Source of the DNA: Opitutaceae bacterium
GTDB taxonomy: Bacteria > Verrucomicrobiota > Verrucomicrobiia > Opitutales > Opitutaceae
Assembly: GCA_015075305.1 (NCBI GenBank)
Contig: JABTUS010000012.1
Span: 1-64,000 of the forward strand
Length of the DNA stretch: 64,000 nt
Direction: 5' to 3'
Each line of letters starts with the position of its first letter. The first letter of the stretch is position 1. Made by a program: the position numbers and the translations under genes. A model generated the notes under the pieces. It saw only the letters and a list, made by a program, of their open reading frames with translations, was not told where the DNA came from and did not search any database. Shown piece after piece: positions 1 through 64,000 of the stretch.

Positions 1-2
1 AA

Positions 3-119
3 TCCGCGGCGGCAGCAATGGCAGGAAAGCTCTGTGGCGAGTGCGGCGCGCATGCAGTCATACGCAAAGATGGCTGTGATTACTGCACGTCGTGCGGCGC
101 CATGGGCGCCTGCGGCTGA
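3..119 (+). CDS. nrdJ: C-terminal end of class II (B12-dependent) ribonucleotide reductase, partial
   Basis: The reading frame is open to the left edge of the window and ends at TGA 117-119. The visible tail contains CGEC followed by CTSC and a last Cys-Gly, a Cys-rich zinc-ribbon pattern typical of the C-terminus of NrdJ enzymes, which supplies reducing equivalents to the active site. Only about 38 residues are visible, so the identification rests on this motif and its position at the very end of the protein. An intrinsic terminator follows 11 bases later, which fits the end of a transcription unit. Other zinc-ribbon proteins are possible. An in-frame ATG at 18 exists but is unlikely to be the start. 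Confidence 0.6.
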   Translation, partial: SAAAAMAGKLCGECGAHAVIRKDGCDYCTSCGAMGACG

Positions 120-130
120 CGTCATTACGT

Positions 131-160
131 GCCGGGCCCTTCGGGGTCCGGCCGTCTTTT
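131..160 (+). terminator. Rho-independent terminator after the nrdJ-like gene
   Basis: A 9-bp stem (131-139 pairing with 144-152, one G-T wobble) closes a TTCG tetraloop and is followed by CGTCTTTT. It lies just downstream of the stop at 117-119 and upstream of the next gene. Confidence 0.75.
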
Positions 161-217
161 CCATGTGGATTCGACCGAGTCCGCAGCGCAAAGGCAAACA
201 AGGAAAGGAGGCAGGAA

Positions 218-421
218 ATGCAGGTGGCTGATTTTTATCTGAACGGGCGTCCCGTGGGCGCCGAATTCTGCAAACAAAACTTCATGCACTCCGCCCTCTC
301 GCAGGGCATGCCGGAAGATGAGGCTCAATCCATTTGGGATGAGGCGCTCAACGACGATTGGCGCGGCGCCCAGGCCCGGGAATCCATGATGGAGTATGGC
401 GTCGAGATCGTCCTGCACTGA
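218..421 (+). CDS. Small hypothetical protein (67 aa)
   Basis: The ATG at 218 is preceded by a strong purine-rich ribosome binding site (GGAAAGGAGG at 202-211), which fixes the start within a longer open frame. The product is a small acidic soluble protein without signal peptide or membrane segment. I do not recognise a family. It lies alone between a terminator and the hairpin-rich leader of the DUF3150 gene. The good ribosome site is the main argument that it is real. Confidence 0.55.
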   Translation: MQVADFYLNGRPVGAEFCKQNFMHSALSQGMPEDEAQSIWDEALNDDWRGAQARESMMEYGVEIVLH

Positions 422-425
422 TTTC

Positions 426-577
426 GCCTCGAACGAGGCACTTTAGCCGTCGAACGACGGACCTCTTTTCCGCGTCAAGCGGAGACACTTTGCCAACAGG
501 CGAAGTCAAGCGATGGCGCCGCAAGCGCCGTCAATCGAAACCCCGCGGGGATAGGCATCGAACCCCGCAAGGGGAGG
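426..577 (+). repeat. Array of short stem-loops in the leader of the DUF3150 gene
   Basis: Seven small hairpins follow each other: 426-439 and 447-460 (both 5-bp stems with GAAC loops), 469-483, 488-505 (7-bp stem, AACA loop), 515-529 (GGCGC stem), 541-550 and 563-574 (CCCC/GGGG with a GCAA loop). Two of the units are preceded by GAGGCACTTT (435-444) or GAGACACTTT (482-491). The array fills the gap between the small ORF and the gene at 606. It could be a structured 5' leader RNA or protein-binding DNA; its function is unknown. Confidence 0.6.
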
Positions 578-605
578 TGTCGCCTGCGAACATGGAGTGC
601 ACACC

Positions 606-1697
606 ATGCAGCAACAGCAAATTACCTCATCCATTCTGGACGAGAAACTCGCACTGGTATCGGTGAACATTGGCATTTATGCCGGTTATCGCCGCGCTAC
701 TCGCGAGACCATCAAGCAGCTCGGCGGCAACCTTCCGGACTGCAACGCGGTGACGGAGGGCAGCATCAAGGTCTTCCCGAATGAAGCGCTCAAGGAGTTC
801 CAGACCGTTCGCCGAGCCCTTTTCCGCAAGATCGGGGCCAAGGGCGTCAAAGCCATGGGCTCGGGCAACCTTTTTGCCGTGCCCAAGGACGCTCTGCCCG
901 AGATAGAGCAGGCGATCAAGGAGGCCGAGGCCGACTTCGATGCCGAGCTCGTCAATCTCGACCGCGATTACGACGCGATCTTCGAACGCCATGTCGCGGG
1001 CAACCCGACGGCCGAGACGATTCTTCGCGGCCTGAAAGTGGCCAAACCGGACGCCTTGGCGAAAATGCGCTTCGGCACCAGCCTGTTCCGCATCAACCCG
1101 GTTGTCCGGGAAGGCGAGGATCCGGCCAAAGGCATCGAGGGCATCGTGGCCGGACTGGCGCGGCGCCTGTTCGAGGAAGTGGCCGCCACCATGACGGAAA
1201 CGGCCGAGAGCGAGGCGATCAAGAAGGGCCGTGCAGGGCAGAAAACCCTGCGTCCCATCAAGGCGGCGGTGGCCAAAATGCGTGGGCTCGAGTTCCTCGA
1301 TCCGCGCTTGGTAGGCGGCGCGGTAGGCTTCATCGGCGAAATTCTCTCGGGGCTTCCCCAGGAGGGCTACATCGAGGACGTTGGCCAGGACGATGCTTTT
1401 TCGCGGCTGGCAAAGCTGGTCGAGGCGCTCTCCGATGCCGATGACCTCATCAACGCGGCATCGCGCCACGCCAATGGGCAGCCTGCCAAGGATATCCTCT
1501 TCCCAGCGCCTGCCGTCCCGGCTCCGCAGCCGGAGATGCAGTCGGCACGAATCGAGGAGCAGGCAAAAGCGGGCATTCCCGCCAAGCCGGCCACCCGGCC
1601 TGTGCCAGCCATGACGCGGCCCGGCGGCATTCCGCTGCCTAAACTGCCCATGGCGCCAGCTGCACCCCGTGTGCGTGCTCCTGCGCGCCTGATCTAA
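606..1697 (+). CDS. DUF3150 family protein
   Basis: A 363-residue soluble protein resembling DUF3150 proteins, which on plasmids and integrative elements usually lie beside a MoxR/CobS-type AAA ATPase and a CobT-like VWA protein. The C-terminal 60 or so residues are rich in Pro and Ala and look disordered. The ATG at 606 has a GGAG eight bases upstream; an upstream GTG at 597 is in frame. The next gene, a VWA protein, starts 12 bases after the stop, so the two are probably co-transcribed. The biochemical role is unknown; the partners of this family suggest a chaperone-like remodelling complex. No AAA ATPase gene is adjacent inside this window. Confidence 0.6.
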   Translation: MQQQQITSSILDEKLALVSVNIGIYAGYRRATRETIKQLGGNLPDCNAVTEGSIKVFPNEALKEFQTVRRALFRKIGAKGVKAMGSGNLFAVPKDALPEIEQAIKEAEADFDAELVNLDRDYDAIFERHVAGNPTAETILRGLKVAKPDALAKMRFGTSLFRINPVVREGEDPAKGIEGIVAGLARRLFEEVAATMTETAESEAIKKGRAGQKTLRPIKAAVAKMRGLEFLDPRLVGGAVGFIGEILSGLPQEGYIEDVGQDDAFSRLAKLVEALSDADDLINAASRHANGQPAKDILFPAPAVPAPQPEMQSARIEEQAKAGIPAKPATRPVPAMTRPGGIPLPKLPMAPAAPRVRAPARLI

Positions 1698-1709
1698 GGG
1701 GGGGGTGAA

Positions 1710-3425
1710 ATGACTCAGCCCTTGGTTCGCAGCGACGCCCTTTGGGCGGCGCTGCCAGCAGTAGCGGGCTTCATCACCGACAAGACTGGTATCCCGATCT
1801 ACAGGGGCGCCGGCGCTTGCACGGACGGCTCGAGCATCACGCTGCCGGCCTTGCCGGACGGGCTGCTAGCCTGGAGCGAAATCGTCAAGGCTATCGCCTA
1901 CCTCTACCACGAGACGGCGCACATCCTGAAAACGGACTTCGCTGACTGGCAGACCATAGCGACACCGCTGGAGCGCGCCATCATGGGCGTTCTCGAGGAT
2001 ATTCGCATCGAGCTCTACGCAGTGCGCAGATTCCCGGCGGCCAGGAAATATCTAGGGGATCTGGTCCGCCAGCTCGCGGAAGCGGGCATGGCGGGCAAGC
2101 AGCCTTGTTTTTGCAAGGTGGATGATCAGCACATGTCGGAAGCAGAAGTAATGCAGTGGTACATGCTCTACCGGCTGCGCCACGACATCCTCGAGCAGAA
2201 AGGCATTGCTCCGGTGCTGGAAACGGCGGCCGCGGCGATGCCCAAGAAGTTTCCAGCCGGCATGCGTATCCGCCTGGATGGATTGATGTACCAGATCGCC
2301 GACTGCGAATCCACGCGGGACGCGCTCGACCTGACCGCCGAGATCATCAAGATGATCAAGGAGGAGAAGGAGAAGGAAGATAAAAAGCAGGACAACTCTT
2401 CCGGCAAGCCTCCTTCACAACAACTGCAAGCGGGCGGGGCATCTTCTCAGGAAGCCGGCAACGGCGAGCCAGAACAGGGCCCGCAGGAAACCGGCGCAGG
2501 AGACGATGGCGCAGGCACGGCCTCTGGTTCGCAAGGGCCGGGCGCCGACGGCCTGGGCAAGCTGCTGGGCATGGGCAACGAGCAGGTAGCCCAGGATCTT
2601 GGCAGCATGCTGCAGGAGTCTTTGAACCAGATTGCTACCCAAAAATGCGGGCGCGCCACCTCGATGCCTAACGTCTGGAAGTTGCCGCTGGCCGAAAAGC
2701 CGGCGGACATTGCCGGCGTGAAGGCTTCGATCAACGCAATCCGCACCAAGACGTTGCACTGGATGCATTCGGCGGCGCAGACCGACTTGCGGCATGTCCG
2801 TTCGGGCCTGACCATCGATGCCTCAAGTCTGCACTTGGCGCCGGTAGGAGGCGATATCTTTGTTGAAGAAGACGAAGGAATCGACCTAAACGCGGCCATT
2901 TCGATCGTCATCGACAGGTCAAGCTCGATGTCGCGTCTTATCGGCAGCGCGGCACAAGCGGCGCTGGCGGCGATGCTGGCATTCGACGTGCCGGGCATCA
3001 AGACCAATGTCGCGGTGTTCCCCGTGCACGGCAATGCTAAAGGCGTTAGCGACCACAACGGCGTTGCCGTTGTTAAGCGCTGGGAGGAATCTTCGCGCAA
3101 CCTGGCCAGGCGTATCTCCAGCCTGACAGCGAGCGGCGGGACGCCGATGGCCGAAGCCATACTATTTGCCGCTGCCGACGTGCTGCGCCGCGAAGAATCG
3201 TTGCGGCTGGTCATGGTCGTCACCGACGGCGAGCCAAATGACAAGGATGCTACGCGCGAGATGATCAACAAAGCGCGTGCTTCTGGCATCAACGTCGTGG
3301 GGCTGGGCATCGGCGTCGATCCATCGCCAGTGTTCGGCGAGCGCAGCGCCGCCAAGCTGGAGAGTGTGCAGCAGCTCTCCGGCGCCATGGTTCGCCTCAT
3401 CAGGGCGTCCATGCAAGACAGGTAA
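1710..3425 (+). CDS. CobT-like VWA domain protein with HExxH motif
   Basis: A 571-residue protein. Near residue 67 it has HETAH within YHETAHILK, an HExxH zinc-peptidase-like motif. The middle (residues about 215-300) is low-complexity, rich in Lys, Glu, Gly and Gln. The C-terminal third is a von Willebrand A domain with a MIDAS: DRSSSMS near residue 400, the SGGTP threonine near 475 and VVTDGEP near 505. This layout is that of CobT-like proteins that work with MoxR/CobS ATPases. The ATG at 1710 is preceded by a run of eight G (1698-1705) that acts as the ribosome site. It follows the DUF3150 gene and ends before a strong terminator, so the pair forms a short operon. Substrate unknown. Confidence 0.7.
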   Translation: MTQPLVRSDALWAALPAVAGFITDKTGIPIYRGAGACTDGSSITLPALPDGLLAWSEIVKAIAYLYHETAHILKTDFADWQTIATPLERAIMGVLEDIRIELYAVRRFPAARKYLGDLVRQLAEAGMAGKQPCFCKVDDQHMSEAEVMQWYMLYRLRHDILEQKGIAPVLETAAAAMPKKFPAGMRIRLDGLMYQIADCESTRDALDLTAEIIKMIKEEKEKEDKKQDNSSGKPPSQQLQAGGASSQEAGNGEPEQGPQETGAGDDGAGTASGSQGPGADGLGKLLGMGNEQVAQDLGSMLQESLNQIATQKCGRATSMPNVWKLPLAEKPADIAGVKASINAIRTKTLHWMHSAAQTDLRHVRSGLTIDASSLHLAPVGGDIFVEEDEGIDLNAAISIVIDRSSSMSRLIGSAAQAALAAMLAFDVPGIKTNVAVFPVHGNAKGVSDHNGVAVVKRWEESSRNLARRISSLTASGGTPMAEAILFAAADVLRREESLRLVMVVTDGEPNDKDATREMINKARASGINVVGLGIGVDPSPVFGERSAAKLESVQQLSGAMVRLIRASMQDR

Positions 3426-3443
3426 CATTCAATTCCTTCCATC

Positions 3444-3478
3444 CCTCCCATACCGGGGGGGGATGGGAGGTTTTTTTT
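3444..3478 (+). terminator. Rho-independent terminator after the VWA gene
   Basis: CCTCCCAT at 3444-3451 pairs perfectly with ATGGGAGG at 3463-3470, and eight T follow at 3471-3478. It closes the DUF3150-VWA operon. Confidence 0.85.
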
Positions 3479-3516
3479 AACACCACCTTGGGGGGTTGTG
3501 CTAAAAAAACACGAAC

Positions 3517-3528
3517 TATTTACTTTAG
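3517..3528 (+). repeat. Left copy of a 12-bp inverted repeat flanking a TnpB remnant
   Basis: TATTTACTTTAG at 3517-3528 is the exact reverse complement of CTAAAGTAAATA at 4325-4336. AAGC also follows both copies on the inner side, with a 2-base offset. The pair encloses the truncated tnpB at 3682-4314. Confidence 0.5.
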
Positions 3529-3681
3529 CGAAGCAATCGAAGCAATGATTTATCATTTTGGGCATGGACATCAAGAAATTCTGGCTATGTGCGAACTGAG
3601 GTTGGTTCCAACCCTGGATTGCACAGGGCGGATCATCAGAAAAACCTGAAACGCCCCACCTGATTTGAGACGATCGAGGAT

Positions 3682-4314
3682 ATGCCAACGAAGAAGACCG
3701 CGATCTACCGCACCGACCTGCTGCCGCACCGCATGAACGCCGGCAAGGAGGCGAAGGTTTGCGCCCTCATGAAGGCCTGGCGCCAGACGGCCGTCGCCCA
3801 GGCCCGCGAACAGTGGCGCCTGGTCTTCACCACCGGCCGCCCGAGCAAGCGGCATGACGTCAGCCGCACGGGCTACGACGTGCTCGGCACCAGCTACGAC
3901 CAGCTGCACTTAATCAACCGCTGGCAAGCCTGGTACGACCCGAAGGTGCTGACGATGAAGGATGGCACTCCGATTCCGCCCGAGGTGCGCCGGCTTGCCC
4001 GCACGGTCATGCGGCACGTCCTTACCCGGCATCGCAAGCCGAACCTGCGCCTGGCGGGCATGATCGTCGATCAGCGCTGCATCGCCCTGCGCCGGCGCGA
4101 TATGCCGTTGTCAGCTCGTTGGATGAGCTGCGACTGCGGAAACGAAATGGACCGCGACGAAAACGCGGCTCGCAACCTTTATGCGTACCGTGAGGAACTC
4201 GAAACGCCGGAGGAAAGACGCCGAAAACGCGCAAGGAGACAGGAGCAGGGTACGGCAGCAATGCCGCTTCCGGTGCCTGTCGCTGAATGCGAATTTGAAA
4301 AGGCAAGGTGCTAA
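3682..4314 (+). pseudogene. Internally deleted TnpB (OrfB of IS200/IS605 type)
   Basis: A 210-residue open frame joins a TnpB-like N-terminal part to the C-terminal end of the zinc-ribbon/RuvC III region: CDCG followed by MDRDENAARN near residues 150-165. That is the last catalytic Asp block of TnpB nucleases. The central RuvC I and II motifs, and the first Cys pair of the ribbon, are missing, and full-length TnpB proteins are about 370-450 residues, so this is a deletion remnant and should be inactive as a nuclease. The N-terminus differs from the two intact TnpB copies in this window, so it comes from another element. Confidence 0.6.
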
Positions 4315-4324
4315 ACATGCGCTT

Positions 4325-4336
4325 CTAAAGTAAATA
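4325..4336 (-). repeat. Right copy of the 12-bp inverted repeat
   Basis: CTAAAGTAAATA, the inverted partner of 3517-3528. It lies 10 bases after the tnpB remnant stop codon. Confidence 0.5.
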
Positions 4337-4353
4337 ACCGACAAGAGGAGGTT

Positions 4354-4563
4354 TTGAATAATCTGCAGTTGCACACAAACAAACGAAGAACGGATTCTGG
4401 TGTTCTGAAAACCGGCATGCAGACCTTTGGCTGCTTCGAAGTTTCGATGCCTCCGATGGATGATGCCGCGGTGGCCGCCGAACTTTCGGTTGCGCGTCTG
4501 TTGCTCGAGGAGCGCAATGCCTGCGGTCACAACAAGATGGAGCAGGGCTACGCCTTGAAATGA
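4354..4563 (+). CDS. Hypothetical small protein, doubtful
   Basis: An open frame of 69 codons from a TTG at 4354. GAGGAGG lies at 4345-4351, only two bases away, which is too close for an ideal ribosome site, so the true start may be the ATG at 4414. The sequence after that is plausible as protein, with an Ala/Leu/Glu-rich helix-like stretch. No family recognised. It sits in a decayed region between a TnpB remnant and broken sensor genes and may itself be a fragment. Confidence 0.3.
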   Translation: MNNLQLHTNKRRTDSGVLKTGMQTFGCFEVSMPPMDDAAVAAELSVARLLLEERNACGHNKMEQGYALK

Positions 4564-4679
4564 GCTTTGGCAGTATTCGCAAGCTGCAGCGCCATGACTC
4601 AGACAAGGCGCATCTTGTTCCTTATGCGATGTTTTGAGGACGCGCTTATTGGGGCGGTAATTGAAATCCGAAAAATCCG

Positions 4680-5033
4680 ATGTGGGCAACCAGGATCACC
4701 ATAGAAGACCCGGGCGGGTCGAAATTGTTGGCCCCACCCTGTTTGATCGAGGTTGGCGGCATCGGGCCTACTGAAATCACTACGCACGCAATCGATCAGT
4801 ATCTGGATCGGTTCGAGGCAGGCGTTGTCACCAAGAGAGCTTGGTTGCGATTGACCGACATGGCGCGCGATGCCGGGCTGGTCGCAAACACGGCACGATC
4901 AGCGCTGCATGATGCGAAGCATCGTAATGCCAGTAGTTTTGCGGTAAATCAGTCAAGAGATTGCACGTTTGTGGTGATTCCTCCGTCTAGCCTCCATGAT
5001 CAATATCCAAAACTTGTAACGGTATCAGATTAA
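4680..5033 (+). CDS. Hypothetical protein (about 117 aa)
   Basis: An open frame encoding a soluble protein with a THAIDQYLDRF segment near residue 35 and a C-terminal FVVIPPSS...PKLVTV strand-like end, a pattern seen in small phage and plasmid proteins of unknown function. No ribosome site is convincing at the ATG, so the true start may be internal. Codon use looks coding. It is bordered on the right by about 300 bases of AT-rich non-coding DNA. Confidence 0.4.
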   Translation: MWATRITIEDPGGSKLLAPPCLIEVGGIGPTEITTHAIDQYLDRFEAGVVTKRAWLRLTDMARDAGLVANTARSALHDAKHRNASSFAVNQSRDCTFVVIPPSSLHDQYPKLVTVSD

Positions 5034-5330
5034 ATAAAGAGGATAAGTAAAAATAATAGGTCAGCATTAAATATCAATTAACCGCATTAAATCCGATGCC
5101 GTAATTATTTGTTGAGATCGGACGCTCAAGGTGTCCAATTCTAGGAATCAAGTAATGGCTCTCCGTGATCAAGTTCAAAAATAAGCTCAGAAAGCATGCG
5201 CTGCGACAGGCTGGCGGAATGCGAATTTCTATTAAAATGGCGATGGCCGTTGATTATGGCGGTGTATTTTATGGGAGACGGATGTAGCAAAGGGTTCATC
5301 AAGGTATCAGAATCGATGCTACGTCACTGG
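5034..5330. other. Non-coding AT-rich gap
   Basis: About 300 bases with no convincing gene, terminator or repeat. It may hold the decayed 5' part of the PAS sensor gene that becomes recognisable from about 5330. Confidence 0.4.
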
Positions 5331-6471
5331 GCTACACCATAAGCAAACGGAGCGCTCGCTGAGGGCTTGGGAAGAATTGTTCGTAGCAGAAGATTGGGTT
5401 ATTGCGCGCGAGACAATCGATGATTGCATTTGCAACAACAAGAATGAGTTCTGATTCAATACCGGATGATCGCATCAGACGGAAAGCACTGTTGGTTCCA
5501 GTCGCGCGGAACATTTGTGCGAAACAACGAAGGAAGGGCGACCCGCATTCTGGGAGCGGGCATAGATATTTCTGCGCAAAAGGCGTCAGAGGCACAATTA
5601 ATCCGGATGATCGAGCGGTATCGCAAAATGCGCGACCAGCCTGTTTGGCGCAAACACAGCTGGAGTTGGCACATGGAATATGACATCGCGCGCGGCATCG
5701 TGACGTTCGATGGGGTCTATGCAGGGATGACCGGGCGAGGCAGTGAGGAACAGTCCGTGCCCGTCAATGATTGGCAGGCGGACTTCATCGAAAACAGCTG
5801 GGGAACGTAACAGCGAAAATAGACCAGTGCCTTTGCGAGGGCTCGAGGAATTCAATTAACCTACGCAGTTAAACATCATGCGGACGGGATTCGGCGCATG
5901 TTGTGCCGCAGCCGGCCGCGGATGGGATGGTCAGCCAGCCGGGATTATTGGGCTGCGATTGACATCACGGATCGAGAAAATCATCTGATAGGCATTTCCG
6001 CAAGCGAGAAATTCTATCGGCGGTTCTGCGAAGGGTTCCTATTGGAGCGGCGGTCGTAATAGAGAACGCTTGCACATTATAATGCACTGCAAATCTAACA
6101 GGGTACAAGAATACCGAACTTCCAAAGCCCTGGATGATTGGTTCCGCAGATGTCATCCGGGAATGCTTCGCAAATGCGGGAGTATTACGAAACAGCAGTT
6201 ATAGTTAATCCTTCCGTCACGCACGCATAAACATCATCACGTGATGGATATACAAAGTGTTTGTTCTTTGCTGGAACCATGCAGGATGGGATGGATATTT
6301 GGACCTTCGCGATATAACACGTAGCAGCGCAACGCGCGGCTTCTGCAACAAGCAGAAAGAATTGCAGGAAGCAGCGGATGGAAATCGACTGCATGTCCGG
6401 TGTATTGCATTGGACAGACGGGATGTATCGGCTGCACGAAACCACTCCTCAGGAGATAAGCATTACCAAAG
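5330..6471 (+). pseudogene. Multi-PAS sensor protein remnant, part left of the IS3 element
   Basis: Several reading frames with PAS/PAC signatures follow one another but are broken by frameshifts. One stretch (about 5365-5450) reads WEELFVAEDW...ARETIDDC and continues, after a frameshift, into GKHCWFQSRG...ILGAGIDISAQK (5480-5590), a classic PAC end. A second PAS begins with SWSWHMEYDIARG near 5660. A third PAC end, AAIDITDREN, is seen near 5950-5980, and a further PAS fragment lies at 6080-6200. The last frame (MYRLHETTPQEISITKE near 6422) runs into the IS3 element at 6472. The intact ancestor was probably a signalling protein with four or more PAS domains; its output domain is not visible. 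Confidence 0.6.
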
Positions 6472-6623
6472 AGAAGTGGCTCCGGTTGTTTGAACAACTT
6501 TCCCGATTATAAGTGGGCACCGGGCGGGTTGCCGCAGGTGCAGAGTTGTCCACGGCGTCGGTCGGCGCTTGCGACGAACCGACCGACGCGGTGGGCAACT
6601 CAGGGCGCACCAGGGCGTTCATG

Positions 6624-7440
6624 TTACGCGGCCTGCTTTGGTGGCGCAACGCCGCCAGATATTTTCCGCCGGCGTGAGCCAGTCAGACTGCTATGAGGAC
6701 GGCTCGCGTTGTACCAGTCAAGGTAGTCGGCGATGTCGGCGCGAGCCGCACTCACACTCGCGTGGCCTTGAGAATTTTCCGCTCGTACTTCACGCTGCGC
6801 CAGGCGCTCAACGAAACGTTGTCGCGCCGCGCCGCGCCCGTCCATGGACAGCTTGCAGCCACGGGCGGACGGCGCTGGCAAATTCCTCGGCCGTGATTGG
6901 CTGCCTTGGTCAGTGTTGACGATCCGGCACACAGAGCGGGCAAACGCCTGTCAATGGCTTGGCATGCACGGCTTCGGCGGTAAGCGTGTTGGACAGACGC
7001 CAGGAGAGCACCCGGCGCGAATGCCAGTCCATCACCGCCACCAGATAGACGAAGCCGCGGCGCATCGGGATGTAGGTGATGTCGGTCGCCCAGACCTGGT
7101 TGGGCCGCTCGATGGCAAGATTCCTCAGCAGTTACGGATAAACCGGGTGGGCGGAATGGCGCCGGCTGGTGTTCGGTTTCCGGTAGGGCGCCTCGATGCC
7201 CATCTTCTTCATGAGCGTCGTCACGTGCTTGCGCCCGATCTCGTGGCCTTCGCGCCTGAGCATGTCGCGCAGCATGCGGGCACCGGCGAAGGGGTACTCC
7301 AGGTGCAGCTCGTCAATGCGGCGCATGAGCGCCAGGTCTTCCGGCGAGGTTGGTTGCGGCGTGTAGTAGGCGGTGGAACGCGCCAGTTCCAGAATCCGGC
7401 ATTGCCGGGCCACCGGCAGGGGGTGGTTGCGGTCGATCAT
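6624..7440 (-). pseudogene. IS3-family transposase orfB, broken
   Basis: Starts at ATG 7440 overlapping the orfA stop. The first 102 codons match the HTH_21 part of IS3 OrfB, then TAA (7132-7134) stops the frame where TAC would continue it. Past the stop the frame reads on into the DDE core with RPNQVWATDITYIP and VMDWHSRRVLSW. Further frameshifts precede the second Asp (NTDQGSQ) and the Glu block (FVERL), and the end is RADIADYLDWYNASRPHSSL. The catalytic triad residues are still readable but cannot be made as one protein. Confidence 0.75.
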
Positions 7441-7757
7441 CTTCTTGCGCTCAGCAGGCCCGCCTTGGTGAGCGCGCTTTCTAAAAAATCGTTCTCCAGC
7501 GCCAATTGGCCGATCTTGGCGTGCAGCGGCGCCAGATCCACCGGCTCAGGTCGCGCTCCTGCATCAAAGACTTCCGCGGCGCGCTCAAGCAGCTGCCGCT
7601 TCCATTCGGTGATCTGGTTGGGATGCAGTTCGTACTGCTCGCACAACTCTGCCATCGTCCGGTCTTCACGCAGGGCGGCCAAGGCCACGCGGGCCTTGAA
7701 CGCCGGATTGTGGGTACGGCGCGTGCGCCGCCCAGATGCCTTCTTCTTCTTCAACAT
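7437..7757 (-). CDS. IS3-family transposase orfA
   Basis: A 106-residue protein beginning [21 protein letters not shown], with the HTH_Tnp_1 helix-turn-helix ([19 protein letters not shown]) and a C-terminal leucine-rich helix typical of IS3 OrfA. The ATG at 7757 has GAGGAG upstream (7764-7769). Its TGA overlaps the orfB start (ATGA), as expected for programmed -1 frameshifting. Intact on its own but useless without orfB. Confidence 0.8.
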
Positions 7758-7848
7758 CAGAAACTCCTCGGTCTTGGACCCGCTTCGGTCCGTCAATATA
7801 CCCAGAGTTCCCACTTATGCCGTTGTTCAAATTTGCGGAGCCACTTCT

Positions 7849-8154
7849 GAGCGCGCAATTCAATTCTTCCTTCCGGAATACCAGGGCATGGTTCGCGACG
7901 CCTTGCATAATGCGCAGGAGTTAGGCCTCCCCTGGGACATAAAGGCAGAAAAAATTACTGCTCGAGGAAATAGGTTTTGGGCCAGAAGTCTTGGGTACGC
8001 CGAGGTTGTTGGCGGGGTTGTGGTGCGTATTTATGGGGCCATGATGGACATCACAACCGAAATGCGTGAGCAGAAACTAGGCCGGACCGGGAACTTTAGC
8101 AAATGCGCCGTAAACTCTCGATCCAATTCAGACCAGGGAGCATCCGGGGTGTAG
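7849..8154 (+). pseudogene. Multi-PAS sensor protein remnant, part right of the IS3 element
   Basis: Immediately after the right end of the IS3 element the frame reads ERAIQFFLPEYQGMVRDAL, continues with LPWDIKAEKITARGNRFWARSLG and ends with a PAC signature (IYGAMMDITTEMREQK). It completes the PAS domain cut at 6471. The frame runs to a stop at 8154 without a recognisable output domain, so the gene is truncated as well as interrupted. Confidence 0.6.
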
Positions 8155-8281
8155 GCCGTGCAGAGGGAGTGCTTTCTGTTCCGATGCCGCCCAAACTTAA
8201 ATCTCCCGCCGGGGATTCCCCTGAGCTTTAGCCGGTGATGAAAGGCGGGCGGCGACAGCTGTTACCGGACTCACAAGAGCA

Positions 8282-8446
8282 GACAGGCCGGCATTTCGAG
8301 CTTCAGCGGCACGAACGGGGACGTCCAGCCGCTGTCCGGAATGTGGTCACAAGCACAAACCGAGCGGGCGCGTCTGGGCCTGCAAGGCATGTGGTTTCAC
8401 TGGTCATCGCGATCTTGTTGGCAGCATCACCGCATTACTCCGATAA
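8282..8446 (+). pseudogene. TnpB C-terminal zinc-ribbon remnant
   Basis: In the frame of TGT 8333 the sequence reads TSSRCPECGHKHKP...WACKACGFTGHRDLVGS and stops at TAA 8444-8446. The TSSRC..CG...C..CGF...D pattern is the zinc ribbon and last catalytic Asp of TnpB/OrfB proteins. Only about 50 residues survive. It overlaps the 3' end of the repressor gene on the other strand by 20 bases. Confidence 0.55.
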
Positions 8447-9233
8447 CCGCCAGGACTTTACCTACGATAGCCAACTCCCCCGAAGCCGCATTAGTAAGGG
8501 GATAAGGAAATGTGTCGTAAGGCACCTTCTCCGATGGATACCTTGGGTTGTCGCACGATATCTCATATTCGTCACTCGATACCATCTGGCGTATCCGACG
8601 TATTAGCCTGCCATGCCGCATCTGCAGCAAATAAACACCGTTGTCTTCCAGGTGCCGCGGAAAGCGCCAAAAAACAATCTCGTCGCCATTGCGGATGTAT
8701 GGCTCCATGTGGTCACTGGAGGCTGTCAGTAAATCGATATCGTCGTAGAGCACCCCGGGGAACTTTTCGCTTAACCAGCTTTTTGTAAAAGCGATCAGCT
8801 TGCGATCCTTTTTGTCGGAATAACAGGCAATCCTTGGTAACAACACCAGTTGGTCCGCTATTTGTAAGCGCTCTGCACGCTCCAGAAGGGTGAGCTTTGA
8901 GGAGGGAGCTCCCTCATTTGCAAGGAGGCTCTCACCTCTGAGCAGATAATCAACGGAGACTCTCAAGAGAATCGCCAGTTCGAGCAATAAAGGCGCATCA
9001 GGCATTCTTTCGCCCTGCAGCCACTTTTGAGCCGCTGAAATGGAAATACGGTTCTTTAGGGCGGAAACCAGCATTGTTGCAGCGCCGTTTGTACTGGCCG
9101 GGTAGCCGCCACCATCCAATGCCTTACGCAGGTTGCTTGCAAACATCTTCCTGACGTTTTCACCCCAAGCCTCATCACTAGCAAGAGGCGCAAAAAGGAG
9201 TGGCCCGGTTTCCGGAAGGGGGGAGATACTCAT
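8427..9233 (-). CDS. CI/SetR-like repressor: HTH plus S24 peptidase-like domain, catalytic pair missing
   Basis: A 268-residue protein. Residues about 25-100 form an XRE-type helix-turn-helix (ISAAQKWLQGERMPDAPLLLELAILLRVSVDYLLRG). The C-terminal half follows the LexA/CI fold: LLTASSDHMEPYIRNGDEIV, then DNGVYLLQMRHGRLIRRI and SCDNPRYPSE. In active S24 proteins the first motif reads GDSMEP and the last has VKR. Here the Ser position is His and the Lys position is Arg, so self-cleavage is unlikely. The gene is divergent from the FlhD/FlhC-like pair, the arrangement expected of a master repressor of transfer, as SetR is in SXT. The 273-base gap to the activator genes should carry its operators. 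Confidence 0.75.
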   Translation of the reverse strand: MSISPLPETGPLLFAPLASDEAWGENVRKMFASNLRKALDGGGYPASTNGAATMLVSALKNRISISAAQKWLQGERMPDAPLLLELAILLRVSVDYLLRGESLLANEGAPSSKLTLLERAERLQIADQLVLLPRIACYSDKKDRKLIAFTKSWLSEKFPGVLYDDIDLLTASSDHMEPYIRNGDEIVFWRFPRHLEDNGVYLLQMRHGRLIRRIRQMVSSDEYEISCDNPRYPSEKVPYDTFPYPLTNAASGELAIVGKVLAVIGVMR

Positions 9234-9551
9234 AAATGAATTTTAATCCATGTATGAGGCAGGAAGAATACTGGAGCAATACACCCAAAATGTATTAACT
9301 AACATGCATTTTAATGCTTTTTCCATTTGGGAAATATAATGATGCCAGCCCGGGCGTCACGGCGGGACAATTTAACACTATGAAATAAATAAGGATAATT
9401 AGAAGTGTGACATATTTCACGAATTAGATAATGCTAAAATAATTAATTATAAAGACCTAAACAATAATAATAATGGACGCAATGTATTGACTCCCGTAAA
9501 GTAAGAATGGAAAATCAACCACCAAAGCGCTTTCTTAAAAGAGGCGGGGAA
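9234..9551. promoter_or_regulatory. Divergent regulatory region between repressor and FlhD/FlhC-like operon
   Basis: About 300 AT-rich bases. An inverted repeat AATACA (9278-9283) and TGTATT (9291-9296), separated by seven bases, is a good candidate repressor operator. The core AATGTATT recurs at 9481-9488 just before a TTGACT that could be a -35 box for the rightward genes. Long A/T tracts lie at 9385-9475. Confidence 0.45.
9278..9296. promoter_or_regulatory. Candidate operator, imperfect palindrome
   Basis: AATACA-N7-TGTATT, the only clear palindrome of operator size between the divergent repressor and activator genes. It is assigned to the repressor by position only. Confidence 0.4.
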
Positions 9552-10019
9552 ATGGATGATCTGGCTCTCATCAATCTAAAGCTCGCGGAATTCGCTGTAG
9601 GGAAGTTCAACCAAGCTCAACGCGACTATCTCACCTATCTTCCGCGGTGTATCGGGAGGCTGCGCATCGATATAAAGATGATGCGCCATCTTCTATCAGA
9701 GGAAGGCGCCAGCGCCCACAACTCGATCGAAATCATTTCGGTCAATAAAAATTACCTTCATTACCTCAGAGTTGTCTCCCTGTTGATCAAAGGGGGGCAA
9801 TTCCACAGGTTGTTGGAAATCAATATTGACTGGGAAATGGCAATTGCTATTTCCAACCTGTCAGGGGCGCAAATCATGCGCCTAGCAACCCTTTACCAAG
9901 GATGTCTGGCTGATATCGATCTCGCGTTCTTCAAAGCCGACTTTGCTGCCTGCATCGCATCCCACCATGCAACGGCAGCAATAACCGGGCAGAGACCTCG
10001 TTATGCGGCCCATCCCTGA
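9552..10019 (+). CDS. FlhD-like transcriptional activator subunit (SetD/AcaD type)
   Basis: A 155-residue protein (170 if the ATG at 9507 is used; the ATG at 9552 has GAGG seven bases upstream). The C-terminal half resembles FlhD: NYLHYLRVVSLLIKGG, then INIDWEMAIAISNLSGAQIMRLA, matching the LSYLLLAQRLI...INEEMATTLAALTLPQMVKLA pattern of E. coli FlhD. The N-terminal 70 residues are an extension not present in FlhD. The FlhC-like gene follows with a 17-base overlap. FlhDC-type heteromers activate transfer genes in SXT (SetCD) and IncC (AcaDC). Here the operon lies directly upstream of the transfer block, divergent from the repressor. Confidence 0.65.
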   Translation: MDDLALINLKLAEFAVGKFNQAQRDYLTYLPRCIGRLRIDIKMMRHLLSEEGASAHNSIEIISVNKNYLHYLRVVSLLIKGGQFHRLLEINIDWEMAIAISNLSGAQIMRLATLYQGCLADIDLAFFKADFAACIASHHATAAITGQRPRYAAHP

Positions 10020-10641
10020 ACAACTACCTGGCAACGATCCAACCTGGCGGGCCGACCTGCTCGTTCTTGCCAGGGGGCTAATCGTTTACGGCGCCAAGCC
10101 CAAAATCGTGCGTCGCTACACTGGCGTTACAAAGAAAGACACGCGCGATCTATATCTCTTGCTGCATGGCACGCCGGCCAGTTGCGGGCCAGCAACGCAA
10201 GGCAAGGCAACATTCTTCACGACGGCACGGAATGGATCCCATGGTTCCGCGACAAGCTGGAACATACAAGGCAGCATTTTTTTGCGCTGCTATCTCGATA
10301 TCGCCAAACTTTCCAGCCAACCCATGAATAAGGGGTGGCTGCTGCTGCAAGCCTTCGAAGAATATAAACGCCAAACAGAAAAACTTGCCCAAAGCGCTAA
10401 CATTAAGCGATTGGACATCAATCAGGCTTTCGCTTTACTGGTGCTGGCAGGCGGTACGTCAGTCGCTGAGTATGCGGACATTGGGCTCATCCACTGCAAA
10501 CATTGCGACCGTGAGTACCTGGTGAACAAGACGCGAGAACTAGCCACCCAACCATGTCCATTTGAGACAATGCAGAAGACCTATAAGCGGCGCCTTGAGA
10601 CCTGTATTAGCAACTACCAAAACAGGACAGTAGCCGCATAA
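10003..10641 (+). CDS. FlhC-like transcriptional activator subunit (SetC/AcaC type)
   Basis: A 212-residue protein with the FlhC pattern: LVLARGLIVYGAKPKIVRRYTGVTKKDTRDLYLLLHGTP near residues 20-60, a helical middle, and a C-terminal metal site with CKHC (near residue 165) and a further Cys near 185. E. coli FlhC has four Cys; the fourth is not obvious here. The gene overlaps the FlhD-like gene, so the two are translated together. It probably forms the DNA-binding complex that switches on the transfer and pilus operons. The low-confidence part is the identity of its target promoters. Confidence 0.7.
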   Translation: MRPIPEQLPGNDPTWRADLLVLARGLIVYGAKPKIVRRYTGVTKKDTRDLYLLLHGTPASCGPATQGKATFFTTARNGSHGSATSWNIQGSIFLRCYLDIAKLSSQPMNKGWLLLQAFEEYKRQTEKLAQSANIKRLDINQAFALLVLAGGTSVAEYADIGLIHCKHCDREYLVNKTRELATQPCPFETMQKTYKRRLETCISNYQNRTVAA

Positions 10642-10763
10642 ACATCAGACCTTTCAATTCGCAAGTACAAGCGCCAAGGCTTGACCTAAACCCCACCATC
10701 CCCCCCTGCCGCATGCCCTATTAGCCGTATTTTCCATCAACAGCAGAGGCGATAATTTGCCGC

Positions 10764-12524
10764 ATGCTGAGCATTTTATGGAAGATCCTTGGGTGGAAGC
10801 CCGATAACAACGGGCTTTCGCGATCCATAACTCCTCCCGCAGGCCCGCAGATTCCACCAGTGGGGGGGGATCCACTGGAAGATGTCCCAAGATACCCCCC
10901 CTTCGATTCAGGAATTCCACTCAAACCAATCGAGCAGATACTGCAATCGCAAAAGGAGTTGATCGAGCGAATTTACCGGGCAAGCGGCCTATCAAAAGGA
11001 GAGTACGAGCGGTTGGTACTTCCGGTAATCGAGAATTTGGCCTCGTGCATTCACCTACTGCCTGCCACTGCAATTGAGAACCATAAACTGGCAGGAGGGC
11101 TCTTTCGGTTTTCGCTGGAAATCGGGCTCAATGCCATTCAGGGGGCTAATGCATCCGTTTTTCCAATCGGCGGCGGGATAGAACGACGACATTTCACCCA
11201 ACCAAGGTGGGCGCTAGCGACGTTGCACGCAGGGCTGTGTAGTCAAATCTACAGGCCGCTGTGCTCGATGACCGTGCTTGCTCAGGACGGCCGCCAATGG
11301 CAACCCTTTCTAAGCCCGCTCTATTCGTGGGGGAAAGCGGAACGCCTCGAACGATATTTCATTCGCTGGCACGAGGAATCGTCCGTCTTTAGTACACAGG
11401 GCGCAGCTGCGTTTTTGGCCAGCAGGGTTATCCCCCACGAAATCATGCAGTATTTAGCGCAAGACAATAGCGATATCGTGCCTGCCATGACAGCGGCTAT
11501 CTCTGGTTCTGACACATTCGGTGCCGGCAACCCGATAGTTAGAATCATCGCACCATTGATAACGCGCGTAATCGAGGAGGATCTGAGGTCTTCATCAATG
11601 AATTACGGGCACCAGAAGCTCGGCCTCCATCTTGAGCCGCACTTGATAGATGCAATGCGCCGCCTGGCGCAATCATCATGGGCTATAAACCGCGCTGAAA
11701 GCGTTGTGCTCATCGGGGCGGAAGGAGTATTTCTTGATTGGAGCCGCGCCGCAGAAGACATTACGGAGTTGATGCGGAAGGATCATTTCGCGGGCGTTCC
11801 GCGCCATCCGGACACGCTTGCAGAGCTATTGTGCAGCGCAGGAGTTTTTATACTCAATAAAGGCCAACCATTCTGGGAAGTTGTTCGTCCTGATGCCATG
11901 CAGCCCTGTGATACAGCAGTCAAGCTGGCACACCCTGCAATAATTCTCAAGCGCGATACACGGTTGGACGAATATTTGGGGGTTCGACTACTACTGGCAC
12001 AACCCGAAGAAGAGATAGGGGAGAGCGCTCAAGAAGAGACGGCGCCCAAGCCTGGGAAAAGAAAAAAGAACAAAACAGGGCAGGCGGAAGTGCAACAAGA
12101 GGAAGATCCGCGTCAAGTCAGATTGTTCGACCCATCCGAGCCTGCGCAAGCACAGGAAAAAGAAGGCAAGGAGACAGCTGCAGCAGGCAAGCCACCACAA
12201 TCGGCAGGCGAACGACTTCTCGCGGCCATTAAGCCTGAGCATGCCGCGATGATCAGAGTCATCCTGGTTAAAACAAAGGAAGGTGGCCTTACCGGCCACG
12301 TTGCCGCAATTCCTAACGGGCTGGGCATTTCTCTGGAGGAACTCTCATCGCATGGCGTGCATGTGCCGTCGTTTATAGAAGATCTAAGTAATCATAAGTG
12401 GTTATGGCAGGACGCAACGAAGCCGCTACGCAACATGCATGCGGTAGAGCATGACGGAGGCCGCGATCAAATGGTAATTCTGCGCCGCGACATAGCAACC
12501 GCGCTTGGCTTCAAGGTAGCTTGA
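10764..12524 (+). CDS. traI: MobH/TraI_2-type relaxase-like protein, HD residues not conserved
   Basis: A 586-residue protein. Residues about 70-330 follow the TraI_2 domain of MobH relaxases (SXT, R27): LPATAIENHKLAGGLFRFSLEIG, W.LA.LHAGL, QWQPFLSPLYSWG, YFIRWHEE, and an internal helical stretch. Residues 430-490 are a charged low-complexity linker, and the last 100 residues form a separate small domain. In typical MobH proteins the first motif has three His and GGLL-x-H, and an HD follows in AALLHDIGK; here most of those His and the HD (SQ in its place) are missing. Its position just upstream of traD matches the SXT order traI-traD. It may be a degenerate or non-catalytic relaxase. Confidence 0.65.
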   Translation: MLSILWKILGWKPDNNGLSRSITPPAGPQIPPVGGDPLEDVPRYPPFDSGIPLKPIEQILQSQKELIERIYRASGLSKGEYERLVLPVIENLASCIHLLPATAIENHKLAGGLFRFSLEIGLNAIQGANASVFPIGGGIERRHFTQPRWALATLHAGLCSQIYRPLCSMTVLAQDGRQWQPFLSPLYSWGKAERLERYFIRWHEESSVFSTQGAAAFLASRVIPHEIMQYLAQDNSDIVPAMTAAISGSDTFGAGNPIVRIIAPLITRVIEEDLRSSSMNYGHQKLGLHLEPHLIDAMRRLAQSSWAINRAESVVLIGAEGVFLDWSRAAEDITELMRKDHFAGVPRHPDTLAELLCSAGVFILNKGQPFWEVVRPDAMQPCDTAVKLAHPAIILKRDTRLDEYLGVRLLLAQPEEEIGESAQEETAPKPGKRKKNKTGQAEVQQEEDPRQVRLFDPSEPAQAQEKEGKETAAAGKPPQSAGERLLAAIKPEHAAMIRVILVKTKEGGLTGHVAAIPNGLGISLEELSSHGVHVPSFIEDLSNHKWLWQDATKPLRNMHAVEHDGGRDQMVILRRDIATALGFKVA

Positions 12525-13009
12525 TGCGCAAACAGGAGGCCGCCAAGATACTGTCGCGCATGCTTCGATTTTGCCGGCTAACAGGGGAGGCGGGGCATAT
12601 CTGGGAGGACTGCCCGGCGCTTCAAAGCGTGGCATTGAAGCTGTGTTGGTATCTATCCCCGTATATTGAGTGCGGCGGGGCAAACCTGCTGGCTAGCACT
12701 CTTACCAAAGCAATCTTGGATTATCAGGCAGCGCCGGCAGAATCCAGGGCACGCGCCTTCCTTCAAGCGGTACAGGGCGGAGCGATTGCGCTGTGCGCGG
12801 TCAGGGTGTCCGCCAAGGACGATGAAGAGAGCTGGCAGATTTGGGAATGCGAGGAGCCGCTCATGGACTGGATGGAGATGATCGGTGTCAGCGCGATCCA
12901 GGTGGTCTTTCGCGAGGAGCCGATCGACGCGGGCCCTGTGATAGTACGCATGATGGGGCATGTGTGTTCTGTACGCGATTTGCGGGTGGCCGGGATGGTC
13001 ATCAAATAA
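12524..13009 (+). CDS. Hypothetical protein between traI and traD
   Basis: A 161-residue soluble protein starting at ATG 12524, which overlaps the last base of the traI stop (translational coupling). It has scattered Cys (WEDCPAL, LKLCWYLSPYIECGG) and no signal peptide or membrane segment. No family recognised. Small unnamed genes in this position between relaxase and coupling protein genes occur in SXT-like systems, so a role in DNA processing is possible but only inferred from place. Confidence 0.6.
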   Translation: MRKQEAAKILSRMLRFCRLTGEAGHIWEDCPALQSVALKLCWYLSPYIECGGANLLASTLTKAILDYQAAPAESRARAFLQAVQGGAIALCAVRVSAKDDEESWQIWECEEPLMDWMEMIGVSAIQVVFREEPIDAGPVIVRMMGHVCSVRDLRVAGMVIK

Positions 13010-13030
13010 ACACGGACTGAGGCGCACGGC

Positions 13031-14944
13031 ATGTTACGCAAATACGAAATGGTATGGCGGCGCAACTACGAAGCCTATGCGGTTGCAGCATGGGTGGTTG
13101 CCATTGCATTGATGACGCTCATCTGGGTAACCCTGGCGCTGCCTACGTCGGCATATATGACGCTTAGCGCCATGGCTAGCGCCTTTCTGGTTATGAATCT
13201 GGCGCGCGCCTGGCGGCTCTGGGGGATTACCAGCAATCTAAGCGGCAAAGGCATCAGTTTTCTGACGGACAAGGAACTGCTGGGTAAGTTAAAGCGGGGG
13301 AAGGGGGCGGTTTGGGTTGGCCGCGGATTTGACTGGCAAGCAGTTCATTCTCAAAGGCTCTACGAACTGAAACGCGCGAATCCGGAAGTCATGTATCCGC
13401 CAGCCATTTACATGTGGGCAAAGCAATTGCTGACAGGTGAGCAAGTGGCGGCATTGTCGCAGGATTATGTCGGCGCGCCATGGATACACGGCGTCGAGCC
13501 CGATGAGCGCGATATGTATGTGCCGCTGCAAAACTTCGTCGGCAATACCCTGATCCTTGGGACCACGCGATGCGGCAAGACCAGGATGATCGAAATAATT
13601 GTCGAGCAAGCCATCATGATGGGGCACACGGTCATCATGCTGGATCCAAAGGGAGACCAGGCGCTTGAAGCATCGATCAAGGCCGCGTGCAAGGCGGCCG
13701 GGCGCGAGAACGATTTTATGCGGATTCATCTGGCCTTCCCGCGCTCGAGTATTCGCATCGATCTTCTAAAGAACTACACCAACCCGTCCGACCTGGCTTC
13801 ACGCATATCGTCGCTCATGCCGGGAGGAGACAAGAGCTCGTCATTCCGGGATTTCGCTTGGGGGGTGCTCAACGCAATCATTCTTGGCATGCTCTACGTC
13901 GGGGAGAAACCAACGCTGGTACGCATCCGTGGTTATGTCGAGAACGGTATTGTTGGGCTACTGCTGCGCAGCCTGCTTATATTCATGGACTCCAACCTGG
14001 CCAGTGGATGGGAGGAGGACGTTCTGCGTTACGCCAAAACGCTCAAACAGCCGCGCGGCAGGCAAGGGGAGGAATCGGAAGTCAATGTTCGCGCGTCCGT
14101 AGGACTGTTGGTCGCATATTATTCAGAGGTGCTGCGCCAGCGCGGTCATCGCCAAGAGTGCATCGAGGCGCTGAGCACAATCTATCATCACGATAGCGCG
14201 CACTACGGAAAAATGATCGCCAACCTCCTGCCAATCCTTGCCATGCTGACAACTGGGGAATTGGGGCCGCTGCTATCCCCAGACGCGGGAGACATTACGG
14301 ACTCTCGCACCATTACCGACAATCAATCACTTATCCGGTCTAAGGCGGTCCTGTACTTCGGCCTCGATTCACTTGCGAACCAGGCAATTTCTTCGGCGGT
14401 CGGGTCGATGTATCTGTCCGACATGACATCGGTGGCTGCGGCAATCTACAACTACGAGCCAGACAGGGGAGAAAGAGAAAAAATATTCCTTGTCGTCGAT
14501 GAATCGAGCGAAGTAGTCAACGATCCTTACATAACGATGTTAAACAAAAGCGCGGGTGCCGGAGTAGTGAATATCGCGGCAGCACAGACGGTTCCGGATT
14601 TCGCTTCAAGATTCGAGTCGATGGATAAGGCCCGCCAGATGCTCGGTAACTTCAACAACATGGTAGCCATGCGGCTCAAGGATAAAGTCACCCAGGAATA
14701 TGCCGTGGAGACTTTCGGCGAAACGATAATTCAATCCAAGCAGCGTACACACACAAGTTCAACAGGAACGAAGACAAATATTACGCATTTCACGGGGAGC
14801 ATCCAGGAAAAGGTAAACGAGAAGCTCGAGGCAGTTATTCCGCCGGACACGTTCGGTAAGATGCCGAACTGGCAGTACGTGGGATCGTTTAGCGGCGGGC
14901 GCATCATCAAAGGACGGCTGCCCATTATCAAGCACGCCGCCTGA
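13031..14944 (+). CDS. traD: Type IV coupling protein TraD
   Basis: A 637-residue VirD4/TraD-family ATPase that links the relaxosome to the mating channel. Two membrane segments occupy residues about 18-60. Walker A is GTTRCGKTR near residue 178, followed by VIMLDPKGD, the typical coupling-protein block after it. Walker B is IFLVVDESSEVV near 486, and AAAQTVPDF further on is the sensor-like segment. Length and order agree with SXT/IncC TraD. It starts 21 bases after the preceding gene and is followed 11 bases later by the DUF4400 gene. Confidence 0.9.
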   Translation: MLRKYEMVWRRNYEAYAVAAWVVAIALMTLIWVTLALPTSAYMTLSAMASAFLVMNLARAWRLWGITSNLSGKGISFLTDKELLGKLKRGKGAVWVGRGFDWQAVHSQRLYELKRANPEVMYPPAIYMWAKQLLTGEQVAALSQDYVGAPWIHGVEPDERDMYVPLQNFVGNTLILGTTRCGKTRMIEIIVEQAIMMGHTVIMLDPKGDQALEASIKAACKAAGRENDFMRIHLAFPRSSIRIDLLKNYTNPSDLASRISSLMPGGDKSSSFRDFAWGVLNAIILGMLYVGEKPTLVRIRGYVENGIVGLLLRSLLIFMDSNLASGWEEDVLRYAKTLKQPRGRQGEESEVNVRASVGLLVAYYSEVLRQRGHRQECIEALSTIYHHDSAHYGKMIANLLPILAMLTTGELGPLLSPDAGDITDSRTITDNQSLIRSKAVLYFGLDSLANQAISSAVGSMYLSDMTSVAAAIYNYEPDRGEREKIFLVVDESSEVVNDPYITMLNKSAGAGVVNIAAAQTVPDFASRFESMDKARQMLGNFNNMVAMRLKDKVTQEYAVETFGETIIQSKQRTHTSSTGTKTNITHFTGSIQEKVNEKLEAVIPPDTFGKMPNWQYVGSFSGGRIIKGRLPIIKHAA

Positions 14945-14955
14945 CTGTACACACC

Positions 14956-15591
14956 ATGAGCTTAGTTACCCATACTGTTGCAGGCATCCTATTCGCATTG
15001 GCGGTACTGCTGCTCAGCCCGATCATAGCTTCTGGCGAAAGTTATCGGCAGGCACTAAATAGCGAGATCGAGGAATCTGTGCGCCTTATGGGGTATGAGC
15101 ACAGTCGTAATGCGGTCGATGATCTGAAAAAGCGCTACGAATTGATTGCCCGCATAACGCATCTTGAGCGTGTGGTTGATGCGATAGATAAGGGGATATC
15201 AAAACTGCCGCACCGCAACGGCAAGCTCCTTGGGGTGTTCGAACTGCAGGAAGGCGCATTTGCTAGAGCCACCGGCGGGCCGGTTTATTCCGTTTACATG
15301 ATGTGCTGGCGCCTTGGTAACTATCTACTATGGGGCGGTTATGTTTTACCACTATTACTTGCGCTTGCGTTCGATGGACTAATGAAACGCAAAATACTGG
15401 CGCTCAATGAGCATTACTGGAGCCCCAGCCATTACAACATTGTTTGGCACATCATCATCACCGTACTCACTTTGGCAATAGCCTCTGTCGGAGTCGCTGT
15501 AGCCCTGCCGTCGGCTACATACCCAGCTTTGCTGGTCGGCGTAGGACTGCTGCTGCGCTCACTTATAACGCACCTACAGGTGTCCGCTTGA
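14956..15591 (+). CDS. DUF4400 membrane protein
   Basis: A 211-residue protein with an N-terminal hydrophobic segment and three more in the C-terminal half (GGYVLPLLLALAF; IVWHIIITVLTLAIASVGVAVAL; and one after it). This is the DUF4400 family, typically encoded directly after traD in SXT-like and other integrative elements. It may assist the coupling protein at the inner membrane; the function is not known. It ends the first transcription segment: a gap with a GTTTTTCC box follows. Confidence 0.7.
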   Translation: MSLVTHTVAGILFALAVLLLSPIIASGESYRQALNSEIEESVRLMGYEHSRNAVDDLKKRYELIARITHLERVVDAIDKGISKLPHRNGKLLGVFELQEGAFARATGGPVYSVYMMCWRLGNYLLWGGYVLPLLLALAFDGLMKRKILALNEHYWSPSHYNIVWHIIITVLTLAIASVGVAVALPSATYPALLVGVGLLLRSLITHLQVSA

Positions 15592-15610
15592 AAACAGCCC
15601 AATCTAGTGC

Positions 15611-15625
15611 GTTTTTCCGCGGGGG
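15611..15625 (+). promoter_or_regulatory. GTTTTTCC box upstream of the dsbC-traW-traU operon
   Basis: GTTTTTCCGCGGGGG lies 55 bases before the dsbC start. The same core is found before pilL, before the gene at 33663 and before traE. Candidate activator-binding site. Confidence 0.45.
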
Positions 15626-15680
15626 TTCTGCTGCACGAGGGGGGTATCGTAGATCCCTGCTAATTTAGAGGGGGACCGTC

Positions 15681-16406
15681 TTGCGCGTTCTGTTTTTTCT
15701 TACTTCCGTAATATGGGTATCCATCGCCTATGCCGGCGAGACGGAATCCGTAATAAAAAAACTCAAGGCCCTCTATCCAGCCACGCAGTTCGATCACGTC
15801 AAAGAAACACCGATCGCCGGCATGTTCGAGGTCAAGATGGGGGAGAACATCGCTTACGTTACCAGGAATGGTAGATATTTTTTCATTGGGGCGCTCTACG
15901 ATATGCAGGACCAGGTCGATTTAACCGCGCAGGCTGTCAGCGGAAGACAAGCCTCGGCCCAGACGGCGGCGCGGACAACCGGTAAGCGCAACTCGGATAT
16001 CGCTTCATTACCAGTGGATAAGGATGCAATCGTTCGTGTGCAAGGCACAGGCGCGCGCACAATCGTGCTGTTCTCCGATACGGAATGCCCGTATTGCAGA
16101 CAACTCGAGCGAACCCTGGCATCTATTCAGAATGTCACGATACACACGTTTCCGGTGGCGATGTTCGGGCCGCCTGAAAACGGCGTGAGCATCTGGTGTT
16201 CGGCGGACAGGGCAAAGGCATGGAACGCGCTTATGCTCGACGGCGAGGCGCCGAGAAAAAACGCATGCCCCAATCCGCTGCAAAGGAATACCCGGCTTGC
16301 CGGCTCTCTGGGCGTCAGGGGCACGCCGGTCATGTTCAATTCAAACGGGGAAATGCTGGCCGGAGCCCAGACGAAAGAGACTATAGAGGCATGGCTCGAC
16401 TTCTGA
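15681..16406 (+). CDS. dsbC: DsbC-like disulfide isomerase of the transfer system
   Basis: A 241-residue periplasmic thioredoxin-fold protein. It has a signal peptide (to SIAYAG), a DsbC N-terminal dimerisation part (residues 20-70), and after a linker the active-site block VLFSDTECPYCRQLE (CPYC near residue 137) with the cis-Pro loop RGTPVMF near 215. TTG at 15681 is the start, with GAGGGGG 9 bases upstream. DsbC helps fold Cys-rich transfer proteins such as TraU and TraN. It overlaps traW by 16 bases. Confidence 0.85.
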   Translation: MRVLFFLTSVIWVSIAYAGETESVIKKLKALYPATQFDHVKETPIAGMFEVKMGENIAYVTRNGRYFFIGALYDMQDQVDLTAQAVSGRQASAQTAARTTGKRNSDIASLPVDKDAIVRVQGTGARTIVLFSDTECPYCRQLERTLASIQNVTIHTFPVAMFGPPENGVSIWCSADRAKAWNALMLDGEAPRKNACPNPLQRNTRLAGSLGVRGTPVMFNSNGEMLAGAQTKETIEAWLDF

Positions 16407-17017
16407 TTCTTCTGTCTGTTGCGCTGACAATGCCTGCGGCTGCTCAGAATCTCGGAGCGCATGGGCAGACATACCCCGTGCAAGAACCCGACATGATCGA
16501 GATGATCGAGCGCAAGGCAAAAGCGTTCGTTGATAGCGGGCGCTATGAAAAATGGAAAAACGAGTCGATAGAGCGGGCAGGGGGCACATTTCTTTCGCCG
16601 CCTGCATCCATCGTTACGAAGGCAACGACTCGGCGGGATCGCTCATTCGACCCGACTTACGTCGTGCCCGAGGACATCACGGGCGCAACCGGACAAGTGC
16701 TTGTTGGCGCGGGGACACGATTCAATCCGCTCGATTACCAGCCACCCATCCAGCCGCTTCTATTTTTCGATTCGCGTGACCCCGCGCAAGTTGCATGGGC
16801 GGAGCGCATCATCGAGGCAGAAGGCGGCAAAGCGGTTCTTACTGCCGGAGAATGGACGGAGTTGAGTCGTCGCTGGGGGAAGCGTGTGTTCTTCGATATG
16901 GGGGGGTGGATCACGCGGCGCTTTGGCATCGAAGCCGTGCCTGCTGTCATTCGGCAAACCGGCCGCCTTCTGACAATCACCGAAGAACCGCCGTTGGCAG
17001 AAGGAGGGCAGCAATGA
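16391..17017 (+). CDS. traW: TraW, F-type pilus assembly protein
   Basis: A 208-residue exported protein (signal peptide LLILLSVALTMPAAAQ) close to the length of F TraW (about 210). The central PLLFFDSRDPAQVAWAERI and the C-terminal RFGIEAVPAVIRQTG are typical of the TraW family, which is needed for F-pilus assembly with TraU and TrbC. The start at 16391 lies inside the end of dsbC, and the stop overlaps the traU start (ATGA), indicating coupled translation. Confidence 0.85.
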   Translation: MARLLILLSVALTMPAAAQNLGAHGQTYPVQEPDMIEMIERKAKAFVDSGRYEKWKNESIERAGGTFLSPPASIVTKATTRRDRSFDPTYVVPEDITGATGQVLVGAGTRFNPLDYQPPIQPLLFFDSRDPAQVAWAERIIEAEGGKAVLTAGEWTELSRRWGKRVFFDMGGWITRRFGIEAVPAVIRQTGRLLTITEEPPLAEGGQQ

Positions 17018-18057
17018 AAGCGCTGCTTTTCGCAATTGTTGCGTTTGCTTGTCTTGCGGCAGATACGGCCAGCGCAACTTGTTCCGGGAGATTCCCAAAC
17101 CCGATCACCGATATTTGCTGGCGTTGCATGTTTCCGCTTCGTTTGGGCAACACAATCATCTGGGGCCGCGGGCAACACGATAACGATTCATCGAAGGATA
17201 GTAAGTTTGTCTGCGCATGCGGGATGAGCTGGGTGGGAATCAGCACGGGGTATTGGGAACCATCCCATCTGATAGACGTGTCAGCCGATCCGTATTGCAC
17301 TCCGTCGCTAGGGGGCAAGGTTCTCTCCGATTTCGGTCTGCCGGCGGACGCCGAGGGGACCAACTCACCGCAAAGGGGGGTTACCGGGCACAGCTACACC
17401 TCATTGCACTACATCACTTACCGTTTCCCGGTGCTGGAACTCCTTCAAGTTCTTTCAGACAACCCTTGCGTTGATAGGTCGCCCTTCGACATCCTTGACT
17501 TCAGCGCAGTAAACCCAGGCTGGGTTGATGAGCAGATAGGAGCGCTCCTGAACCCAGACGCGTTCCTGTACGGGACGATCGAAGCACTTATGACAGGTGT
17601 TCCCGTGGGGGTCTGCTCCACAACGGAAACTGAGGATGAAGCATGCCTGGCGCTAAGGCGCCTCGCGCATTGGAGCGTTGGGTTCAACGGCATGACTTAT
17701 CCATTGAGCGGCACAAGCGCCGGGCGGGACAGCACGATAGCTGTAACGATGAATATCGCCAAGCGCGCATTTACTGTTCAACATCGGACAATGCGCGTCT
17801 GGGGGACTTCCGGGAAGAAGGGGTTGTGCGGCTATTACCCGCAACCTTTTCTGGATGATACAGATTACAAACTGTCAATGCTTTATCCGCTTCCGCAAGC
17901 GACGCCGACATTGAATGGAAAATGCTGCCAGACATTCGGGGGGTCCACGCTGGCATGGGGCGCTGGCAGGACATGGCCAGTCAAAGGGGAAGATTTTTCC
18001 TACCTGGTGTTCAAAAAACGAGATTGCTGTCTTGCGGGAGGGAAGCTTGCCAAGTAA
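17014..18057 (+). CDS. traU: TraU, DNA transfer/pilus assembly protein
   Basis: A 347-residue Cys-rich periplasmic protein with signal peptide (ends DTASA). Family features visible: CWRCMFPLRLGN near residue 35, CACG, the central ILDFSAVNPGWVDEQIGALLNPDAF, and CCQTFG with a final CC near residue 340. About 15 Cys fit the need for the nearby DsbC. F TraU is 330 residues. It overlaps traW by four bases. Confidence 0.9.
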   Translation: MKALLFAIVAFACLAADTASATCSGRFPNPITDICWRCMFPLRLGNTIIWGRGQHDNDSSKDSKFVCACGMSWVGISTGYWEPSHLIDVSADPYCTPSLGGKVLSDFGLPADAEGTNSPQRGVTGHSYTSLHYITYRFPVLELLQVLSDNPCVDRSPFDILDFSAVNPGWVDEQIGALLNPDAFLYGTIEALMTGVPVGVCSTTETEDEACLALRRLAHWSVGFNGMTYPLSGTSAGRDSTIAVTMNIAKRAFTVQHRTMRVWGTSGKKGLCGYYPQPFLDDTDYKLSMLYPLPQATPTLNGKCCQTFGGSTLAWGAGRTWPVKGEDFSYLVFKKRDCCLAGGKLAK

Positions 18058-18841
18058 TCGAATGCTGGCCGTGTGCATTTTAATGATGGCGGCCTCGCAA
18101 TCCTTTGCCTCCGATTCGATCAATCTCGATCTTGAAGCTATCAGGCGAGCAAATCCTGTGCCGACAGATACCGCGGTGGCAGAAGAATTACGGCGCCTTC
18201 AACCCATTATCGATAAGGCCTCTGCCGCATCCCCGGCCAAGGGCAGGGAAGTACCCAGGGTACAGGCCCCCCCCCAAGCAATGCCAGCTAAACCGGCCCG
18301 AGGCACAGATGTATGGTCGCCGAAATGGCTCGCCGAACAAAACCAGGTCACGCCACAAATCGATATTAAGAAAATGCTCTCAGGAGCAAGAGTGGCCGCT
18401 GAAGGGGCGGTGAGCAGCGCGCAGAATGATGGCGAACTCTACGTATTTTTATCTCTATCCATTCCGGACAAAAAACTCAGGCAATTGATCGAGCTTGCGG
18501 CTGATTGGGGGGTAACGGCCGTATTCCGTGGGCCGATGGATGAAGAAGACATGATGGGGACGCGGATGGCGCAAAGGATCCAAAGGCTAAATCCTGCCAA
18601 TGTGGGAGATATACAAATCAACCCGCCTTTGTTTCAACGCTTCTCGGTAAGCCAGGTTCCATCATATGTCCTTGAGCTTGTCTCTGAAAGGAACAAAGCG
18701 ATGGATAACGGATGCGCACCGGAAGGCGTTTACGCGCGCGTCGATGGCGACGTAACGCCAGAGTACGCTTTGCGGAGAATTGGCATAAAGGGGGCCGCTC
18801 ATCTAGCAAGGGCAGCCAGGCGCATTCTGGAAGCCAAGTGA
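18047..18841 (+). CDS. trbC: TrbC, F-type pilin assembly protein
   Basis: A 264-residue exported protein. The TTG at 18047 follows GGGAGGGA with good spacing and gives a full signal peptide; the ATG at 18062 is an alternative. The C-terminal half has the TrbC_Ftype pattern: LYVFLSLSIPDKKLRQLIELAADWGVTAVFRG and INPPLFQRFSVSQVPSYVL, a thioredoxin-like fold without the catalytic Cys. TrbC works with TraW in pilus assembly. It overlaps traU by 11 bases. Confidence 0.85.
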   Translation: MPSNRMLAVCILMMAASQSFASDSINLDLEAIRRANPVPTDTAVAEELRRLQPIIDKASAASPAKGREVPRVQAPPQAMPAKPARGTDVWSPKWLAEQNQVTPQIDIKKMLSGARVAAEGAVSSAQNDGELYVFLSLSIPDKKLRQLIELAADWGVTAVFRGPMDEEDMMGTRMAQRIQRLNPANVGDIQINPPLFQRFSVSQVPSYVLELVSERNKAMDNGCAPEGVYARVDGDVTPEYALRRIGIKGAAHLARAARRILEAK

Positions 18842-19839
18842 GAGCAACATACCGCACCCATCGTCAAAAGGCGCTGCTGCGCATCGTCATCACCCGTCGG
18901 CTGTTTCTGGCTTGCGTGATCGTCGCCGGATTGGTCGCGCCGGCGTCTGCAAACGATGAGACAGGCATCGCGGACTGGATACGCAGCGGTGCGGAGGAGT
19001 TTCTCAAGGACATGGGGGTCAAAACACATTCCTTGCGCGACGAGGCAGTCAAGGTCAAAGAATGGCAGGAAACACTTGTGGCGGGGGCCAACCCAGAGGC
19101 GCTGGCTGAAATGCAAAGGTTGGCTCAAAGGGGACATTCGGGGGCAATAAACTTCATCGGCTGGCTGCTTGATAACGGAATGGGAGGGGTTCCGCGTGAT
19201 TCAGCCAAAGCTGCGATTTATTTCAAACGAGCAGGCGAGCGGGGTGAAGACAATGGGGCCTATAACCTGGCGTTGCTAAAGGTGCATGGGCGCGGCGTCA
19301 AGAGGGCGCAACAGGAAGCCATCGATGTATTCGTGCGCCTAGACAGGAAGGGACACGAACTCGCGTCGTTCCAGCTTGGCAGACATGCCGAAATACAAGG
19401 CAAGCATGCGGATGCAGCTCGATTCTTTGCCAAGGCAAGCCTTGGCAGAAGGCATCCGTATGCGATTTTCAAATCGGGCTTTTATACCTTCACTGGCAGC
19501 GGCGCCGGGATGGGATCTCGTGACCGAAAGAGCGGGTTGATGATGATCGAGCGTGCCGCGGGGCTATGGAGCCATGAAGCTATGGCAGCGCTTGTGGAGA
19601 TCCACGCGAAAGGAATATTTGTTCAAAGCAACCCAGTCGAAGCGGCAAAATGGCTAGTGCTGCTGCAGCAGAACCCCTATCTCAAAGATCGCGCGTCACT
19701 CCCAATGCTTCGCGGATCCTTTTCAATCACGACTGAACAATTTAAGCAGGCGGAGCGCAATGCAAGTATTTGGCGTGCGCATCATCCGGTAGAAGCGGCG
19801 GGAGAGCCGATGAATTATGACAGGACAGTCTATCGTTGA
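18838..19839 (+). CDS. Exported Sel1-repeat protein
   Basis: Start at GTG 18838 overlapping the trbC stop; 333 residues. An N-terminal signal-like segment (LFLACVIVAGLVAPASA) is followed by Sel1-like/TPR-like helical repeats: GHSGAINFIGWLLDNGMGGVPRDSAKAAIYFKRA, then NLALLKVHGRGVKRAQQEA and EIHAKGIFVQSNPVEAAKWL. Sel1 proteins act as protein-protein adaptors. Its place as last gene of the first transfer operon, where F-like systems often have traN, suggests a periplasmic partner of the mating apparatus. TnpB element copy 1 has inserted 55 bases after its stop. Confidence 0.75.
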   Translation: MRATYRTHRQKALLRIVITRRLFLACVIVAGLVAPASANDETGIADWIRSGAEEFLKDMGVKTHSLRDEAVKVKEWQETLVAGANPEALAEMQRLAQRGHSGAINFIGWLLDNGMGGVPRDSAKAAIYFKRAGERGEDNGAYNLALLKVHGRGVKRAQQEAIDVFVRLDRKGHELASFQLGRHAEIQGKHADAARFFAKASLGRRHPYAIFKSGFYTFTGSGAGMGSRDRKSGLMMIERAAGLWSHEAMAALVEIHAKGIFVQSNPVEAAKWLVLLQQNPYLKDRASLPMLRGSFSITTEQFKQAERNASIWRAHHPVEAAGEPMNYDRTVYR

Positions 19840-19894
19840 GCAAACGTCCAAGCTCATCCTCCGGCTACAGCCGGCCAATCACGCGCGGTAGTAG

Positions 19895-21402
19895 TTATCA
19901 GATGCGCCGTAAAACCCCGTCCTTCAGGGCGGGGATATAAGGCGCGGACGCTGGAAGCGGCCTTGGAAGACGAAATAAACCAGCGGCTCTGCCCTTGATT
20001 TGGTAATTTGGATCGATGCTCGTTTTGCAGTCCTACCGCTACGCAATGCACCGCGCCAAGCCACTTGAAGCGCGGTTCCGGCGCTTCGCCGGCGCGCGTC
20101 GCTGGGTGTGGAACAAGGCGCTGGCTTTGCAGTTCGATGCGCGGTCGCGCGGCGAAAAGGCCCCGCGCTATGTCGATCTGGCCAACCGGCTGCCGCGGTG
20201 GAAGCTCGAACACCCCTGGCTCAAGGAAATCCACTCCCAGGTGTTGCAGCAGGCCCTGAAGGATCTCGACCGTGCCTGGGCCAAGCGCTTCAAGGATCTG
20301 TCCGCCGTCAAGCGCGGCGAGATGCGCCCGATGGACGCCGCAGGCGAACCGTCCTTCCGGCGCTACGGCATCGGGGATTCCTTCCGCTATCCCCAGCCGA
20401 AACCGGAGCACGTCGATGCCGCCAACGGCCGCGTCTTCCTGCCGAAAATCGGCTGGGCGCGCTATCGAAACTCCCGGCGGCCCGAGGGGCAGCCCAAGCA
20501 AATCACGGTATCGCTCGATGCCGGGCGCTGGGTGGTCTCGATCACCTCGGAGGTCGAGCGGCAGGCGGGAGCCTTACCCTGCGCCGGCGAGGTCATCGGC
20601 GCCGACAGGGGCGTCACCGATACGCTGGCACTCTCGAACGGCCACCGTGTTGCCCCGCTCAATGCGCTCAAGCGGTCGGCCTACCGTCTCAAGCGCTATC
20701 AACGCGCTGTCGCTCGCAAGATCGAGGCGCAGAAGCGGGCGATGGGCCTGGACCCCAAGGCACCCTTCCCGAAGGGCGTGCGGCCGGGGAAGTCGAACCG
20801 GCAGCGGCGCGCCGAGCAGCGCGTGGCGCGCTGCCATCGCCACATCGCCAATCAGCGCCGGGACTGGCTGCACAAGGAGACGACGCAAATCGCGAACCGC
20901 GCCGCAGTCGTGGTGCTCGAAGACCTGAACATCCGCAACATGACGGCCAGCGCCAAGGGATGCGCCGAGGCGCCAGGCCGGAACGTCCGGCAGAAGGCCG
21001 GGCTCAACCGCGCAATCCTCGATCAAGGGTGGCATGCCCTGGAAGCCCTGCTGCGCTACAAGCTCGGCTGGCGCGGGGGCGAGGTGATCAAGGTCAGCCC
21101 GGCCTACACCAGTCAGAAATGTTCCTGCTGCGGGCATGTCGATGCCGCCAGCCGGAACGGAAAACACTACCTCTGCACGGCCTGCGGCCATGCGGAGGAC
21201 GCCGACATCAACGCGGCGAAGAACATTCTTGCGGCGGGACTCGCCGTGCTCGCCGGCCGGACGGCCGCGCGAATGGACGTGGAGGATGCGGTGCAGCCAA
21301 GCCGGCCGATGAAGCGTCAACCTGCCAGCGCCAAGGGGGGTGCGGCATGCAATCCCTGAGCGCAGTTGGAATCCCCTTCCTTCAGGAAGGGGAGGAGGTC
21401 AA
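19895..21402 (+). mobile_element. IS200/IS605-type TnpB element without tnpA, copy 1
   Basis: Limits come from comparing the two copies in this window: identity starts at TTATCAG (19895) and ends at GGTCAA (21402), 1508 bp. The left end has a subterminal hairpin at 19915-19934 (8-bp stem, TTCA loop) and the right end one at 21373-21392 (8-bp stem, TTCA loop), the features recognised by IS605-type Y1 transposases. TCAA as right cleavage site and TTAT at the left are like the IS608 system. No tnpA is present, so movement would need help in trans. The 3' part should also encode an omega-RNA ending at the right end. Confidence 0.8.
20016..21359 (+). CDS. tnpB: TnpB RNA-guided nuclease, intact
   Basis: A 447-residue TnpB/OrfB protein. 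All three RuvC acidic positions are present: Asp in GADRGVTDT (near residue 195), Glu in VVLEDLNIRNM (near 305) and Asp in EDADINAAKN (near 400). The zinc ribbon is CSCCGHVD...YLCTACG. The N-terminal helix-turn-helix-like part (FRRFAGARRWVWNKAL) is complete. It differs from copy 2 by one residue (Ala/Val near position 48). TnpB of this kind cuts DNA next to a short target motif under guidance of the element's 3' RNA. Confidence 0.9.
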   Translation: MLVLQSYRYAMHRAKPLEARFRRFAGARRWVWNKALALQFDARSRGEKAPRYVDLANRLPRWKLEHPWLKEIHSQVLQQALKDLDRAWAKRFKDLSAVKRGEMRPMDAAGEPSFRRYGIGDSFRYPQPKPEHVDAANGRVFLPKIGWARYRNSRRPEGQPKQITVSLDAGRWVVSITSEVERQAGALPCAGEVIGADRGVTDTLALSNGHRVAPLNALKRSAYRLKRYQRAVARKIEAQKRAMGLDPKAPFPKGVRPGKSNRQRRAEQRVARCHRHIANQRRDWLHKETTQIANRAAVVVLEDLNIRNMTASAKGCAEAPGRNVRQKAGLNRAILDQGWHALEALLRYKLGWRGGEVIKVSPAYTSQKCSCCGHVDAASRNGKHYLCTACGHAEDADINAAKNILAAGLAVLAGRTAARMDVEDAVQPSRPMKRQPASAKGGAACNP

Positions 21403-21552
21403 ACCCGTCCTAGTGGGTTAGCGTATTCAGGCGTCGAATTCACTCGTTTAGCGGGTGTTTTTCCGGGGTAAATATACAAGGCCGCCTCGATAAACTTTTA
21501 ACTGGCGCTATAAATGCGCAATTTTTACGCAGACTTTGGGTAAGGGAACGTC
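21403..21552 (+). promoter_or_regulatory. Leader and promoter region of the pil operon
   Basis: Between the TnpB element and pilL. It holds a GTTTTTCCGGGG box (21457-21468) and, about 40 bases later, TATAAATGCG (21510-21519), a possible -10 element. TTTACGC and GGGTAAGGG follow before the ATG at 21553. The TnpB insertion lies just upstream and might affect expression. Confidence 0.4.
21457..21482 (+). promoter_or_regulatory. GTTTTTCC box upstream of pilL
   Basis: GTTTTTCCGGGGTAAATATA, then CAAGGC, similar over about 27 positions to the box at 33591 (GTTTTTCCGGCCTAATTAAT, then CAAGGC). The match extends well beyond the core, supporting a shared binding site. Confidence 0.55.
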
Positions 21553-22257
21553 ATGCGATTTTCAATCATGGTCCTCATCGCTGTCCTTTTTCAAGCTGCC
21601 TCGGCGTTGGCGGATTTCAGAATTGCCGAGGGGGGTAGCGACATCACGGCCGGGCCCAAGCGGAACACCACGAATGTGCTTGGCGAAATCGGGAGTAGAC
21701 CATCCCATATCCAAGCGCAGAGCTTCCCCGGGGTCGAGATCCCAATCGGCGAAGCTCTCAAGCGCATTACGCCATCTGGCTGGCGGGGGTACTCGAAAGG
21801 GGCGCGGCTTGATGGAGTAGTCGGCTGGGATAGGACTGCCGAGTGGCCAGATGCCCTGGCGAAGGTTCTCGAAGACAGCGGCAACAGGGCTGTTATCGAT
21901 TGGGAAAAGCAAACTATCACTGTCTATCAGGACGTTCGCAAGACGGCAGCAGCTCCAAAAAAACCGGCCCAGCCTCAACCAGGCACATTAGTTCCGACAG
22001 TATCCGGCAAATGGACCTTGCGCGCCGGGCGTGAGATAGACAGGGAGCTGGAGGGGTGGGCCAAGAAAAGCGGCTGGCAGCTGAACTGGCAAATGCAGAA
22101 GACATGGAAGGTTGCGGCCGACGCGGAATTCACGGGTGATTTTGTGACTGCGATCACGAAGGTTGTAGAGCTCCTGTATTCCGAAGGCAGGCCCATCCGG
22201 ATGAAATTATGGGAGGGTAATCGCGTCGCTGACATCTACTCGTCGGACGTGAGATAA
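21553..22257 (+). CDS. pilL: PilL-like, TcpQ-domain protein of type IVb pilus
   Basis: A 234-residue exported protein (signal peptide ending ASALA). Residues about 55-125 form a secretin-associated domain (IPIGEALKRITPSGWRGYSKG). The C-terminal domain (GKWTLRAGREIDRELEGWAKKSGWQLNWQ...FVTAITKVVELLY) is the TcpQ type found at the C-terminus of R64 PilL. It has no lipobox. First gene of the pilus operon; the secretin gene follows 34 bases later. Confidence 0.75.
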   Translation: MRFSIMVLIAVLFQAASALADFRIAEGGSDITAGPKRNTTNVLGEIGSRPSHIQAQSFPGVEIPIGEALKRITPSGWRGYSKGARLDGVVGWDRTAEWPDALAKVLEDSGNRAVIDWEKQTITVYQDVRKTAAAPKKPAQPQPGTLVPTVSGKWTLRAGREIDRELEGWAKKSGWQLNWQMQKTWKVAADAEFTGDFVTAITKVVELLYSEGRPIRMKLWEGNRVADIYSSDVR

Positions 22258-22291
22258 ACATCGTCCTACTCCTGGCTAAAGCGGAGATTTT

Positions 22292-24007
22292 ATGAAACGG
22301 ACAATCAATATACTACTGGCGATAGCAGGCACCGTGCTTGCGAGCGGGTGCAACACGATCCCCGCTAAGGAAGGTATTGCCAAGGCGCAATCAGCGGCAG
22401 TCGAAGAAAAGACAAGAATGGCGGAATCAGCGACCACTGCGGCGGTAACGCGAACCTCGGCGCCAAAGTTGGCCGGCACCGAGATAGCCATCAAAAGCAG
22501 GACCGAGCTGCCGGGGCTTTTCAAGGATCCAGTTGTCTACATCTCGCATAGCGATGATTTGACAGGCGTACTCACCTCGCTGACGCAGCAAACCGGCATT
22601 CAAATCGTGCTTTCGCACCGCCGTCCCCAGGAAAGCAGCGGAGCGCCTACGCCATCAACAGGGGGCGCGCAACGCGAGCCATTTCCTGTCGATTGGCGAG
22701 GCGGGTCGTTAAAAGCCCTGCTTGACCATATTTCGCAAAAGATAGGGATGCATTGGCGCTATCACGATGGGCGAGTTGAAATCATCAATAACGAAACGCG
22801 CTCGTTCCATGTATACGTTCCCGGGGGTTCTAAGACCGTAACCGCATCCATAGCCTTGAGCGGCTCTGGCGCCGGCGGTGGCGGCGGTGCAGCCGGTGGT
22901 GGCGCTGGTGGCGCGGCCGGCGGAGCAGCAGGCGGTAGCGCGTCTGGAGGAGGCGGGGGGGGGGCCGACAGCGTTAGCGTCTCATCAACGCAATCGATCG
23001 ATCCGTATTCAGCAATCGTTAAAACGATCGGCGCTATGCTTTCGGAAGGCAACGCTTCAACGGCATCAGCGGCAGCTCCTGCAACAGGTGCGGCGCGGGG
23101 TGGCGCAGGCGCTCCCGCTGCCGGAGGCGGCGCATCTGTCTCGGGAGTCGTGGCCAATCCAGAGCTCGGAATAATCACGGTTACTGCGCCTCCGCCTACC
23201 CTAGACAGGGTTGCCGAGTACATCGATTCGATCAACCGGCGATTCGCCCAGAACGTGATGATCGACGTGAAAATCTACTCGGTGAATGCGTCAAAGGAAA
23301 TGGGGGGGGGGTTTTCGCTCACCGCACTACTGGGCATTCTTGGCAAATACGGACTGGCCGTCGCCGGAGCGCCAATATTGGCGACCACCGCCGCACAAAG
23401 CACCATGACGGTAGAGTCGCGCGGCGCCAATCATCAGACCTCGTTAATGATCAGCGCTCTGCAGCAGTTCGGGGATGTGTCGCTGGTACGATCAGGGCAA
23501 GTAATCGCGGTCAATGGCCAGCCGGCGCCCATGCAGCTTGCTGAAGAAATCACGTACCTAGCCTCGACAAGCACGACCCAAGCGGCGAATGTGGGTACAA
23601 CGACAACGCTCACGCCAGGGAAGCAAACGGTGGGGTTTACGGCTAATTTTCTGCCGATGATTCTGGGAGACAACCGCATTCTTCTCCAGTATCAAATCAA
23701 TCTCTCTTCGCTTTTGGCGCTCACACAGGTCTCTAGCGGGAGTGCCAGCATTCAAACTCCATCTGTTTCGACGCAAACGCTGCAGCAGCAGGCGTTTGTA
23801 CGAGATGGGGAGTCTATTGTTTTGTTCGGGTTCGATTCCGACCGCAACGCAACCCAAGAGGCAGCGGGCATCGGCAACCTTAGCAAGACCGCGCACACCC
23901 AGCGCAATCTGCTGGTGATTGTCATGCAGGTATTCGGCGGTCAGAAAGATGCAGCGCTAAATCCCGCTCAGCGGCCTGCTCAGCACGATTCCCGCAAAGC
24001 CGCCTGA
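22292..24007 (+). CDS. pilN: PilN outer-membrane secretin of type IVb pilus (lipoprotein)
   Basis: A 571-residue secretin lipoprotein with lipobox LASGC at Cys 20. N-terminal domains (DLTGVLTSLTQQTGIQIVLSHRR; LKALLDHISQKIGMHWRYHDG) precede a long Gly/Ala/Ser-rich insert (residues 190-285). The secretin core starts with PPPTLDRVAEYIDSINRR and includes VMIDVKIYSV and a C-terminal LIVIMQVF. Two runs of ten G lie in the coding sequence (22955-22964 and 23302-23311), both in frame here, so slippage could switch the gene off. Homologous to R64 PilN. Confidence 0.85.
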   Translation: MKRTINILLAIAGTVLASGCNTIPAKEGIAKAQSAAVEEKTRMAESATTAAVTRTSAPKLAGTEIAIKSRTELPGLFKDPVVYISHSDDLTGVLTSLTQQTGIQIVLSHRRPQESSGAPTPSTGGAQREPFPVDWRGGSLKALLDHISQKIGMHWRYHDGRVEIINNETRSFHVYVPGGSKTVTASIALSGSGAGGGGGAAGGGAGGAAGGAAGGSASGGGGGGADSVSVSSTQSIDPYSAIVKTIGAMLSEGNASTASAAAPATGAARGGAGAPAAGGGASVSGVVANPELGIITVTAPPPTLDRVAEYIDSINRRFAQNVMIDVKIYSVNASKEMGGGFSLTALLGILGKYGLAVAGAPILATTAAQSTMTVESRGANHQTSLMISALQQFGDVSLVRSGQVIAVNGQPAPMQLAEEITYLASTSTTQAANVGTTTTLTPGKQTVGFTANFLPMILGDNRILLQYQINLSSLLALTQVSSGSASIQTPSVSTQTLQQQAFVRDGESIVLFGFDSDRNATQEAAGIGNLSKTAHTQRNLLVIVMQVFGGQKDAALNPAQRPAQHDSRKAA

Positions 24008-24021
24008 TCCGGAGAGACCTT

Positions 24022-24540
24022 ATGATCAAGAGACTACCGACATCAATTGCACTCGCAGCGATTCTGGCGGCGCCAGTATGGGCTGCTGAGCCTCACAGTT
24101 GGCTAGACGACATGGCGAACATGGATGCGCAGATCAAGATTCTGCGCAAACAAGAAGAGCTACGCGCCGAGCGGGCAAGGGCGGCCTCAAACCTGTCTCC
24201 CCTGCCAAAGATTGTCGCCATACATGAGTTTGGCGGGCGTGCGAAGGCAAAGCTGCTACACGAAGATGGCCGTCTTGAGACGGTAGGGGAAAACGACTAC
24301 ATCGGGCAGGGCGTGCGAATCGCGGCCATTACTGCACGAGGAGTAATGGTTGTCATCAGTAGGAAGGGGAAAAAGGAAACCATGACCGAGTTGCTCTTCA
24401 CTCCGATTGCAACTGCGGGTAGCACTCAACAAGGCAAGGGGCCGGAGATCCCGGCTGCGCTTCTTCCTCCCCCTCCTCCTGTCAACTTTAATGTGGCTGC
24501 CCCAACCGCGCCCGCTCAGCCTACGCCGCAACCGAAGTAG
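24022..24540 (+). CDS. pilP: PilP, type IVb pilus biogenesis protein
   Basis: A 172-residue exported protein (signal peptide ending APVWAA). An N-terminal coiled-coil-like segment (DAQIKILRKQEELRAERARAA) precedes a small beta domain (PKIVAIHEFGGRAKAKLLHEDGRLETVGENDYIG), and the tail is Pro-rich. This is the IncI PilP pattern, a periplasmic connector between inner-membrane complex and secretin. It sits between pilN and pilO. Confidence 0.75.
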   Translation: MIKRLPTSIALAAILAAPVWAAEPHSWLDDMANMDAQIKILRKQEELRAERARAASNLSPLPKIVAIHEFGGRAKAKLLHEDGRLETVGENDYIGQGVRIAAITARGVMVVISRKGKKETMTELLFTPIATAGSTQQGKGPEIPAALLPPPPPVNFNVAAPTAPAQPTPQPK

Positions 24541-24544
24541 CACC

Positions 24545-25870
24545 ATGCTCATAAAGGTCGCTAAGCACACAATCATACTTGGAGGCGATTGGCTGCTTCC
24601 TGCCGATAAGGCGGAAGCAAAAAAACAGCTGGTCGAACACAAGGATTGCCATTTCGTTGACAAACGGATTGGCGGCGATCGCGTGCTCGGATTTTTCCGT
24701 CCTCCAAAGGGCGCATCCGGCAAACTGCACTCAGGCGTTTTGGCTTGCTCTATGGCATACACCAACGCCATGATCGCTCAGCGTCTGAGTGACGAGGCGG
24801 TCTGGGTCGCCGCTATACGGGACGGGATTCCGTTATCGCAGCACGATATCGTTTGCACCGAGGGTGGCGCCCAGCAAATGATCACCGACATTCTCTCCTT
24901 CAATCCCGGGGCGAGCATCATCGGCAACTGGCCGGGCGCGGTAAAGTCGCTCGAAGAAGCACTTACCGATCTAACGCCGAAGCAATGGGCAGAATCGCGC
25001 GTAAATCCGCCAAGAGCGAGGGCAGTGATTCGCAAGGTGTTCCTCGCGCTTATTATTGCCGCAGTGGCTGTCGCCGGGGTAATTAGCTATACCTCGTACC
25101 AAATGCTGATGAAGAATCGCACGCTCGAACAAAGCCGGCAATCGCTGATGCAATCGAAGGAGGAAAAGGAAAAAGAACAGGCTCGTCTCGAAAGCGCGTG
25201 GTTGGTCGATATAGGCAAGTCAATTGAGCGGCAAAGAGAGGATTTCAGAAAGGGCGTGCGGCCGAGTGATGCGATGTCGGCTCTCCGCACCATAGTCGCT
25301 CAATCAGCGCTACCGCGCAATGGCTGGAGTGCATCAAAAATTGAGTGCGAAGTGGGCGCTCAAAGCTGCACCATCAACTGGGTGCCATGGGCGCGGGCAG
25401 AAGGATCTGGCGGTAGCCCGGCATATGCGGCGCATCTTCCGGAAGCGCCAGCCGATATAGCGCAGCTGACAAAGGGAACGGTGCTAACCTCTGCGGCAAT
25501 CGACTTGCAGCCGAGCCTGCTCAGTCTGGCTAGCAAGGAAGATGCATTAAGGGTGGCCTCATTTCAGTCGAGATTCGGATCTGAGCGTGGCTCCGTGCAA
25601 TTCATGCAACAAAACACTGAGGTGAAAGCCACGCTGCCAAGTCCACCGCCAGGCTTGGAAAAAGCCACCAATGCTCCGAGCCCTCCAGTGTTGGGCTATA
25701 TCACGGAATGGCAGGGCACATTTCCTCTCCATACGGCGTCAGCTGCGGCGAATTACCTGTCACAGTCCGGCGTACGCGTCAAAAAGGTCATGATCATGAT
25801 GAGCGACAACGACGCCACAGTGTCCATGACAGGCCAGGTGCTGCTGTCATTAGCGAAGCAGGGGGATTGA
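24545..25870 (+). CDS. pilO: PilO-like inner-membrane pilus assembly protein
   Basis: A 441-residue protein of the IncI PilO type. The N-terminal cytoplasmic half (residues 1-160) precedes one membrane segment (VFLALIIAAVAVAGVISY near residue 170), a coiled coil rich in Glu, Gln and Lys (residues 185-230) and a periplasmic domain. ATG 24545 lies two bases after the pilP stop region; an open frame extends further upstream but within pilP. The stop overlaps the pilQ start (TGATG). Confidence 0.75.
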   Translation: MLIKVAKHTIILGGDWLLPADKAEAKKQLVEHKDCHFVDKRIGGDRVLGFFRPPKGASGKLHSGVLACSMAYTNAMIAQRLSDEAVWVAAIRDGIPLSQHDIVCTEGGAQQMITDILSFNPGASIIGNWPGAVKSLEEALTDLTPKQWAESRVNPPRARAVIRKVFLALIIAAVAVAGVISYTSYQMLMKNRTLEQSRQSLMQSKEEKEKEQARLESAWLVDIGKSIERQREDFRKGVRPSDAMSALRTIVAQSALPRNGWSASKIECEVGAQSCTINWVPWARAEGSGGSPAYAAHLPEAPADIAQLTKGTVLTSAAIDLQPSLLSLASKEDALRVASFQSRFGSERGSVQFMQQNTEVKATLPSPPPGLEKATNAPSPPVLGYITEWQGTFPLHTASAAANYLSQSGVRVKKVMIMMSDNDATVSMTGQVLLSLAKQGD

Positions 25871-27585
25871 TGAGCCTTCTGTTTCCGCGTGCGTTACGCT
25901 TAAATCCCGCGGTACAACAAGCGGCAACTGTTACGGAAGTGGAAGAGCAGAGGCGCTCCAATGATCAAAACGTCATAGAGCGCCTCGAGGATCTTCCAAA
26001 AGGGGTGCTCATTTCCGGGGCGAAGGGCGCGCTTGAGCTACCGCTGGAGCGCAGGGAGGATTTTGCCCTGATCGCGATCGCCAATAATACAGTGGCAATC
26101 CTGGCGACCCAGGAGGCGGCTGCGAAGCCGGTGCTATACGATGTCCGGGGGCGTGTGGTGAAGGCCGGATATCACGCAACAGTCGTTCGCGCTTCCAAAG
26201 ACATAGTGCGGCTTGCCTATCAGTCCGTCAGAAGTAGCGCCATTGACACCGCGTCTGATGCGACCGATATCGAGCGGCTGATTGGCAAGATCATCAACGC
26301 AGCTGAATCCGCGAAGGCCTCCGATGTGCACATCGAGACACGTGGCGCCAGCGCCGACATTCTCTTCCGCGTAAATGGGTTGCGCACCTTCTACGCCAAC
26401 ATTACGTCCGATACGGCACGCGCTGTAGGCCAGGTGCTTTACTCGGTGTTGGCGGATGCCGGATCCAAAGAGGTAGTCTGGAAGGAATCTGAAGTGGCGG
26501 ATGGCGCCATTGAATGGACGTCTTCTTCCGGTAAGCAGATGCAGCTTCGGTTTAGCAGTTCCCCAATCTATCCGTCTGGCAATTTCCACATCGTTATTCG
26601 CCTGCTTTGGATGGAAACCGAAATACCCAAGCTGCAATCCCTGGGGTATTCCAGTTACAAACTGCAACTCCTCGACATGTTGTCTTCCGGCTCGAACGGC
26701 ATGGTGCTCGTCTGCGGCCCCACGGGATCGGGTAAGAGCACCACCCTGCAATCGGTTATCGGGCGCATTTTCGAGCGACGCGGCAAAGAAATCAAAATCA
26801 TCACAGTCGAGGATCCGGTCGAATACACAATTCCTGGGGCATGCCAAATCCCGGTTGCAAGGAACCGGGCAATACTGCAGGACAGTACGACAGGCTCGGT
26901 GTTTACGACATTCTTGCGCGGCACGCTGCGCCAGGACCCGGATGTGGTCATGGTGGGGGAAATTCGCGATAGCGAGAGCGCCATGGTAACGCGCGACATG
27001 GTGCTGGCCGGCAGGAAAGTGTTTGCCACGCTGCATGCATACAGCGCCCTATGGGCATTTGTGCGCCTGCGCGAAATCGGCTTGCCATGGGAGATCCTGA
27101 CGATGCCGAATTTCATCGCCGGCATCCTGTATCAAAGGCTACTTCCGGTCCTGTGCCGTGAATGCTCCATCCCGATCGTTGGCCGGCGCGAAACCGATCA
27201 GGTGGACGAGCAGCTGCTGTATAGGCTAAAGCATGTAGTTGATATGCATGACAGCGATGTCAGGCTGCGAGGCAACGGATGCCAGAAGTGCAACGGCACA
27301 GGCATTTCGGGACGGACGGTTGTGTCCGAAATCGTTGTTCCTGACCGCCGCCTACTGTCACTGCTGAGCTCGAATAAATTTCTCGAGGCAGAGGCCTATT
27401 GGAAAAAGACGGCAACCGGCGGCCATATCGATGATGCGGGGCAGCCGGCTACGGTATTGCAGGATGCCATCATCAAGATGCGCGGCGGCATGATCAGCCC
27501 TCACGACATTGAGAACCAAATAGGCCTTCTGAACTCGGATGCGGGCACCGAGGATTACAGCGCCGAAGGCGGAATATTACGGTGA
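25870..27585 (+). CDS. pilQ: PilQ, type IVb pilus extension ATPase (GspE family)
   Basis: A 571-residue secretion ATPase. N-terminal region to residue 130, then the SDVHIE block, Walker A GPTGSGKST near residue 285, Asp box ITVEDPVEY, Walker B DVVMVGEIRD near residue 360 and a His box with FATLHAYS. Two Cys pairs (CREC near 430, CQKC near 475) give the zinc-binding subdomain of extension ATPases. It corresponds to R64 PilQ. Coupled by overlap to pilO before and pilR after. Confidence 0.9.
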   Translation: MSLLFPRALRLNPAVQQAATVTEVEEQRRSNDQNVIERLEDLPKGVLISGAKGALELPLERREDFALIAIANNTVAILATQEAAAKPVLYDVRGRVVKAGYHATVVRASKDIVRLAYQSVRSSAIDTASDATDIERLIGKIINAAESAKASDVHIETRGASADILFRVNGLRTFYANITSDTARAVGQVLYSVLADAGSKEVVWKESEVADGAIEWTSSSGKQMQLRFSSSPIYPSGNFHIVIRLLWMETEIPKLQSLGYSSYKLQLLDMLSSGSNGMVLVCGPTGSGKSTTLQSVIGRIFERRGKEIKIITVEDPVEYTIPGACQIPVARNRAILQDSTTGSVFTTFLRGTLRQDPDVVMVGEIRDSESAMVTRDMVLAGRKVFATLHAYSALWAFVRLREIGLPWEILTMPNFIAGILYQRLLPVLCRECSIPIVGRRETDQVDEQLLYRLKHVVDMHDSDVRLRGNGCQKCNGTGISGRTVVSEIVVPDRRLLSLLSSNKFLEAEAYWKKTATGGHIDDAGQPATVLQDAIIKMRGGMISPHDIENQIGLLNSDAGTEDYSAEGGILR

Positions 27586-28658
27586 TGGAAGCGCTTCAGG
27601 AAACTCTAGCCAGGCTCTCCTTTTCGCAATCAAAGCGGCAGCGCTTCTACGCACTCATGCGTGACTTTGTCGCAGACGGCATGCCGGTGTTCGATGCACT
27701 GAAAAGTCTGCATGCGGGGTGCCAGCAGTTAAGCCTGTTTCCTCAGGAAGTATTGTCATCCCTCATGACAGCTATGCGAGGCGCAGGGGGCTCTCCTGCA
27801 ACGCTTGGGGAGGCCCTTTCCAAATGGGTTGATCCAGTCGAATCGGCACTTATTGATGCTGGGCAAAGGGCAGGGCGCCTGGAAGCCGGTCTCAGTGAAG
27901 TTCATTCGATGATGGAGGTCAAGGCCAGAATCCGAGGAACAATTATCAGCAGCATGACCTACCCTGCCATTCTGCTGCTGATGCTGGGTGGGTTCATGTG
28001 GATGATGTCATCGCACATCATACCCATCATGCAGGACATTCTTCCGAGGGCACGATGGTCGTTTTCGGCGCGAGTGCTCGGCGGAATTTCGGACAACACG
28101 GGGCTGATTCTCGGCTCGCTGTTCGGGGCAATTGCGCTTGTGGCGTTTGGATTTGCCGTAACGGCAACCAAATGGGTGGGGCCGGTTCGCGAAGCGCTCG
28201 ACAAGTGGGTAATGCCTTGGTCGGTTTATTTACAGATACAGGCATCCATGTTGCTGATCTCAATTTCCATGATGGTTGAGAGCGGCGTTCCGGTCGGGAG
28301 TGCAATTAGCCAGCTGCACGCAATTGGCAGTTCGTGGCAGAGGGAGCATCTCGAAAGAATGCAGTCACGCATGCGGCGCGGGCGCAACGAGGCAGAAGCC
28401 ATTGTGGGCCTTGTGGGGGATAACTCCATGTTCGATAAGGAAACCGCATGGGAAGTGCGCATGTACGGCGGGCGCACAACATTTGCAACCTCGCTGAAAT
28501 CATTGGCTATGCGCGGCATCGCACGCCTTGAGCGCCGCCTGGTCGTGCAGGCCAACATGATTCGCAACATCCTGATGGCCCTGGTAGCGGGGCTTCTGGC
28601 GCTAACGGCCGCCAGCTTTATGTCGATCACCATGTCGCTTACAAGCAGAGCGGTTTGA
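27585..28658 (+). CDS. pilR: PilR, type IV pilus inner-membrane platform protein
   Basis: A 357-residue GspF-family protein. It has two T2SSF repeats (RDFVADGMPVFDALKSLHAG and SMMVESGVPVGSAISQLHAIG) and three membrane segments, near residues 125-145 (YPAILLLMLGGFMWMM), 165-190 and 330-350. It anchors the ATPase and moves pilin into the fibre. ATG 27585 overlaps the pilQ stop; a GTG at 27582 is an alternative. Confidence 0.85.
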   Translation: MEALQETLARLSFSQSKRQRFYALMRDFVADGMPVFDALKSLHAGCQQLSLFPQEVLSSLMTAMRGAGGSPATLGEALSKWVDPVESALIDAGQRAGRLEAGLSEVHSMMEVKARIRGTIISSMTYPAILLLMLGGFMWMMSSHIIPIMQDILPRARWSFSARVLGGISDNTGLILGSLFGAIALVAFGFAVTATKWVGPVREALDKWVMPWSVYLQIQASMLLISISMMVESGVPVGSAISQLHAIGSSWQREHLERMQSRMRRGRNEAEAIVGLVGDNSMFDKETAWEVRMYGGRTTFATSLKSLAMRGIARLERRLVVQANMIRNILMALVAGLLALTAASFMSITMSLTSRAV

Positions 28659-28683
28659 TTTTCTTTTACTGAAAGGAGTAGTC

Positions 28684-29238
28684 ATGATTCAAGGCATTCG
28701 AAGCAAACAGAAGGGCTTTACGATCACCGAACTGATGCTGGTGCTCGGTGTGGCAGCCGTTATCATCGGCGGTGCGTTCATCGGTTACAAGAACGTGAGC
28801 GCATCGAACACTGCGCAGCAAAATCAATCGTCGACAACCAACCTGGTTGTGGGGGTCAAAACCAAATGGCAGGGCATTGGCTCTTATGCCGCGGTCACGC
28901 CGTCGGCCGTCAACGACGCCAAGCTGCTGGCAAAGCCGCTGACGTGGGATTCCGGCACAACGACCATTCGAAACGCATACGATAAGACGATCGGTTTTGC
29001 TGGCGCTGCAAGCCACTTCGTGGCTCAGGTCGATGTGCCGGCCGACCAGTGCCTTGAGACCATCGGTTCTCTCGACGGCATTGCCTACCGCATCGATGTG
29101 CATACCGCGGCCCGGGCAGCGGCCGATGCCGAGCATGCCACGTATACGGTCAAGGCTGCATCCGGATCAATCGATTCGGCTAAGGCCAATACGCAGTGCG
29201 GCGGCGCCACCACCGTGGTTACCGCATACGTCAAGTAA
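28684..29238 (+). CDS. pilS: PilS, type IVb major prepilin
   Basis: A 184-residue prepilin. The short leader MIQGIRSKQKG is followed by FTITELMLVLGVAAVIIGGAF, the hydrophobic N-terminal helix with Glu at position 5 after the predicted G|F cleavage site. Two Cys (near residues 122 and 172) could form the C-terminal disulfide of type IVb pilins. AAAGGAG precedes the ATG. No prepilin peptidase gene is found in this window, so cleavage must be done by an enzyme encoded elsewhere. Confidence 0.9.
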   Translation: MIQGIRSKQKGFTITELMLVLGVAAVIIGGAFIGYKNVSASNTAQQNQSSTTNLVVGVKTKWQGIGSYAAVTPSAVNDAKLLAKPLTWDSGTTTIRNAYDKTIGFAGAASHFVAQVDVPADQCLETIGSLDGIAYRIDVHTAARAAADAEHATYTVKAASGSIDSAKANTQCGGATTVVTAYVK

Positions 29239-29381
29239 CGCACAAGACGGAAGCAAGCGATGGCGCCAGGGCTCCCGCTTTTTTGCGCAGTTCGCAAGAA
29301 GCGGGAGAGAGGTGCGGAGGAAATTATCGCAGCCATTGGTCGATGTTTACGTGGCTGCGAATTATCAAAGGCCTAGATAAG

Positions 29382-30344
29382 ATGGAATTGAACGACAAGA
29401 TAACTGACATGCATCTATGTCTTGCCAGTCCCGGCAAGTCGCTTTTGTTTCCAGGCCCAACCTCCATAACAGCCGAATATGACGATCTTGTGAAAGAGAT
29501 CACCGCATATACGGACAAGATCAAGAAGGACGACTTCATGGTTACCTATGGGCCGTACTTCTTCCGAGGCCGACGCGATAGGCAGGCTGTCGACGGTGAT
29601 TGGCTGAGGTTGCGTCGCATGGCCTCTACGCCGCCCATCATCACCGAGCTGCCCACTCCGATGCCAACAGGGGTAAAGAAGCTGGTGATGTCGCCTCATC
29701 TGCTTACGGGGGGGCTTGTCTACGTTATCGGAGCACCGGCGTCAGGCAAGACAACGTCATGCTCTGCCGCTGTCGTTTCCAGGTTGACTGAATTCGGCGG
29801 ATACGCGTACACCGTCGAAGATCCGCCTGAGATGCCGCTAAACGGATGGCATGGAAAGGGGTATTGCTCGCAAACCTGGGTTCCCGGAGACAGCCTGGCG
29901 GATTGGCAGTCGGCATTCCGCGGAGTGCTGCGCTCGCAACCATCGGCGACACCTTGCATTCTGTTTGTGGGAGAAGTGCGCGACGCAGAATCTGCAGCCG
30001 CATTGGTGCGAGCAGCAAGTTCCGGTTTCCTGGTCTTTGCCACCGGATTCGGCACCGACATTCCTTCGTCCCTTGATACTTTGGTCAGGTTGGCGTCCGA
30101 AGGCATGGAATTGAAATCGACGCTGGATTCATTGTCAAACGTGCTGCGTTTGGTGATCCACCAAAGAATCGTGAATGGGCATCTGACCGCGCGCGTGCTG
30201 GCCAGCGCCAACGGGCGTACCGCGGTTGCGGCCAAGCTGCGGGAAGGCAGGCTGACACATCTGGAAGGAGATATCCAATACCAGGATAACCAGGTCATGT
30301 CTGGCGCGGATATCTTCATGGAACACTTAAAGCAGGCCGCCTAA
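29382..30344 (+). CDS. PilT-like ATPase with degenerate His box
   Basis: A 320-residue secretion-type ATPase (ATG 29343 gives 13 extra residues). Walker A is GAPASGKTTS near residue 120, the Asp-box position reads TVEDPPEM, and Walker B is ILFVGEVRDAES near residue 195. The canonical GHLVF-T-LH that follows in PilT is GFLVFATGFG here, so the His box is lost. This and its low similarity to the other two PilT-like proteins suggest a divergent or regulatory member. It lies between the pilin gene and pilM. Confidence 0.75.
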   Translation: MELNDKITDMHLCLASPGKSLLFPGPTSITAEYDDLVKEITAYTDKIKKDDFMVTYGPYFFRGRRDRQAVDGDWLRLRRMASTPPIITELPTPMPTGVKKLVMSPHLLTGGLVYVIGAPASGKTTSCSAAVVSRLTEFGGYAYTVEDPPEMPLNGWHGKGYCSQTWVPGDSLADWQSAFRGVLRSQPSATPCILFVGEVRDAESAAALVRAASSGFLVFATGFGTDIPSSLDTLVRLASEGMELKSTLDSLSNVLRLVIHQRIVNGHLTARVLASANGRTAVAAKLREGRLTHLEGDIQYQDNQVMSGADIFMEHLKQAA

Positions 30345-30356
30345 GAGAGGTATTCC

Positions 30357-30806
30357 ATGCAGGGCGCGTTTCTCATTATGGTTCTGCTCAGCGGCCTGGT
30401 GTTGGCAGTCAACCAGCCAGGCATGCTGGCAACCCAGCCTGAGGTGGACAAGGCGGCGCAAATTAACTACCTGCACAAGTACCAGGATTTCGTTCGTTAT
30501 TCTCATGCGTATATGAAGGCAAACCCTTCCGCAACTGGATCTGTATTCTGGGCAAGCATTAAAACAGCAGGGCCTGCCGCCGTGCAGGATGCCACGTATC
30601 CAGCGGACTGGAAATTGGTCGCCGACGGCTCCGGTGGCTTCGTGATTTGCACGCCATTCCCCGACAAGCAAACGGCTGTTGGCATCGAGAGGCACTTGCT
30701 GGGAGAGCGCACGGAAAAGGCGGTGCCGGTTGGTACTGACAAGGTTGTCATCGGAGATCCGGCGAATCCGTCCGGCTTGGCGACGGAGGCGGCAAAATGC
30801 ATTTGA
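30357..30806 (+). CDS. pilM: PilM-like type IVb pilus protein
   Basis: A 149-residue protein with an N-terminal hydrophobic segment (FLIMVLLSGLVLAVNQPG) and a periplasmic domain with DFVRYSHAYMKANP and a final Cys. Size and N-terminal pattern fit R64 PilM, a small pilus biogenesis protein of unknown biochemical role. In R64 it follows pilL; here it is placed after the pilin genes. Overlaps the PilV-like gene by 10 bases. Confidence 0.6.
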   Translation: MQGAFLIMVLLSGLVLAVNQPGMLATQPEVDKAAQINYLHKYQDFVRYSHAYMKANPSATGSVFWASIKTAGPAAVQDATYPADWKLVADGSGGFVICTPFPDKQTAVGIERHLLGERTEKAVPVGTDKVVIGDPANPSGLATEAAKCI

Positions 30807-31456
30807 GATCGATGCGGGGATATTTGCTCGTCGAGGTCATGTTGGGCATGACGGTCATGATACTCATCGGTGCGTATCTGCTCCGCCAGTCAGCGCAGTC
30901 ATCCCACGAGGTGAGCGCGAAAATCTACGCAGACAATATGCTCAAGGTGCGCGAAGCCGCCGACAGCTACGCTGTGGCTAACAAGAGCGGGATCATTGCG
31001 GCCACCGACGGCACGACGCCGGAGAATTACTGCAAGGTAAATGTCAATCCAGCCGACGGTACGGGGGGAACGGTTGCCAACAACACCACAAAAAAAACAT
31101 GCGCCGTCGATGTGACCTGGCTGATCTGGAAGGGGTATCTGCCAGCAGGATTCAAGGAAACAACCCCAGAAGGCAGCCGGTGGGCAGCGATCTATCGCCA
31201 GATCGATACGCAAACTCTTGAGGGCATTGTTGTGGCGGCCACCACGGTAGGCGCAGTCACGGTCACGCCCATGGCAACGCTTGCAAAACAGGGGAGCGCC
31301 CTCGACAAGGCGGCGACGCTGGCGGGGATAAATGCCGGCATAGTGCCGGATGGCGTCTCGCATCCCTGTCCGTGGCATGCCAGTGATAACACACAGCGCT
31401 TCATTTGCGGTACGCAGGGCGCGTGGCAGGCCAAGCTGAGTGATTTTGTGGATTAG
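30797..31456 (+). CDS. pilV: PilV-like minor prepilin without shufflon
   Basis: A 219-residue prepilin-like protein: MHLRSMRG then YLLVEVMLGMTVMILIGAYLL, a type IV prepilin N-terminus with Glu 5 after the G|Y cleavage site. The rest (YADNMLKVREAADSYAVANKSGI...) matches the constant N-terminal part of IncI PilV. Two Cys near the C-terminus (HPCPWH, FICG) could form a disulfide. It lacks the variable shufflon segment, and no recombination repeats are seen downstream. The following gene encodes a secreted Gly-rich protein that may take the adhesin role. Confidence 0.7.
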   Translation: MHLRSMRGYLLVEVMLGMTVMILIGAYLLRQSAQSSHEVSAKIYADNMLKVREAADSYAVANKSGIIAATDGTTPENYCKVNVNPADGTGGTVANNTTKKTCAVDVTWLIWKGYLPAGFKETTPEGSRWAAIYRQIDTQTLEGIVVAATTVGAVTVTPMATLAKQGSALDKAATLAGINAGIVPDGVSHPCPWHASDNTQRFICGTQGAWQAKLSDFVD

Positions 31457-31469
31457 GAGAGGAGACTGT

Positions 31470-32459
31470 ATGCGCCATATCTGGAACCTGGCAGCGGGCA
31501 TCCTTTGCAGCACGCTGTTCGCTGCGGCCCAAGCGGCGCCAATCGTAGTTACTCCTGGAAGCGTTGCAGGGTACATCTACACACCCAAGAGCGCAGGGGC
31601 GGGCGGAGGTGATGCCGCTACGCTCGATGCGGCAACGTGTAATGTCACTAAAACCTTTACCAACAGCGTTACGTTTTCCACGCCCGGGACAACGACCTGG
31701 ACCGTTCCCAATGACATTGGTTGTATCGGATTGGAAGTGGCCGGCGCCGGCGGCGGGGGCGGCGGGGGCGGAAGCGCAGTTTATGGTGTCCCTTATTCAG
31801 GGAGTGTGGGTGGAGCCGGCGGGAAGGGCGGAGATTCCTACGTCCAGAATAGTGCCGGAAGATTGGTTTCTATCGGGTGCGGCGGGGGAGGCGGTGCGGG
31901 TGGGCCGGGGGCCTACTCAACAGGAACAAGCCCGCTTTGGGTTCTGAACCAGTCCGCATTATCGCGGGGGGGTGGAAGCGGGCATGTCGATAAGACACCC
32001 TCGAATATTCTGTCAACCAACAGCCTTTGTGCGTATTCCAACCAGTATTCAAGCACGACTATATGGGTCTATTCAGGAGGAGGCGCATATCCAGGGGTGA
32101 ATGGGTTCAATGAGGTTGACTGTTTAGTAGCCAACCCAGCGAGAACAAAATCTTCAAAAGGAGGGAATGGAGGAAGTGGGTATAAGTATTTCTCCATAAC
32201 AACAATCAAGCCTGGCACTACACTTACGCTTAACGTCGGTCAGGGAGGCGGGGGCGGAGGGGGAGCGACAACCGGAGCAATGGGCACGGCCGGCACTCCA
32301 AACGCCACATGGTATAGCGCTGAGACCTACCAGTGCCTTGAAAACGGACAAGGCGCGTTGGGCGGTGTGGGTGGGGCAGCGAATGTGAATTGGTGGAGCA
32401 GCGGCCCTGGTGGGAATGGCGCAAATGGCGCCAACGGGATGATCAAGATCTATTATTGA
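31470..32459 (+). CDS. Secreted glycine-rich protein, possible pilus tip adhesin
   Basis: A 329-residue exported protein (signal peptide to about AAQAAP). After residue 65 it has a strand motif TWTVPNDIGCIGLEVAGAGGGGGGGG, found at the start of many Gly-rich tail-fibre and surface domains, then several Gly-rich blocks (SIGCGGGGGAGG, LNVGQGGGGGGG) and a C-terminal GGNGANGANGMIKIYY. A strong ribosome site AGGAGAGGAG precedes the ATG. It directly follows the PilV-like gene and is followed by a terminator. Adhesin function is inferred from place and architecture. Confidence 0.6.
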   Translation: MRHIWNLAAGILCSTLFAAAQAAPIVVTPGSVAGYIYTPKSAGAGGGDAATLDAATCNVTKTFTNSVTFSTPGTTTWTVPNDIGCIGLEVAGAGGGGGGGGSAVYGVPYSGSVGGAGGKGGDSYVQNSAGRLVSIGCGGGGGAGGPGAYSTGTSPLWVLNQSALSRGGGSGHVDKTPSNILSTNSLCAYSNQYSSTTIWVYSGGGAYPGVNGFNEVDCLVANPARTKSSKGGNGGSGYKYFSITTIKPGTTLTLNVGQGGGGGGGATTGAMGTAGTPNATWYSAETYQCLENGQGALGGVGGAANVNWWSSGPGGNGANGANGMIKIYY

Positions 32460-32465
32460 TTCCTC

Positions 32466-32484
32466 CCGCGATCGCGGTTTTTTT
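32466..32484 (+). terminator. Probable intrinsic terminator after the Gly-rich gene
   Basis: Palindrome CCGCGATCGCGG at 32466-32477 followed by seven T. The stem is short (4-5 bp), so it may be partial and allow read-through to the next ATPase gene at 32496. Confidence 0.55.
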
Positions 32485-32495
32485 GTAGAGCCTCT

Positions 32496-33539
32496 ATGAA
32501 CGAAATACTCCGGTTTCTGGCGAACGAGGAAGGATGCTTCTCGGATGCCCATGTCGAGCAGGGCAGGCCGTTGCGTTTGCGCAAACCCACCGGATGGGAG
32601 GATGCGAAGTTCGGTAAAATCGAAGACCATGACATGGAAACCTTCCTGCAGTCTCTCGATAAAGGCTGGGAAGCCAAGATGCGAAAGGGCCAGCCAGTAT
32701 CGGTGACAATCGATCTGAAGCTGCGGAATATTGGCGATATGCGCTACCGCTGTTTCGCCTATACGATCGATGGCGGAACGCGCGTGGCGGCATCGATGCG
32801 CCCGATCCGCAGGGCGCCGGACAGCATGAGCAATCTCGGGCTGCCGCCCATCGTTCATACCTACGCGAAAGCTCCAAAGGGGCTGCTTTTGATAAGCGGC
32901 CCCACAGGGTCGGGCAAAACCACGACGATCATGGCGATCCTGTCGAACATTCTCAAGGCCAGACCGGTGCATGTGGTTACCATCGAGGATCCGATTGAAT
33001 ACGTGCTGGACCAGGGGCAGGGGATTACATCGCAACGCGAAGTGGGGGTAGATACGCAGTCCTATGCCGCTGGCCTCAAGGAAGCACTTCGGCAAAGGCC
33101 CGACGTCATCATGGTGGGGGAAATACGGGACCAGGACACTGCGTCGACCGCTCTTCGGGCAGCCGAATCAGGCCATTTTGTCGTAGCAACGATGCATTCG
33201 CGCAGCGCCATAGGCGCCATACAGAAGCTGCGAGAAATGTCGGAAACGGATGGCAGCACCATAGGGTATTCGCTGATCGGCGTGTTGGCGCAGGTGCTCG
33301 TGCCCAGCAAGGACAAGTCCCGCCTTATCTTGGCATCGGAGCTGTTGCATTGCCAGGATCGCGAGATCATCACGAAGATTGGTGAGCAAAAGTGGCCGGC
33401 CATTGAGGACGCCATCAAGCGAGGCGACAAGGGGTGTTTATCGATGGGCCAGTCGTTGACCTCTCTAGTGCGCAGCGGGCAGATTGAGCGCGACACGGCA
33501 TTGGCCGCTGCGTACGATCCATTGTCGCTGCCGGGCTGA
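32496..33539 (+). CDS. PilT-like ATPase (retraction type)
   Basis: A 347-residue PilT-family ATPase: Walker A GPTGSGKTTT near residue 135, Asp box VTIEDPIEY, Walker B DVIMVGEIRDQDT near 205 and His box GHFVVATMHSRSAIGAIQKL. The N-terminal part contains LRLRKPTGW and resembles the PilT-like protein at 57749 (KIRVPTGW), so the two are paralogues. R64-type pili have no such ATPase (their pilT gene is a transglycosylase), so retraction seems to be an added function here. Confidence 0.85.
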   Translation: MNEILRFLANEEGCFSDAHVEQGRPLRLRKPTGWEDAKFGKIEDHDMETFLQSLDKGWEAKMRKGQPVSVTIDLKLRNIGDMRYRCFAYTIDGGTRVAASMRPIRRAPDSMSNLGLPPIVHTYAKAPKGLLLISGPTGSGKTTTIMAILSNILKARPVHVVTIEDPIEYVLDQGQGITSQREVGVDTQSYAAGLKEALRQRPDVIMVGEIRDQDTASTALRAAESGHFVVATMHSRSAIGAIQKLREMSETDGSTIGYSLIGVLAQVLVPSKDKSRLILASELLHCQDREIITKIGEQKWPAIEDAIKRGDKGCLSMGQSLTSLVRSGQIERDTALAAAYDPLSLPG

Positions 33540-33590
33540 AGGGACACGATAAGAGCGGGGGCTTTCGACGAAAACGCATGTTCCGGGGAT

Positions 33591-33617
33591 GTTTTTCCGG
33601 CCTAATTAATCAAGGCA
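33591..33617 (+). promoter_or_regulatory. GTTTTTCC box upstream of the gene at 33663
   Basis: GTTTTTCCGG then CCTAATTAAT and CAAGGC, closely similar to the box before pilL. It lies 72 bases before the next start, at the beginning of a transcription unit that runs through pilus and transfer genes. Confidence 0.55.
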
Positions 33618-33662
33618 ACGTGGTTACCATGCATTCTGGGTTAAAAAAAGGATGCGTCAGCC

Positions 33663-34349
33663 ATGTTCTTCAGGAGAAACAAGGAAGCCACTGAGCGGGA
33701 TGCAAGCGCAGAAATCACGCTTGCTGAAATCCCCAATCGAAAAACCCTAATAGTCCGCGGGATATCGGTGCTGGTGGGCATCGGGGCACTCGTATTCATG
33801 GGCTATCAATACCAAAACCGCTCAATCGGCGGTGGCAACGATCCCATATCCAAACTGATCAACCAGCAAGGGGCGAAGAAACCGGACCTGCCCCCATTGC
33901 GAGTCGAAGCCGTGCCTCGCCAGGAACAGGGGCCGCAAGCAACGCAACCATCAACGACAGTCTCTCCGGCGACAGAACCGACGACGGCCATTCAACCTGT
34001 GGCAGCCACTGCAGGGCCGGCACAATCGGATTCAGCGCCGACCCTCACCCCGCAAGCCCAGAAGACCACCGAGTCCGAGCAAGCCGTCATCGCTTCGCCT
34101 GGCCCGGCAGAAAGCCAAGCCAGCCATAGCCCTCCTGCCAAGGGGAAAGAACAAGCGACGCAAAATGTGGTCATTGCCGCCACAGCGATCATCGAACGCG
34201 AAGAACAGCAGGCGCCGCAACAATCAAAGGCAGACGCAGGCAAGCTGAAGCGCTCAACAGCATCCAAGACAAAAACGATGACCGCCACTAAAACGGCAAA
34301 GGGATCTTCTGTCGAGGACGACAGCGACGCCGGAGTCAGAATCTTCTAG
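33663..34349 (+). CDS. Single-pass membrane protein with long Pro/Ala/Thr-rich periplasmic tail
   Basis: A 228-residue protein: 30 charged residues, one membrane segment (IVRGISVLVGIGALVFMGY near residues 35-50), then about 170 residues rich in Pro, Ala, Thr, Gln and Lys without clear fold. The shape resembles TonB- or VirB10-like spanning proteins. No family recognised. It is the first gene of a trio with FimV-like and DotD-like proteins, so a role as envelope-spanning connector of the pilus is a reasonable inference. Confidence 0.6.
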   Translation: MFFRRNKEATERDASAEITLAEIPNRKTLIVRGISVLVGIGALVFMGYQYQNRSIGGGNDPISKLINQQGAKKPDLPPLRVEAVPRQEQGPQATQPSTTVSPATEPTTAIQPVAATAGPAQSDSAPTLTPQAQKTTESEQAVIASPGPAESQASHSPPAKGKEQATQNVVIAATAIIEREEQQAPQQSKADAGKLKRSTASKTKTMTATKTAKGSSVEDDSDAGVRIF

Positions 34350-34366
34350 CAACCGGAGGACCACGA

Positions 34367-35398
34367 ATGCGTTATGTGCTTGCAATGATTGCAGCCTTGC
34401 TCGGCAGCGCCATACCAGGAGCATCGTCGGCGTTCACCTTGGGCACGCCGGAAGTATTGACGAGGCAAGGGGAGCCGCTACGACTCCGTGTCCCTCTGAA
34501 TTTGACTGGGAATGAAACAGGCGTTCGGGTTGCGCTGGCCGCTGAAGGGGTATATGCCGCGCTTGGATATTTCTATCCACAGTCGCTCAGGAATGCGAAT
34601 GCCGAGGTCAAGGACGCAGGCGGGAAAAGCGTCATCGAAATTACGGGTGGCGCGCCGCGCGGGCCGCTGCTTCCCGTCGTCATGGATATTTCAACCAACA
34701 CCGGAAGCGTCGTAAGACATTTTACGGTGCAGCTGCCAGAGCAAGGCGCGGCTCAGTCGACGGCCACCCCCTCTTCAGCGCCGGCCGTCAAGCGGGCGCA
34801 AGTCACGCCAACTGTCGCATCCGGTTCGGCGCAGGGCTCTTTCGCTATCCAGGACATGATCATTCAACAAAGAATCGACTCAATAAAGGAAGCCGAAACG
34901 GAAGTCGCTTCAAAAATTGATGGATTGAACAATACCGTCACAGGCCTTGTCACCAGTATCGCGATTTCCATGGATGACACGCGAAAGGTGCAGGAAAGCA
35001 TAAATAGGCGCCTTGAAGAACGCTTCAGTCGAGATGATCTGACATGGTTCGCGGGCTCCGCGGTAATCGGATTTGTCATCGCCATGCTGCTCTTTGGCGG
35101 TCGCAGGAAAGGCTTGCAAGCCGGCATGCGCGTACGGCTGGTCGGGCACGGGCAGCAGCCGATCGAGGGCGAGTTCGTTCGCCTGGTGACGGACAAGAAT
35201 AAGCCGCTTGCTTACCGCATTGCGGACATGATGTCTGGAGTGCCAAAAACCATGGAAATCAGGGCTCTTGCCGATGATCGCGGGCCGGTCGTGGAGGAAG
35301 CGCAGCATCCCCAGCAACTCGACAACTTCAGCCGTCCGGAAACGGCCAGGACTCTTGCTCTTGAACCCATCGCCGAACACGCCGGCTTGAGGCATTAA
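34367..35398 (+). CDS. FimV-like N-terminal domain protein with membrane anchor
   Basis: A 343-residue exported protein. After the signal peptide (ending ASSA) the mature start FTLGTPEVLTRQGEPLRLRVPL resembles the N-terminal periplasmic domain of FimV/TspA pilus proteins. A linker and coiled coil (residues 160-215) precede one membrane segment (FAGSAVIGFVIAMLLFGG near 230) and a cytoplasmic tail of about 100 residues. FimV itself is much longer and binds peptidoglycan through LysM, which is absent here. Overlaps the next gene at ATGGTG. Confidence 0.55.
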   Translation: MRYVLAMIAALLGSAIPGASSAFTLGTPEVLTRQGEPLRLRVPLNLTGNETGVRVALAAEGVYAALGYFYPQSLRNANAEVKDAGGKSVIEITGGAPRGPLLPVVMDISTNTGSVVRHFTVQLPEQGAAQSTATPSSAPAVKRAQVTPTVASGSAQGSFAIQDMIIQQRIDSIKEAETEVASKIDGLNNTVTGLVTSIAISMDDTRKVQESINRRLEERFSRDDLTWFAGSAVIGFVIAMLLFGGRRKGLQAGMRVRLVGHGQQPIEGEFVRLVTDKNKPLAYRIADMMSGVPKTMEIRALADDRGPVVEEAQHPQQLDNFSRPETARTLALEPIAEHAGLRH

Positions 35399-36462
35399 TG
35401 GTGATCTCGAAACATTTATTGTTCATCTTCGGGTTGATTCTGGGCGGCACGGTCCACGCCAATGAAGCCCTGCACGGAGTAAAAACAACTCGCGAGGGCG
35501 TCCTCTACCGTATTGACGAGGCCGCCCGAACCCCCTCCAGAACAGCCTACCGAATCCTTGAACGGGAGGCCGACGCAGACACGGCCGCCGCGCTGGAGGC
35601 CACTCCGGCGCGACTTCATCTCACCGAAAGAATGCAAGTCAAGGATGTGGCTGCCATTCTACTCAAGGATCATGGAATGGCAGTCCGGTTTTCGGGGCAG
35701 GGCGCCGTAGTCAAATCCGGTCGCATGGTAGGGCCGGTCGTGGTTTCCGGCTCACTTCTCGGCGCCTTGCGCAACCTTGGCAACCAGGCTGGATTGCAAA
35801 CAATTGTCCACCGAGATGCAATCGAGTTTGCGGATCGCAAGGGATTTGCGCTCGCGCTTCCATCATTCGAGAACCAGACAGAGATCGCAACCAAGCTGAT
35901 GGGCACCGGGGCATCAAATATCAAGATGGCTGCGGGCGCGGTTAATTTCGAAGCGGATTCCGATGCGCTGCGCGCCGTCCAACATCTGGTACGCGAATTA
36001 CGACAAGGACGTCGAGGCGTGAGCCCATTCCTGTCTGACCTTGCTTCACGCCAGCCTGCTCCACCTACACCGCCACCGGCAGCGCCCGATGCGCGCTCTA
36101 CCGAATTGTCCGTAGCGGAACAGGCGCTCATGAAACAAATGGGAATCGATGCGAAGTCGATCAAGACATCACCTCCCGTATTACCAGTCAAGACAAAGGC
36201 CGCAAGTCCGGACCCGTTGCTGGCCTCGACCATAACGATTACTTACGAAGGGGACTTGGTAAAGGCAGTGGAGCGCCTGGCAGAGGAGGCGGAAGTAGCC
36301 CATCGCATCGTCTCCAAGCCGCGCAAGCCGGTCAAGGTTAAGCTGAATTTCCGCAACGCTCCACTTCAAGCCGTTCTTGAAGCGCTCGGCCGCCAGTCCA
36401 AGGGTAAAGCTGAGATTGTCTATGATAAATCGGCACGCCGCATCGATATTGTTGCTCGCTAG
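35398..36462 (+). CDS. Exported protein with DotD/secretin N0-like C-terminal domain
   Basis: A 354-residue exported protein (signal peptide ending VHA). Residues 75-200 contain a secretin-like N-domain pattern (MQVKDVAAILLKDHGMAVRFSGQ; LLGALRNLGNQAGLQT). The last 85 residues (STITITYEGDLVKAVERLAEEAEVAHRIVSKPRKPVKVKLNFRNAPLQAVLEALGRQ) fit the DotD/TraH domain of IncI and Dot/Icm systems, which joins the outer-membrane ring. There is no lipobox. Together with the two genes before it, it may form a ring complex for the pilus secretin. Confidence 0.55.
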   Translation: MVISKHLLFIFGLILGGTVHANEALHGVKTTREGVLYRIDEAARTPSRTAYRILEREADADTAAALEATPARLHLTERMQVKDVAAILLKDHGMAVRFSGQGAVVKSGRMVGPVVVSGSLLGALRNLGNQAGLQTIVHRDAIEFADRKGFALALPSFENQTEIATKLMGTGASNIKMAAGAVNFEADSDALRAVQHLVRELRQGRRGVSPFLSDLASRQPAPPTPPPAAPDARSTELSVAEQALMKQMGIDAKSIKTSPPVLPVKTKAASPDPLLASTITITYEGDLVKAVERLAEEAEVAHRIVSKPRKPVKVKLNFRNAPLQAVLEALGRQSKGKAEIVYDKSARRIDIVAR

Positions 36463-36931
36463 CGCGATTTTGCTAGCGAGCGGCAAGGTGGCCGCCAGCC
36501 ATCATGTTACATCCTGTTTCGAGCAGGCCGGTGCCCGCTATCGAATTAGCCCGCTCCTGCTCTGGTCTATTGCAAAGACCGAATCCAACTTCAATCCGCG
36601 GGCCATTAACCGCAGCAATGCCAACAAAACCTACGATATAGGGATGATGCAGATCAACAGCGCGTGGCTATCGACACTCCAGCGCTACAACATTTCGGAA
36701 CAAGATCTCTATGACGCCTGCACGAGCATTCATGTTGGTGCATGGATACTTGCGCAGAATGTAGCGAGACACGGGTATACGTGGAAAGCCGTCGGGGCCT
36801 ACAACGCGGTCACCCCATCCAAGCAGGCCAAATATGCCGCCAAAGTGCTCAAAACAGCAAACGAGGTCGCGGGATCTGCGCCGGCCGTCCCGAGTGTGCG
36901 CGAAGCTCCCCGCATCAGAGTCCAAGGATAG
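36422..36931 (+). CDS. Lytic transglycosylase (R64 PilT / VirB1 type)
   Basis: A 169-residue exported protein with SLT fold: catalytic Glu in IAKTESNFNP near residue 55, DIGMMQINSAW, and a late AVGAYNA. This family (R64 PilT, IpgF, VirB1, F orf169) opens peptidoglycan for pilus or channel assembly. ATG 36422 lies 40 bases inside the end of the previous gene; the signal segment is SILLLASAILLASGKVAAS. Confidence 0.85.
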   Translation: MINRHAASILLLASAILLASGKVAASHHVTSCFEQAGARYRISPLLLWSIAKTESNFNPRAINRSNANKTYDIGMMQINSAWLSTLQRYNISEQDLYDACTSIHVGAWILAQNVARHGYTWKAVGAYNAVTPSKQAKYAAKVLKTANEVAGSAPAVPSVREAPRIRVQG

Positions 36932-36940
36932 GAGGCCGGC

Positions 36941-38338
36941 ATGTCTATGTATGGAATGCCAGACCTATTCATATCCACCAGCTCGCGCGATGCGAAAACG
37001 GTCCAGTGGCTCAATTCGCTGTTTCTCTCCGCCGTCAGAAAGGGCGCCTCCGACATCCATTTCGAGGACATGGAGCAGGATACGCGGGTTCGTTTTCGTA
37101 TCAATGGCACACTGACAACCATTGAATCTGTTCCGCGCATGCTGTCGATCGATGCGATGAACAAGATCCGGGCTCGGACAGATTTACCGCTGTCCGATCT
37201 AAGACGCCCGCTCGATGGCAGATTCTCGCTTGATTATAAAAACGATGGCGTCTGCATCGATGTAAGGGCGTCGTTTACGCCGATCATCCACGGTACATCG
37301 CTGGTCTGCCGCGTGCTGGATCAGCGCAACACGCTCAGAACGATCGACGAAATCGAGATGACCGATGAGGTGCGTAAGTGGGTGAGCATCCTGCTGCACG
37401 AGCCTCATGGCTTATTTCTGGTTTCCGGCCCGACCGGATCAGGCAAAACCTCCACTCTTTACGCAATATTGAACGCTCTGCGCGACGAAACGCGCAAAAT
37501 CTCAACCATCGAGGATCCGGTTGAATATCGCGTTCCAGGCCTATGCCAGACCAACATCGAGGGCAACCTGACTTTTGCCGATGTGCTGCGCGCGGAGCTG
37601 AGGCAGGACCCTGATGTGATCCTTGTCGGGGAAATCCGGGACGCGGAAACCGCGCAGATTGCGTTGCAGGCGTCGATGACAGGGCATCTCGTGCTCTCTA
37701 CGCTACACGCCAATGATGCCGCGGCATCGGTAGGCCGGATGCTCGATCTGGGCGCCGACCCAAGCACGCTTGGCGCAGCGCTGCGTGGCGTGCTTGCGCA
37801 AAGGCTTGTACGCCGACTGGCTGAGCGGCACGACATGGCGCCTCCGACAGAAGCCGAGATATTCTGGCTGCAGAACCATGACATCGAGGTTTCTACGGAC
37901 AACGTCTTCGGCGTTCCCGTTGAAAACGAAGGAGAGGATGGCTACGACGGACGGGTTCCCGTGATGGAGTTAATCGTCATCGACAGAACGGTGCGCAACG
38001 TGCTGCCGCTGAAGGATCCGAAAGCGATACGAACAGTGGCACGCCGGCAGCCGCAGTACCAGACTCTTGCAGCATCGGCCGCCGACCTTGCGCGGCGCGG
38101 CCTGACAAGCGTTACCGAGGCCTACACGGTCTCCTCCATTTCCGAACACCTAAGGTCATTCCGTACGCTACCCGAGCGCCTGATCGAGCTGGGCAAGCTA
38201 TCCCCATATCAGTACGATGTTTGCAAGCAGATACAACTCGAGGCGTCACGTATGGGGCGTCGGATGACGCTTGAGGATGTGCTGGTTTCACAGCGTTACG
38301 TTTCGCAATCGGATATCGATGAAGTCACAGATCTATAG
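36941..38338 (+). CDS. GspE/PilB-type secretion ATPase
   Basis: A 465-residue ATPase: the KGASDIHFED block near residue 35, Walker A GPTGSGKTS near residue 168, Asp box STIEDPVEY, Walker B DVILVGEIRDAET near 225 and His box GHLVLSTLHANDA. The C-terminal part has only a remnant of the zinc region (no CxxC pairs). The last 50 residues (LIELGKLSPYQYDVCKQIQLE...EDVLVSQRYVS) resemble the N1-like domain usually found at the N-terminus of PilB. It is the second extension-type ATPase in the pil region, next to PilQ. Confidence 0.85.
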   Translation: MSMYGMPDLFISTSSRDAKTVQWLNSLFLSAVRKGASDIHFEDMEQDTRVRFRINGTLTTIESVPRMLSIDAMNKIRARTDLPLSDLRRPLDGRFSLDYKNDGVCIDVRASFTPIIHGTSLVCRVLDQRNTLRTIDEIEMTDEVRKWVSILLHEPHGLFLVSGPTGSGKTSTLYAILNALRDETRKISTIEDPVEYRVPGLCQTNIEGNLTFADVLRAELRQDPDVILVGEIRDAETAQIALQASMTGHLVLSTLHANDAAASVGRMLDLGADPSTLGAALRGVLAQRLVRRLAERHDMAPPTEAEIFWLQNHDIEVSTDNVFGVPVENEGEDGYDGRVPVMELIVIDRTVRNVLPLKDPKAIRTVARRQPQYQTLAASAADLARRGLTSVTEAYTVSSISEHLRSFRTLPERLIELGKLSPYQYDVCKQIQLEASRMGRRMTLEDVLVSQRYVSQSDIDEVTDL

Positions 38339-38993
38339 CAACTGGCGTGCTGTTCTGTTTGGCGCGGCGATCGGTTTTGCGGCGTGGAGCGCTATGGCGC
38401 AAAGCACGGCCGGCATACCGCTTCCGGACATGGACATGCCATATCAGACCGTTTCTGTGCATGAGGATGCGAATGTGGTGCGCGTGTTCTTTATGGGCAC
38501 CTGCAGCTACTGCAGGCAGGCTCATGCGCCGCTTATTCGATGGGGGAAGAGCTTGCCCAGAACTCTCAAGTTCGAGATGACACCCGTGGCCTCAACGGAC
38601 CCCGCCCATATGGTGGGGGCGGCGGCTTACTACGCAGTAGAGAGAATTTCGCCTGGGAATACGGATCTGTTCATGGAGCGTGTGTATTCCGCTATCCAGG
38701 ATCACCGCCAACCGGCAAGCGACCCGCGCACTTATCTGGCAGCCGCACGCGCCATTGGCATCGATCCGCGTGTTTTGAATGATGCGATGCGCAGCAAGGA
38801 AAACCGCGACAAGGTGTTTGCAGCGGCACGAATGCTTGCCAGATACAAGGTCGACTCAACTCCATCGATGGCGATCGGCGGGCGCTATGTTGTCGGCACC
38901 GAGGTTACCCAGGGGGTGAATTCGAATCTGTTCGATTTGCTTAACGCGGTTACATCGAAATACCTAATTGAGACTGGAAGGGGGAAGGGTTGA
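38319..38993 (+). CDS. DsbA/DsbG-like periplasmic thiol-disulfide protein
   Basis: A 224-residue exported thioredoxin-fold protein: signal peptide (ending AMAQS), active site FMGTCSYCRQAH near residue 65, a helical insertion of DsbA type, and cis-Pro segment DSTPSMAIGG near 185. The start ATG 38319 overlaps the end of the ATPase gene by 20 bases. It is the third thioredoxin-like protein of the transfer/pilus cluster (with DsbC and TraF), which fits the Cys-rich TraN encoded soon after. Confidence 0.8.
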   Translation: MKSQIYSNWRAVLFGAAIGFAAWSAMAQSTAGIPLPDMDMPYQTVSVHEDANVVRVFFMGTCSYCRQAHAPLIRWGKSLPRTLKFEMTPVASTDPAHMVGAAAYYAVERISPGNTDLFMERVYSAIQDHRQPASDPRTYLAAARAIGIDPRVLNDAMRSKENRDKVFAAARMLARYKVDSTPSMAIGGRYVVGTEVTQGVNSNLFDLLNAVTSKYLIETGRGKG

Positions 38994-39586
38994 GGCTCCA
39001 ATGGGTAGTCGCGGCCATGCTGTCGATGTCCGCGGGTTGCGTTACGGTAGGACAAAGGGCACCTGATTCGATATCAGAAATCGGTGGGGGCGAAATATCG
39101 CTGGTATATGTGCAACCGCCCAGATTGTGCAGTCGCGAAGTCCAGGCCTACTCGGATTTCGCCTTCATACGACCATCTCAGGAAACCGTGGTTGGGAATA
39201 CGACCTGCGATGGGTTCGATGGCATGGGCGCTGCGGAGGTGGTCTGGTGGCGCCAGGAGGGTAGCGGCCGATGGGAGCCGTCACCTGATATCGAACGCAA
39301 ACTCCATTTCAAGCAGGAATTCATCAAGGGATCGACCGCAATACCCAAGCAATCCAGTGCGATGGAAGCTCTTCTCGCTGTAGCCAAGGCAAATCCGGGC
39401 AGCCCAATACGTCTTACAGTCTATTCAGAGGAGAAGGAGCACAAGCGCATCACCGAGTTGCGCACCAAAGCTGTTCGCGACTGGCTTGCGCGCAAGGGGG
39501 TGGATCCGAAGCGCGTCATCGGTGTGGCAGGAAGTGTGGGGACGCCACGCGCGGAGGCTGAGATCGTCGTCATTATCAAGGGATAG
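38990..39586 (+). CDS. Lipoprotein with OmpA-like C-terminal domain
   Basis: A 198-residue protein starting at TTG 38990, overlapping the previous stop. The N-terminus has a lipobox MSAGC near residue 16. The C-terminal part (SAMEALLAVAKANPGSPIRLTVYSEEKEHKRITELRTKAVRDWLARKGVDPKRVIGV) follows the OmpA_C peptidoglycan-binding pattern. Probably an outer-membrane lipoprotein anchoring the apparatus to the wall. It is the last gene before traL. Confidence 0.6.
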   Translation: MRLQWVVAAMLSMSAGCVTVGQRAPDSISEIGGGEISLVYVQPPRLCSREVQAYSDFAFIRPSQETVVGNTTCDGFDGMGAAEVVWWRQEGSGRWEPSPDIERKLHFKQEFIKGSTAIPKQSSAMEALLAVAKANPGSPIRLTVYSEEKEHKRITELRTKAVRDWLARKGVDPKRVIGVAGSVGTPRAEAEIVVIIKG

Positions 39587-39592
39587 CCGCAA

Positions 39593-39871
39593 TTGGAGCC
39601 AGTACCCATTCCGCAGTACATCGACAACCCGCCCCAGATACTGTTGTGGGAAGCGGACGAAATCGCCCCTGTTGTCACACTTATTGGGCTGGGCATTATT
39701 ACCGGGACGCTCACCCAATGCCTGCTGATTTCCTATGCGGTGCATAAGGTGTTCTCTCATTTCAAGAGCAAGCAGATGCGAAATTTTCTGCTTCACTGGC
39801 TTTTCCGCATCGGGTTGATACCACTAAATCGCAAATTTACCAACGGGGCAGTTCGTTACTTCCATGTCTAA
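39593..39871 (+). CDS. traL: TraL, type IV conjugative transfer protein
   Basis: A 92-residue protein starting at TTG 39593. PVPIPQYIDNPPQILLWEADE is the family N-terminus, followed by one long hydrophobic region (VVTLIGLGIITGTLTQCLLISYAVHKVF) and the RNFLLHWLFRIGL segment. TraL is an inner-membrane pilus assembly protein (VirB3-like). Overlaps traN by eight bases. Confidence 0.85.
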   Translation: MEPVPIPQYIDNPPQILLWEADEIAPVVTLIGLGIITGTLTQCLLISYAVHKVFSHFKSKQMRNFLLHWLFRIGLIPLNRKFTNGAVRYFHV

Positions 39872-41969
39872 GTGGCATTGGCGACGTCTGACAGCCTGCT
39901 GTGTGATTGTCACCCAGCTGACATCTGCAATAGCGTTTGCGCAGGACCACACCCCGGATCTGGGCCAAGTACGCACCCAGATGGAATTGTTGCGCGCACT
40001 TACCGCTAATGCTCCGGAGACAATTGTTGGCACGCCTTCAGAGTATGACGAGGCGACGCTCAACCAGCTGTATGCCCAGGGGAAAACACCAGAGGCGCAT
40101 ACCGCGGCGAATATCCAGCGGATAAAAGAATGCGAGATGGCCGAGAACGTCGGCTATGCCGGCCTCACGCCAAAAGAACGGACAGAATGTCAGGGGGTGC
40201 TGACGGTTGCACGTGCGCACAGGAAGCCCAATCCATACCTGGACAAGAACGATCCGAAATTCATCGGCGAGAAGCTCAAGCAGGAAGCTAAGGCAGCCCA
40301 CGACAAGGCGGAAGAGGATATCAGTCGCGGCCGCGTAGACGTCACGAACGCGATCAGTACACAGTTTGAATGCAGCGAAAAACAGGAGCCGCTGCCAGCA
40401 ATCCAAAGAGCCGATGTATGCAACGTCGATAAACCGGCGGAGGGGAAAACATGCGACATCCCGGTTGCTATTACCGTTGCCGACCGGGTCATCGGGACCA
40501 CGAGGGACGAGGCAGCCTGCATCCCGCTCGAGAAAGACGCCAAATGCGAAGTAGGCGAAGAAGAGTGCAGCGAGTATACGCGCGTCAATATCTCGCCAGA
40601 AGGCGAGGAGCCAGAGTATGTGACGGTATGTTCTAAATTCGTCCGCGGCTACACCTGCTGGCAACCCGACAAGCCCTGGAACGTAAGTTGGCCTTGCCAG
40701 CGTTTGGAAGCTGATCCCAACTGCATGTTTGTTGGGGAGTCTCCGCTGAAATTCATGGCGGGCAAACCGGTTCTTGCAGAAAATCATTATACCTGCGCCT
40801 TTACTCCGCCAGACTCAGCAAGGATCGGCACGAATTGCAGCACAAAGGTTTGTATTGGGGACACATGCACCTCAACGCCGGCGCAAAAGAACCCGGACTT
40901 TGCAAATGCCATGGTTGGCATGGAAGTGCTACGGCAAGGCGGGGTATACGCATGCGACCGGCAGCGCGAGGAGTGCGTGGATGAAACGGTCGAAGCGGAG
41001 GCCCAGCAGCTAAAGCTTTTCTCTGGTGTTGTTGATCGATGCCGGGATCCGATCATCGGTACGAATTGCTGCTCATCGAGCGACGGGGATTCCCTTAAAA
41101 CTAACCGGCAGGTTTTACCGTCCGTTACCGACGTATTCATCGAAAACGCCTTGGGCAATACGCACCTGGCCTCGAATTACGTCTACGACTTCATGTTCAC
41201 GAAGGGCGGCGACTGGATGATGGATAAGGCCATCGATGCCTGGTCATCCGGTGCCTGGGATCCGGGAGCCGGATTTAATCTGCGCCTGTCGCTCTATGGG
41301 TTTACGCTCAGTTACGGCGGGGGGGCTGGGGGAGGGTTCTTGGCCAATATGCTAGGGGGAGACAGTATTATCGGCCAGGGCCTGAATCTGTTTGGAGAGG
41401 GCGGCAACCTATTCACGATTACAGACATCATGGGAATCGAGGGCTTGAATTTAGGCTTCAATCCTTACGTGCTGGCGCTGCAAATCGCGATCTTCGTAAT
41501 ACAGCAACTCATGTCCTGCACAGTGGACGAGAAGATGCTGGCTATGCGAAGAGGCGGCGATTTATGCGTGAAGCTGGGGCGTAAATGCGCCAAGAAAATT
41601 CCAATCATTGGGTTGTGTATTGTTTATGTCGAGGCTTGGTGCTGCTGGAACTCGAGACTCGCCAAGATCATCGGAACTTACGGAGCGGCGCAACTTGGGA
41701 TGGGGCGAGCTAATTGCGCTGGATTTACTCCAGAACAGCTCGCGCAAATCGATTTTTCTCGTCTGCCGCTCGATCAGTTCATGAATGAAATCATGAGGAC
41801 GGCGAAACTGCCTGGCACGGATTTCACAAGCCGGGCCATGACTCATAGCGATAGACGCCGAGAGGATGCAATCAACTCGGTGGATCCGGCGGCAATATCT
41901 GAGCAGGTAATCGACCCTGATTTGGTTGATTACACCGCAGATCGCATTCGGTTCATGTTGGGGAGATAG
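39864..41969 (+). CDS. traN: TraN-like mating-pair stabilisation protein
   Basis: A 701-residue exported protein (signal peptide ending AFAQD) with more than 25 Cys, in clusters such as FECSEKQ, GYTCWQP, NCSTKVCIGDTC, TNCCSSSDG and EAWCCWNS. This Cys-rich outer-membrane pattern is that of TraN, which contacts the recipient cell surface. A Gly-rich hydrophobic stretch lies around residues 470-550. Placement directly after traL is unusual; F and SXT have traN after traU. Confidence 0.75.
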   Translation: MSKWHWRRLTACCVIVTQLTSAIAFAQDHTPDLGQVRTQMELLRALTANAPETIVGTPSEYDEATLNQLYAQGKTPEAHTAANIQRIKECEMAENVGYAGLTPKERTECQGVLTVARAHRKPNPYLDKNDPKFIGEKLKQEAKAAHDKAEEDISRGRVDVTNAISTQFECSEKQEPLPAIQRADVCNVDKPAEGKTCDIPVAITVADRVIGTTRDEAACIPLEKDAKCEVGEEECSEYTRVNISPEGEEPEYVTVCSKFVRGYTCWQPDKPWNVSWPCQRLEADPNCMFVGESPLKFMAGKPVLAENHYTCAFTPPDSARIGTNCSTKVCIGDTCTSTPAQKNPDFANAMVGMEVLRQGGVYACDRQREECVDETVEAEAQQLKLFSGVVDRCRDPIIGTNCCSSSDGDSLKTNRQVLPSVTDVFIENALGNTHLASNYVYDFMFTKGGDWMMDKAIDAWSSGAWDPGAGFNLRLSLYGFTLSYGGGAGGGFLANMLGGDSIIGQGLNLFGEGGNLFTITDIMGIEGLNLGFNPYVLALQIAIFVIQQLMSCTVDEKMLAMRRGGDLCVKLGRKCAKKIPIIGLCIVYVEAWCCWNSRLAKIIGTYGAAQLGMGRANCAGFTPEQLAQIDFSRLPLDQFMNEIMRTAKLPGTDFTSRAMTHSDRRREDAINSVDPAAISEQVIDPDLVDYTADRIRFMLGR

Positions 41970-41973
41970 CATA

Positions 41974-42399
41974 GTGCGCAAAGCGGCAGCAATCCTGATC
42001 TTGTCGGTCGTGCCCATATTGGCACAAGCCGAAGATCTGAATGGCTATATTTTTCTGGCCATAAAGAACGGAAGTGCTGGTGGCCCGGTAACTGACGCCA
42101 TGGCCAAGATGATCAAAGCCAAAACAGGCTCAGCGGAAACCCCGCAAGCCAAGGTAGAGGTCGTCGGCCAATTCCAGGACCCTACCTGCAAAAGAGTACG
42201 CGTGGCCATTTCTCAGGGGGGGGTAAAAACCTTGGAAGGGAAGGTCATAACCCTGCCGATTCCCCCATTCGAACTCAATATTTGCCTAAACGGCCGGCCT
42301 CCTGCCGAAACGCTGGATCCAGCGGCTGTCCAAGCCAGGGCAGAGGCGTTACACAAGCAGATGGGGGGTAGTAAGGGCATCGCCGGCACTGGGCGTTGA
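41974..42399 (+). CDS. Exported protein of unknown function between traN and traE
   Basis: A 141-residue exported protein starting at GTG 41974 (signal peptide AAAILILSVVPILAQA). One Cys pair (DPTCKRVR, NICLNG) could form a disulfide. No family recognised. A run of eight G (42216-42223) lies in the coding sequence. It ends the unit started at 33663; a GTTTTTCC box follows 20 bases later. Confidence 0.55.
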   Translation: MRKAAAILILSVVPILAQAEDLNGYIFLAIKNGSAGGPVTDAMAKMIKAKTGSAETPQAKVEVVGQFQDPTCKRVRVAISQGGVKTLEGKVITLPIPPFELNICLNGRPPAETLDPAAVQARAEALHKQMGGSKGIAGTGR

Positions 42400-42418
42400 A
42401 TTCACCCCTCCTGTAAGC

Positions 42419-42430
42419 GTTTTTCCCCGG
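42419..42430 (+). promoter_or_regulatory. GTTTTTCC box upstream of traE
   Basis: GTTTTTCCCCGG in the 90-base gap before traE, the fourth occurrence of the core at the start of a gene block. Conservation beyond the core is weak. Confidence 0.4.
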
Positions 42431-42489
42431 CGCACGGCTTGTCAGAGAACCATATTATTCAGTATGGCTTATCTCTCCCTGACTCTTCG

Positions 42490-43200
42490 ATGAAACTCAG
42501 CACACTGAATGCCACATGGCGGATGGCATCGCTCTCGAACAAGCTGCTGCTTGTCGCGAATCTGATACTGTCGGCGGCCGTTCTGGTGTTGGGCGGGGCG
42601 GCCATTCATAACCGGGATCGCCTGGTGGTAGTGCCGCCAAACATCGATCAGCCTTACATCATGGGCTGGCGGTCGGCCACCCCGGAGTTTTTCAAGTCGA
42701 TGGGCTTGTATTTCTCCGGCCTTATCGGACAAATCAGTCCAAGGAATATCGAATTCACGATCGGCATTATTGATCGGTTTTGCGATCCCCCGATTGCGGA
42801 CGGTATCAAGAAAAAACTGCGCGCTATTGCCGCCGATTATCAGTTCCAGCAATCAACCTCTCATGCTTGGTTCGAGGCGGAGAAGGTCGCCTGGGAGGAG
42901 CGCGCGGGAAAAATCTTCGTGATAGGGCGTTTGATGACATCCACCCTTAACCGGGGCGTTTTCATCAAACCGGTCACGTATGAGTACAAGATCGATATTC
43001 GAGAGGGGCAGCCCATTATTACCCACTTCGATTCATACGAGGGCAATGTCCCGCATACAGAAGAATGGCTAAGGGATCCAAAAAAGGCCGAAGCGGAAGC
43101 CAAGCGTCGATCGGTCGAGGAGCAGACAACAAAGAAGGAACTCGAGCAAATCGAGATTCGAGAATCGAATGCGGCAGCGGCCAAAGGGGGGGCGCAATGA
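42490..43200 (+). CDS. traE: TraE, F-type T4SS protein (VirB5/VirB8-like)
   Basis: A 236-residue protein with an N-terminal membrane segment (LLLVANLILSAAVLVLGGAAI) and a periplasmic domain (FFKSMGLYFSGLIGQISPRNIEF). The motif order matches TraE of F and IncC systems. The C-terminal 40 residues are a charged, Glu/Lys-rich extension. A TTG at 42439 could add 17 residues; ATG 42490 is preferred because MKLSTLNATW aligns with the family start. Overlaps traK by four bases. Confidence 0.8.
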   Translation: MKLSTLNATWRMASLSNKLLLVANLILSAAVLVLGGAAIHNRDRLVVVPPNIDQPYIMGWRSATPEFFKSMGLYFSGLIGQISPRNIEFTIGIIDRFCDPPIADGIKKKLRAIAADYQFQQSTSHAWFEAEKVAWEERAGKIFVIGRLMTSTLNRGVFIKPVTYEYKIDIREGQPIITHFDSYEGNVPHTEEWLRDPKKAEAEAKRRSVEEQTTKKELEQIEIRESNAAAAKGGAQ

Positions 43201-44066
43201 ATCTGCGTCCTATTTTGGGGGCGGTTCTCTTATGCCTAAGCCAGGCGGGCGGCGCAAGCGGGCCCAAGTCAGCCGGCCCGACAGGCGAGCACATATTGCC
43301 GCCGCCGCCCAGGCTGGACATGAAAGCCATGCCGCCGCAAAGGCGCGGTGCTGTAGTCATGCCTGCAATCGGTTCCCCAGGGCAAGCAGCAATACCTACT
43401 GCTCAAAACATCATTCGCATCGGCGAAGGCGGCAATGAAATCGTCTACGTCGGCCTCGGGTTCCTTAACCGCATATCCACACCATTCAGGGAGCCAAAGG
43501 TCATTGAGGCTTCCGGCACAGAATTCCAGCGCGTCGGCCAAGATATATATTTTCTCGCCGACAAGGAGGCACCAATAGGAATGTTTATTGCGGAGGGAGC
43601 TTCCGGCGGCGGAAGCCGTGTTGCAGCACTGACGCTTATACCTCGTGCGGGCCTTCCAGGGCAAAACATCATGCTTGTAATGGAGGGAGTGGATGGCGCA
43701 ACCACAGCACAGGCGCAGAGCAGCGAAGATCTGGCTGCCCCACCATCAGACTACACGGACGCCCTGCGGAAAGTCATGACCGCATTCGTCCAGGGCGGTG
43801 TGCCTCCGGGTTATCAGGAAGCAACGCTTAGGGTTGGTGCGGCGCGAGTAGGCGGCGTCCTTGTCCTGCCAGAAAAAATGTACCAAGGGTACGCATTCAA
43901 TGTTTTCCGATATCGCGTTGAAAACGCCGGCCGCGAACCGATCGATTTGAACGAGTCATCCTTTCATGAGGACGGTGTGCGGGCGGTTGCATTCTGGCGC
44001 AATGCGCGCTTGGCGCCGGGCGAAACAACCATGGTTTTCATAATCGCGGACCGGAAAGAGGATTAG
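43197..44066 (+). CDS. traK: TraK, secretin-like outer-membrane core protein
   Basis: A 289-residue exported protein. After the signal peptide and a Pro-rich linker, NRISTPFREPKVIEASGTEFQRVGQDIYFLADKEAPIGMFI is the TraK pattern (VirB9-like), with a C-terminal beta domain (VFRYRVENAGREPIDLNESSFHEDGVRAVAFW). F TraK is about 240 residues. It forms the core complex with TraB and TraV, whose genes follow. Confidence 0.85.
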   Translation: MNLRPILGAVLLCLSQAGGASGPKSAGPTGEHILPPPPRLDMKAMPPQRRGAVVMPAIGSPGQAAIPTAQNIIRIGEGGNEIVYVGLGFLNRISTPFREPKVIEASGTEFQRVGQDIYFLADKEAPIGMFIAEGASGGGSRVAALTLIPRAGLPGQNIMLVMEGVDGATTAQAQSSEDLAAPPSDYTDALRKVMTAFVQGGVPPGYQEATLRVGAARVGGVLVLPEKMYQGYAFNVFRYRVENAGREPIDLNESSFHEDGVRAVAFWRNARLAPGETTMVFIIADRKED

Positions 44067-44067
44067 C

Positions 44068-45363
44068 GTGGCTCACTTAAAGGAGTGGTGGTCACAGGTA
44101 TCGCCTCAGCGCAAAAGGGCAATCCTAATCGTGGGGTTGCTCACGGTGTTGTTTGTCGCCGCGTCCGTATTCCGGCGTGAGAAAGCGCCCACGGCTCGCG
44201 TGGAAAGCAAAACAGATATGAGCCTGGTCATGCCAAATCGAAAGGATGAAGGGCTAGCAGAACTACGCAACCAGATATCCTCAATGATTCAGGAAATCTC
44301 GAAAGAGAAGGAAGAAAACAAAAGAATCAGCGCACAAGTGGCAGATCTCACGCAAGCAAGGAAAGAATCCGAAAACCGGCAGATTATCGAATTGCAGAAG
44401 GAAGTGGCTGGGCTGCGTGACGAGCTGAAGCTCCAGCAATCCATTGCGGCAAATCGGCAGACGGCGAAGCCGGCGGGTGATTTTGGAGATCTGCCTCCTC
44501 CGATCGACAAGCCCAGCCTGCCATCTGAGCCACCTAAACCGAAAATTAGGGTGCAAGGCGGAGAGGGGGCGTCAATACCGCGCGTAGAGGGCGAAACGGC
44601 AGCCCAAGTGGGGATCGGCCAAGAGCGTACCCAAGCGCCGGTTAAAGCGGCGGCAGACGGCGGTAAAGCGCCAGCCACCAATCAGGTCACGCAATACATA
44701 CCCGCCGGCACTGTCATGCAAGGTGTGCTGCTCAATGGCGTGGATGCGCCGACGTCAGGGATGGGGCAAAAAAATCCGGTGCCAGTGCTGGTGAGACTAA
44801 AGAAGAACGCGATATTGCCCAATCGCTTTACACAGGATCTACGGGAGTGCTTCGTCATTATGGCGGGCAACGGCATCATGTCCTCCGAAAGAGTGCGCCT
44901 GCGTGCGGAGACAATCTCCTGCGTAACGCAAACAGGGGGAGTGATCGAAACCCGGCTTGATGGCTATGCCGTTGACATGGACGGCAAGGAAGGGTTGCGT
45001 GGCCAGGTGGTAACAAAGCAAGGCGCTCTTCTCGCGCGCGGCCTTATGGCAGGCTTTCTGTCGGGTTTCGGCCAAATGATGACGCCAACCACGACACCCA
45101 CCATCAGCATCTCTGGCAACGGAACCACTCAAACACAGACACCTGAGATCTCGGAGGCGATGCGAGGCGGTGCAATGCGCGGGATATCGCAAGCTGCAGC
45201 TGATTATTCGAAATTTTATCTCGATACCGCCAAAGAAATGTACCCGGTGGTCGAACTGCCCGGTGGGGTCGAGGTGTCAATTATTCTGGTGCGCGGTGTG
45301 CAGCTCGCAATCGGCCAGTCTGGCAGCAAATCGAAATGGGAGGGTTCGTGGTTCGGGCGTTGA
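44068..45363 (+). CDS. traB: TraB, VirB10-like core complex protein
   Basis: A 431-residue protein from GTG 44068: one membrane segment near residue 20-35, a coiled coil (residues 60-125), a Pro-rich linker, and the TrbI/VirB10 C-terminal domain (YIPAGTVMQGVLLNGVDAPTSG; RVRLRAETISCV; VVELPGGVEVSIILVRGV). It spans the envelope and joins the inner-membrane ATPases to the outer-membrane ring. traV overlaps its end by 28 bases. Confidence 0.9.
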   Translation: MAHLKEWWSQVSPQRKRAILIVGLLTVLFVAASVFRREKAPTARVESKTDMSLVMPNRKDEGLAELRNQISSMIQEISKEKEENKRISAQVADLTQARKESENRQIIELQKEVAGLRDELKLQQSIAANRQTAKPAGDFGDLPPPIDKPSLPSEPPKPKIRVQGGEGASIPRVEGETAAQVGIGQERTQAPVKAAADGGKAPATNQVTQYIPAGTVMQGVLLNGVDAPTSGMGQKNPVPVLVRLKKNAILPNRFTQDLRECFVIMAGNGIMSSERVRLRAETISCVTQTGGVIETRLDGYAVDMDGKEGLRGQVVTKQGALLARGLMAGFLSGFGQMMTPTTTPTISISGNGTTQTQTPEISEAMRGGAMRGISQAAADYSKFYLDTAKEMYPVVELPGGVEVSIILVRGVQLAIGQSGSKSKWEGSWFGR

Positions 45364-45848
45364 TAGTATTTATGGCGGCAGCGGCGATCACCGGCTGCAC
45401 GACAACAATGGGGATTGGCGAGAAATCCGAGTTTGCCTGCAACAAGAAACAGGACGGGATGGGGTGCTCGTCGGTCGAGTCCGTATATGAGGCCACGAAT
45501 GGCGCCAACTATCGACAGGCCATCTCGGAACATGCCGTACGCAGCACAAGCAGCGCGCCGACTCAAAGCGTCAGTCAGGCGGCCGTGGCGCCCATGCCGG
45601 CGCCGAGTTGGCCTGCCCCGGTTCTCGAGCCGGCGAGTGTGCTGCGCATTTGGATCGCCCCTTGGGTGGACGACAAGAAAGCGCTGCACTGGCCAAGCTA
45701 TGTTTTTGCCGAGGTTACACCGCGCAAGTGGTCCTTTGGGAATATGGATTTCAGATCCTCCCAGCAACTCGTTCCCTTGCAGGTCGATGGTCCTCGCAAG
45801 GGGGCCGAGTCAGGCAGCACCGTCCAACCCCTCCAACCACCTAGATAG
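45336..45848 (+). CDS. traV: TraV, core-complex lipoprotein
   Basis: A 170-residue lipoprotein with lipobox AITGC (Cys near residue 21) and the TraV pattern FACNKKQDGMGCSSVESVYE directly after it. The C-terminal ASVLRIWIAPWVDDKKALHWPSYVF is the segment that contacts TraK/TraB. VirB7-like role. ATG 45336 or GTG 45348 may be the start. Confidence 0.85.
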   Translation: MGGFVVRALIVFMAAAAITGCTTTMGIGEKSEFACNKKQDGMGCSSVESVYEATNGANYRQAISEHAVRSTSSAPTQSVSQAAVAPMPAPSWPAPVLEPASVLRIWIAPWVDDKKALHWPSYVFAEVTPRKWSFGNMDFRSSQQLVPLQVDGPRKGAESGSTVQPLQPPR

Positions 45849-45860
45849 GAGAGTAGCACT

Positions 45861-46160
45861 ATGAAAACCCGTCAATCGCAGTATGTTTTCCTCGCTGTTG
45901 CGCTCATGACCGTCTCGGAAATGGCGCTGGCCGGCACCGGGGGCTCGTTTCTCGATGGCCTGAAGACATTCATCCAAACTTCGCTCGAAGGCACCCTGGG
46001 CATCGTGATCGGCCTGGCTGGCTTGCTCTACGGGCTGGTCGCAGGGATCGCGCGCGGCTCGCTGGGTGGCCTTGGCATCGGAGTAGGCCTGGCCGCCGCC
46101 GCCTACTATGGGCCAAACATCGTCTCCACGATGGCTACCGCAACCCTGGCCGGCTTCTGA
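45861..46160 (+). CDS. traA: TraA, F-type conjugative pilin
   Basis: A 99-residue propilin. The signal sequence ends at MALA|GTGG; the mature protein of about 74 residues has two hydrophobic helices (TLGIVIGLAGLLYGLVAGIARG and LGGLGIGVGLAAAAYYG) with the small residues typical of F-type pilin. AGGAGAG precedes the ATG. Placement after traV and before traC is as in SXT/IncC, not as in F. Confidence 0.85.
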   Translation: MKTRQSQYVFLAVALMTVSEMALAGTGGSFLDGLKTFIQTSLEGTLGIVIGLAGLLYGLVAGIARGSLGGLGIGVGLAAAAYYGPNIVSTMATATLAGF

Positions 46161-46169
46161 TCGCTGCCG

Positions 46170-48626
46170 ATGCTTGTTGCTCGAACAATCAATTCGATGT
46201 TGCGGCGGAGTACGCCGCAAAGCACCTTCCCTGTCGTGGCCTACGAAAGCGGATTGGTGTTCATTGAAGATACCGAGCGCCGATCCTATTACGGTGCCTG
46301 CTTCATCGGCAATCCAGCCATCGGCATCAATGACACGATGTTCGAGCAAATCAAGTCGGTCATCTCGGCAAGCTTTCCGGCGAACACATTCCTGCAGTTC
46401 ATGCAACTCTCGCTTCCAGATATTGATGTCCACGTGGACACATGGATGGAAAGCAAAGTGAGCTCCTGTGTCGGCATGCGCCACATTCGAGAAGATCAGC
46501 GCGGGCTAATGCTCGAGTCGGTGCAGGCACAGGCGGAATATTTCCGGTCGGGCAAAACAGTTCCACACATCCGCTCGACCGGGATGAAGCTGCATACCGT
46601 CATCCAGGTGGCCACAATCAAGATTCCTGTCTTACCAACCCCCACCGACGATGACATGGAGCGATGCGTCGAGCTGATCGAGAAGTTCGAGCAAGGTCTA
46701 GCCACGGCCGGCTTGCCACTGCTTCGCGCCAGCGCAGAAGATTACTTATGGGTGCTACGACGCTGTTTTGATCCATATCTCGAAGAGCAGCCTTGGTATG
46801 ACGAGGCGCGGGAATTGCGCGAGCAGGTGCTAGCTCCGGGGTTTAGCATCGATTGCGCAAGCCCGGCAGATATGACCTTGCAGTCGTCGAAGGGCAATAT
46901 CCACATGAGGATTCTGTCGCCTCGACGATTGCCTTACCACATGCACATCGGATTCATGAACCTGTTCCAGGGAGATCCGGCCGGCATCAATAACCAAGTC
47001 CCCATTCCTTGGCTGCTCAGCTTCACGATGCATTTGCCTGACCGGAACAAGAAGCGCAATTGGTTCGAGCAGAAGTTCAAGGCGATCACCTTTCAGGCGA
47101 GCCAAGGGAACATAGTGAAGTGGGTGCCGCGTCTGGCAGCGAAGCGCGATGACATTGACACAATCAAGCACGAAATCGATAACGGCGGCGTACCCTGCGA
47201 GATCAACATCAGCATGGCACTGTATTCGCGCGACAAAAGCGAAATCAACCGTATCTCGTCACAGCTTTCCACCTATCTTTCCGGCTATCAGCTCGACATG
47301 GTGGAGGACCGGGAAATCCTCTGGCCGTTGTTCTGGAACGCATTGCCGCTTTTCCCATCCGACACATCGATACTCAATCTCGGACGCTACTGGAGCATGA
47401 GTGTGCGGCAGGGAATGCATTTTATGCCACTGACCAGCGAATGGTGCGGCACCAGGCTTGGCTCCACAATGCTGCTCGAAACTCGCCGCGCCCAACCATT
47501 CTCGTTCGATCTGTACGATTCCTCAACGAACTACAACGCCCTGGTCTTTGCCCAGTCGGGCGCCGGAAAGTCCGTGTTCCTGAACTACATGGTGACCAAC
47601 TACCTTACTGAAGGGGCGCGCATCTGGATCGTCGATATCGGCAGGAGCTACTATAAGCTCGCCAAGGCGTACAACGGCGAGTTTTGGTCCTTTAGTGAAA
47701 ACTCGAACATCTGCCTCAACCCATTCACGAACATCACCGACATCGACGACGAAATGGACCTGCTCGTCGCTTTGCTAGCCAAGATGGCTTCACCCAACGA
47801 CGGGCTGGACGCTTATCGCATGGCCAGACTGCAGGAGGCCATCAAGGCGGTATGGTCGAACAAGGGTCCGCGCATGACCGTGACTGACGTCGCGCAATGG
47901 ATGGACAGGCAGGAGGACGAACGCATCGTTGATATCGCCAAGATGCTCTATCCGTTCACCATGCACGGGCAGTTTGGCATGTGGTTCGAGGGGGAAAACA
48001 ACCTGAACTTCGAATCCAACCTTATCGTGCTGGAACTCGAGGAACTGGAGCAGAAGCCTGTGCTTCAGCAAGTCGTGCTGATGATTCTCATGGCCAAAAT
48101 CCAGTACGACATGTACCTGACGATGGGCGACAACCTCAAGAAGATTGCCGTCTTCGATGAATCCTGGGCACTGTTCTCCGATCCCGGCGTCGCAAAGTTT
48201 CTCAACCATGCCTTCCGTCGCTTCCGGAAATACAACGGGGCCTGTGTGGTCGCGGTTCAAAATATTGCGGATTTCTACACGCACGAACACATGGGGGCGG
48301 TTGCCGCAAACGCAGCGACGAAGATCGTCATGAATCAACTGCCGGAATCGGTCGACCAGGCCATCTCCAGCGGCCAACTGACGCTCGATCCGTACGGCGT
48401 ATCACAGCTCAAAACCGTACACACCGTTCCCGGGGCCTACTCGGAACTGATGTTCCTGTCGGGCGGGGCTTGGTCTGTGGCGCGCCTCGTACTCCCGGAG
48501 TTTCTCAATATCCTGTATTCGACGAAGGGCGAGGAACGCACCCGCATCATCGAGGCAGCCGAGAGGGGTATGCCCATAAAAGACGCCATCCATCAACTCA
48601 TGAGAGAAAGGCAAAATAATGTCTGA
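46170..48626 (+). CDS. traC: TraC, VirB4-like T4SS ATPase
   Basis: An 818-residue ATPase. N-terminal half with CagE/TrbE/VirB-type domain; Walker A in FAQSGAGKSVFLN near residue 463, Walker B in IAVFDESWALF near 662, and ACVVAVQNIADF as following motif. It powers pilus assembly. Length agrees with F TraC (875) and SXT TraC (about 800). It overlaps trbI by eight bases. Confidence 0.92.
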   Translation: MLVARTINSMLRRSTPQSTFPVVAYESGLVFIEDTERRSYYGACFIGNPAIGINDTMFEQIKSVISASFPANTFLQFMQLSLPDIDVHVDTWMESKVSSCVGMRHIREDQRGLMLESVQAQAEYFRSGKTVPHIRSTGMKLHTVIQVATIKIPVLPTPTDDDMERCVELIEKFEQGLATAGLPLLRASAEDYLWVLRRCFDPYLEEQPWYDEARELREQVLAPGFSIDCASPADMTLQSSKGNIHMRILSPRRLPYHMHIGFMNLFQGDPAGINNQVPIPWLLSFTMHLPDRNKKRNWFEQKFKAITFQASQGNIVKWVPRLAAKRDDIDTIKHEIDNGGVPCEINISMALYSRDKSEINRISSQLSTYLSGYQLDMVEDREILWPLFWNALPLFPSDTSILNLGRYWSMSVRQGMHFMPLTSEWCGTRLGSTMLLETRRAQPFSFDLYDSSTNYNALVFAQSGAGKSVFLNYMVTNYLTEGARIWIVDIGRSYYKLAKAYNGEFWSFSENSNICLNPFTNITDIDDEMDLLVALLAKMASPNDGLDAYRMARLQEAIKAVWSNKGPRMTVTDVAQWMDRQEDERIVDIAKMLYPFTMHGQFGMWFEGENNLNFESNLIVLELEELEQKPVLQQVVLMILMAKIQYDMYLTMGDNLKKIAVFDESWALFSDPGVAKFLNHAFRRFRKYNGACVVAVQNIADFYTHEHMGAVAANAATKIVMNQLPESVDQAISSGQLTLDPYGVSQLKTVHTVPGAYSELMFLSGGAWSVARLVLPEFLNILYSTKGEERTRIIEAAERGMPIKDAIHQLMRERQNNV

Positions 48627-49080
48627 AAGCAGTGAAACCTCATCCAGCAAAACCAAATCCACGGGCACCGCGTTCAATTTTCCATTGTGGGCGGGCGCAC
48701 TCATCGGCGGGCTATTCCTTGCCCTCTTCATGCACCAGGCTGCAACAAATGCCACATCAGGGGTTGCACGTATTGTCGTCATCGATACCAATCGACTGAT
48801 CCAGGCCAAAGCCATGACCGCATCCGGAAAGGATGCTAAAACCATCACCACCGAAGCGGCAACCTTTTCCAGTCAGCTGGACAGTGTCGTAAAGGGGCTG
48901 ACGGCGCAAGGCTATGTGGTCATGAATTCAGCGCACATGGTGGGCTGGCCTGAGACGGCCGACAAGACGGCTGAATTGGCCAATCAGTTGGGCGTGGATC
49001 TCAAACTGGCAGACGCCGTATCGGACCAATATGCCTCACGCGGCCGCGAGATTCTTCAGCTGGCTAAACCGACCCGCTGA
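48619..49080 (+). CDS. trbI: TrbI, F-type pilus protein
   Basis: A 153-residue protein with one N-terminal membrane segment (LWAGALIGGLFLALFMHQ) followed by ARIVVIDTNRLIQAKAM, the TrbI_Ftype pattern, and a helical C-terminal region. In F, TrbI affects pilus retraction. It overlaps the S26 peptidase gene by 50 bases. Confidence 0.75.
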   Translation: MSESSETSSSKTKSTGTAFNFPLWAGALIGGLFLALFMHQAATNATSGVARIVVIDTNRLIQAKAMTASGKDAKTITTEAATFSSQLDSVVKGLTAQGYVVMNSAHMVGWPETADKTAELANQLGVDLKLADAVSDQYASRGREILQLAKPTR

Positions 49081-49591
49081 GCGCCGGCGGCGATTTGCAG
49101 CGCAGGCGCTGCTTCTGGTGGCAACAATTATTGCCGCAGGCGAGACCATCAGTCTGGTTGGGCGGCATTGGCGCCTGGCCATAGATGTGCAGAAGGTTCC
49201 TTGCATGCCGGCAAGGGTGTCCCTGGTGAAAATGGGGCACCCGGGAGATGTGACCCGTGGCGATCTGGTGGCATACAGAACGAACCGGGCCGGTAAGTAT
49301 TTCAGCCAGGAGCAGATGATGGGGAAGCGCATAGCTGGGATCGCGGGTGACACGATCGTGGTGCGCGACCTGGGTCTGTGGATAAATGGGCAACGAGTCC
49401 GAGACCTTGAGTTGTGTCGTCGCAAATACCTGGCGGAATACTGCGCCGATCGCAACGAAACGGTGCCTACTGGCCACGTATTCCTGCTTGCCGACCACCC
49501 TGAATCTTTCGACTCGCGTTACTGGGGGGCTATCCCGGCCGGGCAGCTCGTGGGCAGAATCGTTTGGCCGAGTTTCCCCACTAGGGAATAG
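49031..49591 (+). CDS. S26 signal-peptidase-like protein (TraF/TrhF type), Cys at the nucleophile position
   Basis: A 186-residue protein with one N-terminal membrane segment and the S26 core: VPCMPARVSLVK near residue 57, MMGKRIAGIAGDTI near 97 (catalytic Lys) and LADHPESFDSRYWGAIPAGQLVGRI at the end. In LepB and RP4 TraF the first motif has Ser-x-Pro; here it is Cys-Met-Pro. Members of this family in F-like systems process pilin or other transfer proteins. The Cys may be a family variant. Annotated as peptidase by fold. Confidence 0.75.
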   Translation: MPHAAARFFSWLNRPAERRRRFAAQALLLVATIIAAGETISLVGRHWRLAIDVQKVPCMPARVSLVKMGHPGDVTRGDLVAYRTNRAGKYFSQEQMMGKRIAGIAGDTIVVRDLGLWINGQRVRDLELCRRKYLAEYCADRNETVPTGHVFLLADHPESFDSRYWGAIPAGQLVGRIVWPSFPTRE

Positions 49592-49593
49592 CG

Positions 49594-50541
49594 ATGCCGG
49601 CAGGGTGCATGTCTAAGCGGCTTGCCATAATGGCCCTGGGCGTTTTTGCCGCAGCGCCGTTGGCAATGGGCGGCGAGAACAATTTCTTCCGCGACAAGGA
49701 ACGGGGATGGTATTGGTACGAGGATCCGCTGCCAGTGAAGCCTGTCGAGAAGCCGAAGGAAGAGCCGATTCCTCCGAAAGCACCGGCACCAACAGCGAAA
49801 GAACAACCCAATCTTTTCAGTGCCGAATGGCTGCGCAAGAATCTCGACCGGCTACGCGATGACGCCATCGACAACCCCGATGACAAGGACAAGGTGGCCG
49901 CTTACATGTATGCCCAGCGTGTGCTTATGGACAAGGCGCAGCGCTTTGCCAGCGCCGCCTCGGTCATGGCGAAGACCGATCCCTTGCTGGACGAAACGAC
50001 ACGGGTGCCGCTCGATACCGCCGCCGCCGCGGCTTTTCACCGCGGCATCGAAGCGAACAAGGGGGAAGCCATCAAGCTGCTGGCGAAGAAGGGCGGCATT
50101 CTGTTCTTTTTCGACTCGAGCTGCAGCTTTTGCATGACTCAAACGCGCGCACTGCGCTGGCTGGAGAAGGAAAGCGGATTTACGGTACTCAACATCTCCA
50201 TCGACGGCAAGCCGATCGAGGGGATGGCACGCTATGTGAAGGATACGGGGCAGGCTGCGGCACTCCGATTGAAAATGACGCCCACTACCATCTACGCCGT
50301 GCCGCCGGACAAGTATTACATCATCAGCCAGGGCTACCATTCTGCGGACACCCTGCTCGACAAGATCATGACGGTGGCCGTTACGGAAAAGCTGCTCCCG
50401 GAACACATGATCGAAATTCAGCGCGGCTATGAGCGTGGCGTGTTGACTGCCGGCGACATGCGCGATCCGGCGCTCACGAGCCGGGATGACACAAAGGAAT
50501 GGGTGCGGGCGCTCCAGGAAAGACTCGGAAATAGGTACTAA
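49594..50541 (+). CDS. traF: TraF, thioredoxin-like F-pilus assembly protein
   Basis: A 315-residue exported protein. Residues 25-60 contain GWYWYEDP and a Pro-rich stretch; the C-terminal domain has FFFDSSCSFCMTQ with CSFC near residue 178 and TPTTIYAV as cis-Pro loop. F TraF has the same fold but usually lacks the active CxxC, which is present here. Follows the S26 gene at two bases, and precedes traH as in F. Confidence 0.88.
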   Translation: MPAGCMSKRLAIMALGVFAAAPLAMGGENNFFRDKERGWYWYEDPLPVKPVEKPKEEPIPPKAPAPTAKEQPNLFSAEWLRKNLDRLRDDAIDNPDDKDKVAAYMYAQRVLMDKAQRFASAASVMAKTDPLLDETTRVPLDTAAAAAFHRGIEANKGEAIKLLAKKGGILFFFDSSCSFCMTQTRALRWLEKESGFTVLNISIDGKPIEGMARYVKDTGQAAALRLKMTPTTIYAVPPDKYYIISQGYHSADTLLDKIMTVAVTEKLLPEHMIEIQRGYERGVLTAGDMRDPALTSRDDTKEWVRALQERLGNRY

Positions 50542-50552
50542 AGGGATATGGC

Positions 50553-52025
50553 ATGCTAAGAAAATTCGGTGCTATTGCAATGCTGACCGCCGCCGGGATG
50601 GTGCCCTTGAACGCCATGGCACTATCAGAATCTGCGCTGCGGGACATGCTCTATGCCACGACCAGCCCCAGCGTCTACAAGTCGCAGAACCGCATGGGTG
50701 CGGTGGGTGGCGCGATCGGTATGCGCGTGCCCAACCAGTCGATCAACCTGATGACGTTCGATCCGCCAAGGCTCGACGTCGGGTGCGGCGGCATCGACAT
50801 GTTCGGCGGCTCCTTCTCATTCATCAACGCAGAAAAGCTCATCGCCATTTTCCGCAACATCGGGCAGATCGCGGCGGCGGCCCTGTTCAAGTTGGCCGTC
50901 TCTTCTATTTCAGAAAAGCTCGGCGCGACCATGACCGAATTCCGTTCGATCATGGATGCCCTGAACAACGTGAAGCTCAACAGCTGCAAGATCGGCTCCG
51001 CGCTGGCGCTCAATATCACCGACTACGGGAAGAATCCGGAGAACGAGGCAGCCTACCACGCAAGAAAAGAAATCGAAGCCAATGCCGGCAAGGCCGGGGA
51101 GAGCTGGACACAATTCTGGAACATGTTCCTGCCTGACAAGAACGTCATCGAAAAGGACACCAAGAACGTCAAGGCCGGCAACCATACTTGGCGCGCCATG
51201 GCGCAGAACCAGACCTTCAAGATGGTGCGGGGGCTGAAGGAACACGAAGCGGCCACGCTCATCATGAACATCATCGGCGCCAATGTCGTCCGAACCAAGG
51301 ACAACATGGATGGCGAGTGCTCCACGGAAGATGACGGCTCAAACCGATGTACGGAGAACATGATAACGATCCAGGCGAACACCTTGACCATGGACATGCT
51401 CATGGACCCAGAAGCCGCCGCCGACGGGCTAAATGCCGGCGCGATGATCATGGCCTGCATGGGCGGCGAACGTGTTGACGACGAATTTGCCTGCCAGAAG
51501 TTCGAGCGCAAACAGCTATCAAACTATTTCCCGGGAGCGAAGAAACTGGCGCGCAAGATTCTCTTCGGCAGCGACAACCCTTCAGCCGAGGTGGAGCCGA
51601 CGGGCGGGGTGACCTACTACATTCTCAACGGGTCATGGGGCGCATTTCCTGATGCTGTCGATTACATTGGCAGCATCGAAATGCCCCTGCTGCAAAAGCT
51701 GGTGATGGTGCAGCGCGACAAGCAGGCCCTACTGTCGCACGCGCAGCACTTCAAGGAAATCCTCACCGATGACATCGGCGTGCATTTTGCCAAGGCGCTG
51801 GCCGATGCAGCTCTGGCGACCTATTCCGGCATCCGCAACATCGAGGCGCCCAAGGATCCGACACCAGGCGAGGCGGTTAATCGTTTCAGGAAACAAATCG
51901 AGAAATATCAGGTGTCGTCGAAGGAGCGTATCGAGCGTAATCGGGCGATCGAGGAATTTACCGCTGCGGTCTCGGGCTCTCTTGGCAGCGGCACCATGCT
52001 GCCGCCCGGGGCGAGCAAACGCTAA
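50553..52025 (+). CDS. traH: TraH, F-pilus assembly protein
   Basis: A 490-residue exported protein (signal peptide ending NAMAL). Typical TraH blocks: PPRLDVGCGGIDMFGGSFSFINAEKL near residue 75, LNSCKIG, a central AWRAM-type segment, and C-terminal helical regions. F TraH is 458 residues. It works with TraF and TraG in pilus extension and mating-pair stabilisation. Confidence 0.9.
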   Translation: MLRKFGAIAMLTAAGMVPLNAMALSESALRDMLYATTSPSVYKSQNRMGAVGGAIGMRVPNQSINLMTFDPPRLDVGCGGIDMFGGSFSFINAEKLIAIFRNIGQIAAAALFKLAVSSISEKLGATMTEFRSIMDALNNVKLNSCKIGSALALNITDYGKNPENEAAYHARKEIEANAGKAGESWTQFWNMFLPDKNVIEKDTKNVKAGNHTWRAMAQNQTFKMVRGLKEHEAATLIMNIIGANVVRTKDNMDGECSTEDDGSNRCTENMITIQANTLTMDMLMDPEAAADGLNAGAMIMACMGGERVDDEFACQKFERKQLSNYFPGAKKLARKILFGSDNPSAEVEPTGGVTYYILNGSWGAFPDAVDYIGSIEMPLLQKLVMVQRDKQALLSHAQHFKEILTDDIGVHFAKALADAALATYSGIRNIEAPKDPTPGEAVNRFRKQIEKYQVSSKERIERNRAIEEFTAAVSGSLGSGTMLPPGASKR

Positions 52026-52041
52026 TTTTGGGGATATCGAC

Positions 52042-52632
52042 GTGGAAAAACTCAAGCTGTTCGTTATCGTCGCGGCGCTTGCGGTGTCGTTGCCCGCGTC
52101 TGCCGACATGTGGTCGGATATCGGCTGGATCCTCGAAGGCCAGACGGCAAGCGGATCGGCCATGGTAGGGGACTCCGGCATGCTCGATGTCAATAAAACC
52201 TTTGCCTTGCGCCGCCCTCTCATCATGGGTGGGCAGGTCATTTTCCCCAGTGTAGGGCTTGCGGGCATTCATCTGCCGAGGCGCCAGGCCGGCTCGGATC
52301 TGGCGGCACAGGCGATCTTTCTTTTCAACGACAAAGCCGCCGGCAAAGAATTCTTTTTCGAGTGCTATGTACAGATCCCGGAACTGAATCGAATGCTCTG
52401 CCTGCCTGTGCGCAACCCGAAAGATCCCGTGCTCGAGCTGGTCAAGGCGGGGCTGGCGTGGGTTGATAGCCGGCCTGGCGGGCCACTGCGGTATCAGATG
52501 ATTATCCGTGGATATCGCAAGGCGGAAGCCGAGGCGCGCCAGAACCGTGTCGGCATGTGGGAGAGGGCGGAAACAACCCCTTCGGCGCAGTATCGCGCTC
52601 ATGTCGAGCGAGACACGGCCTGGTTCCGATAA
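52042..52632 (+). CDS. Exported SNase-like (thermonuclease fold) protein
   Basis: A 196-residue exported protein from GTG 52042 (signal peptide ending LPASA). The C-terminal part matches the SNase/OB-fold layout: VGLAGIHLPRRQAG, AAGKEFFFECYVQ, DPVLELVKAGLAWVDS and EAEARQNRVGMWE. The catalytic Arg and Asp of staphylococcal nuclease are not all evident (GIHLP in place of GIDTPE), so activity is doubtful. A periplasmic nuclease-like protein between traH and traG is uncommon. Confidence 0.6.
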   Translation: MEKLKLFVIVAALAVSLPASADMWSDIGWILEGQTASGSAMVGDSGMLDVNKTFALRRPLIMGGQVIFPSVGLAGIHLPRRQAGSDLAAQAIFLFNDKAAGKEFFFECYVQIPELNRMLCLPVRNPKDPVLELVKAGLAWVDSRPGGPLRYQMIIRGYRKAEAEARQNRVGMWERAETTPSAQYRAHVERDTAWFR

Positions 52633-52644
52633 GGGGGCGCGCGC

Positions 52645-55053
52645 ATGGACTTCACAATCTACACGTTTGGCGACGTCGAGATTTTCAGGGCGGCCCTGAT
52701 GGGTCTGGCCATGATCTACAACCCGGCCAACGGGTTTTTCGTCTCGAATACTGGCGTCGGCCTTGGGGCTCTGGCGGGGCTAGGACTGTTGATCGGCCTG
52801 ACAGTGCTGCTCCTACAAGGGGTGACAAAGCAAAAGCTCGACATTGGCGAGTTCCTGATGCTGATCATCGTGTTTGTCGTGCTCTTCGTGCCTAAATTCA
52901 GCGTCAACATAGAAGACTACAACGGATCGGCGATCGCAAAAGTCGACGATGTGCCGCTGGGCGTCGCCCTGCCGGCCGGCTTGGTGAGCGGCCTGGCGCA
53001 TGAACTGAACAACAAGCTCGGCACGGCTTACTCAACGATAAACGGTTACCCGACCGGCCTTATGACGCCGCAGGCGCTGACCTCTCCGCTCAAACTGCTC
53101 CATTCCTTGCGAGACGCTGCACCTCAAGCAAGATTCTACGAGCCACGGCTCTACTCCAACCTGAGGAACCTGATCGCCTATTGCGCGGCGGGACGCGAGG
53201 GGGTACAGCAGGAATGGGAGCGGCTGCGCGTGGGCGACGATCCGGTTCTGAAATTGGTTACCTTCGCCGGCACGCAGCACGGGCTGACCATGTTCATTCC
53301 CGCCGGCGGCACCGAACCCTACCTTGATACATGCAGCAAGGCTGCAAACGACATCGCCAGCGGCATAGCCGCCTTCTCGTCGAACGGCTCACCCGCCTCG
53401 ACCATCAGCAACGTGCTGACGGCAGCGGCGGCCAGAAGCAATGCCGCCACTATTATTTTCGACGGCACCAGGCCGCGGGTGGAGCCGGTGACCGTTGATA
53501 AGCAGGAAGAGGCGCTCGCCATGCTGGCCCTGTCGGAGGCCGGTGATGCGGCGAATTTTCTGCGCTCGGCGATTTTCAATCCGGATATCAATGCCACACT
53601 GCATTGCGCCGGAAAGTCCGCCAACCCTGCCGACTGGAAGAACTGCATGCCTTTCCAGGAGGGCGTGCTCAGATATGCGGAGGATTCCGCCGCGGCTGGT
53701 TCATTCTTCCAGCGCCTGATGTATCACGGCATGAACCTGGTGTTTTTCCTCTGGATCTGCCTGGCGCCCGTGGTGAGCGTAGTGATGCTGATGATGGGCG
53801 TGCGCGGTCTCAGGCTTGCGGGCAGCTATCTTCTGTTCGGCGCGTGGGCCGTGTCCTGGTACGTGGGGGCAAGCATTATCAACTTCTATGTCCTGAAGCA
53901 GGTGCAGTACGAGGTTGCGATGCTGGGCGGGATCAAGAATCTCACCCCGGAGTCGATCAACAGCTTTATCGGCTACGGCGGCGTGCTTGGAACGAAGATC
54001 GCCATGGCAGGAGACATGCTGGCCTCGGTGCCGCTGCTCATGATGGCGGTCATGTCCGGTAGCGTCTACGGCCTGACGCAACTGGCTTCACGCATGGGCG
54101 GTCGGGATTACTACGATGAGGCCAGGAATGTGCCGGCGGCTGCAAGTTCGGCGCCGCTGTTTGAGAGGAGCGCGCGGCATGCCATGCCCTACGACGGGAT
54201 GACCGAAGATAGACTGTTGGGGACTGGCGGTAACTTCACATTTACCCTGGGCGCTAGCCTCGCGAACACGAATAGCATCCAGAGTCAAAAAATACTTTCA
54301 TCGACATTGATGAATGGGCTCACCAACGCGCTGTCACAGTCCGTGGAGCATGGGAAAGCGGGCGAGGAAATGAAAGCACTTGGGACGAAACTAGCTTCCC
54401 AGGGCTATGCCGGGCTATCGCTGGCTGAAAAAAACGGCAGGACTTATACGCTTGAGAAGAGCGGAAACTGGAAGATAGACCAATCGAATTACCATGATGA
54501 ATCCGGCGGCAGATCAACAACTGCAGGAGGCTCATTAGGCTACTCACTCGGAAAATTGGCTGCTGGGGCCAGGGCCGGGTATCAAGCAGATGACTCGCGA
54601 AGAGCAGGCGAAAAACGCACGGTTACCGAAACGGAGGCAAACAGCGGTAAAGGCGGAAAAGCGTACGCAGTCGAGACGGGTGATGAAACAGGGGTACGTT
54701 TCAGCCGCGACCTCACCAGCGATGACATGGTCAAGATCGGCAAGACATTCAAGGAAGCGGCGGGTCACCAGTACCAAAGAGCCTTCGGCGATAACCAACA
54801 AAGTGTCGAATCCTATGTCGATAGCGGGGGGGTAACTTATAGCAGCTCTACATCACAAGGCGGGACAATAAGCCTTACTCCAACGCAGATGGCCATGAGG
54901 ATCCGTGAGATGGGGTTGCAGAGGCGATTGAGAGTTACACGGACCAGCGCTTTGGCTGGTCAAGTGATGCAAGGCAGGCTTATGAACGAGCAGAAAGAAT
55001 GGCGCGAGCAGAGTATGCCGGCATCAGCGATAGCGCTGACAAGGAGAATTTAA
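52645..55053 (+). CDS. traG: TraG mating-pair stabilisation protein, frame broken near the C-terminus
   Basis: The open frame gives 802 residues: N-terminal domain with membrane segments (LGALAGLGLLIGLTVLL; FLMLIIVFVVLFVPKF; LVFFLWICLAPVVSVVMLMMG; LLFGAWAVSWYVG; further on one more), then a periplasmic C-terminal domain. After MRIREMG (about 54913) the frame reads GLQRRLRVTRTSALAGQ and stops at 55053, which looks like out-of-frame translation. The frame that continues with sensible protein starts at the same place and runs to 55472. Joined, the protein has about 940 residues, the size of F TraG (938). Confidence 0.85.
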   Translation: MDFTIYTFGDVEIFRAALMGLAMIYNPANGFFVSNTGVGLGALAGLGLLIGLTVLLLQGVTKQKLDIGEFLMLIIVFVVLFVPKFSVNIEDYNGSAIAKVDDVPLGVALPAGLVSGLAHELNNKLGTAYSTINGYPTGLMTPQALTSPLKLLHSLRDAAPQARFYEPRLYSNLRNLIAYCAAGREGVQQEWERLRVGDDPVLKLVTFAGTQHGLTMFIPAGGTEPYLDTCSKAANDIASGIAAFSSNGSPASTISNVLTAAAARSNAATIIFDGTRPRVEPVTVDKQEEALAMLALSEAGDAANFLRSAIFNPDINATLHCAGKSANPADWKNCMPFQEGVLRYAEDSAAAGSFFQRLMYHGMNLVFFLWICLAPVVSVVMLMMGVRGLRLAGSYLLFGAWAVSWYVGASIINFYVLKQVQYEVAMLGGIKNLTPESINSFIGYGGVLGTKIAMAGDMLASVPLLMMAVMSGSVYGLTQLASRMGGRDYYDEARNVPAAASSAPLFERSARHAMPYDGMTEDRLLGTGGNFTFTLGASLANTNSIQSQKILSSTLMNGLTNALSQSVEHGKAGEEMKALGTKLASQGYAGLSLAEKNGRTYTLEKSGNWKIDQSNYHDESGGRSTTAGGSLGYSLGKLAAGARAGYQADDSRRAGEKRTVTETEANSGKGGKAYAVETGDETGVRFSRDLTSDDMVKIGKTFKEAAGHQYQRAFGDNQQSVESYVDSGGVTYSSSTSQGGTISLTPTQMAMRIREMGLQRRLRVTRTSALAGQVMQGRLMNEQKEWREQSMPASAIALTRRI

Positions 55054-55472
55054 TCAAAGCCAATGCCTTGCGCGCTGCGGCCATGAATAGCAGCGACAAA
55101 CAGGCCAAGCAGTCATGGGAGAACTTCGCAGGGCAAGTGACTGGGGCAGATATATCAGGCATCGCGCCAGTTTCCTTGATGACTGGCGGGAGCAATCAAA
55201 TTAAAGCGCAAGGATGGGAAGGAAGCGCCAATAGAGGAGCGCTGGCGCAAAATCCAAATGAGAATGAAGCCGGGAAGAAAGGCAGCACGGTTGGCCAACG
55301 GGCCGCCAATGGGGCAGCGACAGTTGTACGAGATGCCGGGGAAGGGCGCGAAAAGCTAGAGGAAGATCAAAGTGAACGTTTGAAAGCGGCTCAACAATTG
55401 CAGCGCGCGCTGAATCGTGACCCCGGTGGGATGGATGTAAAGGCGCGCCCTGTGCGCCCTAAAGATAAGTAG
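54914..55472 (+). pseudogene. traG: C-terminal part of TraG in a shifted frame
   Basis: From about 54914 the other frame reads GVAEAIESYTDQRFGWSSDARQAYERAERMARAEYAG and continues for 180 residues with a charged helical and Gly/Ala-rich tail. It is a natural continuation of TraG after MRIREM. The shift point is a GGGG run at 54912-54915; one extra G would restore the full protein. Start codons inside (ATG 54999) could give a separate 157-residue product, but the reading before it argues for a split gene or a sequencing error. Confidence 0.65.
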
Positions 55473-55480
55473 TGGGGCAG

Positions 55481-55735
55481 TCACTCATCCTCGTGCGGGG
55501 TACAACCATAGGGGTTGCCTCTACAATCGAAAAATTCATCAATCATTGGCAATCCAGAAGCCGGATTTACTCCGAGATGTTCGTATCCGCCGTCCAGGTC
55601 CAAGTCTTGAAAAGAATCGGCAATATTCGGGTTTTTTCTTTTTTGCCAATTCTCGTAAAACATTATGGAGAATATAAATGAAAAGAAGGCAACCGCGAAA
55701 CCATTAAACTCCAGCCATGTCAGCACCAATTCCAT
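55481..55735 (-). CDS. Small membrane protein, paralogue of the next gene
   Basis: An 84-residue protein from ATG 55735, with AAGGAG upstream (the open frame extends further but has no such site). It has an N-terminal membrane segment (LEFNGFAVAFFSFIFSIMFY) and an acidic tail with DLDLDGG and CRGNPYGC. The tail resembles that of the gene at 55797 (DDLDLG...GKPYS), so the two are related. They are transcribed against traG at its 3' end. Function unknown. Confidence 0.55.
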   Translation of the reverse strand: MELVLTWLEFNGFAVAFFSFIFSIMFYENWQKRKNPNIADSFQDLDLDGGYEHLGVNPASGLPMIDEFFDCRGNPYGCTPHEDE

Positions 55736-55796
55736 AAAGACTCCTTCTATCATCAATCAAAATTAAAACATAATTCGGCTTCAGCTGGGGCAAGTG

Positions 55797-56018
55797 TTAT
55801 TGCTGACTGTATGGTTTACCCTTGTAATTATCTATCTCATCCCAAGGGTCACCGATTGATGGAGGTGTAAGCTCAATACCCAAATCCAAATCATCGGATT
55901 CGGTATTGAACCAGAAAACCCTCCTCCCGAACGAAACTACGAATGGGAGAGCAGCCACACCAACACATGCGGCAAGAAAGACCACAAGGCCTGGGTTTTT
56001 CGCAAAAATTTCGAACAT
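55797..56018 (-). CDS. Small membrane protein, paralogue of the previous gene
   Basis: A 73-residue protein from ATG 56018, preceded by AAAGAGGTAAGAGA. One membrane segment (LVVFLAACVGVAALPFVVSFG) is followed by an acidic tail with FWFNTESDDLDLG and DEIDNYKGKPYS. Small exported or membrane proteins near traG in F-like systems include entry-exclusion proteins, but nothing in the sequence proves this role. TnpB element copy 2 lies 87 bases upstream of its start. Confidence 0.55.
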   Translation of the reverse strand: MFEIFAKNPGLVVFLAACVGVAALPFVVSFGRRVFWFNTESDDLDLGIELTPPSIGDPWDEIDNYKGKPYSQQ

Positions 56019-56104
56019 TCTCTTACCTCTTTGGATTACTCGTTTCAAAATTAGCATACCGCGAGCAGCGGTGCAGAAATCTTTACATCCTGGTCTCGAT
56101 TCCA

Positions 56105-57612
56105 TTGACCTCCTCCCCTCCGTAAACGAAGGGGATTCCAACTGCGCTCAGGGATTGCATGCCGCACCCCCCTTGGCGCTGGCAGGTTGACGCTTCATCG
56201 GCCGGCTTGGCTGCACCGCATCCTCCACGTCCATTCGCGCGGCCGTCCGGCCGGCGAGCACGGCGAGTCCCGCCGCAAGAATGTTCTTCGCCGCGTTGAT
56301 GTCGGCGTCCTCCGCATGGCCGCAGGCCGTGCAGAGGTAGTGTTTTCCGTTCCGGCTGGCGGCATCGACATGCCCGCAGCAGGAACATTTCTGACTGGTG
56401 TAGGCCGGGCTGACCTTGATCACCTCGCCCCCGCGCCAGCCGAGCTTGTAGCGCAGCAGGGCTTCCAGGGCATGCCACCCTTGATCGAGGATTGCGCGGT
56501 TGAGCCCGGCCTTCTGCCGGACGTTCCGGCCTGGCGCCTCGGCGCATCCCTTGGCGCTGGCCGTCATGTTGCGGATGTTCAGGTCTTCGAGCACCACGAC
56601 TGCGGCGCGGTTCGCGATTTGCGTCGTCTCCTTGTGCAGCCAGTCCCGGCGCTGATTGGCGATGTGGCGATGGCAGCGCGCCACGCGCTGCTCGGCGCGC
56701 CGCTGCCGGTTCGACTTCCCCGGCCGCACGCCCTTCGGGAAGGGTGCCTTGGGGTCCAGGCCCATCGCCCGCTTCTGCGCCTCGATCTTGCGAGCGACAG
56801 CGCGTTGATAGCGCTTGAGACGGTAGGCCGACCGCTTGAGCGCATTGAGCGGGGCAACACGGTGGCCGTTCGAGAGTGCCAGCGTATCGGTGACGCCCCT
56901 GTCGGCGCCGATGACCTCGCCGGCGCAGGGTAAGGCTCCCGCCTGCCGCTCGACCTCCGAGGTGATCGAGACCACCCAGCGCCCGGCATCGAGCGATACC
57001 GTGATTTGCTTGGGCTGCCCCTCGGGCCGCCGGGAGTTTCGATAGCGCGCCCAGCCGATTTTCGGCAGGAAGACGCGGCCGTTGGCGGCATCGACGTGCT
57101 CCGGTTTCGGCTGGGGATAGCGGAAGGAATCCCCGATGCCGTAGCGCCGGAAGGACGGTTCGCCTGCGGCGTCCATCGGGCGCATCTCGCCGCGCTTGAC
57201 GGCGGACAGATCCTTGAAGCGCTTGGCCCAGGCACGGTCGAGATCCTTCAGGGCCTGCTGCAACACCTGGGAGTGGATTTCCTTGAGCCAGGGGTGTTCG
57301 AGCTTCCACCGCGGCAGCCGGTTGGCCAGATCGACATAGCGCGGGACCTTTTCGCCGCGCGACCGCGCATCGAACTGCAAAGCCAGCGCCTTGTTCCACA
57401 CCCAGCGACGCGCGCCGGCGAAGCGCCGGAACCGTGCTTCAAGTGGCTTGGCGCGGTGCATTGCGTAGCGGTAGGACTGCAAAACGAGCATCGATCCAAA
57501 TTACCAAATCAAGGGCAGAGCCGCTGGTTTATTTCGTCTTCCAAGGCCGCTTCCAGCGTCCGCGCCTTATATCCCCGCCCTGAAGGACGGGGTTTTACGG
57601 CGCATCTGATAA
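56105..57612 (-). mobile_element. IS200/IS605-type TnpB element without tnpA, copy 2 (inverted)
   Basis: 1508 bp, in opposite orientation to copy 1 and almost identical to it. Ends are TTATCAG (at 57612) and GGTCAA (at 56105). The right-end hairpin differs from copy 1 in loop and upper stem (CCCCTTCG-TTTA-CGGAGGGG) but still pairs over 8 bp. The flanking DNA beyond the right end, which would be the guide of the omega-RNA, is different from copy 1. Confidence 0.8.
56148..57491 (-). CDS. tnpB: TnpB RNA-guided nuclease, intact, copy 2
   Basis: A 447-residue TnpB with the same catalytic Asp, Glu, Asp and zinc ribbon as copy 1; one residue differs (Val in place of Ala near residue 48) and at least one silent change is visible. 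Both copies being intact and nearly identical indicates recent duplication or selection for the protein. Confidence 0.9.
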   Translation of the reverse strand: MLVLQSYRYAMHRAKPLEARFRRFAGARRWVWNKALALQFDARSRGEKVPRYVDLANRLPRWKLEHPWLKEIHSQVLQQALKDLDRAWAKRFKDLSAVKRGEMRPMDAAGEPSFRRYGIGDSFRYPQPKPEHVDAANGRVFLPKIGWARYRNSRRPEGQPKQITVSLDAGRWVVSITSEVERQAGALPCAGEVIGADRGVTDTLALSNGHRVAPLNALKRSAYRLKRYQRAVARKIEAQKRAMGLDPKAPFPKGVRPGKSNRQRRAEQRVARCHRHIANQRRDWLHKETTQIANRAAVVVLEDLNIRNMTASAKGCAEAPGRNVRQKAGLNRAILDQGWHALEALLRYKLGWRGGEVIKVSPAYTSQKCSCCGHVDAASRNGKHYLCTACGHAEDADINAAKNILAAGLAVLAGRTAARMDVEDAVQPSRPMKRQPASAKGGAACNP

Positions 57613-57748
57613 TCCAAACCGGGCAGCCCCACGGATAAATCCAGGGGGCAGCTTGAATTCCGTCATTTTAAGCCATGTTTTCCGCCACCAATTCAACGAA
57701 ATCCCGATGCATCCTTGCACTTACTTTTGATGCATAAGGGGGAAGGGT
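57613..57748 (+). promoter_or_regulatory. Upstream region of the third PilT-like gene
   Basis: Contains GTTTTCCGCC at 57677-57686, a shortened form of the GTTTTTCC box, and two GATGCAT copies (57706-57712 and 57729-57735), 23 bases apart. GGGGGAAGGG before the ATG serves as ribosome site. Confidence 0.35.
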
Positions 57749-58882
57749 ATGAGCCTGATTGAAAAAATCGTCGATCTCGTCGAAGACACCACCATGCCGG
57801 ACGGGCAAATCATTGACCTCCATGCCATCGAGGACGGTCCCCTCAAGATCAGGGTGCCCACCGGCTGGCGCGACACGGATCTCAAAAAGGTGCCAGCCGA
57901 GTGGCTGAACGACATGCTGCTTGTTATCGATAAGAACTGGTCGAACAACCTGGCTACGCGCGGCACCATCTCTTGCACCGTGGACATGAATTCCTGCCGG
58001 TTGCGCTGCACGGCATTCAGGGAGCGCAGCGGTAGAAAGCGTGGTCTTGTCATGCGCAAGGTTCCCTACAAACCCATTTCGCTCGAAAAGCTCGGCCTGC
58101 CAATCCAGATCATGAAGCTAATCGCCCAGATGCGCGGCCTGGTTCTGGTTACGGGCCAGACAGGTGCTGGCAAGACCACCTCTATCGCCTCGCTGTTGAC
58201 CCACATCAACGAGACCTATCGTAACCACATTATCACCATCGAAGATCCGATCGAATACGAAATATTCGACCAACAGTCGATCGTCACCCAGCGAGAGGTG
58301 CCCACGGACATCCCGAGCTTTGCCCACGGCATTCATGATGCAATGCGGCAAAGCCCTGATGTGATTTTCGTGTCCGAGATCCGCGATGCCGACACGGCTG
58401 AGACGGTGTTGCGCGCCTCCGAATCTGGGCACCTGGTGCTAGCCACCCTCCACGCGAGCTCCGCCATCGGCGCCATTCAGAAGCTGCTGAGCTTCTTCCC
58501 GTCGAACGAATGGGACGGGCGCCTATCCACGATCGCCAACAACCTGCTCATGGCGGTCTACCAGACCCTGATACCGACTGCCGACGGCATGCGCTTCGCC
58601 ATGGCGGCCGAGTACCTGTGCAACCACAACCAGCAGATCGCCAACAACCTTCTACATCGCGACCGCTGGCCGCAGGCGGTCGAGTACGCCAAGCGCAGCG
58701 AAGACCGCGTCTCGCGCTTGCTAAACGCTTCCATAATGGAACTTCTCCTATCCAAGACAATCGCCCCGTCAGCCGCAATCCAGGCAAGCAATAATCGAAT
58801 CGACTTGCGTGACAAGATGCAGGCGGCGCAGATCTCGCTGCTCGATCAGACTCGAGAGCGTGAAGTAGCGCTTTCGCGATAA
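57749..58882 (+). CDS. PilT-like ATPase, paralogue of the one at 32496
   Basis: A 377-residue PilT-family ATPase: Walker A GQTGAGKTTS near residue 138, Asp box ITIEDPIEY, Walker B DVIFVSEIRDADT near 208 (Ser in place of the usual Gly) and His box GHLVLATLHASSAIGAIQKL. The N-terminal LKIRVPTGWRDTDLKKV matches the ATPase at 32496 (LRLRKPTGWEDAKFGKI). It lies outside the pilus operon, beyond TnpB copy 2, with its own upstream region. Confidence 0.85.
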   Translation: MSLIEKIVDLVEDTTMPDGQIIDLHAIEDGPLKIRVPTGWRDTDLKKVPAEWLNDMLLVIDKNWSNNLATRGTISCTVDMNSCRLRCTAFRERSGRKRGLVMRKVPYKPISLEKLGLPIQIMKLIAQMRGLVLVTGQTGAGKTTSIASLLTHINETYRNHIITIEDPIEYEIFDQQSIVTQREVPTDIPSFAHGIHDAMRQSPDVIFVSEIRDADTAETVLRASESGHLVLATLHASSAIGAIQKLLSFFPSNEWDGRLSTIANNLLMAVYQTLIPTADGMRFAMAAEYLCNHNQQIANNLLHRDRWPQAVEYAKRSEDRVSRLLNASIMELLLSKTIAPSAAIQASNNRIDLRDKMQAAQISLLDQTREREVALSR

Positions 58883-58918
58883 GCGGACAACAACAAGCAG
58901 CAGAGAGGGGTGGGCAGC

Positions 58919-59497
58919 ATGGAAATCGCAGCATCCAGACTCGTTTACGACTCTGAGCGCGTATACAGAAGCGTTATCGAGCATTTTCTGACGGACCACC
59001 CGGAATGTGCTGACGATCTGGAGCAGCTGTTCTTCTCGTGGGGGAACATCGAGGAGACCGTCAAACGGGCATCCTTTCTTGTGTCCCTGCTTCCACGGTG
59101 TGAGGACGACAATCGACCATTGATCACCGCCGCATTGCATGACGGCATTATTGCGGGCAGCAGGTTGGCAGGCTACCAGGCCTACACTCCATTTCTAACG
59201 GCGTTCGTGAAGCGGCTCGGGAAAGGTTTGGCGGAGAGCTCTATTTACGGAATGTCGGCCGACGGCAGGCAAGAAAAGTGGGAATTGTGCTGTCCTTTTA
59301 TATGCCAATGGGCAGCCTCATACGATACGATCGTGGTTATCGAGAACGAGGGCGTCTCGCCGGCGGTCAAGCGGGCTACCGAATTGCTTCTGACGGCCCG
59401 ATTGCTGACGGCGCGCGACCTGGCGCTACAGATAGAGCAAGGCGAGAATATTTCGGCCTTGCCACACCAAGAGCCGAACGGCCGCTCTTGCTTATAG
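58919..59497 (+). CDS. Hypothetical protein after the PilT-like gene
   Basis: A 192-residue soluble, mostly helical protein (ATG 58919; GAGAGGGGTGGG upstream). No signal peptide, membrane segment or known motif recognised. It probably forms an operon with the ATPase gene 36 bases upstream. Its last 120 bases overlap the 3' end of the tandem FlhC gene on the other strand. Confidence 0.5.
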   Translation: MEIAASRLVYDSERVYRSVIEHFLTDHPECADDLEQLFFSWGNIEETVKRASFLVSLLPRCEDDNRPLITAALHDGIIAGSRLAGYQAYTPFLTAFVKRLGKGLAESSIYGMSADGRQEKWELCCPFICQWAASYDTIVVIENEGVSPAVKRATELLLTARLLTARDLALQIEQGENISALPHQEPNGRSCL

Positions 59498-60536
59498 CGC
59501 ATGCCGGACAGGCATGCACATCCGCCACATTTTCTTGGCTGCAGGCAAAGCGCGTACCGCATGTGCATTTCGCAAGTTTCAAGCGGGCACAATTGACCGA
59601 ACGAGCAATAAACCATACTCGATTAAAATCGAGCACAGCCTCGCTGCCCATGGAGTTGAGATATCTTTCATAAGCGTAGGTAATCCGCTCCACCGGGCTC
59701 ATGCCCTGGCATTTGTGCAGTTCGATCAGCACCGCCGTTACATGAAAGCGCATCATATTGGAGCACAGCAGGCTATCAATGCTTTGCGGAAGTTGCCCTT
59801 GAGGGGGAGGTTTGCCGTTGATTGCTCGCCAGGTTGAAAGAATCATCGGACGCGTGATGACCTCCGGGAGTAAATCACGGATAACCGGTGGACGGGCACC
59901 AAGACGGCAAAGATTTTCGAGCAACGTATAAGCATCACGAAACCCGCGGTCCGCGGGAACTTTATCTACAGTCACGGATTCGCGAGCAACCGACACATCC
60001 GCCGATGCGCCTCCAACCCGCGGCCGGCCGCAGGCACGGGATGATTTCAAAGCGCACGCCGGGCAGTTCGAAACATCCCTCACATCTTCTTTGTTATATG
60101 CGTATCGAGTTCCACATTGCCGACAGCAGTGCAAACCAATCTTACCAACCGAAGCCGCCCTGGAAATCATCCAGACTCGATTGAAATCGAACAGCTTCTC
60201 ATGCGCCATCATGGCGGCATAGATTTCATAAGCGCTGATCGCCCGCTTATATACCGCCATATCTCCTTGTTGCTCAATTTGGAGCAGCACAACAGTTGTG
60301 TGCAGCCGCTGCACCGCGGTACTCAGGCAAGTTAGAATGTCGCTAGGTATCAGGCCGCGCGGCGAGCAGTGCCCGTGGATTGTCTGCCAAGTCGAGTAGA
60401 TCAGCGGCCGCTTGATAATGGCCGGCACAATATCCCGGATGACGGGCGGGCGGGCCCCGAGTTTGCACAAATGAACGAGCAGACGATAGGCGCTGCCGAA
60501 ATCGGCGGGGGCGTCTCCATGGGGGCCACCGCACAT
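59376..60536 (-). CDS. Tandem FlhC-like transcriptional activator (two FlhC domains in one chain)
   Basis: A 386-residue protein made of two similar halves about 185 residues apart. Each half has AYRLLVHLCKLGARPPVIRD (residues 16-35) or AYTLLENLCRLGARPPVIRD (202-221), an STWQTIHG or STWRAING block, FDFNRVW or LDFNRVW, and a metal site: C138, C141, C158, C161 in half one and C324, C326, C343, C346 in half two. This is the FlhC layout (LITLGAR..., C-terminal zinc site). FlhC normally acts as two separate subunits in the FlhD4C2 complex; here two are fused. Encoded directly after a FlhD-like gene, last in the parM operon. The last 40 residues are low-complexity and the gene end overlaps a gene on the other strand. 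Confidence 0.75.
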   Translation of the reverse strand: MCGGPHGDAPADFGSAYRLLVHLCKLGARPPVIRDIVPAIIKRPLIYSTWQTIHGHCSPRGLIPSDILTCLSTAVQRLHTTVVLLQIEQQGDMAVYKRAISAYEIYAAMMAHEKLFDFNRVWMISRAASVGKIGLHCCRQCGTRYAYNKEDVRDVSNCPACALKSSRACGRPRVGGASADVSVARESVTVDKVPADRGFRDAYTLLENLCRLGARPPVIRDLLPEVITRPMILSTWRAINGKPPPQGQLPQSIDSLLCSNMMRFHVTAVLIELHKCQGMSPVERITYAYERYLNSMGSEAVLDFNRVWFIARSVNCARLKLAKCTCGTRFACSQENVADVHACPACAISKSGRSALGVARPKYSRLALSVAPGRAPSAIGPSEAIR

Positions 60537-60539
60537 AAC

Positions 60540-60821
60540 TTACCCCGCTCGCGACTCAACCAGCACCGCTCGCACGCCAGGTGACGCTGTTGCGCCAAGC
60601 AGCGCGAGCGTGGATCGGTCTATCCTGCCTCTAAACACGAGTGCATTGGTCTTCGCCAGTTCCTCGATCGTATCCAGCGACATGACCGCGATATCCGCGC
60701 AAGCCGCCTCATCCACTCCGAAAATCCTTGAAGCCGCAGCGACGCTTTGCCGTGCTTCGCGTTGCAGAACAAGCAGGAAGCGGTAATTCAACGCATGAAG
60801 TTCATTTGATTCGGCAATCAT
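60540..60821 (-). CDS. FlhD-like transcriptional activator subunit
   Basis: A 93-residue protein that lines up with FlhD along most of its length: ELHALNYRFLLVLQREARQ, then FGVDEAACADIAVMSLDTIEELAKTNALVFRGRID, against [51 protein letters not shown] in E. coli. Starts at ATG 60821, overlapping the upstream gene; the tandem FlhC gene follows after three bases. The two products should form a complex. Confidence 0.75.
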   Translation of the reverse strand: MIAESNELHALNYRFLLVLQREARQSVAAASRIFGVDEAACADIAVMSLDTIEELAKTNALVFRGRIDRSTLALLGATASPGVRAVLVESRAG

Positions 60822-61057
60822 TTAGGCTTTCCGAGGGAGAAATTTCGAGGGTCAAACTCCGGGCCATCCAATATCGATGGCGCCGCCGCAGGCACAGAGG
60901 CAGGTTTGAATTGGGGTAGGGTTGTGCCGCGTTCGGCGATCAAGCCCTGGCGCAGCAACCCACGCAAGCGACGGGCGCGATCGCGGTAGGCGAGCGGAGC
61001 CAGTAATTCGTATAACTCCGGGTCTTCTATCTGAGAGAGGGTCAAGGTCAGCCGCAT
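60818..61057 (-). CDS. Small ParR/StbB-like partner of ParM
   Basis: A 79-residue protein: LTLSQIEDPELYELLAPLAYRDRARRLRGLLRQGLIAERG, a basic helical segment compatible with a ribbon-helix-helix DNA-binding protein, and a disordered tail. It directly follows the parM-like gene, as parR or stbB does in plasmid partition operons. The sequence alone does not prove DNA binding. Confidence 0.55.
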   Translation of the reverse strand: MRLTLTLSQIEDPELYELLAPLAYRDRARRLRGLLRQGLIAERGTTLPQFKPASVPAAAPSILDGPEFDPRNFSLGKPK

Positions 61058-61059
61058 AA

Positions 61060-62112
61060 CTATGCCGCGTTACCCGCTGCTCGCGCCGCCGATGCTGCAA
61101 GCCGTTCGCCGATGTACTGAAACCCTCGCACGTTTGCAAAGGCCGGATTTTCCAGAGTGACGAGTTTGTGCTGCGGGAATTTTGCGGCGAGGGCCTTGGC
61201 GTATAGCTTCGCGCCCCCGCCGGCGAGCACAATGACATCAATGTCGACGCCGGACCCAACTGAGTTCTTTATCGCCTGGACGGCCTCCTCAATAACCACG
61301 GTGCCGGCGGGCATGAACTTGTCCAGGTCGATCGGCTTGCCGTACATGGTGAATGGCAGCCCGGTGGTGAGGGACTCATCGAGCCGGCGCACCACCTCTG
61401 TCACAGTCGCGCCTCGTACGCTCTTGGTAATTTTCTGAGCGATGGCGCGCAGTACCGCTGAGACGCCGCGCAGCGTCGCATTCGAGCGCGACTCGCTTGC
61501 GCTCATTCCCTGGACCACGAACCAATCGACCGTGTTGTAGCCGGGGTCCACGACAAGCGCCATTGGCGCGCGGGTCCTGGACTCGACCGGCTGTTCTGTC
61601 ATGAACGCCATATAGGCGCCAAGCGGCTGCGGATAAACACAGCATTCCCGGACAATGAGGCGATCGCCATTAGCGTTGATAAGCAGGTCGCCGCTGAATT
61701 TCTTGCTGACCGCCTCGGAGTGCGTGTGGAAGGTGGTCAACGGCAGGCCAAGGACGAGGAAATCAAGCGTATGCGCGGGAAGGCCGCCTGCCATATATGA
61801 CAGCGCACCATACAGACGGGCGGCGTAAGGATCGCCCAGCGCGAAATCCTGGTCGAGCACTTCGCTTTCATGATTAGCGCCGCTCGCTAAAGCGACCGCC
61901 CGGCCAACCTCGTAAAGATGGTTGCCCACTCGCACAATGTGCGTGTCGCGTCGCTGCACCACGGCGCCGTCCAGAGTGTTTTCCATCGCCGCTGGCGATT
62001 GCGAAGGGAAGCTGTCGCAACGTACCGCACCATCATCCGAGCGCCCATCGGTGAATTTGACGTGGCCATATCCAAGATCGAGCGCGCGAACCGAAAATCT
62101 GTGTGCTGACAT
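61060..62112 (-). CDS. parM: ParM/StbA-like actin-type partition ATPase
   Basis: A 350-residue actin-like ATPase. Phosphate 1 loop ALDLGYGHVKFTDG near residue 10, phosphate 2 loop VVDPGYNTVDWF near 180, and the adenosine motif VIVLAGGGAKLYAKAL near 300. This is the ParM/StbA or PRTRC-D type, which pushes plasmid copies apart. ATG 62112 is preferred over an upstream TTG because the family begins here. Unusual: its operon continues into FlhD- and FlhC-like genes. Confidence 0.8.
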   Translation of the reverse strand: MSAHRFSVRALDLGYGHVKFTDGRSDDGAVRCDSFPSQSPAAMENTLDGAVVQRRDTHIVRVGNHLYEVGRAVALASGANHESEVLDQDFALGDPYAARLYGALSYMAGGLPAHTLDFLVLGLPLTTFHTHSEAVSKKFSGDLLINANGDRLIVRECCVYPQPLGAYMAFMTEQPVESRTRAPMALVVDPGYNTVDWFVVQGMSASESRSNATLRGVSAVLRAIAQKITKSVRGATVTEVVRRLDESLTTGLPFTMYGKPIDLDKFMPAGTVVIEEAVQAIKNSVGSGVDIDVIVLAGGGAKLYAKALAAKFPQHKLVTLENPAFANVRGFQYIGERLAASAARAAGNAA

Positions 62113-62246
62113 AAAAACTCCAAACCGAGGGTTAAATGAATTGTGCGCCGCGGCTATTCGTACCGTCCCGTAATAAAGGGGCGTCAAAAGGGGGGGGTTG
62201 GCGGGGTTTTGGTAAAAATGCCCCGCAAACACAGGGGAAGACGGTA

Positions 62247-62333
62247 TGTGCAAAATGCGTGCATGAAAGGGGACAAAACAACACAAAAGGGGGTAAGAGA
62301 TATGGCATAAAAAAAAGTGTGCCGAAAACGTGC
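62247..62333 (-). promoter_or_regulatory. Two related repeats upstream of parM, possible ParR-binding or operator sites
   Basis: TGTGCAAAATGCGTGC at 62247-62262 and TGTGCCGAAAACGTGC at 62318-62333 share TGTGC...AAAA...CGTGC and lie 71 bases apart, 135-220 bases upstream of the parM start. Similar spaced repeats around the promoter form the centromere of parMRC systems; assignment is by position. Confidence 0.4.
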
Positions 62334-62559
62334 AAGTTCCGCACAAATAATTACAGGCTCAGAGGTGGGCTGGGTGGTCGTGCAAGCTTTATTGGGCGTA
62401 AGGCCTTTCGCAGCGAGCGGCGCAGAACAAAAAAAACCAAACAGTTTTCGAAGGTCTTGACCCAAAAAAGATTTCCGGCAGAAAAAAAATCAACCAGGCG
62501 CAAAACAAAAGTTTTTTCTTCGTCCGTTGTTGACGTCGAGCGCATTTCGTGATTCCATT

Positions 62560-62605
62560 GAGGCACTTTCGCCACAGGCGAACCCGGGTGCGAGGCAACC
62601 CGGGA
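62560..62605 (+). repeat. GAGGCACTTT element with following hairpins, third copy
   Basis: GAGGCACTTT at 62560-62569 precedes a hairpin TTCGCC-ACA-GGCGAA and then CCCGGG/CCCGGG arms. The same combination occurs at 435-460 and 482-505 in the leader of the DUF3150 gene. Confidence 0.4.
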
Positions 62606-63080
62606 GGCTGGCGCGAGGCAAACCGCCCTGAGCGGACTGCCGTAGCGGTGGGACTTTGAGGTAACGACGAGACCCGCAGCTGAAGCGCACGCAGCACAGT
62701 CAATCCTCGCCATTTGCGCGGCCGAGCCGCCGCGCGCAACGCCTGAAGTTCTGGGCGGTCATCCAGGACGGCGCCTGCCGCTCCTTGCTTCACTGGGAAA
62801 TTCCCACGCCTGTCGTTCTTTGCTGTCCTTCGTGGACCGGGAGCGATGGAGCACTTCCTGAAGCCATGCGCGGAATCGTCAGTCGGTCTTGACGTTTGCT
62901 GTTGCGTGAGCCTTCACCCAAACCGCGAATCCGCCGCGTGAAGCGCCTTATTGGCGCGAACCAGATCTGACTTCGTCATCGCGTATTGACGATGGGGGAC
63001 TGATGCAAGCGCACTCTGGGGCTGGTGGCAGGCCCTGAAATCCCTGGCGGGCAGAGACCGGATTCGAAGAATGAGAGCGG

Positions 63081-63220
63081 CCGGCGCCTCGATGTGATCG
63101 AGCGCCACCCTGCGATGTGATTCGCGGGGGCTTGCGGCATGTGATGCCGCGGCCGGCTTCATGGCGTCCTGCGAGGACGGCCATGGAGGGTAACGCTCGG
63201 ATGCGGATGTGATCCGCGTC
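63081..63220. repeat. Array of stem-loops with a constant ATGTGAT core
   Basis: ATGTGAT occurs at 63092-63098, 63115-63121, 63139-63145 and 63207-63213. Each copy is flanked by different but self-complementary arms, for example GCGGC/GCCGC around the third and GATGCGG/CCGCGTC around the fourth. Constant centre and changing stems indicate selection for structure. Confidence 0.55.
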
Positions 63221-63456
63221 TCGGAGATCGCCGGAAGGGGCGGTCCCGGGCGTTTGGCGCGCTGCGCCTCCTGGGCACTTGCAGAAATGCGGGTGTTGAG
63301 GGCCTGAGACTCATCGCAATTACCAGACTGCCTTTTCCGCCAGACCCCCTTTTGACGAATTCACGGCACCGCGCCGGCTCGCGCGGGGCTTTTGCACGCT
63401 TGGCGCGACCGACGCCGGGCGGAGGTTTTTTCATTCAACGACTTCAGGAGATCGCC

Positions 63457-63660
63457 ATGAACAGCAAAGAGAGCAAGCAAAGCAAGCAAACGAAGCGGAA
63501 CAACTGGGCAGTGCAAAACGCCGGGAGTGTGCGTGGCTGCGCGGGGATAGAAGAGATCGACCTGGGGGAAGCCGAGGTGATCGTCTATGACGATCTGTCC
63601 CTGCCTGTGCCGCATCTTGAAGTGCGCCACCGCCACCGTCTGGCTGACGCCCATGCCTGA
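63457..63660 (+). CDS. Small hypothetical protein (67 aa)
   Basis: ATG 63457 is preceded by AGGAG at 63446-63450 region, a good ribosome site. The product begins with a Ser/Lys-rich stretch and continues with an acidic segment (EEIDLGEAEVIVYDDLSLPVPHLEV). No family recognised. It precedes the integrase-like gene by 10 bases, so the two are probably co-transcribed. Confidence 0.5.
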   Translation: MNSKESKQSKQTKRNNWAVQNAGSVRGCAGIEEIDLGEAEVIVYDDLSLPVPHLEVRHRHRLADAHA

Positions 63661-63670
63661 TGGAGGAACC

Positions 63671-64000
63671 ATGAAGACAACCACGACCGGCCGGCTGGCT
63701 CCCCAACTGAGGGATGAGCTCGAACGGCTGATTGAGAGGCACAACAAGCGCGCCTACAACCGCTGCGGAAAGGCGGTGCGCAACTGCTCATACCGGAGCG
63801 AAGTGGCGCGGCGGGCGACGATCCTGCTCGCCTTTGGCGAATTGGCGCAGCTGGGCTACCGGCTTCGCGACCCGAGGAATCTCGCCGACAAACATGTGAG
63901 GGCGCTGGCTCGGCACTGGAATGAGAAGGGGCTCTCTTCGCAGACCATCCATGGCCGCTTCTCTGTTCTGCGTGTTTTCTCTGGCTGGATCGGCAAGCGC
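63671..64000 (+). CDS. Integrase-like tyrosine recombinase, N-terminal part, truncated by the window
   Basis: An open frame from ATG 63671 (GGAGGAACC upstream) to the window edge, 110 residues visible. LGYRLRDPRNLADKHVRALARHWNEKGLSSQTIHGRFSVLRVFSGWIGK is the N-terminal SAM-like domain of phage-type integrases carried by plasmids and integrative elements. The catalytic domain lies outside the window. Confidence 0.7.
   Translation, partial: MKTTTTGRLAPQLRDELERLIERHNKRAYNRCGKAVRNCSYRSEVARRATILLAFGELAQLGYRLRDPRNLADKHVRALARHWNEKGLSSQTIHGRFSVLRVFSGWIGKR

Follow-up and report, generated by a model that had tools for sequence, protein, structure and literature searches.

The window analysed here is a stretch of 64,000 nt from a 90,570-bp contig, and it carries several blocks of conjugation and pilus genes. 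Four of these blocks begin with the same short box, which raises the question of what the box is and which regulator reads it. An earlier note placed GTTTTTCC at 15611, 21457, 33591 and 42419 on the + strand; all four copies are present, 70, 96, 72 and 71 bases before the first gene starts at 15681, 21553, 33663 and 42490. The same note took the boxes for the operator of a common activator. Judged from the sequence, a shared activator operator is well supported, because a fixed bipartite site stands at a constant distance from a -10-like element, without a -35 element, once per operon and never inside a gene.

The GTTTTTCC boxes are the right, promoter-proximal half of a longer operator. Alignment of the four reported copies by eye, which was then scripted, gives the 31-bp bipartite consensus GAAWWC-N15-KKTTTTCCSS. 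With the promoter part included this becomes GAAWWC-N15-KKTTTTCCSS-N24-(T)ANNNT, in which the final part is a -10-like hexamer. As first described, the box understated the signal, since the GAAWWC arm and the -10-like TANNNT 24 nt downstream had been missed. The extended match between the copies at 21457 and 33591 does exist, at 21/26 positions as counted by eye, but the other copies lack its CAAGGC end. The copy at 57677 is indeed a relative, but not a shorter one: it is a fifth full copy in exact register, with GAATTC at 57655.

The five operators are all intergenic and all + strand, with one for each transfer or pilus block (block contents from Pfam). Operator 1 (GAAAAC-N15-GTTTTTCCGC, 15590-15620; 15590..15650 with its -10-like TATCGT at 15645-15650) precedes a dsbC-traU-trbC block, which starts with TTG at 15681. 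Operator 2 (GAATTC-N15-GTTTTTCCGG, 21436..21496, -10-like TAAACT at 21491-21496) precedes a type IVb pilus block; its first gene, at 21553, is TcpQ-like and is followed by genes for a secretin, T2SSE, T2SSF, a prepilin and a shufflon-type protein. Operator 3 (GAAAAC-N15-GTTTTTCCGG, 33570..33630, -10-like TACCAT at 33625-33630) heads a FimV_N/DotD/SLT/T2SSE/DsbA/OmpA/TraN block with ATG at 33663. Operator 4 (GAATTC-N15-GTTTTTCCCC, 42398..42458, -10-like TATTAT at 42453-42458) heads the traE-K-B-V-C-F-H-G block with ATG at 42490; the TTG start listed at 42439 is upstream of the putative transcription start. Operator 5 (GAATTC-N15-TGTTTTCCGC, 57655..57715, -10-like CATCCT at 57710-57715) precedes a T2SSE ATPase gene with ATG at 57749. 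The first two bases (GA) of operators 1 and 4 lie within the TGA stop codon of the preceding gene, which counts against the explanation favoured below.

Gaps make up ~3.6% of the region from 15 to 60 kb, and 5/7 of the gaps of at least 40 nt hold one operator each. The two operator-free gaps (19840 and 55682) are the far sides of two copies of a TnpB insertion sequence (IS). These TnpB-type copies are near-identical, span ~19896-21397 and 56148-57615, and are each found in a gap with an operator just outside the IS. A further site at 45863..45893 (+) differs from the operator by one mismatch; it coincides with the beginning of a small gene (45861) that precedes traC. It was set aside because it has no -10, and is probably a chance match or a weak site.

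Taken alone, the GTTTTTCC 8-mer shows mild enrichment, with 8 copies in the window where 2.56 are expected; 4/8 copies are inside genes, whereas the full operator is found in no gene. With both strands of the contig counted, GTTTTTCCSS occurs exactly four times, each time at a reported place, against a shuffle mean of 1.06. Five copies of the 31-bp operator in 90.6 kb compare with 0.003 expected from 300 dinucleotide shuffles, a figure that flatters the operator since its consensus derives in part from these very sites. Independent support comes from the fifth site, an unbiased dyad ranking and a Monte Carlo analysis of the upstream arm in the first four sites. The GAAWWC arm, exactly 15 nt 5' of the right half, was found post hoc from the four boxes (Monte Carlo P ~5e-6); the fifth box then fitted this arm in exact register. 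In a spaced-dyad search of gaps of at least 40 nt, GAA-N20-TTTTCC ranked first, with 5 regions against 3-4 in shuffles. The next-best match in the contig to operator plus -10 is three mismatches off, and elsewhere in the 4.87-Mb genome the operator was not found together with the -10. The chromosome has two exact operators, both without a -10, and two matches to box plus TANNNT, which are not among the chromosomal operator matches.

The distance from the operator end to the -10-like element is 24 bp in 5/5 sites, and in 4/5 the start codon follows 36-39 nt after the start of the -10. A -35 element was not found at the five promoters (at most 3/6 matches). This would place the operator at about -67 to -37. 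Class II geometry, in which the site is just upstream of the -35 position with a -10 22-24 bp away and no -35, thus appears to be present here. Operator 5 has a poor -10, which counts against the favoured explanation.

The element encodes two FlhDC-type gene pairs, A and B. In pair A, the FlhD-like subunit (9507..10019, +) has a weak match to PF05247 (E 0.005) and is homologous to the gene preceding FlhC in the plasmids pSTJ1 of Sulfuricystis and pAZI09 of Azospira (E 2e-11); its true start is probably Met16 (9552). The FlhC-like subunit (10003..10641, +) matches NF009365 FlhC (E 2.5e-4) and has 34% identity to the FlhC-family genes before mobH in the same two plasmids. The weak profile scores of pair A count against the favoured explanation. 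The relaxase gene traI/mobH is directly downstream of the FlhC-like gene; traI-traD, which adjoins pair A, has no operator, and this also counts against that explanation. Divergent from pair A is a gene for a Peptidase_S24-domain protein (8427..9233, -; PF00717, E 2e-5). A DNA-binding domain was not detected in this protein; by its domain and position it is a candidate SetR/CI-like repressor of pair A.

As FlhC and FlhD, the proteins of pair B have far better scores. Its FlhD-like subunit (60540..60821, -) matches PF05247 (E 2.5e-5) and the FlhD structure 1g8e (E 5e-4). Its partner is a tandem FlhC-FlhC fusion of 386 aa (59376..60536, -), which matches PF05280 in two stretches (E 3.9e-25) and has halves that are 45% identical (E 1e-50). 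An actin-like (ParM-type) protein (61060..62346, -; PF17989/PF21522) is encoded in the same gene run. No second two-domain FlhC was seen among the proteins met in this analysis, nor was a close relative of the fusion found. The FlhC profile, which misses the pair A FlhC, has no other match in the genome, and none was found among sampled genomes of the order (243) and of the class (384).

Tetranucleotide composition separates the contig from the chromosomal contigs. It carries an integrase gene (~63587) and the actin-like partition gene; no replication gene was identified among the contig proteins scanned, and the contig ends do not overlap. Searches of sampled genomes with the fused FlhC, TraC, TraU and the pair A FlhC, and of genome and viral contigs with the first two of these, found no close relative of the element.

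Homologues of pair A are found directly before mobH, followed by traD and a DUF4400 gene, in pSTJ1 and pAZI09. Neither appeared among the plasmids that match the fused FlhC, and pair B was not detected there. Both plasmids have their own shared box before mobH, an SLT gene and traW. Its ATTTCY half is 25-26 nt before a -10-like element, compared with 26 nt here (counted by hand). This box, CCATTYCTACRYCTA...CATTTC, is a repeat that likewise resembles an operator; partly matching copies are also found in pSTJ1 at 51165, 139425 and 145135. What is shared is a common box at several tra promoters with matching -10 spacing. Outside the proximal half-site the letters of the box differ from those of the operator here, which counts against the favoured explanation. 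A type IVb pilus block was not seen in the stretches of pSTJ1 and pAZI09 that were read.

The earlier suggestion of an FlhDC-type binder gains support because the element has two such pairs, the promoters have AcaCD/SetCD-like geometry, and plasmids with a homologous pair carry boxes with the same -10 spacing. The sites are probably class II FlhDC-type operators that are bound by an activator encoded by the element, more likely pair A (9507-10641), and that co-activate F-type conjugation and type IVb pilus genes. From sequence and analogy we infer that the heteromeric activator binds the operator and, working in class II mode, recruits RNA polymerase, so that both sets of genes would be switched on together; the divergent S24-domain protein may hold pair A off. 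Pair A is favoured because pSTJ1 and pAZI09, which have its homologues and no detected pair B, carry register-equivalent boxes; this evidence favours it moderately.

A serious but less likely alternative is that pair B activates these operators, while pair A has other targets or acts upstream of pair B. The better FlhC/FlhD scores of pair B would fit this; they favour neither pair, however, because Pfam profiles fit SetCD/AcaCD-type activators poorly (PMC4542580). Pair B is also in a run with a partition gene, as SetDC/AcaDC genes are near SrpRM homologues (PMC4542580), and a single-chain FlhC dimer would be well matched to a site with two arms. Against this are the register-equivalent boxes of the two plasmids. 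A more doubtful extension is that the single-chain FlhC dimer and its FlhD partner form a master activator that reads the two-armed operator, so that a rebuilt FlhDC would run conjugation and type IVb pili in a host group whose sampled genomes gave no FlhC.

It is improbable that the operator serves a different regulator encoded by the element, for instance the S24-domain protein as a repressor. Two-armed sites are common for repressors too, and this protein is encoded beside pair A as a candidate; however, a site upstream of a -10 with no -35 is in the position of an activator, and a search of the region beside the S24 gene (9234-9506) gave no match to it. There is very little chance that the repeat forms a stem-loop in the leader RNAs, acting after transcription through pairing of GAAAAC with GTTTTC. 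Operators 1 and 3 do have complementary arms, but operators 2, 4 and 5 combine a GAATTC left arm with an unchanged TTTT on the right, which breaks the pairing without compensation, and the window has no Rfam match. The stem-loop was rejected on these uncompensated changes. Least probable, to the point of being negligible, is that the repeats arose by chance or were spread by the two TnpB insertion sequences. Operators 2 and 5 are near the IS copies; the shared IS sequence, however, stops short of both, and an IS origin was rejected on this ground. Operators 1, 3 and 4 have no IS nearby, and the excess over shuffled sequence speaks against chance.

The favoured reading, an FlhDC-type class II operator probably served by pair A, would give a precise operator for this type of control outside the enteric and Vibrio elements in which AcaCD and SetCD were worked out. 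If it is true, conjugation and type IVb pilus genes are under one switch. Together, the sites here and those of pSTJ1 and pAZI09 suggest that promoter distance is conserved even as the recognised sequence varies. The fused FlhC would be a naturally occurring single-chain version of a heteromeric regulator.

The sequence described here is probably a new operator within the AcaCD/SetCD kind of regulon. As in the AcaCD regulon of IncA/C (IncC) plasmids, an FlhDC-type pair is borne by the element and one type of operator precedes several tra operons (PMC4207636, PMC5058578); F-type transfer genes are also shared, with a TraI_2 relaxase here. AcaCD sites have a -10 22-24 bp downstream and no obvious -35 (PMC5058578), similar to the 24 bp and missing -35 here. 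In contrast to AcaCD, the operator here consists of two short arms separated by 15 nt and precedes type IVb pilus blocks as well, and there are two FlhDC-type pairs. The AcaCD core GCCCAAAATGGGC was not found; its two 2-mismatch matches are both inside IS genes.

In the SXT/R391 ICEs, the SetCD box directly abuts a poor -35 on its upstream side, a class II position, and several operons are controlled (PMC4344509); the likeness to the sites here is one of position and of the number of operons. In SXT, SetR is a repressor (PMC10838148); compared with the SetR-setDC circuit, an S24-domain gene here is divergent from pair A, and may have a similar role. Passages of the same source on the IncT plasmid Rts1 report, by deletion, that the SetC-like and SetD-like orf246/orf247 are needed for transfer and that orf249 is a negative regulator (PMC10838148). 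Those passages do not describe an operator for Rts1, unlike the element here, in which five operators are defined.
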